Below the pieces are notes generated by a model. The model saw nothing but the letters and a program-made list of their open reading frames with translations, did not search any database and was not told the DNA's origin. Shown piece after piece: positions 1 through 42,485 of a stretch of 42,485 nucleotides of DNA (positions within the stretch are counted from its first letter, which is position 1; every line of letters starts with the position of its first letter). This stretch comes from a virus. The stretch covers positions 1 to 42,485 of the IMG/VR virus record IMGVR_UViG_3300009161_000089. The stretch is one strand, 5' to 3'. Both the position numbers and the translations under genes were made by a program.

Positions 1-889
1 ACTCTTCGGTGTCGATCTCAACCTGCATGGCCGCATCGGCGGCAATACGGGCAGAGTTCTCGCCGACAAGGGCGGTCGCGAGAGCGGCATCGCCGGCAGC
101 ACGGGCAGACTCTTCAGTATCAATCTCAACCTGCAGGGCCGCATCAGCGGCAATACGGGCAGAGGTCTCATCGCCAAGGCTGGTCGCGAGAGCGGCATCG
201 CCAGCGGCGCGGGCTGACTCTTCAGCATCGATCTCGATCTGGAGAGCGGCATCAGCGGCAACGCGGGCAGAAGTCTCGAGGCCGAGGGCTGAGCTTGCGC
301 CGGTTGAGAGGTTATTGACTACGTCAAGGAGGTAACCATCGGCATCCTGGAATGCTGAGACGATCTCGCTGAGGGAGTCAAGTGACTCGGGGGTAACGTT
401 CGAGAGCAGGCTGTTGATCTGGCCCTGCAGGTTGCTGTCGCCAGCAACGCGGGACGAGGCTTCGCTGTCAAGGTTCGTCTGTACAGCGGCATCGCCAGCA
501 GCGCGGGACGAGGCTTCGCTGCCGAGGCTGGTCGTGAGAGCTGCATCGCCAGCAGCGCGGGATGAGACTTCGCTGCCGAGACTGGTGCTGAGAGCGGCAT
601 CGCCAGCAACGCGGGATGAGGCCTCTGACGTCAGATTGGCCTGAACGCCGGCGTCACCAGCAATGCGGGATGAAACCTCGGAAGCCATTTCGCCGTCGAC
701 GTAGCCCTTCGTGGCCGCGTCATTATTGTTTACGGGCGTGGCAAGACCGAGCTTGTCCTGGCCGATGAGCTCAGCTACGATCTCGGTGCCTTTGCGGCTG
801 AGGACGTAACCGTCTGGAAGATTTGAGATATCAAGGAAGGTCTCGGTATCGCCGAGCCTGACCTTACGGGCATATGGTCTAAAAGTCAT
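1..889 (-). CDS. Fibre-like coiled repeat protein, paralogue 2 (5' part, runs off window)
   Basis: The reading frame opens with ATG at 889 (MTFRPYARKVRLGDTE) and stays open to base 1, so about 296 residues are visible and the stop lies outside. The first 70 residues closely match the start of the 1015-residue protein at 34723-37770. They are followed by tandem units of about 17-20 residues of the type (E)xSxRxAGDAALxTSLGxE, which have the regular pattern of trimeric coiled-coil fibre shafts. A non-repeat block (LLSNVTPESLDSLSEIVSAF and flanks, bases about 270-450) interrupts the repeats and also occurs twice in the other fibre. SD CAGGAG lies upstream. The likely role is a tail or head fibre; which structure it belongs to cannot be read. 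The N-terminal match suggests both paralogues attach to the same virion site. Confidence 0.8.
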   Translation of the reverse strand, partial: MTFRPYARKVRLGDTETFLDISNLPDGYVLSRKGTEIVAELIGQDKLGLATPVNNNDAATKGYVDGEMASEVSSRIAGDAGVQANLTSEASSRVAGDAALSTSLGSEVSSRAAGDAALTTSLGSEASSRAAGDAAVQTNLDSEASSRVAGDSNLQGQINSLLSNVTPESLDSLSEIVSAFQDADGYLLDVVNNLSTGASSALGLETSARVAADAALQIEIDAEESARAAGDAALATSLGDETSARIAADAALQVEIDTEESARAAGDAALATALVGENSARIAADAAMQVEIDTEE

Positions 890-935
890 TGTGACTCCTG
901 TATTAAAATCTTGCTTGCTTACCTATCTTGATTGA

Positions 936-963
936 CTTGCGATTTATATAGTATTATTAGCTG
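936..963 (-). promoter_or_regulatory. Putative phage promoter upstream of fibre paralogue 2
   Basis: On the minus strand this reads CTAATAATACTATATAAATC followed by GCAAG. It aligns with the leader of the other fibre (37818-37843) and with plus-strand leaders at 34259 and 41808. Its distance to the ATG at 889 leaves a 50-60 nt leader. The TATAAAT core resembles a -10 or a T4-type late promoter, but that is inference. Confidence 0.4.
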
Positions 964-975
964 ACGCCAAGCGCA

Positions 976-1620
976 TCAGACTATGTACCAGTTGCCGTTC
1001 CAGCTCTGTATTGAAATAGAGTGCCACTCCACAATCAGACTCTTGGATGCATCGCCGTCAATCGATCCAGTTACCGGAACAAGCACCACCTTATTGGTGC
1101 TGCCGTCTACCTTTTTGAGATTGAACATATAACCATTCACGTCTGGCGTGGGAATTTCCACAATTCTTTGCCCAGCAGAGGCGTCAATTAGAATGGTAAA
1201 GTCGTTAACGAAATCGATCACAGTATCCTGATCAGTAAAGCGTATTGAGTTGGTAGATGTGGCAGGGTTAACCCAGGTCATCTTGCCAGAAACAAAACCA
1301 AGTAGCCCGCCGTTAAAACCTGTATTTGCGGTTTGTAGCTTGCTTGCGTTAAGGCCGCTGCCCTGGTAAATCGGATTCTGAAATTCTATAATCTCGATCT
1401 TGCGCTTTACCTTCCACTTTACGTAAAGATCGCCAGCCGGCATTTCCAAATCGCGCAAAATTCTATTGGTTACCTCTCTAGAGTCAGAGTGGTACTCTGC
1501 GGCCTTGTAGACGTCAATGATCTGGCCGGGGCGGATTGGGATGACATCTAGTACCAGCAGATCGCTGCGGCTGATATTCTTTACCAAGAATTTTGGTACA
1601 ACCGGCTCTATCCTTGACAT
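976..1620 (-). CDS. Fibre-type virion protein with shared C-terminal domain
   Basis: The 214-residue protein starts at the ATG at 1620, which has SD GGAGGA 6-7 nt upstream; a TTG one codon earlier is less likely. The N-terminal half (residues 1-90) has no feature I recognise. The last 65 residues follow the same pattern as the end of the 1015-residue fibre: a (I/L)-x-P segment, a basic K-K pair, an I-D-G motif, and a final S-x-N-G-N-W-Y-I-V (fibre: SDGSNWFII). That ending is common in phage fibre and baseplate-associated tip domains. It lies directly upstream of fibre paralogue 2 in the same direction, which fits a fibre accessory or short fibre. Specific function is not established. Confidence 0.6.
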   Translation of the reverse strand: MSRIEPVVPKFLVKNISRSDLLVLDVIPIRPGQIIDVYKAAEYHSDSREVTNRILRDLEMPAGDLYVKWKVKRKIEIIEFQNPIYQGSGLNASKLQTANTGFNGGLLGFVSGKMTWVNPATSTNSIRFTDQDTVIDFVNDFTILIDASAGQRIVEIPTPDVNGYMFNLKKVDGSTNKVVLVPVTGSIDGDASKSLIVEWHSISIQSWNGNWYIV

Positions 1621-1685
1621 CAAGCTTCCTCCGGGCCTTGCGCGAACAGCCGAACAAACCCCGCGCGGGGCACTTATGCGGCCTA

Positions 1686-1711
1686 CTACCTATTACTACT
1701 TTAATTGATTC
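1686..1711 (+). promoter_or_regulatory. Possible promoter-like AT-rich leader
   Basis: The stretch CTATTACTACTTTAATTG, then GCAAGG at 1714, loosely follows the CTAA-AT-rich-GCAAG layout seen before 889, 34307, 37770 and 41870. It is the weakest of the five matches. If it is real, the ATG at 1712 would sit in the 5' leader and translation would start at 1757. Confidence 0.25.
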
Positions 1712-1756
1712 ATGCAAGGTTTTATGACAATCAGCACAAAAGAACATGGGGCGAAG

Positions 1757-2104
1757 ATGAGCAAAACTATTATAAAGAACATTTATGCACTTGCCAACCA
1801 GCTGGATCAGGCCGGTCTATTCCGCGCTGCAGCTCACATGGATGCGGCAGCCGACCTGATAATCCTCGCCGAACAGGAAGTGAAGAAATCGATCCACGTC
1901 ACATTCAAGCGGGAAAAGGGCATGGTTGTATGTGAGCTGACTGTCCACGAGATGGAGAACCCGAATGCAATGGGCCCTGCGATCAAGTTTGTTGGCCAAA
2001 ACGTAAAAGCGGCTCGCAGTGCGGCCGCTAGCAAAATCGAAGAGCTCAAGAAAGAGCACAGTGCCGGCGTTGTCGAGTCGTTCGAGGGCGGACTAGAGCC
2101 CTGA
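1757..2104 (+). CDS. Small helical protein with the shared LDxxG signature
   Basis: This is one of the few plus-strand genes here. I chose the ATG at 1757 (MSKTIIKNIYALANQLDQAG), which has GGGG five bases upstream, giving 115 residues. Upstream in-frame ATGs at 1712 and 1724 would add 15 or 11 residues; 1724 has a weaker AAGG. Residues 9-30 carry the signature LANQLDQAGLFRAAAHMD. The rest is a short beta-like segment (VTFKREKGMVVCELTVHEM) and a charged helix. The 3' end overlaps the convergent gene at 2093-2470 by 12 bases, and a hairpin terminator lies just beyond the stop. No enzymatic motif is visible and the function is unknown. Confidence 0.65.
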   Translation: MSKTIIKNIYALANQLDQAGLFRAAAHMDAAADLIILAEQEVKKSIHVTFKREKGMVVCELTVHEMENPNAMGPAIKFVGQNVKAARSAAASKIEELKKEHSAGVVESFEGGLEP

Positions 2105-2470
2105 CCCCTTCTTGCGCATAGGGCAGATCATCAGCGGAACGCAATTGCGTTCCGCTCTCTTTAGAGAGAGGTCAAGAGTAGCCAGCGCCCCATAATTGCT
2201 GGCACCGCTTACGGCCCAGTCCATGAATTCGGCGCCACCAACATAGGGACTGGCTGCATTTATCTCAAATGAAATAAAGCCCGCAAGATTTCCTATTATA
2301 ATGCACTCCTCGTCAAAATCGCGGTCGGCAATTGCGGCCACGCTAGAAGCGAGATCGATCAGGTTCGGCTCGTAAGCGCTATTCTTAAAAAAACACTGAA
2401 GAGCGTACACTACGACTTCTGCCCGATGCTCCACAGAGCCCCAACGCCAGGCAGCACTGGAATGTTTCAT
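2093..2470 (-). CDS. Hypothetical protein, last gene of the thyA-folA operon
   Basis: The 125-residue protein has an ATG that overlaps the folA stop as ATGA (2467-2470), so it is probably translated by coupling. I do not recognise a family. The sequence has a hydrophobic, glycine-rich centre (CIIIGNLAGFISFEINAASP) and a basic tail (MRKKGSGL). No transmembrane helix, HTH or nucleotide-binding motif stands out. Its position behind thyA and folA suggests, but does not prove, a role in nucleotide metabolism. Its 3' end carries the terminator of the facing plus-strand gene. Confidence 0.6.
   Translation of the reverse strand: MKHSSAAWRWGSVEHRAEVVVYALQCFFKNSAYEPNLIDLASSVAAIADRDFDEECIIIGNLAGFISFEINAASPYVGGAEFMDWAVSGASNYGALATLDLSLKRAERNCVPLMICPMRKKGSGL
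2134..2162 (+). terminator. Intrinsic terminator lying inside the convergent gene
   Basis: GCGGAACGCA-AT-TGCGTTCCGC is a perfect inverted repeat at 2134-2155, followed on the plus strand by TCTCTTT. It lies 30 bases after the stop of the 1757-2104 gene but within the coding sequence of the opposite-strand gene 2093-2470. The minus-strand side has no T tract, so it should act only on plus-strand transcripts. Confidence 0.6.
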
Positions 2471-2919
2471 CGTGGATTCCTCGCATATCTAACAATGTCA
2501 TATTCGTCAGTTGACCGTAATGTTTCCGTGGCATGAAACATGTGTTGAAAACAGGGGAAGCGCTTATCGCCGTCAACTTCTTGCTTGACGTGGGTAATCA
2601 ACAGCTCATCACAATAGAATAGAAACTGCGCATACACCTCAGAACCACCACACAGGAAAACAAAACCCGAATCCGAGTGCGCCTCTGATAAGCTGCCGAT
2701 CTCCATGGGTCCGGATGGCGATCTCGTCAGAATATATGTTTTTCTGCCAGGAAGGGGACGACCTATAGAGTCGTAGGTAGCGCGCCCCATGACGAGAGCG
2801 TGGCCCAAGGTCACAGACTTAAACCAGGCCAGGTCTTCTGGTAAATGCCACGGCAGGGAGTTGCCGCGACCAATTACGCTGTTCTCTGATACTGCGGCTA
2901 TTCCAATCAGCTTGCTCAT
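2467..2919 (-). CDS. folA: Dihydrofolate reductase
   Basis: This 150-residue DHFR reduces dihydrofolate to tetrahydrofolate with NADPH, regenerating the cofactor consumed by thymidylate synthase. Visible family features are the N-terminal strand and Met20-type loop (IGIAAVSENSVIGRGNSLPW), HLPEDLAWFK with the acidic active-site residue, the NADPH-binding MGRATYDSIGRPLPGR segment, and GGSEVYAQFL near residue 90. The length is near the bacterial norm (about 160). The start ATG overlaps the thyA stop as ATGA (2916-2919), and the stop overlaps the next start the same way, so the genes are coupled. Phages commonly carry this pair to boost dTMP supply. Confidence 0.95.
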   Translation of the reverse strand: MSKLIGIAAVSENSVIGRGNSLPWHLPEDLAWFKSVTLGHALVMGRATYDSIGRPLPGRKTYILTRSPSGPMEIGSLSEAHSDSGFVFLCGGSEVYAQFLFYCDELLITHVKQEVDGDKRFPCFQHMFHATETLRSTDEYDIVRYARNPR

Positions 2920-3773
2920 ATCGCCATCTCAACCTTTGGTAAATCGGGATGGTGTGAGTATCCCACCATCTCTACGTCAGAGTACTGCAGAGCAAGCAAG
3001 TCATCTAGAGTAGACAGCTGCCTGTTTATGCGAAATTCTGGCAGCGGCAGCGGATCTCGAGTGACTTGGATCCTTGCGTTATCCAGCTGGTTTTTATACA
3101 GGTGTACGTCAGAGCCTTGGAACACAAGCCGCCCGGGACGATACCCGGCCAAGTTGGCAAGCGCATGTAGCAGGAAGCCATATCCTGCGATATTTGTCGG
3201 GTTTCCTAAATAGAAATCATTAGACCGCATCTGGAAAGACAGATTCAGTCTGCCTCCAGCGATCTGAACTGCCCAGCTTACATGGCAGGGCGGCAGAGCT
3301 GCCTCTGTCAAGACCTGCTGCGGATTCCAGTAACTAACGAAATGGCGGCGGCTGGATGGATTTGTTTTTATTCCAGAGACAATTGCGGCCAGCTGGTCGT
3401 AGCCGGAGCCAGCGTGGCTGCCATTGAAATTACGTAGCTGCCAGCTGTAATTCTTTCCTGCGTCACCTTCTAGCAGGTGAGCAAGTCCTTTTGCATCCAG
3501 GAATTCGCGAGTAGTGTTGCCCCTCCAGATATTTATTTTTTTCTGCTCAAGGATCTTTGAGTCTGTTTGTCCTCTGAGAAACCACATCATCTCTTCAAAT
3601 GCAATGCGGAATGCAATGCGACGAGTGGTCAGAAGGGGGAAACCATCGTCCATATCGAATACCATTTGAGCACCAAAGATGCCCCTGGTTCCAATCCCTG
3701 TGCGATCATCTTCAATATCAAACCCTTCATCAAGAATCTGGCGCATTATTTTTAGATAGGAAGCTTCAGTCAT
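2916..3773 (-). CDS. thyA: Thymidylate synthase (ThyA type), divergent active site
   Basis: This 285-residue ThyA-family enzyme should methylate dUMP to dTMP using methylene-tetrahydrofolate. The start is the ATG at 3773 (MTEASYLKIM), which overlaps the upstream stop as ATGA; a longer frame to 3860 has an unrelated basic extension. Seen: DRTGIGTRGIFG (R24 region), SSRRHFVSYWNP, the catalytic LPPCH (C163), RSND (D186), PTNIAGYG with the uracil-binding Asn (N194), and SDVHLYKN (H224, Y226). Odd residues: after PCH the usual aromatic-aromatic-Gln is SWA, and the Gln before RS is Met. The retained Asn favours dUMP over dCMP. A dUMP hydroxymethylase, an enzyme of this fold in some phages, remains possible. 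Confidence 0.9.
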   Translation of the reverse strand: MTEASYLKIMRQILDEGFDIEDDRTGIGTRGIFGAQMVFDMDDGFPLLTTRRIAFRIAFEEMMWFLRGQTDSKILEQKKINIWRGNTTREFLDAKGLAHLLEGDAGKNYSWQLRNFNGSHAGSGYDQLAAIVSGIKTNPSSRRHFVSYWNPQQVLTEAALPPCHVSWAVQIAGGRLNLSFQMRSNDFYLGNPTNIAGYGFLLHALANLAGYRPGRLVFQGSDVHLYKNQLDNARIQVTRDPLPLPEFRINRQLSTLDDLLALQYSDVEMVGYSHHPDLPKVEMAI

Positions 3774-4126
3774 CTGTCGACCTCTAGTTTCAGAGTTACC
3801 TCTCCGTGGTGCCTTATTGCATGGATAACGATGCCTGCGTTTCCGACAATAGCCTCCCATATCTCCTGGGTTCTGTCGTGCGACACCCTGGAAAACTCAA
3901 AGGTGCCCCATTCTGAGCAGCTTCCCGAGCCCGTATGACACAGAAAAAGGGTGGCGCTCATTTTGCCATTGGGCAGGAAACCGAGAATATCCACCTGGCG
4001 ATTATTAAACCGATATGTGCCTGGGTGCACAATGGTATCGTACTCAGGTGGCTGTGCCAAGTATCCATCCGCAGGGCGCAATTCCGCTACGCAGCTCTTG
4101 CGAAACAACAAGTCAAATAAACCCAC
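3770..4126 (-). CDS. Hypothetical protein, first gene of the thyA operon (GTG start)
   Basis: The 118-residue protein starts at the GTG at 4126, preceded by AGGTGA. I recognise no family. The sequence reads as a small mixed alpha/beta protein: a hydrophobic basic N-terminus (GLFDLLFRKS), then beta-like segments with PPEYDTIVHPGTYRF, a Cys-containing TLFLCHTGSGSC, and a C-terminal alpha/beta part. The stop overlaps thyA as ATGA, so it heads a four-gene coupled unit that opens behind the capsid gene's terminator. Placement suggests co-expression with nucleotide synthesis; no function is assigned. Confidence 0.6.
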   Translation of the reverse strand: MGLFDLLFRKSCVAELRPADGYLAQPPEYDTIVHPGTYRFNNRQVDILGFLPNGKMSATLFLCHTGSGSCSEWGTFEFSRVSHDRTQEIWEAIVGNAGIVIHAIRHHGEVTLKLEVDR

Positions 4127-4240
4127 GCTTCACCTATGCGACCGTTCTGCAGGTTGCTGATCCAACACTTTGACGAAAAAAGTCATATATTGCACTTCAA
4201 TCGGTCGATGCGCATGGTCAACAGTAGCAGACAGCACAAT

Positions 4241-4270
4241 AAAAAAGAGGTCGCCCTGCGGCGACCCCTC
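4241..4270 (-). terminator. Intrinsic terminator after the major capsid gene
   Basis: The minus strand reads GAGGGGTCGCC-GCAG-GGCGACCTC followed by TTTTTT (4246 to 4241). It lies about 20 bases past the capsid stop at 4290. The strong stem plus six T residues make this a classic rho-independent terminator. It separates the capsid transcript from the thyA operon. Confidence 0.9.
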
Positions 4271-4289
4271 TTTCAGAACCAGGCTAGAT

Positions 4290-5294
4290 TCAGGACTTGC
4301 GGCCGACGGCGACGCCGCGGGCGTTGACGATGCCGATACCGATGGTCTCGAATACCGTCCAGCCGAGGCTGAGGCGATCCATCTTGTCGTTTGGCACGAC
4401 TTCGACGTTCTGGCGGATTGGCATGACGCCGACCATGTCGGGCTCAGCGCAACCGAAGACGCTGCCGAAAGGAACAAGCTTGCTGACGATGATGTCGGCG
4501 GTGAAGAGCTTGGCGTAGAGGCCGGTCTGGAGGATCTCGCGGTGCGTGACGGGGTCGACTTCAGCAGCCGAGGTACCACCCTGTGACGTCCAGAGCAGGA
4601 GGTCCTGGAAGTCGCGGATGTTCATGAAGAACTTGCTGGTGAGCAGGTCCCACTGATCAACTTCTGACTTGATCTCAACCATGTCAGCGCGCGAGATGCG
4701 GGCGCCGAGAACCTGAGCGGTGTTCTCACCACCGAGGGCGGCGTCGCTGGCGAAGTCGAGGGCGGCGAAGAAGTTCGCGTCCTCAGTGGCAGCGATCTCC
4801 TGCTTGGCCTTTTGGACCGTACGCTCGATGACGTTAAAGCGGCGCTGACGGGCCTCGCGGATGCGGACGAGTGGGTGGCAGGCGATGTCGAACTCTGGAA
4901 CGAATACACGGTCGCCACGGACGGGGCTCTCTGGAACGGCGCCGTTCGCCGAAATTACGAAAGCCGCAACGTCGATGTCGCGCTCATAGAGGGGGAGGAC
5001 GCCGGTGGCGAGCTCGTCAACAACGAGGCCGCGGCGAGCAACGCCCGAGTAATCAAGGTTGCGGCGGATTGGGAGCGCCATGGCCTGAGCAAGAGCGACC
5101 TTGCCGCCCTGGTCGAGGATGGCTTGGCGAACGAGCTCGTCGCGCTGTGACTCGGTGGTCGAAGGACGGCCAGCGGCAACAGCGTTGGAGGGCATACCCT
5201 CCTCGAGGACCTTGGCGATGCGAACGAGACTCTTCAGCGCGTCGCGGGTGGTAAGACCACCGAGCTCGCCTGAATTATCAAAAAGATTTGACAT
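4290..5294 (-). CDS. Major capsid protein (HK97-type fold likely)
   Basis: The 334-residue protein should be the main shell subunit. The supporting pattern is an N-terminal helical region (residues 1-60), then RRGLVVDELATGVLPLYERD, a P-domain-like stretch (VPEFDIACHPLVRI...RRFNVIERT), a long helix rich in K/E, and the ending GWTVFETIGIGIVNARGVAV, typical of large-phage capsid proteins. It has its own leader (190 bases), SD CGGAG six to seven bases before the ATG, and its own terminator, as expected for a very highly expressed gene. It follows the decoration-like gene and lies downstream of the protease/scaffold. The N-terminus has LVRIAKVLE, a possible processing site. No decisive search was possible. 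Confidence 0.8.
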   Translation of the reverse strand: MSNLFDNSGELGGLTTRDALKSLVRIAKVLEEGMPSNAVAAGRPSTTESQRDELVRQAILDQGGKVALAQAMALPIRRNLDYSGVARRGLVVDELATGVLPLYERDIDVAAFVISANGAVPESPVRGDRVFVPEFDIACHPLVRIREARQRRFNVIERTVQKAKQEIAATEDANFFAALDFASDAALGGENTAQVLGARISRADMVEIKSEVDQWDLLTSKFFMNIRDFQDLLLWTSQGGTSAAEVDPVTHREILQTGLYAKLFTADIIVSKLVPFGSVFGCAEPDMVGVMPIRQNVEVVPNDKMDRLSLGWTVFETIGIGIVNARGVAVGRKS

Positions 5295-5378
5295 TGTTTT
5301 CTCCGAAGTGAACTTAACTTACTCTTACTTGCACTTTGGGGACACGTAGTCACCAAAATTAATTACGCTAAACGCCTA

Positions 5379-5423
5379 CAGAATTAATAGGATGCGTATG
5401 ATAAGGGCTAGCAGAATTAATAG
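5379..5423 (-). promoter_or_regulatory. Directly repeated CTATTAATTCTG in the capsid gene leader
   Basis: The 12-mer CTATTAATTCTG occurs twice on the minus strand, at 5412-5423 and 5379-5390, 33 bases apart, between the upstream terminator and the capsid ATG. A repeated AT-rich element here suggests a tandem promoter or activator site. It shares the initial CTA-TTAAT character of the putative promoters elsewhere. Function is inferred from position only. Confidence 0.4.
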
Positions 5424-5426
5424 TGC

Positions 5427-5458
5427 GAAAAAAGAAAAGACCGCCGAAGCGGTCTTTT
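5427..5458 (-). terminator. Intrinsic terminator after the decoration-like gene
   Basis: On the minus strand AAAAGACCGC-TTCG-GCGGTCTTTT is followed by CTTTTTT. The stem has a UUCG-type loop. It lies 27 bases past the stop at 5485 and just ahead of the repeated leader elements of the capsid gene. Confidence 0.9.
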
Positions 5459-5484
5459 CAAGCAACTCCCGGGTCGCTATCAGG

Positions 5485-6156
5485 TCACAGGGCCTTGCCG
5501 GCGCCAGCTGAACCGAGGAACATGACCTTAACGCGATCAAACGTCTGGGTCGCGCCGGTCAGGTAGGCGGGGGTGGTGACGAGGCTCTGCGAGTGAGCGA
5601 ACTCAACAAAGATCGCGCAGCCTGAGCTGGCAACCTTGTTCGCGCAGCCGTTGTGAGCAAGCTTGCCCTTGTCCACGCCGCTGCCGAAGCCGACAACAAC
5701 GCCGGGGGTGAGGCCGCTGCTGGTCAGCACGCTGACAAAGTCGCTCGCCATCGAGTCGAGAGTGACCTCGTAGAGACCGGGCTTGTCCCAAAGGGTGACC
5801 TTGCCTGAAGCGGTAGCGGTGTGTGGGCCGAGTACGGCGCCAGCGCTGACAACGAGGCCGGTCTTGCCGCCGACGACAGTGCCGAGCATGGTGAAGTAGC
5901 CGGGACCAGTGCCCTCGTCCGCAAGAGCAACGAACTTCGCGCCGGACGTGGCGAGCTGCGCAACGGGGCGGGTGGCTGCCGCGTTGAGGTGGTAGCCGTC
6001 GAGAACGTCGGGGGCGGCGGTCTCGGTGCTGGTGTTGACGATGGGAGCGGTGCCGAGGGTCATGACCTCGCCACCCTTTAGGGCGGCGAGCTCGGTGTCG
6101 AGAGCATCAAAAATGCCAAGCGGCTGAATGCCGGGCTGAACAGGATATAGAGCCAT
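5485..6156 (-). CDS. Putative capsid decoration / head structural protein
   Basis: The 223-residue protein starts at the ATG at 6156 with SD TGAGGT. It is rich in Gly, Ala, Thr and Val with almost no long helix, consistent with a beta-sandwich surface protein. Segments such as GPGYFTMLGTVVGGKTGLVV, TLWDKPGLYEVTLDS and a Cys-Asn-Cys region (NGCANKVASSGCAIFVEF) give no enzymatic signature. It is immediately upstream of the capsid gene and has its own terminator, implying separate strong expression. Decoration or cement proteins usually sit here. The call rests on position and composition; a different structural role is possible. Confidence 0.5.
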   Translation of the reverse strand: MALYPVQPGIQPLGIFDALDTELAALKGGEVMTLGTAPIVNTSTETAAPDVLDGYHLNAAATRPVAQLATSGAKFVALADEGTGPGYFTMLGTVVGGKTGLVVSAGAVLGPHTATASGKVTLWDKPGLYEVTLDSMASDFVSVLTSSGLTPGVVVGFGSGVDKGKLAHNGCANKVASSGCAIFVEFAHSQSLVTTPAYLTGATQTFDRVKVMFLGSAGAGKAL

Positions 6157-6281
6157 TGTAATTACCTCACTTATTTAGTTTGGAGTGGCCAGACTGCGTC
6201 TTGACCCCTAAAACATCACTTATTACACCCTTTATTAGTTGTTGAGTGCAAAAATGTGATGCCACCTCTCTCGATAATCCC

Positions 6282-7937
6282 TCAGTTGCCTGCGAGTCTG
6301 TTTTGCCAGAGCTGCTCAAGATCATCCAGTTCTTCCCTGGTGGAAGCCTTCAAGATATCCTCTGTGACGTGCTTAGCCATATCAATGTGAAAGCCGATCC
6401 AGCGATTGCGTATCTTGCGAATCTTATCCATCGTCGACTCATCCCACTTACCGGTCTCTCGCACTCCCAGAAAGCCCTGAACTTCCTTTACGTGATCAGG
6501 ATTATTTACGTCGCTTTTTAGTTTCATAGGAAGGCCGAGCTCGGTCCTTACCCCATATCCAGTCGTGGCTCCAGATGAAATATCCTTCATCAACTGTGAT
6601 GCGCGCCCTTTCTGATCTTTTAATTGCGCACGAACAACATCAACCTGCGGACTAACGCTCGCAAGAAGTTCGTCCATCTCCCTTTCGAACTCTAGCACCG
6701 ATGCGTTGACGTCCGAAATGCGATTCCTGATCTTTGGAAATCCGAACCCTAGCGTATCTCGAGCCAGGGGCAGATCTAACTCGCTACCTACTTTCTGGAA
6801 GTTCGCAAACGCCTCGTCCAAAGCACCGTTAAACTCTGCGATACTCTCCATCGCAACACCTACGATAGCTGGGTCGAGCTGATCCCCTTTGCCAGCCTCG
6901 AGCCGCAGCTTATCTCTCGCAGCCCGTATGTCCTTTATTTTATCGCGCATAATCTCAAGGGACTCGCGAGCAACGGTAGCCTTGGCCTTTTTATCTGGAT
7001 CTGTTTGAGCACCTGGGTCGTATGAATCGGTAGAGAGCGCTGACGCGATATCTGCAGCAAGCTCGTCCAAATCTTTATCTATGTTGTCCTGCATAGTGGC
7101 AGTTAGAGCCGCACTGATTCCTGCTGTGACGGCGGATCCAACGCCAATTGCCGTCCACAATGGGGCCGTAGTCAGGCCAGCGGCAACTGCGCCGGCTCCG
7201 GCTGCTGCGCCTGCGCCACTGGTCGCCAGAGAAGCCCAATCACCGCTGCTGACGGAATCTATGACTGACCAGACACTTGCAACCAATCCCAGCGGGCCCA
7301 GGATTCGTCCGCCAAAGTCTTTTAGTTTTTTAAAGGCGCTGATAGATCTTTTCGCATCATATACGCCTGCCGCTGCTGAGGCAGCTGGCGGCGCGGCGGG
7401 TGGTGCCGTCATCGGCGGCGCGGGCGGCGCGTTCGGCGCGGGCGAAGTGACCGGCGCGGGCGGCGCCAGAAATTCTGGCAGCGCCGCGCCTCCAGGGGGG
7501 ACTTCTCCTAGATTAGGACTAGCTCGCCTTTGTAACACCGTAAGCAAATCCTGCGCGATTTTTCGCACAGCATCGGCTTCGTCATGTAGGTCGTGCGACT
7601 CGAGCGTCTCAGCAGTCTTCTCGAAGTCTAGCATTGCGTTCGCAACAAGACCCTGATAAGGGAAGGCGGAGGGGCGGCGGTTCAGGGCATTGAGAATCTG
7701 CTCGTGAACCTGCTCTGGATTTCCGACCATGCCCCCTAGGCCGTCGGACTCGGCAACGAATACCTCGCCCGGGTGAGCCTCCTCTACGATTGACTTTTCA
7801 TCGTTTTTGCGTGGGCGCTTTTCACGGATCGCCTTCTCTGTGTCGGCTGCAGCGGCAACGAGCTGCTGGCGTGCAGCGGCTCGCCTTTGTGCCAGATTTT
7901 TGGCAAACTCTTTTGCAATTTCATCAGCAATCGTCAT
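6282..7937 (-). CDS. Large internal/ejected virion protein with PG-binding-like C-terminus
   Basis: The 551-residue protein starts at the ATG at 7937 with SD GAGAGG. Order of parts: a basic coiled N-terminus; residues about 100-135 with a helical LESHDLHDEADAVRKIAQ resembling the shared signature; an Ala/Pro-rich linker (about 155-195); a long Gly/Ala hydrophobic region (about 210-285, with AAAGAGAVAAGLTTAPLWTA) that could insert in a membrane; helical rods; and near the end VQGFLGVRETGKWDESTMDK, matching the PG_binding_1 pattern (VQ..LG...TGKWD..T). Together these suggest a protein packaged in the virion and delivered into the envelope during infection. No catalytic residues are evident. Confidence 0.5.
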   Translation of the reverse strand: MTIADEIAKEFAKNLAQRRAAARQQLVAAAADTEKAIREKRPRKNDEKSIVEEAHPGEVFVAESDGLGGMVGNPEQVHEQILNALNRRPSAFPYQGLVANAMLDFEKTAETLESHDLHDEADAVRKIAQDLLTVLQRRASPNLGEVPPGGAALPEFLAPPAPVTSPAPNAPPAPPMTAPPAAPPAASAAAGVYDAKRSISAFKKLKDFGGRILGPLGLVASVWSVIDSVSSGDWASLATSGAGAAAGAGAVAAGLTTAPLWTAIGVGSAVTAGISAALTATMQDNIDKDLDELAADIASALSTDSYDPGAQTDPDKKAKATVARESLEIMRDKIKDIRAARDKLRLEAGKGDQLDPAIVGVAMESIAEFNGALDEAFANFQKVGSELDLPLARDTLGFGFPKIRNRISDVNASVLEFEREMDELLASVSPQVDVVRAQLKDQKGRASQLMKDISSGATTGYGVRTELGLPMKLKSDVNNPDHVKEVQGFLGVRETGKWDESTMDKIRKIRNRWIGFHIDMAKHVTEDILKASTREELDDLEQLWQNRLAGN

Positions 7938-7975
7938 CTGTACCTCTCCGCTAGCCTCTGTAGAGCATATCTTTA

Positions 7976-9058
7976 CTATTTTGAATAGATTTTCTGCAAC
8001 TCTCCGCGAACGCGATCTGCAACAGATCCGCTGCCAGCGGCAGGGGAACCAGGGATTCCGGGAGCTTCGGGGCCATTCGCGCTCGGCGGGGCGGAGCCGT
8101 CGGCGTCACCGAAAAATCCCTTAATACCCTCGTAGGCCTTGCTAACGCCGTATCCTGCTCCAGCGAGAAGGGCGGTCGGAAGAACTACAAACTTTAGTAT
8201 GCCTGGCAAGAATTTTGCTGCACGCCCGATAGCGCGAAGGCGATCCATGACGGTTCTGTGCCTGCCGAAGGTATCGCCCAATATGTTCCAGAGGCGACCT
8301 TGATCTGCTGCGCGGGCAGCGGCGGAGGCAAGACTGCGCCCAACGACTTCGTGAGCCTTCATGATATCCCTTGTGTTTATCTTGCCTGGAGCGCGGCGAG
8401 ATATATTTGCAATCTTCTCAGCAAGGGTATTCTTGTCAACCCCCGCAAGGTATTCCTTGCCCTTGCCTGTCTTAGACATCTCTACGAAGTCATCTATCGC
8501 GTCCTGGTCACCATCAGCGGCTGCATCGAGAAGTTTTTTTACTACACTCTGAAGATGGCCATCGGTCTTCCACATACCCTTGATGTATTTGAGGTCAGAG
8601 AGATTCTCAGGGCCCTTCGAAAGAAGGTCGGTAAGAGGCCTGAGCGATGACGTGCTTAGCTTTTGCGCAAAACCCGGTTTTGGATAAATCGTCTTGTGTA
8701 TGCCCACGGCTTCATGCAGAGCCTTTTTGCGACTCAGGTCGTCTCCGGTCAGTATTCCGTCTACTTGCGCCTTGGCAGCCTGAATGGCATCATCATCTGT
8801 TCCTTCTAGCGCTTTCAAAAAACCAAGAATGTCATTTACTGCATCAGTAGCGACGGAGTTGGCTGACTTGATCAGGGGGAATGCACGGGACGATGTGCGG
8901 GCGAGAGATGGATCTTGGCTAACGAGTTTGGAAACGGCATCAATAGCGCGATCCTTGTCGATGCCAAGGGCGTCAGCAAAGCCTGCCAGAGCTCGGTCGA
9001 ACTCTGGAACGCTGTGGCCCGATTTTCTATACTCTTCCCAAGTCTTGATGATGTTCAT
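7976..9058 (-). CDS. Probable internal virion protein with a membrane segment
   Basis: The 360-residue protein starts at the ATG at 9058 with SD GAGG. It is mostly helical. Residues about 285-320 contain a hydrophobic stretch (FVVLPTALLAGAGYGVSK) that could span a membrane, followed by an Ala/Pro/Gly-rich tail and a terminal helix (VADRVRGELQKIYSK). There is no signal peptide at the N-terminus. It lies between two proteins with peptidoglycan-binding-like domains, all in one transcription unit, so an ejected or pilot-type protein is the best guess. No family was recognised. Confidence 0.45.
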   Translation of the reverse strand: MNIIKTWEEYRKSGHSVPEFDRALAGFADALGIDKDRAIDAVSKLVSQDPSLARTSSRAFPLIKSANSVATDAVNDILGFLKALEGTDDDAIQAAKAQVDGILTGDDLSRKKALHEAVGIHKTIYPKPGFAQKLSTSSLRPLTDLLSKGPENLSDLKYIKGMWKTDGHLQSVVKKLLDAAADGDQDAIDDFVEMSKTGKGKEYLAGVDKNTLAEKIANISRRAPGKINTRDIMKAHEVVGRSLASAAARAADQGRLWNILGDTFGRHRTVMDRLRAIGRAAKFLPGILKFVVLPTALLAGAGYGVSKAYEGIKGFFGDADGSAPPSANGPEAPGIPGSPAAGSGSVADRVRGELQKIYSK

Positions 9059-9080
9059 CTTTCCTCTGCCAAGTTACAAA

Positions 9081-10256
9081 TCAAGTGCTCGCTCGACGGT
9101 CTAGCGCCGCCCTGATATCGGTCGCCGTGGCGGGGTCCCGCATTACCGCCTGCAACCTACTTTTCATCTCCGGACCGTCTTTGTTGAATGTGAAGTAATA
9201 TGCAGAGTCACCTGGGTCTATTTGCCTGGCTAGCTCAGTTTTGGTGTCAGTAATTATGTTGCCGATTTCCTTGGCGGCGGCCTCGTTTCGTTTCGGATTT
9301 TTAAAGAGATCGTTCACATCCACAGATTCGTTGAGAAGCAGTTGCAGCGGCCGTCTCGTTCCCCTGATAAACTGCAGGAGTTTGGCGCTCAGTATCGCCT
9401 GAGCGCTAGTTGCTATGCTGACACCCGCGAGAGCGCCATCCCAGTAGGCCAGTTCGAAGCCGTAGACCTCCTCTTTGCTCCCCTTGGTGGCCGGTTTGCT
9501 TGCTGGCTGCAGTCCAAGCTGCTTTCGCCTAGAATTTACTGCTGCCATAAAAGAATTTGCAACAAGTCTGCATTTTGTCTGTATCTCTAGGACAGTCGCG
9601 CGGACCTGGTCCATGTAGTTATCGTATTCCTCAATGGTGGATATGCCTTGGAAGCTTTTCGGCAGCTTCTTCTCTACCGTTAGACCGCCTGATTCAAGGG
9701 CATACTGCATCTGGCGCAAAGCCTGAATGGCAGCCCAAGGCTCGTCCTCTAGGGTTAGGCCTCCTCTTGGGAAGCCGCGCAAAAAGGGGACCATCAGGAA
9801 CACTGTGCCGTCTGATAGCGTGAATTGATTTAGAACATCCTTGTCTTCGATCTCGAGCTTTGCGCCTTTGCTGCCAGGCGGCGCAGGCTCTGCAGGAGCG
9901 GCTGGCGCGGCTGGCGCGACTAGGCCAAGCTTCGCGTTCATCTCTGCGCTGGGGCGGCCGGAATCGTCAAGAGGCTTGTCGACTCCAAGTCTCGCTGCGA
10001 CTGCCTTGACGGCGGCGCGAGTTTTATCGCCATAGCGGCCGTCTACTCCGTCTTTATTAGGCCCTGTTTTCCCGAGGTCAATTGCAGTGCCTGTCTCCAC
10101 TGCCTTCGCAATCAGAGCACGCTGCAGGTCAGCAACCCATCCTGCGGGCGCTGGTGCCTTTTTGCTGCCAGATGTAAGGCCAAGAGCAGCCCTGTCTACA
10201 GATGAAGAAGAGGGCTTTGGCAGGCCCAGTGATTCGTAGTCAATATTACTCGCCAC
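9081..10256 (-). CDS. Virion protein with peptidoglycan-binding-like domain
   Basis: I prefer the GTG at 10256 (391 residues), because GGAG sits six bases before it, within ATGGAGATAAAAGTG. The ATG at 10268 (MEIKVASN) has no SD and would add four residues. Residues about 40-100 contain LQRAL...GVDGRYGDKTRAAVKAV, matching the PG_binding_1 fold motif (D-G-x-x-G-x-x-T-x-x-A-V). An Ala/Pro linker follows, then an uncharacterised helical domain of about 250 residues. Such domains anchor murein-active proteins to the cell wall. With its neighbours at 6282-9058 it looks like part of a set of virion proteins acting at the envelope. Confidence 0.5.
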   Translation of the reverse strand: MASNIDYESLGLPKPSSSSVDRAALGLTSGSKKAPAPAGWVADLQRALIAKAVETGTAIDLGKTGPNKDGVDGRYGDKTRAAVKAVAARLGVDKPLDDSGRPSAEMNAKLGLVAPAAPAAPAEPAPPGSKGAKLEIEDKDVLNQFTLSDGTVFLMVPFLRGFPRGGLTLEDEPWAAIQALRQMQYALESGGLTVEKKLPKSFQGISTIEEYDNYMDQVRATVLEIQTKCRLVANSFMAAVNSRRKQLGLQPASKPATKGSKEEVYGFELAYWDGALAGVSIATSAQAILSAKLLQFIRGTRRPLQLLLNESVDVNDLFKNPKRNEAAAKEIGNIITDTKTELARQIDPGDSAYYFTFNKDGPEMKSRLQAVMRDPATATDIRAALDRRAST

Positions 10257-10281
10257 TTTTATCTCCATTGGTAGGCTCTGT

Positions 10282-11088
10282 TCATTTTAGAATATTAAGC
10301 GCAGAATTGCCTTTGGCCGTTGCACTGGTTATATCACCTAGCTGCAAGCGGCCGTTGTCGCCTTCTCCAATTTCGCTCCAGATCTTGGCCCATGCCTGCC
10401 AATCGGGAGAGCTCCTTAACTTCTTGGAGCGGTCGTTTTTTTCTTGGCCACCTAGTTGTGCCAACATCGCAGTGGCATCTTCGGCAACCTTCCTGTATTC
10501 CGCTATTGCACTTGAGCGGGGGTCAGCGGATGATGCCGACTGAGATGTGCCAGGAGCGGCACTTTGTGATCCAATTATCTGCCGCAAATTATTCAGCACT
10601 CTGTTTATTATTTTTTTATAGGCTGCCGTCTGTGGCCTTTCTGTGGTGGGAGACTCCTCATCAAAAATCAGTTCTATGTCTACTTCATTGCCACCACCCC
10701 ACGTAGCAAAAAGAGATGTGCTAAATGCCTCGCCTTCTACAAAGGCATCAGATGACATCCTCTGCGCTTGTGCAACGGCTGTCTCGAACTCGCCGCCCTC
10801 AACCAGATTTTTTAGCGCGTTAATGTGCTTTCTAGCATTATACACATTGCTTGTGGGAGCTCCAGTAGCCGCGGCAGTAGTTATCATTGAGTCTATGCTG
10901 GAAATGTCTTTACCTATCTGTGCCGTTAGGCTACCAACATTCACCTGAGCTTCACCCTGTGCAAGCCTGATGTTCGGCTGTATGCAGGCACGGCGTACCA
11001 TAGCAAGGGCATCAAAAGCCCCGCTCGCGGCCAGGTCTACCATAAGCCCGCCGATAATAGCCTCGGCCTTCTTTTTCCTGATGCTCAT
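10282..11088 (-). CDS. Hypothetical helical virion-cluster protein
   Basis: The 268-residue protein starts at the ATG at 11088 with SD AGGAG. It is largely helical with a Ser/Ala/Gln linker around residues 180-195 (GTSQSASSADPRSS). Features include a hydrophobic N-terminal helix after a basic start (MSIRKKKAEAIIGGLMVDLA) and an acidic IELIFDEESPTTE segment. No motif I recognise. The ending (DITSATAKGNSALNILK) sits 25 bases from the next gene. It belongs to the internal-protein operon by direction and spacing; its specific role is unknown. Confidence 0.55.
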   Translation of the reverse strand: MSIRKKKAEAIIGGLMVDLAASGAFDALAMVRRACIQPNIRLAQGEAQVNVGSLTAQIGKDISSIDSMITTAAATGAPTSNVYNARKHINALKNLVEGGEFETAVAQAQRMSSDAFVEGEAFSTSLFATWGGGNEVDIELIFDEESPTTERPQTAAYKKIINRVLNNLRQIIGSQSAAPGTSQSASSADPRSSAIAEYRKVAEDATAMLAQLGGQEKNDRSKKLRSSPDWQAWAKIWSEIGEGDNGRLQLGDITSATAKGNSALNILK

Positions 11089-11101
11089 GACAAACTCCTA
11101 A

Positions 11102-11491
11102 TCAAGAAAGCTTTGCGGCGGCTTCGCGGAGCGAGGCGGCCTGCTTAAAAAGTCCGGAAGCGTCGGCCTGGTCTGCCACTACTCGCAACTGGTTAGCAAC
11201 CGCAGCAAGCTTTTTGCGCTTGCCCGCATCAAGCATCTTCATCGCTACGGCCTGGCGGTCCTGAGCGGTCATCACCGTCGCATCAATGCCATCGAGCTTT
11301 ACTGACTTCTTGTGAACATCGTCAAGCATGTCGCTAAAATAGGCCTCAGCGCGCTTGTTCAGTTCGGACTGAACGTCCACATCTGCACGGGCCTCTTCCT
11401 GTCGGAAAACGCTCCTTGGCATGGTGGTCTGCCCAGCCATCTTCTTTTGAACTTCTGCCAGTATACCGTCTACATCTACAAACTTAGACAT
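11102..11491 (-). CDS. Small virion-cluster protein ending in the shared LDxxG-type signature
   Basis: The 129-residue protein starts at the ATG at 11491, which overlaps the upstream stop as TGATG; a GTG one codon earlier is possible. The first 90 residues are charged and helical. The C-terminal 30 residues are the shared signature in variant form: LRVVADQADASGLFKQAASL. Related segments end the proteins at 12814-13023 and 34307-34657, which otherwise differ. This placement at the extreme C-terminus suggests a detachable module. Function is unknown. Confidence 0.6.
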   Translation of the reverse strand: MSKFVDVDGILAEVQKKMAGQTTMPRSVFRQEEARADVDVQSELNKRAEAYFSDMLDDVHKKSVKLDGIDATVMTAQDRQAVAMKMLDAGKRKKLAAVANQLRVVADQADASGLFKQAASLREAAAKLS

Positions 11492-12099
11492 CACTCACCT
11501 GCTTTGATCTCTCGAAGACGAGAGGCTGCTAATTCGACCATATACGCTGCAGATTGATTATTAGCTAGCAACGAGGCGGTTTTATCCAACTTGCGCGCTA
11601 GCTCATCCAGCTCATCATTGTTCATGTCGTCGTCGTTGTCGTCGCCGTCAACAGAGCCGGCTAGTTGCTTCTCTCTCGTATCTGAAACGGTCTCCGCTAG
11701 GCTGTCGCCCTTTAGCTTCAACACTGCGCCACGAAAAGCCTCTTGCGCCTCCGGGCCGCCATTGATTACTGCGAGAATAAGCTTCTCTGTCTTCGTCTTA
11801 GGGTTGCGTGGCGGGGCGACACAGAACTCGGAGCAGCCGGACGCATCAACGACCGAAACGCAAAAAAGATCATTTAGCTCGTCCAGCCACACCCGCACGG
11901 TTGCGGACTTATCGCATTCCGCAACTTCCTCGTGCATGGTCTTGAGCCAGTTGTCCACATCCGTTGCAACAAATTTGCGATTGCGCTGACTGTTCTTTTG
12001 CACCAGCGCATCCGCCCATGCAGACACGAACTCGTCCCGAACGTCCATGCCCGTATCGGCCTCAAACATGCTTGCAAACAGGGACAATTTCTTATTCAT
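11491..12099 (-). CDS. Hypothetical acidic protein
   Basis: The start is the ATG at 12099 (MNKKLSLFASMF), with TGAGGT four to five bases upstream; the longer frame to 12126 overlaps the preceding gene and lacks an SD. The product has 202 residues. The N-terminal 130 residues form an alpha/beta region with NWLKTMHEEVAECD and FCVSVVDASGCSEFCV, and the C-terminus has a strongly acidic linker (DGDDNDDDMNNDELDE). The last 40 residues (LARKLDKTASLLANNQSAAY) are a degenerate relative of the shared signature. No enzyme family was recognised. Confidence 0.55.
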   Translation of the reverse strand: MNKKLSLFASMFEADTGMDVRDEFVSAWADALVQKNSQRNRKFVATDVDNWLKTMHEEVAECDKSATVRVWLDELNDLFCVSVVDASGCSEFCVAPPRNPKTKTEKLILAVINGGPEAQEAFRGAVLKLKGDSLAETVSDTREKQLAGSVDGDDNDDDMNNDELDELARKLDKTASLLANNQSAAYMVELAASRLREIKAGE

Positions 12100-12106
12100 A
12101 TCAACC

Positions 12107-12814
12107 TCACAACCACATGAATTCAAGCATGGGATTTACACTCGTAGGCGGCACACATACCATGGCCACCGCTGGCTGGGAATCCATTAGCTGTTCGCTC
12201 GTGAGCCGACCGCCAGAGCTGACATAAAGCGCAGCATTGAGCGGATAAGGCACGGCGGTCTCGTATTGATCAGTAGCAAAAATGCAACCGCTTGGATTTG
12301 GCCAAACGGTTACCTTGTTGCTTCCCAGCGTGGAGTCATCCCCCGGCCTATTTGGCACATAATAAGAATACCTAGCGCGTATCATTACGCTGTCATTAGT
12401 CGTAGATATCGGGCTGATACGCGCGTTCAGTGCGGTTCCAGCAACGACATTTACTGCTCCGTTTACTGCGATTAGCTCAACACCTGCTATGTCAGAAGCA
12501 AAGCTGTATTGAAGAACATTTGCATTTTTAAGGAATGCAATCTTGTCAACAGCAAGTAGCGGCACTCCGGTGCTCAGATCAATCTCTGACTCGGAAGGGG
12601 TAATTAGAACAATTTCATCAATTACCGGACGCACGTGGGCGACTTCCCTTACGTCTTCGATTATACCGAATGGGGCGATGCCGTCACTGACGCCTAGCAC
12701 GATTTCGTTGCCGACGAGCTTGTGCTGGCCAATCATGCCAGGCAAAAAGGTGGCATTTGGATCAAGAGGCCGCTGGGTCGGCCAGTTTCTACCAACATGG
12801 ATTGGCCTAAGCAT
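12107..12814 (-). CDS. Putative virion surface/structural protein
   Basis: The 235-residue protein starts at the ATG at 12814, overlapping the upstream stop (TGATG) with GGAG seven bases before it. It is beta-rich: NEIVLGVSDGIAPFGIIEDV, ARYSYYVPNRPGDDSTLGSN, TVWPNPSGCIFATDQYET and PLNAALYVSSGGRLTSEQ. The alternation of short strands and Gly/Pro/Asn turns resembles capsid-associated decoration proteins, and the composition resembles the 223-residue protein at 5485. It has no coiled coil and no catalytic motif. The head-module location supports a structural role. Confidence 0.45.
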   Translation of the reverse strand: MLRPIHVGRNWPTQRPLDPNATFLPGMIGQHKLVGNEIVLGVSDGIAPFGIIEDVREVAHVRPVIDEIVLITPSESEIDLSTGVPLLAVDKIAFLKNANVLQYSFASDIAGVELIAVNGAVNVVAGTALNARISPISTTNDSVMIRARYSYYVPNRPGDDSTLGSNKVTVWPNPSGCIFATDQYETAVPYPLNAALYVSSGGRLTSEQLMDSQPAVAMVCVPPTSVNPMLEFMWL

Positions 12815-13023
12815 CAGTCTTCTCCTAGCACGCTTACCATGTTATTAAGCAGCGCGTCGACCTTCCCAGCAAGTGGGCTACCGGCCTGATCGAGCTCGCT
12901 CGCAGTACCAGCTAGCTGCCGAGCAACTCCAGAAAAGTAACCAGCTTCTGGTGCTGGTGAGTTCTCTTTAATCGCCTGCTGCATGCCGGCTGCAATCTCA
13001 TCTGCAATATCAATTGTTGCCAT
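12814..13023 (-). CDS. Small protein with shared LDxxG signature
   Basis: The 69-residue protein starts at the ATG at 13023 (MATIDIADEI), preceded by GAGGAAG; the upstream ATG at 13035 lacks spacing for an SD. Residues 30-60 carry the signature in the form LAGTASELDQAGSPLAGKVD. The N-terminus MATIDIADEIAAGMQQ resembles the start of the 551-residue protein at 6282-7937 (MTIADEIAKEF), hinting at a shared binding site. It overlaps the downstream gene by one stop/start base and the upstream 47-residue gene by 14 bases. Confidence 0.6.
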   Translation of the reverse strand: MATIDIADEIAAGMQQAIKENSPAPEAGYFSGVARQLAGTASELDQAGSPLAGKVDALLNNMVSVLGED

Positions 13024-13153
13024 GACCTTCCTCACTTTCTACAGGGAAATCCCAAAAGAAGCATATATATCCGTCTATTTCTTCAGAATCTAGACCCAAC
13101 TCCCTTAGTTCGCGTATCTCTGACTGAATCTCAAACTGGCTAAAGTCAAACAT
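13010..13153 (-). CDS. 47-residue acidic microprotein
   Basis: A short frame runs from the ATG at 13153 to the TGA at 13010-13012. GAGG lies five bases before the ATG. The product begins MFDFSQFEIQSEIREL and contains LGLDSEEIDGYICFFWDFP. It overlaps the next start (13023) by 14 bases, a normal coupling arrangement in this genome. It is the first gene of its operon after the terminator at 13267. Coding reality is supported by SD, overlap and plausible amphipathic helix; no family recognised. Confidence 0.5.
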   Translation of the reverse strand: MFDFSQFEIQSEIRELRELGLDSEEIDGYICFFWDFPVESEEGHGNN

Positions 13154-13257
13154 GAGCGCCTCTTTTCGGCTGATCGATGTTCCTTGCCTTGCTGGTACCG
13201 GGCGTCCGCAGAGCGGATACTATTATTTACATTTATTGATCTGCGTCGAGAAAATAA

Positions 13258-13294
13258 CGAAAACGGAAAACCCCGCCGGCTAGGGCGGGGTTTT
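13258..13294 (-). terminator. Intrinsic terminator after the protease/scaffold gene
   Basis: The minus strand reads AAAACCCCGCC-CTAGCC-GGCGGGGTTTT and then CCGTTTTCG. It lies about 20 bases beyond the stop at 13315. The AT-rich stretch that follows (13215-13245) could hold the promoter of the downstream operon, but no clear -35/-10 pair was found. Confidence 0.85.
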
Positions 13295-13314
13295 CTTTCA
13301 GACTGGGTTCTGCT

Positions 13315-16300
13315 TCAGATATCGAACAGAGCCTTGCCGAGGCTGCGCCAGTCGCGGACATCAACGCTGCCCTTGTCGGAGGCAGTGCGGGTGTTCGACT
13401 CTCCGCCGTCAACTACACCCATCTGGGGGACGATGCCGGCGGTGCGGGCCTGTGGCTTGACGTTGCCAACCATGCGCTTGAAGCTGTCAAAGTTAGCGTC
13501 GTTGCCGGTAGCAAGGGTCTCCGCGCACTCGTCGAGAGCGGCGCGACCCTGGCTGATGAGGCCACGAGTCTGGGCGTCGATAGCAACCGCGTAAGCGCGC
13601 TTGTAACGGAAGCCGATATCCTCGTTTGAGCTAGCTGACTTCTTGAACTCCGAAACAAGACCCTTGGCGAACTCGCTGTCGACCTTGCCAAAGTACTCGC
13701 GGTAGTACTTAACCGCTTCGGCGTCAACGGCAGCTACGGCTACGAGGGCGTCGAGCTGCGACTCCTTGATCGTGCCCTGGCGTACGGCGGTGGCAATTCC
13801 GGCGGCAGCCTTCTTGACACCTTCCATGGCCTTCATCGCCATCTCCTGAGCCTCGAATACGCTCTGGACGTCTGAGTCGGCATCGCCGGTCGTCTTCATA
13901 CCGAAGTCGAGCTTGCCCTCGCCCTTGCCGTGAACATTGAGCATTGGATCAGAGCTGACCATGTCCATTTTGGCGGCGCGAGCAACGAGTTGCTGGCGCA
14001 TGGCGGCGCGCTTGGACATGTCATCCATAGCATCAGCCTCCTTCTCCTCATCCTCGTCCTCGTCCTCATCCATTTCTTCTACCTGCTCTGCGACGTCCTC
14101 GACCTTGTCCTCGAGGGCCTTGAGCTCTTCGCGAAGGTCGTCCAGAGCCTGCTCCAGGTCATCGTGAGATGGGTCGCCTTCGATGTGCTCATCAATGGCG
14201 CTCTCAACCTCTTCGGCTACCTGATCAAGCTCCTTGTCATCAAGAGCCATGGCGTCGTCCTCGGCGCAGGCATCTTGATACGCAGCAACGCGCTCATTTG
14301 CCTCGATTACGGCCAGGTGGCTGTCGCGAATCGCAGCGCGAGCGGCGAGACGAACGCTTGGGTCAGCCAGGTTGGCATCACGGGCGAGGAAGCGGAGTTC
14401 GCTAGCGAGTGAGTTCAGTGAAGCATGAGCTTCGAACATCCCGCGCTGCAGAGAGGCGGTAGCAGCCATTGGCGCATCTACGTCTACATCGCTAACACCG
14501 GCGTCATCACCAAGGACGGCAGATTTGAGGTCCGCAACGCAGCCTTCGAGCTTCTCAAGCGCGCCCATGACGCGATCCTTCATGTCATCAGCTTCTTTAC
14601 CAGGAGCGGGCTCGGGAGCTGGCTCGACCATTGGTCCTGGAGCGGGAAGCGCAGCCATGCCGGCGTCCGCGGGCGGAGCTGGCATCGGCGCGTCAGCAGC
14701 AGACTCTTTGGCGGCATCAAGCTCAGCTGCGAGCTTGGAGATGTTGCCCGCACGGATCTGAGCCATGAGCTGCTTGCCGTACTCTGGCGATACGAATAGT
14801 TCGCCCCAGGTCTTGCCGGCAACGTCGCTCTGCTTGTTGAGGTGAACATTGTAGGCGTCGCCAGCGGTAACGCTGAAGACTTCCTTGTCGCCTGCAAGTA
14901 CCGACCAGCGTGAGCGGCCGAGGTTGGCAGACTTCGTCAGGCGGGCCTTGAGGCCGGCGCGCTGAATGAGTTCCTTGACCTTTTGATCTGGATTGCCGAC
15001 CTTGGTGTCAAGCTCCTTGCCACCGAGGTGGTGATCGCCATCGCGCAGATCTGGGTCGCCCATAGGAGCATAAGCCTTTGGCTCCTCGGTGCCCTGTGGA
15101 TAAGCCTTCTTCTTCATGGGCTTGGCACCCTTTTCATTCGAATCCTTATCGCCCTTCATGGCCTTCATATCCTTCTTGTCTTCCTCTGAGTACTTCATAT
15201 CCTTTTTTGGATCCTTCTTGCCCTTCTTCTTGGCGGCTTCCTTTAGGATCTCGAGACGGCGCAGGAGATCGGCCTCGGCCTTCATCAGATCCTTGTCATC
15301 GGCATCCTGATCTTCTGCGTCTTCTGCGTGTCCATCGTCGGCTTTCGCAGCTGGAACAAATTTCTTATCGGCAATAACGCCGGCTGGCTTTCCAGCCATA
15401 TCCTTGACGACAACCGCTGCCTCGGCAATTGCCTTTAGCTTATGCGCGCGCTGCGCACGGCGCTCATCGAGCGAGGCGCGGTGCAGCATTTCCTTTACCT
15501 TCTGATCTGGATTAGCTACGGAAGTATCGAGCTCCTCGCCATGGAGGTGGTGGTCGCCATCACGTAGATCTGGATCGCCCATGGGGGCATAGGCTTTTGG
15601 CTCTTCTGTACCCTGCATGTAAGCTTTCTTACGCAGATTAGCACGCTTCCGTAGTTCATCAAACGTCATAATATCTCCTGTTCCCACTCCCGCCTTCTGG
15701 GTCGGGAGACACGATTTCAAACTATCCAAACTGTTTTTAATAGATGTTATTCTTTCTGAAATAGCATTAGAGTGTTTTTCGTACTCCGCTGCACCTTTTT
15801 TCAACGGAACATCCCTATACGCGGATGCTGCACCGAACAGGGCCCCCTCTGGAGGAGAGCCGTGTCCGCCGGATATGCTATTGCGACCAAAGAAGTCAAT
15901 CCCTGTGCCGGAGTTCTCGGTGCCGGTCGGATCAGCGGTCGCAGGCCCCCTGGTCCCTGTTCCACTAAGCGCATCAGCGCCCAGTGAAGAGGACCCTGTG
16001 GCGGAAGAAGGGCCAATGCCAACGGCATTGTCAGGTGCATTAAGCGCAAGCTCTGTAAGCTTGCCGATTGTCTCGGATGCCTTTCCAACCATGTCCTTGG
16101 AGTCAGAAAGATTCTTTATCCTTGATAAAGCTTCAAAAAGTTCCTCGCTCTTGTCTTCATTTGAGGCAACGATGGCTGAATGAATAGCATTCAGACCAAC
16201 CCGACCCACGTACTTGAAAAGGTCAGCCGACGCCATCTCTAGAGCACCAGTTGTCTCATCATTGGCCTTTACAAGACTTATCAGCTTAAACAGGCGATCA

Positions 16301-17223
16301 AGCGACACGTCCTCGGGCGGCGTCCCTCTCTCAATATCTTCCTGCAGATTGCCAATTTCGCCATCAACGGCAGCAAGCGCCTCAAGGGGAATGCCCTTAA
16401 TCTTGCGCAGAGCATCTGCCTGGGCGCGATACTCATCTAGGCTGGCAACAATTTTGCGAATCTTTGCACGCGGGTCTGCTCCCGTCACCACGATGCTGAG
16501 CTCGATTGGATTTAGGTCAAGGTTAATCTCGCCATAGTGCGTGCGCGCCTGGACGTGACCGCAGAACTCAGAGGCTACGGTGGCCACATTCTGACATTCG
16601 CTACAGATGGAGCGACCAACGGCAGTTCCCATTGAGACATTTGTGGCGTATCCAGCCTCTACCTTGCGGGCGAGGTCTGGGTAGTTCTTCTTGTCAAGCG
16701 CAAAGAGCGCGTGAACACGCTTGAACTTTGGGTCATAAAAAGTATCAACTATTACGCCCCGGATGCCATCGACTGAGCTTGAAACATGGTCCTTGCAGAG
16801 CGGCTTCCCGATCCAGTTTTTATAGGCCTTTAGAAGCTCGGTCTCTGGAAAAATATCTCCATTGTTATTCTTTGTCGGACGAATTCCATCCGGGCTGACC
16901 CAGCGAGCAGTCTCGCGACCACCTTCTGCATCATATCGCTCAAACCAACCCGCAACCGACTTGCCATCCGCGGTCTTGATAACCTCTCCGGTCTCCTGGT
17001 TGATGAGGGCCGACTCTGCGGCGTGCATCATGATGCAGCTGGCGTAAAGAAAGTCGTCAACATATGGCGACAACTCGGTGGCGCCGCGCTTCTTCTGTTC
17101 CGCTCGCAGCGTATCGGTTACGGCAGCAAATCGAGCATGCACGGCCGGGTCATCGTTCAGCTTCGCATTGTCAACAATTCCCAAGGAGTTGCCTGCGATA
17201 AACCCACTCTTGATAATGCTCAT
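13315..17223 (-). CDS. Prohead maturation protease fused to scaffold-like region
   Basis: The 1302-residue protein starts at the ATG at 17223 (ATGA overlap). Residues 1-260 resemble a capsid maturation protease: NGDIFPETELLKAY, GKPLCKDHVSS (H146), TNVSMGTAVG (S197) and IELSIVVTGADPRAK (E241). These give the His/Ser/Glu set expected for HK97-type (S78-like) proteases. Within this domain a Cys/His knuckle (C207, C210, C221, H223) is unusual. Residues 260-520 are helical with a Ser/Gly/Thr linker. Residues 519-1302 look like scaffold: highly charged, with two 52-residue repeats, an Ala/Pro linker, coiled coils and an acidic run (DEDEDEDEE). It should cleave scaffold, and perhaps capsid and internal proteins, inside the prohead. 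Many such genes are half this size. Confidence 0.75.
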   Translation of the reverse strand: MSIIKSGFIAGNSLGIVDNAKLNDDPAVHARFAAVTDTLRAEQKKRGATELSPYVDDFLYASCIMMHAAESALINQETGEVIKTADGKSVAGWFERYDAEGGRETARWVSPDGIRPTKNNNGDIFPETELLKAYKNWIGKPLCKDHVSSSVDGIRGVIVDTFYDPKFKRVHALFALDKKNYPDLARKVEAGYATNVSMGTAVGRSICSECQNVATVASEFCGHVQARTHYGEINLDLNPIELSIVVTGADPRAKIRKIVASLDEYRAQADALRKIKGIPLEALAAVDGEIGNLQEDIERGTPPEDVSLDRLFKLISLVKANDETTGALEMASADLFKYVGRVGLNAIHSAIVASNEDKSEELFEALSRIKNLSDSKDMVGKASETIGKLTELALNAPDNAVGIGPSSATGSSSLGADALSGTGTRGPATADPTGTENSGTGIDFFGRNSISGGHGSPPEGALFGAASAYRDVPLKKGAAEYEKHSNAISERITSIKNSLDSLKSCLPTQKAGVGTGDIMTFDELRKRANLRKKAYMQGTEEPKAYAPMGDPDLRDGDHHLHGEELDTSVANPDQKVKEMLHRASLDERRAQRAHKLKAIAEAAVVVKDMAGKPAGVIADKKFVPAAKADDGHAEDAEDQDADDKDLMKAEADLLRRLEILKEAAKKKGKKDPKKDMKYSEEDKKDMKAMKGDKDSNEKGAKPMKKKAYPQGTEEPKAYAPMGDPDLRDGDHHLGGKELDTKVGNPDQKVKELIQRAGLKARLTKSANLGRSRWSVLAGDKEVFSVTAGDAYNVHLNKQSDVAGKTWGELFVSPEYGKQLMAQIRAGNISKLAAELDAAKESAADAPMPAPPADAGMAALPAPGPMVEPAPEPAPGKEADDMKDRVMGALEKLEGCVADLKSAVLGDDAGVSDVDVDAPMAATASLQRGMFEAHASLNSLASELRFLARDANLADPSVRLAARAAIRDSHLAVIEANERVAAYQDACAEDDAMALDDKELDQVAEEVESAIDEHIEGDPSHDDLEQALDDLREELKALEDKVEDVAEQVEEMDEDEDEDEEKEADAMDDMSKRAAMRQQLVARAAKMDMVSSDPMLNVHGKGEGKLDFGMKTTGDADSDVQSVFEAQEMAMKAMEGVKKAAAGIATAVRQGTIKESQLDALVAVAAVDAEAVKYYREYFGKVDSEFAKGLVSEFKKSASSNEDIGFRYKRAYAVAIDAQTRGLISQGRAALDECAETLATGNDANFDSFKRMVGNVKPQARTAGIVPQMGVVDGGESNTRTASDKGSVDVRDWRSLGKALFDI
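14956..15111 (-). repeat. 52-residue repeat, copy 2, in the scaffold region
   Basis: This encodes residues 705-756: KKAYPQGTEEPKAYAPMGDP and the same following motifs as copy 1. The two copies are 173 residues apart, separated by a Lys/Asp-rich helical segment (KKGKKDPKKDMKYSEEDKKD). DNA divergence at synonymous sites shows the duplication is not recent. Confidence 0.85.
15475..15630 (-). repeat. 52-residue repeat, copy 1, in the scaffold region
   Basis: This encodes residues 532-583: KKAYMQGTEEPKAYAPMGDP, then DLRDGDHHL, ELDT and NPDQKVKE. It is matched at about 80-85% amino-acid identity by copy 2 at 14956-15111. Each copy begins with a basic K-K-A-Y and is followed by a basic helix. Confidence 0.85.
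15667..15682 (-). promoter_or_regulatory. Internal ribosome binding site for a separate scaffold product
   Basis: Inside the protease gene the minus strand reads ACAGGAGATATTATG: a near-consensus SD (AGGAG) five bases before an in-frame ATG at 15669 (residue 519, MTFDELRKRANLRKKAY). Translation from here would give a 784-residue scaffold-only protein ending at 13315. Lambda C/Nu3 and several other phages make scaffold from an in-frame internal start in the protease gene. The site falls exactly at the protease-linker/scaffold border. Confidence 0.6.
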
Positions 17224-17372
17224 TCTTCCTCCGCGCTATCTTCCTGGTCGGAAGCGGATTCTGAAGCGTCAGTGCCGGTAGCTACCGGGATCGTTTCATC
17301 GCTTAGCCACGACGGGATATTCTTCGTGTCTACAAGGGTGGCAGGTTGAGATGTTCCGTATTTAATTATCAT
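17220..17372 (-). CDS. 50-residue acidic-tailed protein
   Basis: The start is the ATG at 17372 (MIIKYGTSQPATLV), overlapping the upstream stop as ATGA; the stop overlaps the protease start as ATGA too. A longer frame to 17450 has no SD. The product has a short beta-like N-terminus and the acidic ending SESASDQEDSAEEE. It is wedged between the 187-residue gene and the protease by two coupling overlaps, which argues for a real gene. A head-assembly accessory role is only inferred from position. Confidence 0.55.
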   Translation of the reverse strand: MIIKYGTSQPATLVDTKNIPSWLSDETIPVATGTDASESASDQEDSAEEE

Positions 17373-17932
17373 TTTGTTACCTTTACGAGCGAGAAGTCGG
17401 ATGCCAGCTTTAATTTTCCAAGTATATTCTTGTCTATATGTGAGATCCACTCATCGCGGGCGCTAACCAGTACTTTTTCCAGATAATTATTGATTTGTTG
17501 CTGAGATGCTTTTGCGTCTGCAATAAAGCTCTCTGCGTCAAAGTCATCCATTATAGACATCAAGTTTATAAACTCAGTGCGGGCCTCTGAAAATGTGTTG
17601 ATTATTACATCGCGTATCTGATCGGTTCTTGATTCCGAATACAGCTTGCCGTACGACACCAGGACGAGAGAAAATGATTTAACGCAGTTATTGAAGTGTG
17701 ATCGGAGCTTGTACTGATACTTCTTAAAGAGTGCACCTATCGGGAGCAGCTGATCCCCCGAAGTTATCTGGTCCAGTGACTCAGTTAGGACTTCGAAAAA
17801 ATCTTCAAATTTCTCGACATGCTCGCAAAAATCTTTTATCTTGTCCCGGAGATCTGCAGCACGAGCCTTCTCGCTATCTGAGACCGGGACAGAAAATTCC
17901 ACATTTGAGTTTTTACGCATACTCATCACCAT
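17369..17932 (-). CDS. Hypothetical all-helical protein
   Basis: The 187-residue protein starts at the ATG at 17932, immediately after the upstream stop. In-frame ATGs at 17926 and 17920 are alternatives, and the SD (TTGAG) is weak. The sequence is predicted helical throughout: KARAADLRDKIKDFCEHVEK, a hydrophobic FEDFFEVLTESLDQI, and NNYLEKVLVSARDEWISHID. It has no membrane segment or catalytic motif. It lies between the head-module genes and may be a chaperone or connector component; the family is not recognised. Confidence 0.55.
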   Translation of the reverse strand: MVMSMRKNSNVEFSVPVSDSEKARAADLRDKIKDFCEHVEKFEDFFEVLTESLDQITSGDQLLPIGALFKKYQYKLRSHFNNCVKSFSLVLVSYGKLYSESRTDQIRDVIINTFSEARTEFINLMSIMDDFDAESFIADAKASQQQINNYLEKVLVSARDEWISHIDKNILGKLKLASDFSLVKVTK

Positions 17933-18631
17933 TCACTCAAGAGGAAATGCAAAAGGAACTGCAAGGTTACCTGGACGATCATTCAGTAGGCCCGGTTCAC
18001 GCGTAAGTTGACCGCGCTGATCCTCGGAAAGCATGGTTCGCGCCATTGCGCTGGCCTGGTTGCTGGCAACCTGCTTTGCCTGATCGGCAGTCATACTCTT
18101 GATGGCCCTGAACCCGCCATTCTTTTCGGCATATTCGCGCAGCATCTGCGCGCCCTTCTCATCAAGGGCTGCCTGCCCAATAAACAGGTCAAAATAGTGG
18201 TCCTCTAGCCAGCCACGGTGGGCGCGCAAGAAATCATCTCGGCCCTGGGCCACTCTTATGTTTTGCTCTGCAAGCTTAATAGATGCGGGAATCTCTTTTG
18301 GAGCTGGCGGAGCGGGCAGGTTATGGGTGCCTTTTGCTGCAATAACAAGAACATAGGAATTGCGATGTATGCACACAAACTTGCTGGACTCGGTTCCTCG
18401 GACGTCACCGGCCTCGCTCTTATTCTTCTTTGAGAGAAATATCTCTAGAACGGGAGCGGCAGCAAATTGTTTCGCAATCTCGTCATTCAAGGCAGAATTC
18501 TTTACCTTCGCCTTGACCCACTCGGGATGCAGTTTGCGAAAAGTAATGCGGGCCGTGGTAGAGACGTAGACCTTCTTGCCAGTTGATGGATCCGTTATTC
18601 CGGTGGGCTCCGGTCCTGCGTTTTTTATCAT
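17933..18631 (-). CDS. Hypothetical head-module protein
   Basis: The 232-residue protein starts at the ATG at 18631 with GAGGT upstream and an ATGA overlap with the metallopeptidase gene. An N-terminal beta-like half (GKKVYVSTTARITFRKLHP, SSKFVCIHRNSYVLVIAAKG) is followed by a Pro/Ala linker (LPAPPAPKEIPAS) and a helical half with WLEDHYFDLFIGQAALDEKG and MTADQAKQVASNQASAMART. The tail is Pro/Asn rich. No family was recognised. Its location between the portal side and the protease suggests a virion or assembly function. Confidence 0.5.
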   Translation of the reverse strand: MIKNAGPEPTGITDPSTGKKVYVSTTARITFRKLHPEWVKAKVKNSALNDEIAKQFAAAPVLEIFLSKKNKSEAGDVRGTESSKFVCIHRNSYVLVIAAKGTHNLPAPPAPKEIPASIKLAEQNIRVAQGRDDFLRAHRGWLEDHYFDLFIGQAALDEKGAQMLREYAEKNGGFRAIKSMTADQAKQVASNQASAMARTMLSEDQRGQLTREPGLLNDRPGNLAVPFAFPLE

Positions 18632-19521
18632 GAATACCTCGACAGTATCTGTCCCATGATATAGGAGATCTGGGCTGCGTCTAGGCCTGACAGCAGGTTC
18701 TTTAGTAGTCCGAATACCGCGCCGATGCCAGCCGACGGGTTCTTTCTTTTCTGAGCAAGATCGGTGCCTACCTGACTAATTTTACGAATTATGCTCTGCT
18801 TAAAGCTCGCCCGCTTCTCGGGAGATACTCGACTGACCATGTAGCCAATTAGAGCGCCAACGCCGTTGATTATTTGCTCGGCATCAATCTGGTCGGTAGC
18901 ACTTTTTATTAGCGCCGCATCAAGGAAATCTGCTGCCGCATAGTGGCCGCTGGCATCTGCCAGGTGAGCGATGCGTACTATGTCTGCAGAGCTGGACGCT
19001 GCCTTCGTGAATTTCTCAAAATCCTTAGGATTTGCCTTTATTTTCTCTTCAAATAGGTGGGCAAACCTCTGCTCTTCGGCAAGGGCAGGGTTCTCACCGC
19101 CCTGGAACTTCGATTTTATGTGGGCGGCCTCATGGCAAAGGGTTGAAGCCATTTGAAAAGCCCGCTCCAGCGGAATTGACGCAAATTCGCGCTCTATCCT
19201 GTCTGCAGAGATGTATATTGTCTCTGGATCATTAGACAAGACCTGGCCATAGTGGTGCGTCTGGCCCGCCTGTACGACTATTTTCTTAATTCCTGAGAAA
19301 TAGCCGGAGCCCATGACCTTTTCTGCAAGATCAATTCCATCTTGAACGTATTTTTCGTAAGGCTCGATCACTATATTGGCGGCAGTTTTGTTCATATTCT
19401 TGAAAATATGCATGACCAATGGCCAATCCTTCTTGCCCGGCTTGCGACCGGACTGGGACTTGAAGGCTTTCTTTGCCCTCCTCCAGGTTTTTTCCTGTGC
19501 CTTGCTCAGATACTTGGGCAT
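18628..19521 (-). CDS. Zinc metallopeptidase-like (HEAAH) protein with shared signature
   Basis: The 297-residue protein starts at the ATG at 19521 with SD AGGAG. Residues 6-45 (SKAQEKTWRRAKKAF...WPLVMHIFKNM) form a short helical module of a type I associate with large-phage virion proteins. Residues 128-134 are LCHEAAH, the HExxH zinc motif; a Glu at 149 or 150 (ALAEEQRFAH) is a plausible third ligand, as in gluzincins. Residues about 183-205 carry IAHLADASGHYAAADFLD, the shared signature. The C-terminal 90 residues are helical with hydrophobic patches. It probably hydrolyses protein or peptide bonds; the substrate is unknown. No signal peptide is visible. It is followed directly by the M23 gene's relatives in the same operon. 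Confidence 0.6.
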   Translation of the reverse strand: MPKYLSKAQEKTWRRAKKAFKSQSGRKPGKKDWPLVMHIFKNMNKTAANIVIEPYEKYVQDGIDLAEKVMGSGYFSGIKKIVVQAGQTHHYGQVLSNDPETIYISADRIEREFASIPLERAFQMASTLCHEAAHIKSKFQGGENPALAEEQRFAHLFEEKIKANPKDFEKFTKAASSSADIVRIAHLADASGHYAAADFLDAALIKSATDQIDAEQIINGVGALIGYMVSRVSPEKRASFKQSIIRKISQVGTDLAQKRKNPSAGIGAVFGLLKNLLSGLDAAQISYIMGQILSRYS

Positions 19522-19593
19522 AGCGCTCCTGTTTAACTCAAAATCGGCCCAATATCGTACTAGTTTATTCTTATGTTTGCACTGGGCGGCGAT

Positions 19594-20202
19594 CTACTTG
19601 CCTTTGATTGCCCCTGGTACTGCTACGTTTATTTCCTCTGCCGTAGGGGGAATGTGCATTTTTTGAACTTTATCCCCTGCCGGTACCAGTATAAAGTGCT
19701 CCAAGTGCAGATGTACTCCCTTGGCGCGGCCCGTTTCGCCCATCGTACCTATGAGATCCCCTTTCTTCACCCTCTGGCCCTGTGTTACTGATATTGAGTC
19801 AAGGTGCATGTATCTGTACTGGTGGCCATTCCCGTCGCTGCCTTTGCGATAAACTACTACCATGTTTCCTGCAGTACCGGCTGGTCCTGCGTGCAGAATG
19901 TATCCATCTACAGCGGCATACGTGGGGCCCCTGCCTGCACCGATATCAACGCCATAGTGCATACGCCTAACCCCATCAATGGGACTAACTCTCGTGCCGA
20001 ATCCAGATGTTACCCGAGGCGGTCGAGCACCGGCTGGTAGATTCTTGGCGGTATCTGCCGGTTCATCGCCATGATCGTGATCATGGTCCTTGTCGTGTAC
20101 ATCAGGAAGAGCGGCCTCTGACACAGCCTGCTGCATGCGATTGGCAATTGGCTTCCGCCATTCTTCAAGTCGCTCCATTACTTTTTGAACCTGAGTCTTC
20201 AT
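19594..20202 (-). CDS. M23 family peptidoglycan endopeptidase
   Basis: The 202-residue protein belongs to the M23/LytM family, zinc enzymes that cut peptidoglycan cross-bridges. Visible: SGFGTRVSPIDGVRRMHYGV with H82 and D86 zinc ligands, the VDGYILHAG strand, YRYMHL (H133), GQRVKKGDLIGTMGETG, and HLHLEHF (H164, H166). The N-terminal 55 residues are helical then His/Asp rich (HDKDHDHDHGDE), possibly a metal reservoir. There is no signal peptide. It lies in the head/portal operon rather than beside a holin, so a virion-associated role in cell entry is more likely than lysis. Start ATGA overlap with the upstream gene. Confidence 0.85.
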   Translation of the reverse strand: MKTQVQKVMERLEEWRKPIANRMQQAVSEAALPDVHDKDHDHDHGDEPADTAKNLPAGARPPRVTSGFGTRVSPIDGVRRMHYGVDIGAGRGPTYAAVDGYILHAGPAGTAGNMVVVYRKGSDGNGHQYRYMHLDSISVTQGQRVKKGDLIGTMGETGRAKGVHLHLEHFILVPAGDKVQKMHIPPTAEEINVAVPGAIKGK

Positions 20203-20618
20203 ATTTTAACACCAAGTTGCGCGGCTCTGCGTATCTTATTCCTTATCTCTAGATCAATATTATACATTTCCTGATCCGGCTTTATCGACCACCTTAGCTG
20301 GGCCGCCTCGCGTAGTAGCGGCACCCACCTGCGATCTTCTTTGGCGATATCGGTGTTGAAGCCTAGTCTGTCGATTTGTGCCAAGTGATCACGCAACTTG
20401 CGCTTGGCCGCGGAGGCCTTTTTGCCACTATCTAGCGCCGCTCGCACGCTGGCGGTTGCGCGCCGAACCATCTCTCCAATCCTACCTCCGGCCTCGGATA
20501 AGATCTCTAGTCCGACCACGTCATGGCGAGACTCGCACTGATGGACAAAAGCGGCAAGCCGCATTTCTGCGGCTCGATCCCCTTTTCCATAGGCAGCTAT
20601 ATCAGATTTAATATTCAT
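20199..20618 (-). CDS. Hypothetical basic helical protein
   Basis: The 139-residue protein starts at the ATG at 20618, three bases after the portal stop; the SD is weak, so translational coupling to portal is likely. Its sequence is helical and rich in Arg/Lys/Ala: YGKGDRAAEMRLAAFVHQCE, KKASAAKRKLRDHLAQID, and EIRNKIRRAAQLGVKI at the end. Its stop overlaps the M23 start (ATGA). No family was recognised; a portal-associated assembly factor is possible from position alone. Confidence 0.55.
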   Translation of the reverse strand: MNIKSDIAAYGKGDRAAEMRLAAFVHQCESRHDVVGLEILSEAGGRIGEMVRRATASVRAALDSGKKASAAKRKLRDHLAQIDRLGFNTDIAKEDRRWVPLLREAAQLRWSIKPDQEMYNIDLEIRNKIRRAAQLGVKI

Positions 20619-20621
20619 GCG

Positions 20622-22475
20622 TTACATCGGCGGCAGCGGAGGCTCCGCTCCACCAGGCGGCGGGCCAGCGCCCATGTCCGGCGGCAGGCCGGCGCCCATG
20701 TCAGGGGGCGCGCCTCCTTCTGCCCCCGTCTCTGCTCCTACTCCTGGGAGCGGTGCTTCGTCCTTCTCTATGATAGGCGCATCCGGATCAAGCGTACGCA
20801 ACTCAGAAAGCGACATCTTTGCAATTGCTGCCATTTCTTTTGCGAGAATAGCCATCTGGATGGTCTCTTTGCGCTGATTGGCTAGCTCATCCTGGAAGTC
20901 CAGCCCGAGGCTGCGATACACGGTGCCACGGCTAACCCCAACGGGAGTAGTAGGAGGCGTTTTTTCTATAAGGTTGAGCAAATGCCCGATGTACGTATCA
21001 ACATCGTACAGGGTCATCTGATTCCACTCTACATCGGGCAACACCAGGTGCTTCTGGCCGTCGATTGTCTCGTAGAAATCATTGGCCTCGGCCATTGGCG
21101 CGAAGATCTTGTTTACGAGCCAGTTGGTCATCTTCGTACGGAAGTTGTTGTACCTCTGACGGATAACGTCTAGCGCCACCGACGCCGACGCATACGAAGC
21201 GCCTTCCTGCGTAATAACTGCCTTTGGCACCATTAGGCCGATGAAGATGTTATCCAGGATAAAGTTCAGGTCGGCGGAAATGTCAAGAATGCCGCCATTG
21301 AAGCCGACTCGCTCAATCGTAACGTCGGGATGGGTAAATACCTTGAAATCCTTATCATACTGAGCGTGCTCAAATACATCTCGCATGGCGGCGAGCTCTT
21401 CCTGGCGCGGATAGTGGCCCTCGGCATTCGATGCACCAACCTTTACCAAGGTCATCGGATTTACCATTGCGTCGGCCTGGATAAACTTATTCTCGCGGAA
21501 AAGATCCCATAGAACGAGATCCTTCCATACCGAAACGATGACAGAAGAGCCGTGCGTATTGTACGCAGTTGACTCGTTCTTCAGGTGGCTGATATTAAAG
21601 TTGTCGAGCGGAATGTACTCGTTGCGAGCAATTGCATCTAGTAGGCCCGGATCCATTTTGTCGCGATAGGCGCGGTGAACAGGGTCGTTTGACTGGACAA
21701 TCTGCAGCAGCTTGGGGTCTGGCTTGAGCGCAATGATAGACTCACCAGGCACGGGCGTGCGCTTGACGACTACATAGTCCGGATTGTGGCAGTATACCTT
21801 TGACCACATGTTGCGAGTCTCGTCATACTCGGCGTATGGAAAGACCTCGCCAATCATCCAGTACTCTAGCGCCACCTGCTGTACCACGTTAAACAAATCA
21901 ACCCGCTTTGCCATCTCGAGATACTTTCTCTCGATCTTCTTATCCTTGCACTTGATAGTCATCTTGCTGATTGGATAAGTTGCGTGTAGATTTATAGCGT
22001 TGCGAACCAGGGGATTGGTCTCGTAAAATGCACGATTCCATGCATTTGCCGTGATGCGGTCACGCGGCAGCTGCAGATTTGCCGTCAGGAACAGCGGCGA
22101 GTACAGGTTTGGCATCATATTGGTCGTGTTGCCACGACCTGCGATGTGCAGCTGGCCGCCTAGCTCCGAAGCGGCGGCGGTCTTGATGAGGCTCTGTCTA
22201 CCCGCAGCAACGGCAGTCCCAAGGGCAATCCGGGAATCGCCGCCGACGGCGCTCTTTTTCAAGATCTCTTCTTCAACCTGGGCGCGGCGCTCAGGTCCAA
22301 GTGATCGCAGCGCGGCCTCGCTAATAGCAAGCTCACGGGTACGCTCGGGGACCGAGACGTTAGAGTAAGCCGGTGGCCGGTAAGGCGTCTTGCCGTCAGG
22401 TCGGGATGCAAGAGCGAGCGGTTCGGGAGGAGCTTGCCAGTCAACAGTTCCCCATTTGTTGTGATTATCTGCCAT
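20622..22475 (-). CDS. Portal protein
   Basis: The 617-residue protein should form the dodecameric ring at the capsid vertex through which DNA is packed. It begins at the ATG at 22475 with SD TGAGGT, eight bases after the terminase stop. Family-like features: NAWNRAFYETNPLVRNAINL, EYWMIGEVFPYAEYDE, NPDYVVVKRTPVPG, LKNESTAYNTHGSSVI, ISADLNFILDNIFIGLMVPK and VALDVIRQRYNNFRTKMTNW, which match large-phage portals. The tail after residue 560 is a low-complexity Gly/Pro/Met repeat (PPDMGAG units). LKKSAVGGDS and LIKTAAASELGG near residues 75-105 are possible processing points. Order terminase-portal-protease is the usual one. Confidence 0.88.
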   Translation of the reverse strand: MADNHNKWGTVDWQAPPEPLALASRPDGKTPYRPPAYSNVSVPERTRELAISEAALRSLGPERRAQVEEEILKKSAVGGDSRIALGTAVAAGRQSLIKTAAASELGGQLHIAGRGNTTNMMPNLYSPLFLTANLQLPRDRITANAWNRAFYETNPLVRNAINLHATYPISKMTIKCKDKKIERKYLEMAKRVDLFNVVQQVALEYWMIGEVFPYAEYDETRNMWSKVYCHNPDYVVVKRTPVPGESIIALKPDPKLLQIVQSNDPVHRAYRDKMDPGLLDAIARNEYIPLDNFNISHLKNESTAYNTHGSSVIVSVWKDLVLWDLFRENKFIQADAMVNPMTLVKVGASNAEGHYPRQEELAAMRDVFEHAQYDKDFKVFTHPDVTIERVGFNGGILDISADLNFILDNIFIGLMVPKAVITQEGASYASASVALDVIRQRYNNFRTKMTNWLVNKIFAPMAEANDFYETIDGQKHLVLPDVEWNQMTLYDVDTYIGHLLNLIEKTPPTTPVGVSRGTVYRSLGLDFQDELANQRKETIQMAILAKEMAAIAKMSLSELRTLDPDAPIIEKDEAPLPGVGAETGAEGGAPPDMGAGLPPDMGAGPPPGGAEPPLPPM

Positions 22476-22483
22476 GTTCTACC

Positions 22484-25414
22484 TCAGCGCATTCTTGGGA
22501 TATAGCCAACGATGGGAACGACTGCGTCATCCTGCTTCTTTTTATTTACACCCTCGGTACTTCGCTCAGTAAATTTGCGAGTTACCATGAACTTGTAAGC
22601 TGTATAAGCATACATCAGTGCCATTAATCCGTCATTCTGGATAACCCCCTTTTTGTACGTTTTGAGCACTATGCCGTCTTTCGTCTTTGTGTGGGTTTCC
22701 ATTGAAGTAATATGATCTACGAGCCAGCCCAGGAGCTCAAGGCTATCTCCCTTTGCCGGAATCTTGATTCGACCGCGCTTGAGCAGCGCATATATCTCAT
22801 CAAGTACTTGATCCTTGTTTACGCCTACCATTAGGTCTTTTTCGTCGTAAGAGAAAGCCCGCTTGGAGTTGCTCAGGTTTGTACAGCCAAGGAATTTATC
22901 CTTAAGTCCTTCATTATGCTGCACTAGTCGAACGAAATCGTTGCCATAATAGAAGTCGGCAGCCGACTGATCTATGTGGAAATCAGCTATTAACTTGCGA
23001 ACAACATTCATTTTGTAGTCTGGGTCGTTCTTCTTTAGCCTTACGGCATTCTCTACAGTCAGCACACCTGTGTGGTCAACCGACAGTATAACTGCACAGG
23101 TGAAAGATTTGCCGCGCTTCACCTCTAGGTCTGCATCCGACTCTACTTTCTCGCCCCAGTCCATGCCAAGAAAAAAACTCTTTCCCGCTGGGTTTGTTAT
23201 GCTTTTCGCTACGCCCCTGGACTCGTCAAGAGCGGTGGCATAGATCTCCTCAAGGGTAATCGGAACCTCGCTAGCTGAATAGAACTGCCCCTTTGTCTCA
23301 TTCCGCCATGCTCGCTCCGATGCATTCTTGTTGTGCTGCGGCCAGTACTCGAGAACGTTTTCCTTTGTGAAAAGCGGGCTGAGTATCATGTTAAAGTGAT
23401 AGCCTATATACTTCTGTGGCTCGCCCTTTGCGTTGGTCGGACGGGTTGCTATCCAGCGACCCAGGTCTACCGCCTCGCGCTTGTCCTGCGTCTTTAGGCA
23501 TGATGGGCACTTGATCAGGTTTTCTTTGATCCAGATCTCATTCCAGTCATCATTTTCTAGATTATACAGGAAAAAGTAGTGATCGCAGTGCTTGCATCGC
23601 AGCTGGTAAAAACGCTGATCCGAGTCCTCCCACATAGTCCAGAAAAAGGACCCGGAGTGCTTAGGAGTGCCGAAGAATACCTGGACGCCCTTAGTCGGAG
23701 CACCGTATGGGGTTGCGGTCAAAACCTTTAGCGTATTTTCTATGGCGCTGCGAGTCATGTCCTGGCAATTCTTCGCCTGGATTCCACCGTCTTGTAGCCC
23801 TTTTTTATTTGCACCTGTGACAACGAAATTATGATTATCATTTACCTCGATATCATAGACTTCCTCTTCTCGGTCCAGTGACTTGAATGAGGAAACAACA
23901 TTGTAGGAGTACTGCTTAAATTCTTTATTCCACTGATAGGCGTATTTTTTATCGCAAATTATGTCTGTTTTATAGTGGAGGTCTGGGTGCAAATATTTTG
24001 AAATATTGCCTAACAGTTCCTGTGACCCAGCCTTGTTTACTCTGATCACATAGTATTTGCCGCCCACCATGGCTTTGCGGCACGAGACTCCCATGCTCTC
24101 GAGCTTCTCAACAAGCCTGTCTACGGAATCGGAATCAAAGGAGTTGGTACAAAGGGTAATGCTTCTCTTTCTGGAGTCAGCATTGCTGCCATCATCCATA
24201 AACCATATTGCAATCCCTCTCCAGTCGAGCTTGTCGATTATCCACTGCGGACATGTCTTTTTTTCGCTCTTGGGGAACGAGTGTCCTGGAATTCCGAATC
24301 CCTTGGTGGCAAACCACCACCCAGGCTTCTTGTACTTGCCCTGCTCAGGAATGTACTTGCAGGAAACCCCAAACATGGAGGCTTTCCACTCTGCATAGTT
24401 TTTTTGCTTTTCTCCATGTAGTACGCGCAGCCTATATGAATTAGTCGCATACTCCTGCAGATTTCCATCGCCAAGAAAAGAGCCAATGGCAATCTGGAGC
24501 TGGTCGTCATTCAGGGCTTTCAAGTATTGCGACTTATTACCTGGCCACCCTATGACAAAGTCGCCTTGTTTTAGATTTTGGGCCTCTACCCATCCGCGCT
24601 CTGTTAAGAACTTGTGATCTTTCGTGCACTTCGCCTTGTACTTCCCGCACTTGAGCTCGTAGATCGGCTTGGGGTCGCGCTTCCAAGCATGAACAACCTG
24701 CTTGTACTCAAACTGCATTGTCTGCTCGTTAATTGTCTGAACAAATGGCAGCTCCTGGCCATTTTTGAATGCCTCGTATATTTTACCTATTTTGATCTTT
24801 CCTTTATCTGTCTTTAGCATCGTATTATATACAAAGCACTCATCATAAAGCAGCACATCCTGCGTACTACCACGAATACGGTCGCCGGACTTGCCTATCG
24901 AGTCGACGCGGATCTTGCTCATTCCGATAAAGTTTTTCTGCGTCTGCGTGTCCTCTAGATCTACCGTCCTGGTAACCTTTAGAGCTCGCTTGCCAATATA
25001 GTTATCCTTGGCACCGCTAATCAGATTTGCAAGAATATCCTTTGCATAGACGCCGCAGCGCTTGAGGTCTGGGAAAACATGCATTACTCGAATAGGTGGT
25101 TTGCCTGACTCGGTACTGTACAGTCCAGAGCTGGCCATGTGCAGGCTCAGCACTCCGGCCATAATAGTGGCACCGACCTGGCGGCCTTTTAGCAGAATAA
25201 TGGGCTTTGCCTCTTTGTTCTCTACCTGCGCAGATACTGCCCGGTATATTTCTGCCATGTACTTCCATCCCGACCCTGATAGGTCGAATGGTTTTCCATC
25301 TATGGTCAGATTATTTTCTGCAAAGCTAACAGGATCAATGATCGAGATGTCTCTCTTGATTTCATTGAAGATGTCTTTTGACGTTAACGCCTTGACTTTC
25401 TTAGGGCTTACCAT
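22484..25414 (-). CDS. terL: Terminase large subunit, interrupted by an intein
   Basis: The 976-residue precursor starts at the ATG at 25414 (MVSPKKVKAL) with GGAG seven bases upstream. The N-terminal ATPase part has Walker A (ILLKGRQVGAT, about residues 73-83) and Walker B (VLLYDE, 187-192). An intein follows directly (193-549). The C-extein resumes at CQDMTRSAIENTLKVLTATP, has a Cys-rich finger (CKHCDHYF...CPSC), and the RNase H-like nuclease with MDWGEK and downstream acidic residues. The spliced protein would be 619 residues, normal for TerL, the motor that packages and cuts the genome. The protein can only work after splicing. Confidence 0.93.
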   Translation of the reverse strand: MVSPKKVKALTSKDIFNEIKRDISIIDPVSFAENNLTIDGKPFDLSGSGWKYMAEIYRAVSAQVENKEAKPIILLKGRQVGATIMAGVLSLHMASSGLYSTESGKPPIRVMHVFPDLKRCGVYAKDILANLISGAKDNYIGKRALKVTRTVDLEDTQTQKNFIGMSKIRVDSIGKSGDRIRGSTQDVLLYDECFVYNTMLKTDKGKIKIGKIYEAFKNGQELPFVQTINEQTMQFEYKQVVHAWKRDPKPIYELKCGKYKAKCTKDHKFLTERGWVEAQNLKQGDFVIGWPGNKSQYLKALNDDQLQIAIGSFLGDGNLQEYATNSYRLRVLHGEKQKNYAEWKASMFGVSCKYIPEQGKYKKPGWWFATKGFGIPGHSFPKSEKKTCPQWIIDKLDWRGIAIWFMDDGSNADSRKRSITLCTNSFDSDSVDRLVEKLESMGVSCRKAMVGGKYYVIRVNKAGSQELLGNISKYLHPDLHYKTDIICDKKYAYQWNKEFKQYSYNVVSSFKSLDREEEVYDIEVNDNHNFVVTGANKKGLQDGGIQAKNCQDMTRSAIENTLKVLTATPYGAPTKGVQVFFGTPKHSGSFFWTMWEDSDQRFYQLRCKHCDHYFFLYNLENDDWNEIWIKENLIKCPSCLKTQDKREAVDLGRWIATRPTNAKGEPQKYIGYHFNMILSPLFTKENVLEYWPQHNKNASERAWRNETKGQFYSASEVPITLEEIYATALDESRGVAKSITNPAGKSFFLGMDWGEKVESDADLEVKRGKSFTCAVILSVDHTGVLTVENAVRLKKNDPDYKMNVVRKLIADFHIDQSAADFYYGNDFVRLVQHNEGLKDKFLGCTNLSNSKRAFSYDEKDLMVGVNKDQVLDEIYALLKRGRIKIPAKGDSLELLGWLVDHITSMETHTKTKDGIVLKTYKKGVIQNDGLMALMYAYTAYKFMVTRKFTERSTEGVNKKKQDDAVVPIVGYIPRMR
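23768..24838 (-). other. In-frame LAGLIDADG intein (357 residues) in TerL
   Basis: It spans TerL residues 193-549. It begins with Cys1 (CFVYNTMLKTDKGKIKIG, block A), has block B (AKCTKDHKFLTERGW), two LAGLIDADG-type motifs (IGSFLGDGNLQ and AIWFMDDGSN) of a homing endonuclease, block F (VYDIEVNDNHNFVV) and ends GIQAKN before Cys+1 of the extein. The last Asn and +1 Cys are canonical, but the usual penultimate His is Lys. The insertion lies immediately after the Walker B glutamate, one of the least changeable spots in the host protein. Confidence 0.93.
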
Positions 25415-25423
25415 CTGCTTTCT

Positions 25424-25455
25424 CCATAAACACAAATCCGGCTATTGAAGCCGGA
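25424..25455 (-). terminator. Hairpin between the 169-residue gene and terL
   Basis: On the minus strand TCCGGCT-TCAAT-AGCCGGA is followed by TTTGTGTTT and then the terL SD. The T tract is broken, so this may be a partial terminator or attenuator that lowers terL expression relative to the genes upstream. Confidence 0.55.
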
Positions 25456-25478
25456 CTTATTGCAATCTGAAGCCGCAT

Positions 25479-25988
25479 TCAGTGCTTTAGCTTGTCTGAT
25501 ATGTTTTCGAAGGTCTCGTTATCTTCTTTTGAGGCGCTGCCTTCCGGCTTGTTGTACAGAGTTGGCACAGGCGCGGGCATCTCGATCTTGTACTTTGATA
25601 GCAGCTTTTCGATAAAATCCCTTAACTCGGCCTTGTGCTCGCGCACAAGCCCTGCCTTGTGAGCAAACTTATTCTTGATATCATCCATGACTGCAAGGCT
25701 ATCTATGCCCGACCGGCGCAGCTCTATTAGACCTGCGATATAGGACTTGACCTCGGAGAGGTCGTGCTCCGCATCCCCTGCAATGACAAGCCTGAAGGCT
25801 GCAGATGCCTGCTTTTTGAGAGAAGCTTGCTTGGTCAGATGCGAGGCTGAGTCAAGGCAAACCCTGGCGCGCAGCTCATCTACCTTGGCCTCAACGGTCT
25901 TGAAATGCTCGCCAGATTCGGCACTAAGGCCGTCCTGTTTTAGCTCGCTTTTAACAAGATCCTTGTAAAGTTCGTCCCAGATTGTCAT
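25479..25988 (-). CDS. Hypothetical helical protein upstream of terL
   Basis: The 169-residue protein starts at the ATG at 25988 with GAGGAAAAT in front; the upstream stop lies eight bases away. It is almost wholly helical and charged (LSEVKSYIAGLIELRRSGID, LREHKAELRD-type segments). The segment LTKQASLKKQASAAFRL contains two K-Q-A repeats, resembling the K-x-A segments seen in many proteins here. It ends with a Pro-rich and acidic tail. Position just before terL would suit a small terminase or packaging accessory, but it has no clear HTH, so I leave it unnamed. Confidence 0.5.
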   Translation of the reverse strand: MTIWDELYKDLVKSELKQDGLSAESGEHFKTVEAKVDELRARVCLDSASHLTKQASLKKQASAAFRLVIAGDAEHDLSEVKSYIAGLIELRRSGIDSLAVMDDIKNKFAHKAGLVREHKAELRDFIEKLLSKYKIEMPAPVPTLYNKPEGSASKEDNETFENISDKLKH

Positions 25989-25995
25989 ATTTTCC

Positions 25996-26871
25996 TCAGG
26001 CTGGATAGGACTTGTTGCCTATGCTCTGGGTACCGATCTCTACCTCTTCTCCGATCCGGCTAAAGTCGCGGTCAATCAACATGCCTTTCTCGCGGAGCAG
26101 GGAGTGGACCGATAGGTGGTCGCGGTCGGTGAAGGTGTACTTCTTGGCCAGATCGCGATAAACCGTCTCGATGTTGCGACCATAAGTCACATGTGAGCGA
26201 ATTATAATATTCGTGATCTCGTGGAGAAAAGGATCTGCCATGAGAACGATGCGGGCCGACGAGGCCTCTTTCTTGAACTGGCCCGACTCCCACTCCATAT
26301 AAGCGCGAACCTGGATGTCAGACGGCTCTTCAAGAGCTACCGGGAGCAGGGTCTCCTGACCGTCCGCTTCGGCTCGAATGTAGTAGGCCGGATCGCCGTC
26401 GGCGCCGATACGCGTAAAAACGGACGACGACAGCTTAAAAGCAGCAGTTTTGCGGCGCGACTTCTTGGAGGCCAGGCCTTCGAGCGCTTCTTCCAGTCGG
26501 GCAACATAATCGTAGATCTTATCGCGGATGCTCTCGGCCTCTTCCTCGTCAATGGTGTTCTTCTCATCCGAACGAATCGCCTTGCTGATCTCGGCATCTA
26601 GGCGTTTCAGGTAGGCAATAGCACGCTCGCAACCAACCGTGGTGTGCCCCTTGTGGCGCGGGATCCCGTCCATCTTCTGAGCCAGGTAAGATAGGAACTT
26701 GCTGTGATCACCGTGGTGCTCCCAGTCGGTCTCTTCGTCCTCATCGCCGCCCTTGCTGCGGTCCAGCGACTTGTCTGAACCAGGGAGAATGTCTACTTCA
26801 AATACAGAGCCATCATCCCCTTCGCCAAGTAGGATGTCGTCATTGATAATGTCAAGAAGATCGTCATTCAT
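25996..26871 (-). CDS. Hypothetical protein with acidic N-terminus
   Basis: The start is the ATG at 26871 (MNDDLLDIINDDILLGEGDD), with GAGGA five bases upstream and an eight-base overlap with the upstream gene; 26883 is an alternative without SD. The 291-residue product has an acidic first 50 residues, a central coiled helix (AIAYLKRLDAEISKAIRS), a basic KKSRRKTAAF, a beta-like YYIRAEADGQETLLPVALEE domain, and a C-terminal helical region that may be HTH-like (RNIETVYRDLAKKYTFTDRD). No family recognised. It could bind DNA or regulate packaging; this is inference. Confidence 0.5.
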   Translation of the reverse strand: MNDDLLDIINDDILLGEGDDGSVFEVDILPGSDKSLDRSKGGDEDEETDWEHHGDHSKFLSYLAQKMDGIPRHKGHTTVGCERAIAYLKRLDAEISKAIRSDEKNTIDEEEAESIRDKIYDYVARLEEALEGLASKKSRRKTAAFKLSSSVFTRIGADGDPAYYIRAEADGQETLLPVALEEPSDIQVRAYMEWESGQFKKEASSARIVLMADPFLHEITNIIIRSHVTYGRNIETVYRDLAKKYTFTDRDHLSVHSLLREKGMLIDRDFSRIGEEVEIGTQSIGNKSYPA

Positions 26872-27409
26872 TGTTTTCCTCATCAGCGAACAAATCGTCT
26901 AGGACCTGCTGTGTTTTCTTCAGATCAGGGCCTACTAATTCTGTGTTTTCCGTAGAATTTGCATTTATTATTAGCCCGGCATCATCCTGACTGGCATAGC
27001 CATAGATGCCATCAAACAGGTTTGCGTTCCCGGGGTTGTCCCAGTAACTGGCAAGCGGATAGCTATAATAGCCATGAATGCCCATGGCTCCAAACATACG
27101 CGGATATACCTGTATGGCATCCATGGCCGAATCAGATATGCCGGCACCTGGCTCGCCATAATCGCAGTGAACAACCTTGCCGTTTTCGGCAAGCTTGTCG
27201 GCAAATACACACCGGCCCTGACCGTGCAGAGCATAAGCGGCGACATTGTGCTGTTTTTGCACATCCCTGGACTCTGGATCGACATTCGCCAGAGCCTCCA
27301 TCCGCAGGACTGCGTCGCCGGCATTGCGGCAGGCCACCTGGATACCAAGGCCAAATGGGCAGCGATTTATTCCATCTGGAGTCCGGATGACAGCTAGCTT
27401 TTTCAACAT
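26864..27409 (-). CDS. Hypothetical protein with Cys-containing N-terminal region
   Basis: The 181-residue protein starts at the ATG at 27409, overlapping the preceding gene by seven bases with AGGT upstream. It begins MLKKLAVIRTPDGINRCPFG and has Cys at about residues 18, 27, 67 and 81, an Asp-Pro-Glu segment, and a Tyr/Gly-rich stretch (GIHGYYSYPLASYWDNPGNA). The C-terminus is an acidic helix. No motif gives a function. Cys spacing is irregular and does not form an obvious zinc site. Confidence 0.5.
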   Translation of the reverse strand: MLKKLAVIRTPDGINRCPFGLGIQVACRNAGDAVLRMEALANVDPESRDVQKQHNVAAYALHGQGRCVFADKLAENGKVVHCDYGEPGAGISDSAMDAIQVYPRMFGAMGIHGYYSYPLASYWDNPGNANLFDGIYGYASQDDAGLIINANSTENTELVGPDLKKTQQVLDDLFADEENNE

Positions 27410-27795
27410 GACACCTGCTCTATATACTTCAAGAAATCTCTTACTGCTTTGCTAGATCCAGCAGACTTCCAGTACTTGCGATTTCTTTCTTTTCCGCAAT
27501 AGGCCTCTGTTGGGATTGCGGAATCAAGCGAGTAGGCCTCGTACACACGCTTTTTCAGCGACTTGGCGGCTCTTTTGCGGTACTCGTCCAGCTGGCCCTG
27601 GAGGCCCTCGCCCGAGCCATAGTCATAATTTTGCCTGAAAAACGGCGGAACGCGAGCATCGTCGCCCGTCAGCGGATGGTCCTCTGACCAGTCAGCGGTT
27701 GCCAGAATAATGCATCCAGCGTCAGGCCCGTGATCCCTGTGTAGGGCAAGAGCTTCGTTTATAATGTTTTGTTTCCAGCGCTTTATATCAGACAT
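27403..27795 (-). CDS. Hypothetical protein
   Basis: The 130-residue protein starts at the ATG at 27795, overlapping the nucleotidyltransferase stop by eight bases. An N-terminal alpha/beta portion contains DAGCIILATADWSEDHPLTG, followed by a basic helical half (EYRKRAAKSLKKRVYEAYSL) and KERNRKYWKSAGSSKAVRDF. No family was recognised. Coupled overlaps on both sides show it is expressed with its neighbours. Confidence 0.5.
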   Translation of the reverse strand: MSDIKRWKQNIINEALALHRDHGPDAGCIILATADWSEDHPLTGDDARVPPFFRQNYDYGSGEGLQGQLDEYRKRAAKSLKKRVYEAYSLDSAIPTEAYCGKERNRKYWKSAGSSKAVRDFLKYIEQVSC

Positions 27796-28495
27796 GGTGC
27801 AGCATCCTCTGGCGAGCCAGCTCTCTCATCACAAGCTTAGTAACAGGTATGTGCTTGATAAGGTCGTGCTCACACAGCCAGTTGACTATTTCAGGATTTT
27901 TTCGAATCGCATCATTTATGATTCTGCCAGCATGCCTGTGATTAATCTTTTCAATTTTATGGAACTGCTTGATCAGCTCGTCCTCAAGCTGCTGCTCTGG
28001 CCGCATTCCTTCTGCGATGTATTTTATCGCCCTCAGGAGCCTGACCGGATCGCGAAACGTAATCTCGGGACTCAGTGGGCATCGCAGGGTTTTGCTCTTT
28101 AAATCTTCCAGTCCGCCACAGATATCAAGAAAGTGACCATCGTCGCAGGCGATCATCATCGTATTAATTGTGAAATCTCGGCTGTACAGCTCGGATGCAA
28201 ATGCCCCGTCCTTGTGCTCTATGTAGAGCATGTGCGGGCCAAAGTCCAGTTCTGTACCATCCACGATCATCTTCTTGGCGCCGCTGCCTGTTTCATAGAC
28301 TGGCACGCCAAAGTACTCGGCAACCAGATCTGCCAGAACAATATTGTCCGGACTGCCACAGGTAATGTCATAGTCAACCGGGTCAGCGCCGGCTATCATA
28401 TTTCTAACTGCCCCGCCAACTATAAAAGGCCTAGGCAGACCATTGGCTGCTGCTAATGATGCCACCTGCTTCATTATAGAGGCAACGGTTTTCAT
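27788..28495 (-). CDS. CCA-adding enzyme / poly(A) polymerase-like nucleotidyltransferase
   Basis: The 235-residue protein belongs to the class II tRNA nucleotidyltransferase/poly(A) polymerase family. Seen: FIVGGAVRNMIAG (G-G signature), VDYDIT (D-x-D type metal ligands, with Tyr before the first Asp pair), SRDFTINTM, LDICGGLEDLKSKTLRCPLS and FRDPVRLLRAIKYIA. It is shorter than bacterial CCA enzymes (about 400) and lacks most of the C-terminal domains, keeping the catalytic head and part of the neck. Start ATG at 28495; a TTG at 28501 is possible. It may repair tRNA 3' ends or tail RNA during infection, but which nucleotides it adds cannot be read. Its position among virion-cluster genes is odd. 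Confidence 0.82.
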   Translation of the reverse strand: MKTVASIMKQVASLAAANGLPRPFIVGGAVRNMIAGADPVDYDITCGSPDNIVLADLVAEYFGVPVYETGSGAKKMIVDGTELDFGPHMLYIEHKDGAFASELYSRDFTINTMMIACDDGHFLDICGGLEDLKSKTLRCPLSPEITFRDPVRLLRAIKYIAEGMRPEQQLEDELIKQFHKIEKINHRHAGRIINDAIRKNPEIVNWLCEHDLIKHIPVTKLVMRELARQRMLHHV

Positions 28496-28497
28496 TA

Positions 28498-29868
28498 TCA
28501 AACCTTGGGTGCTTGGACGGGCGGCGGTGTAGCTGGCGTGGCTAATTCTGTAGTGCCCTCAGATGCTTTCGGAGGAGCTGGCTCGAGTGCCTTGACGAGC
28601 GGAAGGTCTTGAGGCCTCACGACCGTTTTAACAGCAGTGGGAGCCATCTTTGGAGCCGTCTGCTGCTGGAGCTCTGCGCGTAGTTTGCCGACCAGGTCGT
28701 CAATCTTATTCGCTGAGCCGTTGAACGCTTCCATCAGCTTTGCAGCAGCGTCACCGATCTCGGGCATATGGCCGAAGCCAAGATTAAAGATGTCGATATC
28801 TCTCGCTGACAGCTCCCTGATAATTGCGCGCTGGCGGAGGAAAGCCGAGATCTCTTCGAGCGAGCTGAGGACTGCGTCCAGGTCATCGGGACGGGAGATG
28901 GAGCCAGCAACCTTTACGAACGCCTCGTCCGGGGCAGCTATCTTGCGAATTACGTCAGCGCCCTCAAACCAATCGTTCTGCTCCGCAGTGAAAGCTACCT
29001 TCTCAATAACGTCCTGAAGGGTGGCAACCTTGAGCTTGCGGATGCTCTTTCGAAGAATGTTAAGGCTGTCCTCGACTGCATCAAACTGCTCTTCCTTGAG
29101 CAGATGGCGATATTTTTCTAGTAGTTTGTCTATAGCAAATGTACGCCCGACCATCTTGTCGCGCATATTCTTAAATTCTTCCGCAGACATCGGGTCGGTG
29201 TAGCGGTCGCGCGCTGGCTGCTCCACAGAGGCTTCCTGTGCAGGCTGCTTGCGCATGAACTCGTAGGCGAACGCACTGTCTGAGCCCTCGGGGCCGTATG
29301 CAACCTTTTTAATCAAAACGTCCTCCTGGGCACTCAGGTAGCCTAAATTCCTACCGGACTTGTACTTCAATCCATACCAGGAAAGGAAGGCCAAGCGGTC
29401 ATCCATGTCTAGGTCAGAAATCACTCTACGAATCGCGTCTGCCTCTAAAACGCCCAAGGATATAAGGCTTGCCGCCCGAGACGCCAGAGAGGGGAAATCC
29501 TTTCTAATACCCGTATATACAGCTGTATCTACCCGTATAGGATAAGCTTCTTTCTTTAATCCCTTACCCAGAGAGAATGACAGGGTCCTATTAGGATCCT
29601 TGCTCTTGCCTAAGATTGACACTAACCCGTTCGCTATTTCTCTTAGGGTACTCACTTCTGATCTAACAAAGTGGCTTAGCAGATCCTCGTACTCTGACTC
29701 TGATAGCTTTGTGTTTAGATGTCTGAGGGAATCAGTCAGGACTCTATCTAGGAAGAGGAACTTCACCAGGTCCTGCTTTTTGACTCCACATCTTTCCGCT
29801 TTAGCAGAAATGCCCTTCAAGCACTCCAGCATCTCGTCGTCAAGTTTGTCTTCTGTGAAATTAAACAT
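28498..29868 (-). CDS. Hypothetical helical protein with Pro/Ala-rich tail
   Basis: The start is the ATG at 29868 (MFNFTEDKLDDEML) with a strong SD GGGAGG; the ATG-like start at 29883 is worse. The 456-residue product is helical. It contains many hydrophobic-K-x-A segments (LKKEAYPIRV, LIKKVAYGPE, IEKVAFTAEQ, FVKVAGSIS), a degenerate relative of the shared signature (AEQNDWFEGADVIRKIAA), and ends in a Pro/Ala/Thr tail (about residues 405-456). No catalytic motif was found. The pattern suits a structural or internal virion protein, possibly processed. Confidence 0.5.
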   Translation of the reverse strand: MFNFTEDKLDDEMLECLKGISAKAERCGVKKQDLVKFLFLDRVLTDSLRHLNTKLSESEYEDLLSHFVRSEVSTLREIANGLVSILGKSKDPNRTLSFSLGKGLKKEAYPIRVDTAVYTGIRKDFPSLASRAASLISLGVLEADAIRRVISDLDMDDRLAFLSWYGLKYKSGRNLGYLSAQEDVLIKKVAYGPEGSDSAFAYEFMRKQPAQEASVEQPARDRYTDPMSAEEFKNMRDKMVGRTFAIDKLLEKYRHLLKEEQFDAVEDSLNILRKSIRKLKVATLQDVIEKVAFTAEQNDWFEGADVIRKIAAPDEAFVKVAGSISRPDDLDAVLSSLEEISAFLRQRAIIRELSARDIDIFNLGFGHMPEIGDAAAKLMEAFNGSANKIDDLVGKLRAELQQQTAPKMAPTAVKTVVRPQDLPLVKALEPAPPKASEGTTELATPATPPPVQAPKV

Positions 29869-30565
29869 TAATCCTCCCGCCAAGAGGGATAAGGCCGGTG
29901 TTCTCTGTGTACTCGAGCTCCTTCATCTTCAGGTTCAGACGCTCCATGAACTCAATCGCTAGGTTGGGATCTACGCTGTCGAGCGTGTCTCGCACTGCAT
30001 CACGGATAACAGTTGCATGGTCACGAACAATATTTATACTTACGCTTACCTCTGCTGACTGGACCGATGCGGCAGTGTCGGCTTTGTCTTGCTGCTGCAA
30101 TATAGACAGGAGCAGCTTCATTTGATCTAGTAGTACTTTCTCGTTGCGCTCGTCCATCTTGCCGCCGGCATGCAGCTCATTGTAGTAGAATTCCATGCGT
30201 CCTTTGATTATGGTAAGGAGTTGCACAAGTTCTTTCTTTACGTTTATTTCTTCCTGTGCCAGCTTAGCAATGGCCTCTTGGTAGGCGGACGACTTGATTA
30301 GCTCGGCCTTGATCTCGGCATTTTCCTTTGCCCAGCGTGGAACTTCGCTCTCTTGTATGGCAATTTTACTTAGCTTGCCAGAAGGCATAAAGCGATCACG
30401 GAAGTCGTGTATTGTTCTCCAGTGTACGTTTAGGTGCGCGTTATGTTTGCCGGGATACTTCTTCTTGAGAAACTCGGCTACGCTCTGAGGACTTTCTCCA
30501 TCAGAAAGCATCTTGATGACTATATCGCGATCTATGTGTCCAAGGATTTTGTTTTTTGTTGCCAT
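29861..30565 (-). CDS. HTH-containing protein, candidate terminase small subunit
   Basis: The 234-residue protein starts at the ATG at 30565; no clear SD is visible. Residues 14-60 form a probable helix-turn-helix (IVIKMLSDGESPQSVAEFLK, then HWRTIHDFRDRF). The middle is a long coiled coil (AIAKLAQEEINVKKELVQLL to LLSILQQQDK). The C-terminal 60 residues contain a beta-like VSVSINIVRDHATVIRDAV. HTH, coiled coil and C-terminal oligomerisation/terminase-binding segment is the layout of small terminases. It lies upstream of terL on the same strand, though eight genes away. It could also be a transcription factor. Confidence 0.4.
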   Translation of the reverse strand: MATKNKILGHIDRDIVIKMLSDGESPQSVAEFLKKKYPGKHNAHLNVHWRTIHDFRDRFMPSGKLSKIAIQESEVPRWAKENAEIKAELIKSSAYQEAIAKLAQEEINVKKELVQLLTIIKGRMEFYYNELHAGGKMDERNEKVLLDQMKLLLSILQQQDKADTAASVQSAEVSVSINIVRDHATVIRDAVRDTLDSVDPNLAIEFMERLNLKMKELEYTENTGLIPLGGRINV

Positions 30566-30585
30566 GGTTTATATTACAAATGACC

Positions 30586-30609
30586 CGGGGCCCGCCTGGG
30601 CCCCGGTAA
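30586..30609 (-). terminator. GC-rich palindrome, weak terminator candidate
   Basis: ACCGGGGCCC-AGGC-GGGCCCCGGGT on the minus strand forms a very stable hairpin between the stop at 30614 and the next start at 30565. The T tract is poor (GTCATTTG), so termination is uncertain. The CCGGG(C)CCC core resembles the units of the 38043-38160 repeat and the stem of the terminator at 34679. Confidence 0.5.
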
Positions 30610-30613
30610 CAAA

Positions 30614-31144
30614 TCACTTGCTGAATTCGATTTGTTGTCGCAGTGGCCGGAATCTTTCGCTGCCGGCTGGTGTTTGTGCAGACACCGACCCTCCAACATA
30701 CTTGGTTCCGTCATCCAAGACAAATCCCTTGTGAAAATCGTAAATCTTGTCAGTTACCGGATCGCGATAAACGCCATCCGACACACGAAGCAGCTGAACT
30801 CCTGGTAGGTCGGGTGAGTGACGGGTGCTGAGGCTGGCGCCGATGTCGCCAAGCGCGGAACGATTGGGCGGGAGCATCTCTGTGCTGCGGCGTTTTGGTG
30901 GATCCCAGAATGCCTCCGGGTTCGATGCAAACTTGCCCAGTACGCGATCCAGACGATCAGCCGCAACGCGGTGACCGTCAGCATCAAGGGCATCTGCAAA
31001 CCCGGCTACGAGGCCTGCAACACGGCGCAGATCGTCTGTGTCGTAAGCAGCAAAGTCTAGGGCCGCGGCAGCGAGGGTGTCCTCGTCTGTGCCAGACTCA
31101 TCAAGGCTACTGATCTCTTGCTCAAGTTTTGCGATTTTCAGCAT
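30614..31144 (-). CDS. Hypothetical protein with shared LDxxG signature
   Basis: The 176-residue protein starts at the ATG at 31144, three bases after the upstream stop. Residues 44-70 carry a clean signature: GFADALDADGHRVAADRLDR. The first part is an acidic helix. The C-terminal 90 residues are beta-like with LPGVQLLRVSDGVYRDPVTD and DFHKGFVLDDGTKYVGG, resembling a small structural domain. A possible processing site MLKIAKLEQ is at the N-terminus. The two-part design, helical module plus beta domain, suits a virion protein carrying a targeting tag. Confidence 0.55.
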   Translation of the reverse strand: MLKIAKLEQEISSLDESGTDEDTLAAAALDFAAYDTDDLRRVAGLVAGFADALDADGHRVAADRLDRVLGKFASNPEAFWDPPKRRSTEMLPPNRSALGDIGASLSTRHSPDLPGVQLLRVSDGVYRDPVTDKIYDFHKGFVLDDGTKYVGGSVSAQTPAGSERFRPLRQQIEFSK

Positions 31145-31147
31145 ATA

Positions 31148-32647
31148 TCAATCCAGTAGGCCGAACATGGCCGCGTTCACACGATTTGAAACATAATTCG
31201 CAGTTTCGCTGCCACCGGCGGCGAGTTCATCGGCATATTTGTCGAGATCGCTGCGCTCCATGGTAGCGCTCTTCTGGATGATGGAAACCATATCCTGGAA
31301 AGCCTGGCGGTGAAGGTCCTCGCCATGCTCCTGGAGGATTACGGCCATCGCTTCCTCGGCACCAGCTAGGTTGCCAAACTGGGCATTCTTGATAACAATC
31401 TTATAGAGATCATTGAAGCCCAGGCTCTTGAAGCTAGAAGCAGCGGCATTAAAAGAGGTATCTGATCCTGACGCGATGCGCTGCAGTGAAGAGTCAGAGA
31501 ACTCGCACACACGATTACCGGCCTGGAAGAAGCCCGGCAGGAGCACGTTGCCACCATCGAACTCAACCGGAACAGTGATGTACTGCTTACCAGAGGCGCT
31601 GCGAATATGAGTGCCCAGACGCAGTCCGTTGTCGATTTCGCTTTCTACGACAATCTTATCGTGGCGAACATTGGCAAATCGGAGCTGATTTGCGAGCATC
31701 TGGCGAGCAGAGGCAAGCTTCTCAGAGCCGCACTTTAGCGTGGCCTCCTTAAATACCTGCTCAAAGTCAGCTCCGCCCATCTGCTTCGCGGCGGGGCTGA
31801 GCTCAGATGGCAGCTCGGCTGGAGCGAGAACAGGTGACTCAAGCGAGCCAAGATCAAAGCCGATGCCACCGGCGACGCCGATGTCGGCATCCCAGGCGTC
31901 GGCGGCAGCCTTGATAACGGCTGGGCCAGCAAGGTTGTTCAGTTTGTCAAGCAGACCGACCGCGGAAACTGCGGTCTTGCCGCCGGCGCTTGCCCAGCTA
32001 CCGAGATTCTCTTTGTTAAACTCGGAGAAATTTGCACCAAAGAAAACTGATGGCAGTAGTACGGTACCGTTGCGGACTTCGGTTGGAATCAGGGCGCTGG
32101 CCGTGCGTTTTCCATCGCTGAGCTCCGCGGCAAATACGGCAAAGCGCGAGTCCTGCGCAGCAAGGGTGAGTTTGCTATCGAGACCATAATCCTTCATTTC
32201 TGCCTGGATAGTCTCCATGCCAAGGCGAACGCTGTTCGTAGCAACATGTTCACCGAACAGGGCAGCGTACTTGGCAGAATCATCTACCGAAATATCGATT
32301 GCAGCCTTGCCAGCATTCATAGAGGTTTGCTCTGAGCTGCGGACTACGCCGCTCGAAGGAGCAGTGTCACCGAGCAAGTCGCCGATCTCATCGCGCACAA
32401 CGTCGGCCCGACCGAGGCTCGCCACTCGCATCCAGTTGTCGCGCAGGTCTGCGCGACTAATCACTACTTGATCCGCCTTGGCGGCTACAACATTGTGCAG
32501 CGCATGGAGGCTGCCGTCACGCGTCCGGGTGTAGGCTGCGTCAATGCGATTTAGAACATCGGAAACAAAGTAATCCTTTGAGTCCTCGGCTACGGCCGTA
32601 CTTGCAGCCTTTAGAAAAGCTTGGAGCTGGCGCTTAATATCGGTCAT
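31148..32647 (-). CDS. Large hypothetical virion-type protein with a duplicated domain
   Basis: The 499-residue protein starts at the ATG at 32647 (ATGA overlap). The helical N-terminus holds FLKAASTAVAE. Two internal segments align: residues about 167-220 (SALIPTEVRNGTVLLPSVFF) and about 335-405 (YITVPVEFDGGNVLLPGFFQ). Both have (I/V)P-x-E-x(2)-G-x-VLLP and end in an FSEF- or CEFS-type turn followed by L and A. So it contains a repeated beta domain of about 60-70 residues separated by a helical/glycine-rich linker (AWDADIGVAGGIGFDLG). The C-terminus is helical with IQKSATMERS. The family is unknown; a structural role is likely. Confidence 0.5.
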   Translation of the reverse strand: MTDIKRQLQAFLKAASTAVAEDSKDYFVSDVLNRIDAAYTRTRDGSLHALHNVVAAKADQVVISRADLRDNWMRVASLGRADVVRDEIGDLLGDTAPSSGVVRSSEQTSMNAGKAAIDISVDDSAKYAALFGEHVATNSVRLGMETIQAEMKDYGLDSKLTLAAQDSRFAVFAAELSDGKRTASALIPTEVRNGTVLLPSVFFGANFSEFNKENLGSWASAGGKTAVSAVGLLDKLNNLAGPAVIKAAADAWDADIGVAGGIGFDLGSLESPVLAPAELPSELSPAAKQMGGADFEQVFKEATLKCGSEKLASARQMLANQLRFANVRHDKIVVESEIDNGLRLGTHIRSASGKQYITVPVEFDGGNVLLPGFFQAGNRVCEFSDSSLQRIASGSDTSFNAAASSFKSLGFNDLYKIVIKNAQFGNLAGAEEAMAVILQEHGEDLHRQAFQDMVSIIQKSATMERSDLDKYADELAAGGSETANYVSNRVNAAMFGLLD

Positions 32648-33117
32648 TTGGTTTTCCCCTGATCACTAATAAGATCTAGCAGGTGGGCGCGGCGGGCGGG
32701 AGTTAAGGTGTCGGCCAACTCGTCGACAAATGAGCTATCGCGCGCCTTTGATACAATAAAGCTAGCAAACTGACCGGCACTCGACTTGTCAAATCCGTAA
32801 TCTGCCGCAGCGAATTTATAGATTGGAGCGCCACGGAAGGCAAGAGTCACGAACTTGCTGGAGGAGTCTGGGTGAGCCGACCACTCATTTGCTGAAGCGG
32901 TCTTAATGTTTTCAGCAGCTTCCTCATAAAGAGCAACAAGAACTTTGCGGCCGTCTTCGGCTTCGCGCAGCTCCCACAGGCCCTCTTCTCCGATCTTTTT
33001 ATAAACATCAAACGCGACCTTCGCAAACTGACCAGATGCTGAAGCAAAGTCAATTGACCTGTCGGTCTGCGGATTCAGCGCTAGCTCAAGGGATTTCCAG
33101 TCAATGTCCGATTTCAT
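32644..33117 (-). CDS. Hypothetical helical protein
   Basis: The 157-residue protein starts at the ATG at 33117, with leader CTTGGAGACAC identical in pattern to that of the 1015-residue fibre. It contains QFAKVAFDVYKKIGEEGLWE, IKTASANEWSAHPDSSSKF, FRGAPIYKFAAADYGFDKSS and a helical tail. Its stop overlaps the next start (ATGA), so it is coupled to the 499-residue protein. No family recognised; the matched expression suggests they act as a pair. Confidence 0.55.
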   Translation of the reverse strand: MKSDIDWKSLELALNPQTDRSIDFASASGQFAKVAFDVYKKIGEEGLWELREAEDGRKVLVALYEEAAENIKTASANEWSAHPDSSSKFVTLAFRGAPIYKFAAADYGFDKSSAGQFASFIVSKARDSSFVDELADTLTPARRAHLLDLISDQGKTK

Positions 33118-33202
33118 GTGTCTCCAAGTGCCGGTAATTACGGGGCCTCGTCTAAATTAGAGCTTCCGGATTGATAGTTATATTTACAAGCAAAGGTCGG
33201 AA

Positions 33203-33952
33203 TTAGCTATTCATATGAATAGTTTCGTCGTCACCCTCGGCCTCAGGTAGCTGGTAAATAGGCTTGCGCTGGCCCCTGCCCCTTAGCACTCGAAGTACCA
33301 GCTCTCCAGTACCCCAAGGGCTACGAGCCAGAGCTTGGGCAGCCGCCTGAGAAGCACCAGGACCGCCATCGCGAAGCGCAGATATGATTTCGCCATATCT
33401 GCCATTTAGCAAAGTTTTAACGGTTGCTGATACGCCCTGCTCCTCGCTAGTGTAGTTCTTGACACCAGCCGCATTATAGTTCGTCGCTCCCGGAGCCCCC
33501 TGTGTAGTGTTAAAGGGATTAAAAGCAGCCGTCCCTCCTTCTGCCGCTCGCCAAGCGTACAGGAACCTTCTATTTTCTGGAGTTGCTGGGGCTCCGATTC
33601 CGGTCAGGATCCTGCTATAAAATGCATCATCAGATCCCGCCGGGCCTGGAACGGTATGGAGTTTTGTAACAGTGATCTTTTTGCCACTAGGACGGGTACT
33701 CTCGCGTTCGGATACCACTCTTTGAATGTATTTCTTTACCTGCTCGGGCGAAGGGCTCTTGCCAGCACGCAAATCGCCGTCTTTGCCTACAATGCCTGTT
33801 AAAAAACTAGCTGGCAAATCTTTTATGGCCTTTGCAACATCCGGTCCAAGCATGTCCACCGCCTTGGATCCAAGATCTTTGATAAAATCAGCAACACCTG
33901 CTTCGGATCGCAGTTCGCGCTCGGCGCGCTTGAATAATGAAAAATTGGCCAT
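33203..33952 (-). CDS. Lysozyme-like peptidoglycan hydrolase domain protein
   Basis: The 249-residue protein has, at residues 110-215, a pattern I know from lysozyme-like domains of phage and actinobacterial proteins: FYSRILTGIGAP...NRRF, WRAAEGGTAAFNPFNTTQG, NYNAAGVKNYTSEEQGV, KTLLNGRYGEIISALR and ARSPWGTGEL. E138 in AEGG is the likely catalytic acid. The N-terminal 100 residues are helical with MANFSLFKRAERELRSE, and the C-terminus is acidic. Without a holin partner or signal peptide, a virion-associated murein hydrolase for entry is likely. The Nudix protein at 41304-41720 has the same FSLFKRA start. Confidence 0.65.
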   Translation of the reverse strand: MANFSLFKRAERELRSEAGVADFIKDLGSKAVDMLGPDVAKAIKDLPASFLTGIVGKDGDLRAGKSPSPEQVKKYIQRVVSERESTRPSGKKITVTKLHTVPGPAGSDDAFYSRILTGIGAPATPENRRFLYAWRAAEGGTAAFNPFNTTQGAPGATNYNAAGVKNYTSEEQGVSATVKTLLNGRYGEIISALRDGGPGASQAAAQALARSPWGTGELVLRVLRGRGQRKPIYQLPEAEGDDETIHMNS

Positions 33953-34027
33953 GCGTAATACGGCAACAAGTAATAGCGCAAGCAGAATACGCGTCTGCGC
34001 AAAAAATCTAAGCGGCTTTCATCAAAG

Positions 34028-34255
34028 ATGAATATTGGAACAGATTCGCTTATTATTGGACACGTCACAAGTCAGAATGAGGGCATTCAGGTTTACCTGG
34101 GGCACAGGAAGGTAGGATATATTAGGGCTCTAGATATAGTAAAAAACAGGGTAAAGTTCGCTTACCCACGGCCCTCGGCCGTGGACGAGGCCGCCATAGC
34201 TGCATTCAATAGTCGCGGATTCCACGTAGAGGTAGATGTGCTGTCAGATTCGTGA
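34028..34255 (+). CDS. Small hypothetical protein (HIRAN-like possibility)
   Basis: The 75-residue protein starts at the ATG at 34028; no strong SD is seen. It is beta-rich: LIIGHVTSQNEGIQVYLGHR, KVGYIRALDIVKNRVKFAYP and FHVEVDVLSD. The short alternating strands with GYIP-like G-x-I resemble small nucleic-acid-binding beta barrels (for example HIRAN), but this is weak. It is divergent from the lysozyme-like gene and followed by a promoter-like motif. Function unassigned. Confidence 0.45.
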   Translation: MNIGTDSLIIGHVTSQNEGIQVYLGHRKVGYIRALDIVKNRVKFAYPRPSAVDEAAIAAFNSRGFHVEVDVLSDS

Positions 34256-34256
34256 C

Positions 34257-34290
34257 TACTAAATATCTCGAACGATAAGCAGTTAGCAAG
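34257..34290 (+). promoter_or_regulatory. Putative phage promoter upstream of the 116-residue gene
   Basis: TACTAAATATCTCGAACGAT then AAGCAGTTAGCAAG aligns with TACTAAATATATTGTATTAT before the 41870 gene (the first 10 bases are identical). The GCAAG element follows as in the other copies. The ATG is at 34307, with CCGGAG upstream. Confidence 0.45.
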
Positions 34291-34306
34291 CTATCCGGAG
34301 TAAAAA

Positions 34307-34657
34307 ATGGCAAAAGGAAAAGATAACGAGTGGATGCAAGGGGCGGTCAGCCTAGAGGAAAAAGGTGAGCTACACAAGAAGCTTAAGATCCCGGAAGATA
34401 AGAAGATTCCGACCTCGCTTCTAAAGAAGAAAAAGAAAGAGCTGCAGGAGAGGGCAGAAGGCGACAAGAAGCTGACAAAGGCTGAGCGCGAGCTGCTCGG
34501 TCAGATTCAGTTTGCACTTAATGCTCGCCAGAGCCGCAAGGCATCACTCATGAGTGAGCTGGTCAAGGTTGCCGCTGCGCTTGATTCTGCTGGCCAGCGT
34601 GACGCCGCCGACCAGGTCGACGCCGTATTGGATCTTGTTTCAGAAACCGAATTCTGA
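34307..34657 (+). CDS. Basic protein ending in the shared LDxxG signature
   Basis: The 116-residue protein starts at the ATG at 34307 with SD CCGGAG. The first 80 residues are highly charged and Lys-rich (IPEDKKIPTSLLKKKKKELQ, EGDKKLTKAERELLGQIQFA), suggesting nucleic-acid contact. The last 35 residues hold the best copy of the signature: VKVAAALDSAGQRDAADQVD, ending AVLDLVSETEF. An SRKAS segment precedes it. It is flanked by a promoter-like motif and a bidirectional terminator, so it is probably monocistronic. Candidates include a packaged DNA-binding protein; unproven. Confidence 0.6.
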   Translation: MAKGKDNEWMQGAVSLEEKGELHKKLKIPEDKKIPTSLLKKKKKELQERAEGDKKLTKAERELLGQIQFALNARQSRKASLMSELVKVAAALDSAGQRDAADQVDAVLDLVSETEF

Positions 34658-34670
34658 CTTGCTCTCACGC

Positions 34671-34712
34671 AAATAAAAACCGGGCCCTTTTCAGGGCCCG
34701 GTCTCTTTTCAT
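34671..34712. terminator. Bidirectional intrinsic terminator between convergent genes
   Basis: ACCGGGCCC-TTTTCA-GGGCCCGGT (34679-34702) is flanked by AAAAA on the left and CTCTTTTC on the right. It therefore ends the plus-strand 116-residue gene and the minus-strand fibre gene. The stem shares the CCGGGCCC core with other elements in this window. Confidence 0.92.
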
Positions 34713-34722
34713 CCTCTAATTA

Positions 34723-37700
34723 TCAGATGATAAACCAGTTGCTTCCATCGCTGAGGAAGGTCATCGACTCGTTTTCAAGCATCAGTTCCTGAAGGTTTGA
34801 CGATGAGTCGGCGACAGCGCCATCAATTGTCTGGCCAGAGCCCGAAGCGGTACCAACGTTGTCTTCGGCGCCGGAGTTGCGCTTCTTAATAACAATTACC
34901 CTACCAGTGTTGCCGGCATTCGCCTGCGGGAGACGAATGATGGAGCCGCCGGAACCGGTCACGAACACCACGTCGCTCGTCGCATTGACGCTGCCAGAGC
35001 TCGCGATGGTCTGAATCGTCAGCAGACGACGTGACTCAAGGAAGGCGAGGTTGACGGCATCATTGTTGCTCGAGGGGGTGGCAAGATTCGTGATCTTGTT
35101 CGAGCCCATCGAAACCGGCTGGTTAAACGTAGCGGTACCATTTACGGTAACTACGTCAGCATAACCATCGCCGATGGTGACTGCGCCGTTCATCGTAAAC
35201 GCGCCGTCCACCTGAGCGCTACCGCCTATATGCAGGTTGGCAGCTGGTGACGCAACCGTACCTATAACAAGACGGTCATTCGATGCATCCCAGGTCAGGT
35301 TCGCTTCGCCGGAGACTGAGCGGGTGCCATCGAAGAAGGCAACCTGACCAATCGCACCGACGCCGCTGATCGCCTCAGAGGCGTTATACGACCAAGCAGC
35401 GACTACATCAGTGTTTTCTGGACCATAAGCAATGAACGAAAGCAATGCAACTTTATTGGCTGGCACGGCAGCTGGTATTGCGCCACCAAGCCAGCTCCAG
35501 CCGGCTGGGAAGGTTACCGTACGCTGTGCTGCCCCCGCGACGAGACGAACAGTGACAGAACGACCAACACCAAGATTTGACGTGGTAAAGTCCGTAGTGC
35601 CGGTCATGCTCAGGCTGCGGCAAACCGGCAGCGATGGGCTGGCATCGAGCGTCACAGATGTACCAGACAGCTGAATGTAGCCGTCAGTCAGGATGTAGTG
35701 GTTTACGCCCTCTGAGTCAACGAAGTATAGACCGTCGTCGCTCTTGGCGAAGAGCTTGCCATAGCCCGCTTCATGGGCCGGGACCTCGGCAACTTCACCG
35801 AGAGAAACTACGCCATTTACTTTGGCAGCGCCACCTACAAATAGGGCGTTTTGCGCATTGCTCCAGGTCAGGTTGGCGCTTGCACCGAAGTCATAGCCGT
35901 CGGCATTGAATTGGATCTGGCCAGTGCTGCCAGCAGGATCAATTGCGGTGATGGCTGACTGCAGCTGTGACAGCGTAACGGCGTCGGCAGCATCGGTACC
36001 AGCAGCAAGGCCAGTGACCTTGTTATTGCCCATGGCAATAGAACCGGTCATGGTACCGCCGGAGAGCGCCAGCTTTGTTGCATCAGCAGCTACGCGAGCC
36101 GAGGTCTCGGTGCCGAGGCTGGTCGCAAAGGCCGAATCAGCAGCAGCTCGGGTTGACGCTTCGCTGTCGATGTTACCCTGTAGGACGGTATCCTGAGCAG
36201 CACGAGCCGAGGTCTCGTTACCGAGGCTGGTCGTGAGCGCGGCATCGCCGGCAGCACGAGCAGATTCCTCAGTGTCGATCTCGATCTGGAGAGCCGCATC
36301 CGCAGCAGCCCGGGCCGAGATCTCGAGGCCGAGGGCTGAGCTTGCGCCAGTTGAGAGGTTATTGACCACGTCAAGGAGATAGCCATCAGCGTCCTGGAAC
36401 GCGGAGACAATCTCGCTGAGCGAGTCGAGTGATTCGGGAGTAACGTTCGACAGCAGGTTGTTGATCTGGCCCTGCAGGTTGCTGTCGCCAGCAATGCGGG
36501 ACGAGGCCTCACTGTCGATGTTGCCCTGTAGGACGGTATCCTGAGCAGCACGAGCGGAGGTCTCGGTACCAAGGCTGGTCGCAAAGGCCGAATCAGCAGC
36601 GGCGCGGGTCGAGGCCTCACTGTCAATGTTGCCCTGGAGAACGCCATCGGCAGCTGCGCGAGCCGAGGTCTCAAGGCCGAGGCTGGTCGTGAGCGCGGCA
36701 TCGCCGGCAGCACGAGCGGACTCCTCAGTGTCAATATCGCCCTGGAGAGAGATAACCGCAGCAGCGCGAACTGACGCCTCGGCATCAACATTACCCTGCA
36801 GAGCCTCCTCGGCTCCTGAGGCGCGCTCGACCTCGTCTACAATGAGATCGTGCAGATAGCCATCTTGAGCAACGCGAGCAGATGTCTCGAGACCAAGGCT
36901 GGTTGAAAGCGCCGCATCGCCTGCAGCACGAGCTGACTCCTCAGTGTCGATCTCGACCTGGAGAGCCGCGTCAGCTGCCACGCGAGCCGAAGTCTCGCTA
37001 CCGAGACTGGTCGCAAGAGCGGAGTCACCAGCAGCGCGGGCTGATTCCTCGGCGTCAATCTCGATCTGAAGAGCAGCATCGGCAGCTACGCGAGCCGACG
37101 TCTCATTTCCGAGGCTGGTGGAGAGAGCAGCATCCCCCGCAGCGCGAGCAGACTCTTCAGTGTTGATCTCGACCTGGAGAGCCGCATCAGCGGCAGCACG
37201 GGCCGAGATCTCGAGGCCGAGGGCCGAGCTAGCGCCAGTTGAGAGGTTGTTGACTACGTCAAGGAGGTAACCGTCGGCATCCTTGAATGCTGAGACGATC
37301 TCGCTGAGTGAGTCGAGTGACTCAGGGGTAACGTTCGAAAGCAGGCTATTGATCTGATTCTGCAGGTTGCTATCGCCAGCAATACGAGACGAGGCTTCGT
37401 TGCCGAGGCTAGTGCTGAGAGCGGCATCGCCAGCAGCGCGAGCAGATTCTTCGGCATCAATCTCGACCTGAAGAGCAGTGTCGGCAGCTACGCGAGCTGA
37501 CGCTTCTGACGCCAGGCTACTCTGAAGGCCGGAATCACCAGCGATGCGGGCAGACTCTTCCGAGTTGATCTCTGAATCAACATAGCCCTTCGTGGCGGCA
37601 TCAGCGTCCTTTGACGGGGTCTCAAGAGAGAGCTTTCTCTGATCAATGAGTGTTGCAATGATCTGCGTACCCTCGCGAGAAAGTACATATCCATCCGGAA

Positions 37701-37770
37701 GTTCAGAGATATCTAGAAATGTCTCTGAATTACCAAGACGGACTTTTCCAGTATATGGTCTAAAAGTCAT
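34723..37770 (-). CDS. Long fibre protein with coiled tandem repeats
   Basis: The 1015-residue protein starts at the ATG at 37770. Residues 1-75 (MTFRPYTGKVRLGNSETFLD) are the putative virion-attachment domain shared with the protein at 1-889. Residues 75-570 consist of tandem units of the type ESARAAGDAALSTSLGNETS (about 35 residues per double unit), a regular fibre shaft, interrupted twice by a block with LLSNVTPESLDSLSEIVSAF. Residues 580-1015 are a beta-rich tip with a Gly/Ser/Thr pattern and repeated segments (LTWSNAQNALFVGGAAKVNG, LTWDASNDRLVIGTVASPAA), ending SDGSNWFII. It likely binds the host surface. It has its own promoter-like leader and terminator. Confidence 0.85.
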   Translation of the reverse strand: MTFRPYTGKVRLGNSETFLDISELPDGYVLSREGTQIIATLIDQRKLSLETPSKDADAATKGYVDSEINSEESARIAGDSGLQSSLASEASARVAADTALQVEIDAEESARAAGDAALSTSLGNEASSRIAGDSNLQNQINSLLSNVTPESLDSLSEIVSAFKDADGYLLDVVNNLSTGASSALGLEISARAAADAALQVEINTEESARAAGDAALSTSLGNETSARVAADAALQIEIDAEESARAAGDSALATSLGSETSARVAADAALQVEIDTEESARAAGDAALSTSLGLETSARVAQDGYLHDLIVDEVERASGAEEALQGNVDAEASVRAAAVISLQGDIDTEESARAAGDAALTTSLGLETSARAAADGVLQGNIDSEASTRAAADSAFATSLGTETSARAAQDTVLQGNIDSEASSRIAGDSNLQGQINNLLSNVTPESLDSLSEIVSAFQDADGYLLDVVNNLSTGASSALGLEISARAAADAALQIEIDTEESARAAGDAALTTSLGNETSARAAQDTVLQGNIDSEASTRAAADSAFATSLGTETSARVAADATKLALSGGTMTGSIAMGNNKVTGLAAGTDAADAVTLSQLQSAITAIDPAGSTGQIQFNADGYDFGASANLTWSNAQNALFVGGAAKVNGVVSLGEVAEVPAHEAGYGKLFAKSDDGLYFVDSEGVNHYILTDGYIQLSGTSVTLDASPSLPVCRSLSMTGTTDFTTSNLGVGRSVTVRLVAGAAQRTVTFPAGWSWLGGAIPAAVPANKVALLSFIAYGPENTDVVAAWSYNASEAISGVGAIGQVAFFDGTRSVSGEANLTWDASNDRLVIGTVASPAANLHIGGSAQVDGAFTMNGAVTIGDGYADVVTVNGTATFNQPVSMGSNKITNLATPSSNNDAVNLAFLESRRLLTIQTIASSGSVNATSDVVFVTGSGGSIIRLPQANAGNTGRVIVIKKRNSGAEDNVGTASGSGQTIDGAVADSSSNLQELMLENESMTFLSDGSNWFII

Positions 37771-37817
37771 GGTGTCTCCAAGTTAATTGGCTTGCTCCCT
37801 TCCCTATGCTCGATTTC

Positions 37818-37843
37818 TTGCTTATTGTACAATATAATTAGCA
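37818..37843 (-). promoter_or_regulatory. Putative phage promoter upstream of the 1015-residue fibre
   Basis: The minus strand reads GCTAATTATATTGTACAATA then AGCAAG, aligned with the 936-963 element in front of the paralogue; both are followed by a conserved ATAGG-AAG-GCAAGC leader. TACAAT could be the -10. Confidence 0.45.
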
Positions 37844-38042
37844 GCGATGGGGGGGGCCACCCCCCAGTAGTCATGACCCATGACATCAGTCTGATTACTG
37901 GCCAGCGCCCTCTGGCTCGTACTCCGCGCCTCCCTGCCAAGAATTGGCACCTTAATAGGGATGTGGCCTTGATAAATAGCCCGCCGCGAAGCGGGTTTTT
38001 GTTGCATCTATGAATCTGTAAATAAGAAATATGAAAGTTTAA
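37844..38042. other. Noncoding region with several hairpins
   Basis: In the 393-base gap between the fibre start (37770) and the gene at 38164 I see no convincing coding frame. It contains a G8-CCA-C6 hairpin (37849-37866), a GGCCAGcgccCTCTGGCTC hairpin near 37898, a TGCCAagaatTGGCA hairpin near 37934, then a plus-strand terminator at 37980 and the tandem repeat at 38043. A short structured RNA on the plus strand, ending at that terminator, is possible but unproven. Confidence 0.35.
37980..38000 (+). terminator. Plus-strand intrinsic terminator with no upstream gene
   Basis: CCCGC-CGCGAA-GCGGG is followed by TTTTTGTTG. No plus-strand protein gene precedes it within 3 kb, so either it ends a noncoding RNA from 37850-37980 or it blocks read-through towards 38164. 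Confidence 0.65.
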
Positions 38043-38160
38043 CCGGGCTCCATACCGGGCCCCATACCGGGCCCCATACCGGGCCCCATACCGGGCCCCA
38101 TACCGGGCCCCATATCGGGCCCCATACCGGGCCCCATAGAGAGGGCCCCATAGAGAGGGC
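38043..38160. repeat. Tandem 12-bp GC-rich repeat (ATACCGGGCCCC)
   Basis: Seven 12-bp units of ATACCGGGCCCC (one reads ATATCGGGCCCC) follow a partial first unit ending GGCTCC. They are followed by two diverged 14-bp units ATAGAGAGGGCCCC and ATAGAGAGGGCT. Each unit contains the palindrome GGGCCC. The last unit supplies the SD-like GAGGG for the ATG at 38164. The array is directly repeated, without spacers, so it is not a CRISPR. Confidence 0.92.
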
Positions 38161-38163
38161 TAC

Positions 38164-38694
38164 ATGTTCAAAAAGACTGCTGCTGCGTATGACCTGGCGC
38201 AGAAATTCCTACAGAAGGGCGACGCTCGCAAGGCTCGCCTGGCCATGGATATCGGGGATCGGTTTGAGAAGGCCGCTGGCGCCCTCGAACGCGGAAGTCG
38301 TCTTCATCCGGCCTACGTCGAGGGCGACCTAGGTGCGACCGGTGATAATCTAAATCTAATGGGCGACTATCTAAAAAAGGTCCAAAGTCGCGTGTTAAAG
38401 ATTGATCCAAATGTTTTCTCTGGGATGGGTACGACCGGCCTCCGATCAAAGGAAGCCTTGCAGCACCTACAGGAGCTTCAGGGCGTGCTGGACTCTGTCA
38501 AGGCCCTTTACGACAACCAACAAAGGACGGAAGTCGCTTGGATCAAATATGGCGCTCGAGCACCTAAAAGATATCGTCAACGAGGATATCAAGAACGGCC
38601 TGCTAGAAGGCGAAGACGCAGAAGTAATGAAAAATTACATAATGCACCTGCATCCCAAGACCGGACTCAAAAAGGACAAGGGGTTCCAGTTTAA
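38164..38694 (+). CDS. Hypothetical helical protein behind the tandem repeat
   Basis: The frame opens at the ATG at 38164 with AGAGGG from the repeat five bases upstream. Its first 125 residues are helical: FKKTAAAYDLAQKFLQKGDA, KARLAMDIGDRFEKAAGALE and a Leu-rich SKEALQHLQELQGVLDSVKA. The helical start (AQKFLQKGDARKARLAMD) is a distant match to the shared signature layout. From about residue 130 the frame becomes Arg-rich (RPARRRRRRS), because it is out of frame with the next gene starting at 38549. Either the C-terminus is a real long overlap or a frameshift/sequence error extends it. Confidence 0.5.
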   Translation: MFKKTAAAYDLAQKFLQKGDARKARLAMDIGDRFEKAAGALERGSRLHPAYVEGDLGATGDNLNLMGDYLKKVQSRVLKIDPNVFSGMGTTGLRSKEALQHLQELQGVLDSVKALYDNQQRTEVAWIKYGARAPKRYRQRGYQERPARRRRRRSNEKLHNAPASQDRTQKGQGVPV

Positions 38695-38719
38695 AACCCC
38701 GCCAGGCGAAAAAATCTGA
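38549..38719 (+). CDS. 56-residue protein overlapping the previous gene
   Basis: ATG at 38549 (MALEHLKDIVNEDIKNGLLE) gives 56 residues with a balanced helical composition, a weak GGA upstream, and a terminator right after the stop. It overlaps the 38164 frame by 146 bases in the +1 frame. The protein-like composition of this frame, against the Arg-rich composition of the other, indicates that this is the coding frame in 38549-38719. It ends HPKTGLKKDKGFQFKTPPG. Confidence 0.55.
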   Translation: MALEHLKDIVNEDIKNGLLEGEDAEVMKNYIMHLHPKTGLKKDKGFQFKTPPGEKI

Positions 38720-38727
38720 ATAGGAAG

Positions 38728-38748
38728 CCCGCCGGATTGGCGGGTTTT
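38728..38748 (+). terminator. Plus-strand intrinsic terminator
   Basis: CCCGCC-GGATT-GGCGGG followed by TTTTCT, nine bases after the stop at 38719. It ends the plus-strand unit before the convergent HNH gene. Confidence 0.85.
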
Positions 38749-38793
38749 CTATGTCTGCAGACAACCGTTCACCGGATTATTCGTGGTAAGAAG

Positions 38794-38817
38794 AAAACGG
38801 GTTGCGTCAACAACCCG
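38794..38817 (-). terminator. Minus-strand terminator of the HNH gene
   Basis: The minus strand reads CGGGTTG-TTGACG-CAACCCG then TTTTC, about 20 bases past the stop at 38835. Together with the terminator at 38728 it isolates the two facing units. Confidence 0.7.
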
Positions 38818-38834
38818 GTTCGAAGTAAAAAAAG

Positions 38835-40616
38835 TTATAGGCTCTCCTCAGCTCCCGTCCTCCGGATCGCCCGGGGACGGGAGTTTCCGTATTTGCGGAT
38901 ATACTCATCAACTTGCTCAGGGTTGTTGTTCTGATTGCCGTAATCTGCGTGAAAACCAATGTGGCAAGCACGACAAAGAGTGATCCCATTATTAATGTCG
39001 TACCGCAAATCCTTATACTTAGAGAAATTATATTTGTGATGAGCATTCATCCCGGCGCCGCTCGCAGGTCCAATGTACTTGCAGCACTGGCATGTCATAC
39101 TATCTCGCGCAAAAACTGCATTTCGCCAGTCTACATATTCCTGACTGGTTCGTGCAAGCTGAACCTCCTCGGTAGAACCATCACGCCAATTTGGATTATT
39201 CTCTCCGCTAAAATCAGAACGATAGTCCGCAAGTACGCAGCCGCAGCTTGTGACATGACCTATTTCCAACTTATGAGGTGGAGCGTAGTGCGTCTTTCCG
39301 CACTCACAAAGCAAGCTTGCCACAATCTCATCTTCGTACTTTTGCCCAGCAGGAGCGACAAATATATCAGTAACAGTAACCTTTCCAAATTTTTTACCGA
39401 TCATCTGCGTCTTGCGCCTCGCAATAGCCGAGCACCGGTCGCTGCATGCGGTTGCCTTGCCCATACGCAGTTTTGTCAAAGCCTCGGTGCGAAGAGCGCC
39501 ACATACACAACGGGCATCCACCATCACAATCTTGTTCTCATCTGTGGCAACTTTATTGAGCGCCTCTACCGTAAGCGATCCGAAAACCTTGCCAATGTCC
39601 ACAGCGGCAGTCGAGCGGTGGTAGCAAGATAGAGAACAGTAGGCATTTCTGTTTTTCTTAGCGGCTTCCCGAAGGGTGTTTATGCGCTGTGTAGTAATAG
39701 ACCCGCAGCCGGGGCATTCGCACTCCCACTCTGAGTGACTCTTCGTGGTTCCGAGGAACTTGATAAGCTTCTGACCGGCAATACGAGTCCCGACCATGGA
39801 GGCATTCCTGCTAGCAAATGCGCGCCGCTTTGCACACGAACTGCAGCCGTTTGGAATGAAAGAATCCTCTTCCACAGCCTCGATCTCTTCTTTTTTCAGA
39901 GATTCTACAACATTGTCGCAATAATTACACTTGCACTTCCAGGCAGGTCTGGCTCGCGGATAATGCTTTGCCCGTTCAAGTACCGTATAAGCAGGGTACA
40001 CCTTGCCAGCAAGATCATCTGCTTGCGCAAGAACTTCTGCAGATTTTGTCTGACGCGGAAAGGATACCTTTGGATCATGCCGACACACCCCGCACCCCTG
40101 TGTAGAGCCATCGAGAACCTTTCTCGCAAGCGTCAGGGTTTTGCGACCACAGTCGCAGTCAGCCTGGAAGCACCACTGGCCCTCATGATCACGGGCAACG
40201 CCAGTGATAGTAAGAAGACTGTGCTTTAATCCGATCTGGCCGCGGTACTTTATTTCAGCCGCACACTCAGAGGTGCAGCTCATCCATTCGGCCTTTCTAG
40301 AAAAGCGACGCTTTGATACTGCTCCGCACGAGCAGCGCAAGATTGCCAGGACCCCTTGATTGTCAGTAGAGGCCTCCGCGCCGATAACTGTCATGTTGCC
40401 ATAGACATTGCCCATCTCCTTGGCAAGCATCTGATGTACAGACTTGCAAGTAGATGAGCAGTAGAGATCTTCATTATTTTTTAACGCTACCTTAACGGCG
40501 CTCTCCTGGATGCGACGCTTGCCGCCGCAGTCACATGTGCACTCCCAGTAAGCCTTTGAGTCCTGTCTTGGTAGCTCTGTCGTAATCGTCAGATGACCTA
40601 TTCGCGCCCCTATCAT
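38835..40616 (-). CDS. HNH endonuclease with seven tandem zinc-ribbon modules
   Basis: The start is the ATG at 40616 (MIGARIGHLTI) with GAGGAG about six bases upstream, giving 593 residues; the frame continues to 40655 without SD. Seven modules of about 50-60 residues run from residue 1 to 460, each G-x(2-4)-G-x-LTV...C-x-CxCG...C-x(2-4)-C (Cys pairs near 26/57, 95/118, 154/178, 228/261, 299/331, 370/395, 437/460). A GENNPNWRDG segment (residues 471-480) matches the NUMOD3 type. The HNH nuclease follows: CQCC (509-512), AHHKYN (H526-H527), TLCRACHIGFH (548-556). It probably cuts DNA at a site chosen by the zinc array, as a free-standing homing endonuclease. Seven modules are far more than the one or two usual. 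Confidence 0.85.
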   Translation of the reverse strand: MIGARIGHLTITTELPRQDSKAYWECTCDCGGKRRIQESAVKVALKNNEDLYCSSTCKSVHQMLAKEMGNVYGNMTVIGAEASTDNQGVLAILRCSCGAVSKRRFSRKAEWMSCTSECAAEIKYRGQIGLKHSLLTITGVARDHEGQWCFQADCDCGRKTLTLARKVLDGSTQGCGVCRHDPKVSFPRQTKSAEVLAQADDLAGKVYPAYTVLERAKHYPRARPAWKCKCNYCDNVVESLKKEEIEAVEEDSFIPNGCSSCAKRRAFASRNASMVGTRIAGQKLIKFLGTTKSHSEWECECPGCGSITTQRINTLREAAKKNRNAYCSLSCYHRSTAAVDIGKVFGSLTVEALNKVATDENKIVMVDARCVCGALRTEALTKLRMGKATACSDRCSAIARRKTQMIGKKFGKVTVTDIFVAPAGQKYEDEIVASLLCECGKTHYAPPHKLEIGHVTSCGCVLADYRSDFSGENNPNWRDGSTEEVQLARTSQEYVDWRNAVFARDSMTCQCCKYIGPASGAGMNAHHKYNFSKYKDLRYDINNGITLCRACHIGFHADYGNQNNNPEQVDEYIRKYGNSRPRAIRRTGAEESL

Positions 40617-40701
40617 AACTATCTCCTCGTTTTGTGGATTGTAGCAGTTTTCCAAAAAATCATGAAAACTCTCATCTCACACAAGATATATCGCAATATG
40701 C

Positions 40702-40707
40702 ATTATA
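40702..40707 (-). promoter_or_regulatory. Possible sigma70-type -10 for the HNH gene
   Basis: A perfect TATAAT lies on the minus strand about 85 bases before the HNH ATG, preceded by TGGG. A matching -35 was not clear: a TAGCTT with a 17-base spacer is poor. This differs from the CTAAAT-type leaders of the fibre genes. Confidence 0.3.
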
Positions 40708-40727
40708 CCCAGACGAGGGTTTTTAAG

Positions 40728-41162
40728 CTAGGTTTCGCTCAGAAGTCCCTTTATCTCCTCAAGACGACCCAGTATTCCGATTACTTCTTGGTCACTCTCG
40801 CAGATCTTCTTTATCTTCTTTAGTGCTCCGCCGTAACGTCTCCCTCCGTTGGAATAATCGATATTGCCAGAGATAATCTTATGTACTGTCGTCTGACATA
40901 CCCCTAACATGTCAGCGACCTCCATCTGCGTTCTTTGCTCCATATACGTCCGGATCATAACCTCGCGCTGCCGCTCGGTCAGGCACGTATCAATGACCTC
41001 TTTGATCTTAGCGATCAGCCGATCCTGCAGCTCCTTCATCTCCTCCATCAACTCAACTTCGTTGATGTTATAAGTGGCATTCCTGAGATAGACGGTAGAC
41101 AGGATAACGGGATCAACGACGACTTCGCGATAAAGGTACTGGGAATTGCTTGACTTAGAAAT
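40728..41162 (-). CDS. Sigma-70 region 4-like regulator, apparent ATT start
   Basis: The C-terminal two-thirds has a helix-turn-helix like sigma factor region 4: LTERQREVMIRTYMEQRTQM and EVADMLGVCQTTVHKIISGN, then YGGALKKIKKIC. Upstream of the first usual starts (TTG 41051, ATG 41048) the frame stays open and protein-like for 37 codons (SNSQYLYREVVVDPVILS, VYLRNATYNINEVEL) back to a TGA at 41166. The only good SD, GAGG (then TGATTT), lies before an ATT at 41162, so a rare ATT start is likely (144 residues). Region 2 of sigma is absent, so it is probably an activator or a sigma-like DNA-binding protein. It could recognise the CTAAAT-type motifs. Confidence 0.6.
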   Translation of the reverse strand: MSKSSNSQYLYREVVVDPVILSTVYLRNATYNINEVELMEEMKELQDRLIAKIKEVIDTCLTERQREVMIRTYMEQRTQMEVADMLGVCQTTVHKIISGNIDYSNGGRRYGGALKKIKKICESDQEVIGILGRLEEIKGLLSET

Positions 41163-41261
41163 AAATCACCTCGACTGCTAATAAAAGTTTCAACCTAGCT
41201 CGTATGGAATTACATTTTATAGCCGGCGGTCTGGCGTATTTTACCGGGCACGCAACAAGCA

Positions 41262-41282
41262 GCCCGCAAGCGAATTGCGGGC
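41262..41282. terminator. Hairpin downstream of the Nudix gene
   Basis: GCCCGCAA-TTCGC-TTGCGGGC on the minus strand, 22 bases after the stop at 41304. There is no T tract on either side, so it is a stable RNA hairpin with uncertain terminator activity. Confidence 0.4.
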
Positions 41283-41303
41283 CTTGGCCGGGTTAAATTG
41301 CAT

Positions 41304-41720
41304 TTATTTTAGCACTCGCAGTAGGATTGGCAGCAGCGGCTTCATTCCTGGGTGCAGTGGCTGCGGTAGGTCGCTTGGCTCTACCCACCGGTGCTCGGCT
41401 GATTCCTCGCTGTCTGTTGGCTCGAACTCTTCTGGAATGCGCAGCAGGTAGCTGCGGTATTGGAAATCTTTTTTCTTGTACGTGTGCAGGTGTTGTAGTT
41501 TGCCCGCTAGTGCTGTGCCTGTTTCTTCTGCAATTTCGCGAAACAGTGCTTGTTCGGGTGATTCGCCTGGCTCGACGCCACCGCCTACAAGACTCCATGT
41601 GCCACCGGCGCTTAGATGAGGTGCGCGCAGTTGGAGTAGAATTCTGCCGGTGCTGCTTGCTACTATGACGGCTCCGGCAGCCAGTGCCGGGCTTGCGCGC
41701 TTAAAAAGCGAAAAAGTCAT
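41304..41720 (-). CDS. Nudix hydrolase
   Basis: The start is the ATG at 41720 (MTFSLFKRASPAL) with GGGAG four to five bases upstream; the ATGs at 41744 and 41741 have no proper SD. The 138-residue protein has a full Nudix box: GGVEPGESPEQALFREIAEE ending TG, with the Mg-binding Glu residues. Nudix enzymes hydrolyse nucleoside diphosphates linked to another group, such as mutagenic or signalling nucleotides. The substrate cannot be inferred. WSLVGGGVEP and ILLQLRAP resemble MutT/8-oxo-dGTP-type proteins. The FSLFKRA start equals that of the lysozyme-like protein, so it may share a targeting element. Confidence 0.9.
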   Translation of the reverse strand: MTFSLFKRASPALAAGAVIVASSTGRILLQLRAPHLSAGGTWSLVGGGVEPGESPEQALFREIAEETGTALAGKLQHLHTYKKKDFQYRSYLLRIPEEFEPTDSEESAEHRWVEPSDLPQPLHPGMKPLLPILLRVLK

Positions 41721-41805
41721 CGCGCTCCCGGTTTTTGACATCATCTCTATGTGTCCATAATAATAGGTTTCGCAGTTGTGATGCCCTGGCCCGGGCGGCC
41801 AGTGG

Positions 41806-41832
41806 TACTAAATATATTGTATTATGGACAAG
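41806..41832 (+). promoter_or_regulatory. Putative phage promoter upstream of the cadherin-like gene
   Basis: TACTAAATATATTGTATTAT then GGACAAG. It matches the element at 34257 (TACTAAATAT) and the minus-strand fibre leader at 37818 (ATATTGTA shared). GCAAGG follows at about 41844. The ATG is at 41870. Confidence 0.45.
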
Positions 41833-41869
41833 TAAAACCTACGCAAGGCTAGCGATCTCCGGAGAATCC

Positions 41870-42485
41870 ATGTCACGTCATTTTGGTGTATCGAATCCAG
41901 CTGTATTAGCGGTCTCTCAAGCCTCAAATCTCGTTAGATCAACCGACTCCCAGGTAGCACCAGTCGCTGCGGGTCAGAGCATCTCGACTTTTGAAGATAC
42001 TGCGGTCAATATCGTACTCACTGCCAGCGATGCCAATGGCGATTTGCTGAGCTATGCAGTAGTCGCCGGCCCCAGCAATGGCGGTCTGACGGGCACCGCC
42101 CCGAACTTGACGTATACGCCCAATGCGAACTATAACGGCTCGGACAGCTTTACGTTCAAAGCTAACGATGGTACTGCAGATTCGGCCGTAGCTACTGTCT
42201 CTATAACGGTAACTGCCGTTAATGACAGCCCTGTAGCAAATGCCCAGAGCGTTAGCGTGCTCGAAGACGGCTACGTTGCCATTACCCTGACTGGCAGTGA
42301 TATCGACGGAAATCCACTGACTTACACAGTAGTCGCCAGCCCCAGCAATGGCGGTCTAACGGGTACTGCCCCGAACCTGATCTATACGCCCAACGCGAAC
42401 TATAACGGCTCGGACAGCTTTACGTTCAAAGCTAACGATGGTACTGCAGATTCGGCCGTAGCTACTGTCTCTATAACGGTAACTG
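41870..42485 (+). CDS. Cadherin/Ig-like tandem-repeat surface protein (5' part, runs off window)
   Basis: The ATG at 41870 has SD CGGAG six bases upstream, and the frame is open to the window end (205 codons visible). After a 30-residue N-terminus (MSRHFGVSNPAVLAVSQ) come 90-residue repeats of the Big/cadherin-like ('tandem-95') kind: (S/T)FEDTAVNIVLTASDANGD, AGPSNGGLTGTAPNLTYTPN and ANYNGSDSFTFKANDGTADS, with SITVTAVNDSP as linker. The D-x-D/N-G residues would bind calcium in this family. It probably forms a fibre-like or adhesive virion appendage. The last repeat visible is cut by the window end. There is no signal peptide. Confidence 0.8.
   Translation, partial: MSRHFGVSNPAVLAVSQASNLVRSTDSQVAPVAAGQSISTFEDTAVNIVLTASDANGDLLSYAVVAGPSNGGLTGTAPNLTYTPNANYNGSDSFTFKANDGTADSAVATVSITVTAVNDSPVANAQSVSVLEDGYVAITLTGSDIDGNPLTYTVVASPSNGGLTGTAPNLIYTPNANYNGSDSFTFKANDGTADSAVATVSITVT
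42060..42215 (+). repeat. Cadherin-like repeat unit, copy 1
   Basis: This segment is repeated with a period of exactly 270 bases (90 codons) at 42330-42485. The stretch from about 42125 to 42215 matches the second copy essentially base for base, including third codon positions. Confidence 0.9.
42330..42485 (+). repeat. Cadherin-like repeat unit, copy 2
   Basis: Second copy of the 270-base period unit. The near-identity at synonymous sites implies recent duplication or ongoing gene conversion; the array probably continues beyond the window. Confidence 0.9.

Follow-up and report, generated by a model that had tools for sequence, protein, structure and literature searches.

The internal proteins of phage T4 are diverse defence proteins with only one element in common, the capsid targeting sequence, CTS (PMC3012670). 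In IPI-III and Alt, the CTS is an N-terminal propeptide of 10-20 residues that is cut by gp21, and it carries the internal proteins into the scaffolding core (PMC3012670, PMC5694885). The ejection proteins of the giant phages SPN3US and phiKZ have long N-terminal propeptides, proposed to target the inner head proteins, and two diverged paralogs among giant-phage ejection proteins have an identical 15-residue N-terminus (PMC5694885). Polyvalent proteins of phages and conjugative elements include ArdC-N and metallopeptidase domains and are predicted to be packaged and injected (PMC5512222). Sequence alone does not normally tell which proteins a phage packages and injects, and this is most true of uncultured giant phages.

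The window analysed here is the whole of a linear virus record of 42,485 bases, whose head operon lies on the minus strand (Table 1; proteins are named below by their coordinates). An earlier note had described a helical signature common to at least six of its proteins, with three looser relatives, and had suggested that it might be a docking tag. This tag is a 32-residue helical hairpin with the consensus hhxxLxxhAxxLDxxGxxxxADxhDxhhxxhA. All nine segments quoted in that note lie at the positions and on the strands given for them, and the common signature of the six proteins was borne out by an HMM together with close relatives in the iterated profile. The tag of 12814-13023 fits the consensus only with a one-residue gap, and that of 11102-11491 ends in LR, the final LD being absent. 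As for the looser relatives, the one in 6282-7937 is supported by its orthologs in G3, G12 and G13, which keep the hairpin at the identical place (with strong tag copies in G3_9590 and G12_369), while those in 28498-29868 and 11491-12099 are conserved helical segments without HMM support.

Table 1. Tag copies and head-operon landmarks in the 42,485-base window.
Feature	Position	Strand	Sequence or remark
Tag, C-terminal, residues 81-112 of protein 34307-34657	34547..34642	+	LMSELVKVAAALDSAGQRDAADQVDAVLDLVS; distant-lineage HMM iE 1.6e-6
Tag, N-terminal, residues 5-36 of protein 1757-2104	1769..1864	+	IIKNIYALANQLDQAGLFRAAAHMDAAADLII
Tag, residues 42-73 of protein 30614-31144	30926..31021	-	VAGLVAGFADALDADGHRVAADRLDRVLGKFA
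Tag, residues 177-208 of protein 18628-19521, at the border of HExxH peptidase domain and C-terminal domain	18898..18993	-	SSADIVRIAHLADASGHYAAADFLDAALIKSA
Tag, C-terminal, in 69-residue head protein 12814-13023 adjoining the protease gene	12832..12927	-	VARQLAGTASELDQAGSP-LAGKVDALLNNMVS
Tag, C-terminal, residues 98-129 of protein 11102-11491	11105..11200	-	VANQLRVVADQADASGLFKQAASLREAAAKLS; weaker
Degenerate tag, residues 101-132 of protein 6282-7937	7542..7637	-	AMLDFEKTAETLESHDLHDEADAVRKIAQDLL
Prohead protease fused to long acidic scaffold-like region, 1302 aa	13315..17223	-	phrog_2774 6e-17
Portal protein, head operon landmark	20622..22475	-	
Major capsid protein, landmark	4290..5294	-	44% identity to phage G gp27
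Terminase with intein, head operon	22484-25435	-	

A post-hoc regular expression applied to the window alone gave 7 matches against 0.64 expected in shuffles, and 0 of 2000 shuffles reached 7; two of the seven, in the capsid protein and the protease, were rejected as chance look-alikes. An independent HMM, built solely from 54 tags of distant lineages and run on the 43 window proteins, ranks 34307, 30614, 1757, 12814 and 18628 as first to fifth. Its top score (19.4 bits, iE 1.6e-6) compares with a maximum of 7.8 across 200 shuffled proteomes, so that with this HMM alone only 34307 stands clearly above noise and the others at or below it. The other window tags, 11102 included, rest on close relatives within the iterated profile.

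The first true outside test was G001, a 371-kb relative that shares synteny with the window, at a nucleotide identity of about 70%, and has 16 tagged proteins genome-wide, mutually unrelated after masking of the tag. When five of the window segments were made into a profile, new and independent copies turned up in relatives, and reversed and shuffled proteins yielded none. Iteration of the HMM across 13 related giant-phage records, with one early false positive (G3_19081) taken out of the profile, identified 105 copies in 99 proteins (iE 0.01) and none in reversed proteins. With the tag masked, these 99 proteins split into 72 unrelated families, strong support for a helical tag common to unrelated proteins.

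Further large-phage contigs were reached by word scans with different subsets of tags, and 18 of 18 further records, themselves picked by motif, carry tag copies. There are 20 copies in a 223-kb contig, 15 in one of 317 kb and 13 in one of 121 kb, and in some contigs tagged genes reach about 10% of the total. In G33, G35 and G36, many consecutive genes start at Met1 with a MIKELIKLANELDSRGLAKEADYLDSIIKKAA-like sequence and then wholly diverge. Beyond these viruses, no copy was found at E 0.1 in 11 reference phages (about 3 Mb, including phage G, T4, phiKZ, SPN3US and P-SSM2). Two word scans of 84,980 cellular species genomes, which detect close copies only, returned 413 and 152 word matches, none of them confirmed, and a tblastn search with one tagged protein, again limited to close copies, was negative in 50,697 phage and 72,556 plasmid records. 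No isolated phage carrying the tag was found in the searches made, and this was counted against packaging.

When 81 tagged proteins are aligned over their whole length, conservation is confined to the tag, at L5, A9, D13, G16, A21 and D25. AlphaFold2 predicts a helix-turn-helix in both proteins tried, with the turn at the invariant glycine and with moderate to low confidence; in 18628-19521, the helices span residues 176-190 and 194-205, over the tag residues. On these models, the tag is a protein module made of two short amphipathic helices joined at the invariant glycine. The fold is simple and the G-x4-A spacing resembles that of a single TPR hairpin, as would be the case for a generic TPR-like helical repeat or a chance amphipathic similarity. 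This reading is largely refuted and can be given hardly any weight. The Pfam matches of the 81 proteins at E 0.01 include no TPR or other repeat family, these specific residues are kept throughout the 81 proteins, reversed proteins gave no match below iE 1 in the final HMM iteration, and 200 kb of E. coli gave 0 matches at iE 1. In Pfam and PHROG searches, the tag segments of tagged proteins are covered by no family; in one relative, phrog_2499 and DUF7273 extend to the tag, with E no better than 0.05-0.07. A search of PDB chain sequences with the tag gave, at best, half-matches to a designed repeat protein (E 0.018), and a literature search by motif letters returned nothing relevant.

Why would so many unrelated proteins carry the same hairpin? 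A two-helix hairpin with one hydrophobic face would usually require a partner. It is possible that this partner is another tag, two hairpins forming a four-helix bundle that clusters proteins without a separate receptor. The presence of two or three copies in several proteins, and of tandem copies in head proteins adjoining the protease, would suit such pairing, which we consider improbable. The AlphaFold2 model of a three-tag protein (mean pLDDT 49) is too uncertain for reading tag-tag packing. Homotypic pairing would also be compatible with docking to a head component, if the receptor were the head protein's own hairpin.

Tag copies are concentrated at protein ends, 75 of 104 being terminal against 22 expected. 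Over proteins of at least 64 aa, 56 copies are N-terminal, 19 C-terminal and 29 internal. All the genomes are uncultured contigs, several of them fragmentary, with genes called by script and some start sites uncertain, and at least three of the tags that seem internal probably stand at the N-terminus of a protein whose start was mis-called. The tag comes and goes between orthologs. In the 30614 family, the window and G001 proteins have a single tag at the N-terminus, those of G22 and G36 have three at the C-terminus, and that of G35 is untagged, the tag being found on the adjacent gene. For the HEAAH peptidase 18628, two divergent lineages show the tag behind the catalytic domain, and the G13 counterpart, which lacks the tag, is joined straight to its neighbour. 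The gene directly upstream of the terminase is tagged in G20, G21, G22, G35 and G36, and untagged in the window and G1. Fourfold-degenerate sites among within-genome copies agree at 0.29-0.46, against a chance level of 0.28-0.32, and the mean amino-acid identity of these copies is 33-50%; the copies are therefore old and selection acts on the peptide. The tag is thus a protein module that is mobile and under selection, with some orthologs that have it and others that lack it. Frequent gain and loss and variable placement would also be expected of a domain that spreads by recombination without any function for its host, selfishly or neutrally. This is very improbable, given the conservation of residues despite near-saturated synonymous sites and the clean placement at termini and domain borders.

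Three other explanations were rejected. A DNA-level element or promoter cassette does not fit copies that are synonymously saturated and whose upstream DNA shares nothing; by eye, only ordinary ribosome-binding sites precede the N-terminal tags. Recent tandem duplication is contradicted by a mean within-genome nucleotide identity of 44-57%, and membrane targeting by the finding that TM-like segments are not overrepresented in the tagged proteins.

Tagged proteins are mostly small and have one recognised domain or none, and many are acidic orphans. The few domains recognised among the 81 proteins include DUF5591, DUF7178, DUF5661, a peptidoglycan-binding domain and the anti-restriction domain ArdC-N; the tagged set also has HExxH peptidases (metallopeptidases), for one of which, 18628, Foldseek returned minigluzincin-like matches with high probability and poor E-values. 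The 81 include no recognised DNA polymerase, helicase or RNA polymerase. Metallopeptidase and ArdC-N domains would fit a packaged and injected set, of which they are typical. Also among the 81 is a tRNA nucleotidyltransferase; it is not an obvious cargo and was counted against docking and packaging. In G22, G33, G35 and G36, the tagged set exceeds the other proteins in acidity and seldom has relatives elsewhere; in G35, 0 of 15 tagged proteins have a homolog elsewhere, against 200 of 302 untagged ones. Orphan hosts with one conserved element in common match the T4 internal proteins. The T4 proteins are not known to be acidic, unlike the tagged hosts of these four lineages, and this acidity was likewise counted against packaging.

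Arrays of small, acidic, fast-turnover orphan genes resemble early takeover clusters. Alternatively, then, the tag may dock proteins to a non-virion partner during infection, such as host RNA polymerase, the ribosome, or a phage adaptor or compartment, in the service of host takeover or anti-defence, the copies in the head operon having been recruited secondarily. The tagged ArdC-N protein would suit this role, and the largest tag arrays are located outside the head operon, a position that was counted against packaging. We consider this alternative rather unlikely, since it is in the head proteins adjoining the protease, sister lineages included, that the hairpin is oldest and occurs most widely, and the head block is enriched in tagged genes.

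The enrichment was measured in six records with hand-set block limits, where 17 of 127 genes (13%) are tagged in the head block and 42 of 1296 (3%) elsewhere (P 5.6e-6). A related hairpin lies within a small head protein adjoining the prohead protease in every lineage where the gene was examinable; the window protein 12814 and its G13 counterpart occupy this same place, and the adjoining gene encodes a pair of tandem hairpins in G20, G35 and G36. Sister giant phages nearly devoid of tags across the genome have the related hairpin in a run of two or three small genes next to the protease, although the seeds for this clade were first picked up as weak tag matches. In hhalign comparisons, the tag matches two dialects of the head hairpin at 94% and 81% (scores 27.9 and 21.6), against a score of at most 13 for shuffled-column and reversed controls. 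With the A8 profile, made of tandem head hairpins, tags make up most of the next-best matches. After N-terminal tags, [ASLTVI]xE sites occur at 0.044 per residue, against 0.041, although this consensus may not be that of the protease in question; the lack of a cleavage consensus was also counted against packaging. The protease fusion itself (13315-17223), which matches phrog_18299 (head maturation protease, 5e-12) as well, is a candidate core partner of the tag.

Of the earlier proposal, the unnamed shared tag stands firmly. Docking to a head component is the best-supported reading of its function, on the indirect evidence of head-block enrichment, the hairpin in head proteins adjoining the protease, and the host domains. 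We put even chances on the tag being a docking module onto a common component of the prohead core, for enclosure in the head and probably delivery. The hairpin of the small head proteins would be the source of the tag, or share its ancestry. It may be the part by which a prohead-core protein binds, copied onto many unrelated proteins at the N-terminus, the C-terminus or a domain border of the cargo. Such a copy would let the cargo bind the common core component and become enclosed in the forming head, from which it would probably be delivered into the host along with the DNA. More tentatively, and at somewhat less than even chances, the tag may be a swappable, head-derived label that sorts fast-changing anti-defence and takeover proteins into the virion of these giant phages.

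If the tag is a packaging signal, dozens of candidate injected effectors are flagged in each genome, the majority without a recognised domain; the injected effector repertoire of uncultured phages would then be readable from sequence alone, and the tag might serve to load very large phage heads with foreign proteins. Packaging aside, a module that is unnamed in Pfam and PHROGs and occurs on as many as 10% of a virus's genes needs explaining.

Compared with known systems, the tag resembles the T4 CTS in being a single conserved element on diverse proteins, often N-terminal and linked to head genes. Differently to the CTS, it is a 32-residue hairpin that may be N-terminal, C-terminal, internal or tandem, with no cleavage consensus seen, and its part in packaging is putative. 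Its sequence also differs from the propeptides of SPN3US and phiKZ, in neither of which the tag profile matches anything. In bacterial microcompartments, unrelated cargo is directed into the protein shell by encapsulation peptides, which are amphipathic helices at the protein ends; these peptides are cellular, consist of a single helix and are unrelated to the tag in sequence. Polyvalent proteins are large and multidomain, unlike most tagged hosts, which are small and single-domain, and the part of their description available to us mentions no such hairpin (PMC5512222). The hairpin is most likely a docking tag, which would make it a hitherto undescribed cargo-sorting signal of uncultured giant phages; on the best explanation it would work like the T4 CTS while differing from it in sequence, size and placement.

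A second short box, KKIAADRNYR, is common to six proteins of tagged phages that otherwise differ from one another, and it has no matches in reversed proteins. In G35_161293, from the related record G35, the box directly follows the tag (the 32-residue helical hairpin). G35_156259 looks like a fusion of tag helix 1 to the box, as though the hairpin had been deleted. Another G35 protein carries, directly after the tag, a lipoprotein-like signal with a terminal cysteine, IAPIMIALCFAVAATGASGC.

The hairpin is also seen in a degenerate form, under detection by the tag HMM, at the start of longer proteins that neighbour tag arrays. Because these hairpins escape the profile, the tag counts are probably low estimates. 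The 371-kb relative G1 encodes a family of 18 proteins with a common, hairpin-like N-terminal segment, MKLxxxxMxxAxxxxDWxxAxxxxxxHFG.

Features of the window and of related records (G-numbered proteins; L, locus labels)
Feature	Protein	Position or locus
KKIAADRNYR carriers, G35	G35_156259, G35_161007, G35_161293	L215, L216
KKIAADRNYR carriers, other records	G33_22682	L225
	G36_1508	L236
	G22_104712	L193
Tag plus lipoprotein-like signal	G35_155144	L215:15144-15653
Degenerate N-terminal hairpin	G35_146899, G33_65428, G36_5536, G36_10298, G35_158351	
G1 family, ~90 residues each	G1_3884 to G1_76758	L038-L041
ESARAAGDAALATSL-repeat proteins		window 2-889, 34723-37770
M23-like metallo-endopeptidase		window 19594-20202
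Terminase with intein		window 22484-25435
tRNA nucleotidyltransferase homolog		window 27788-28501
Cadherin-like repeats		window 41735-42484

Two window proteins with long ESARAAGDAALATSL repeats have their N-terminus in common and are probably fibre or adhesin proteins; cadherin-like repeats are encoded elsewhere in the window. In the head operon, the M23-like gene is flanked by those for the portal and the tagged HEAAH peptidase. The terminase carries an intein with a LAGLIDADG domain; the related records G2 and G13 each show a full-length match at this position, and the G1 and G26 counterparts are shorter proteins with no intein. The homolog of tRNA nucleotidyltransferase (CCA-adding) also lies within this operon, a position retained in most related records, and the G33 enzyme has a long extension fused to it, with a tag at the end.
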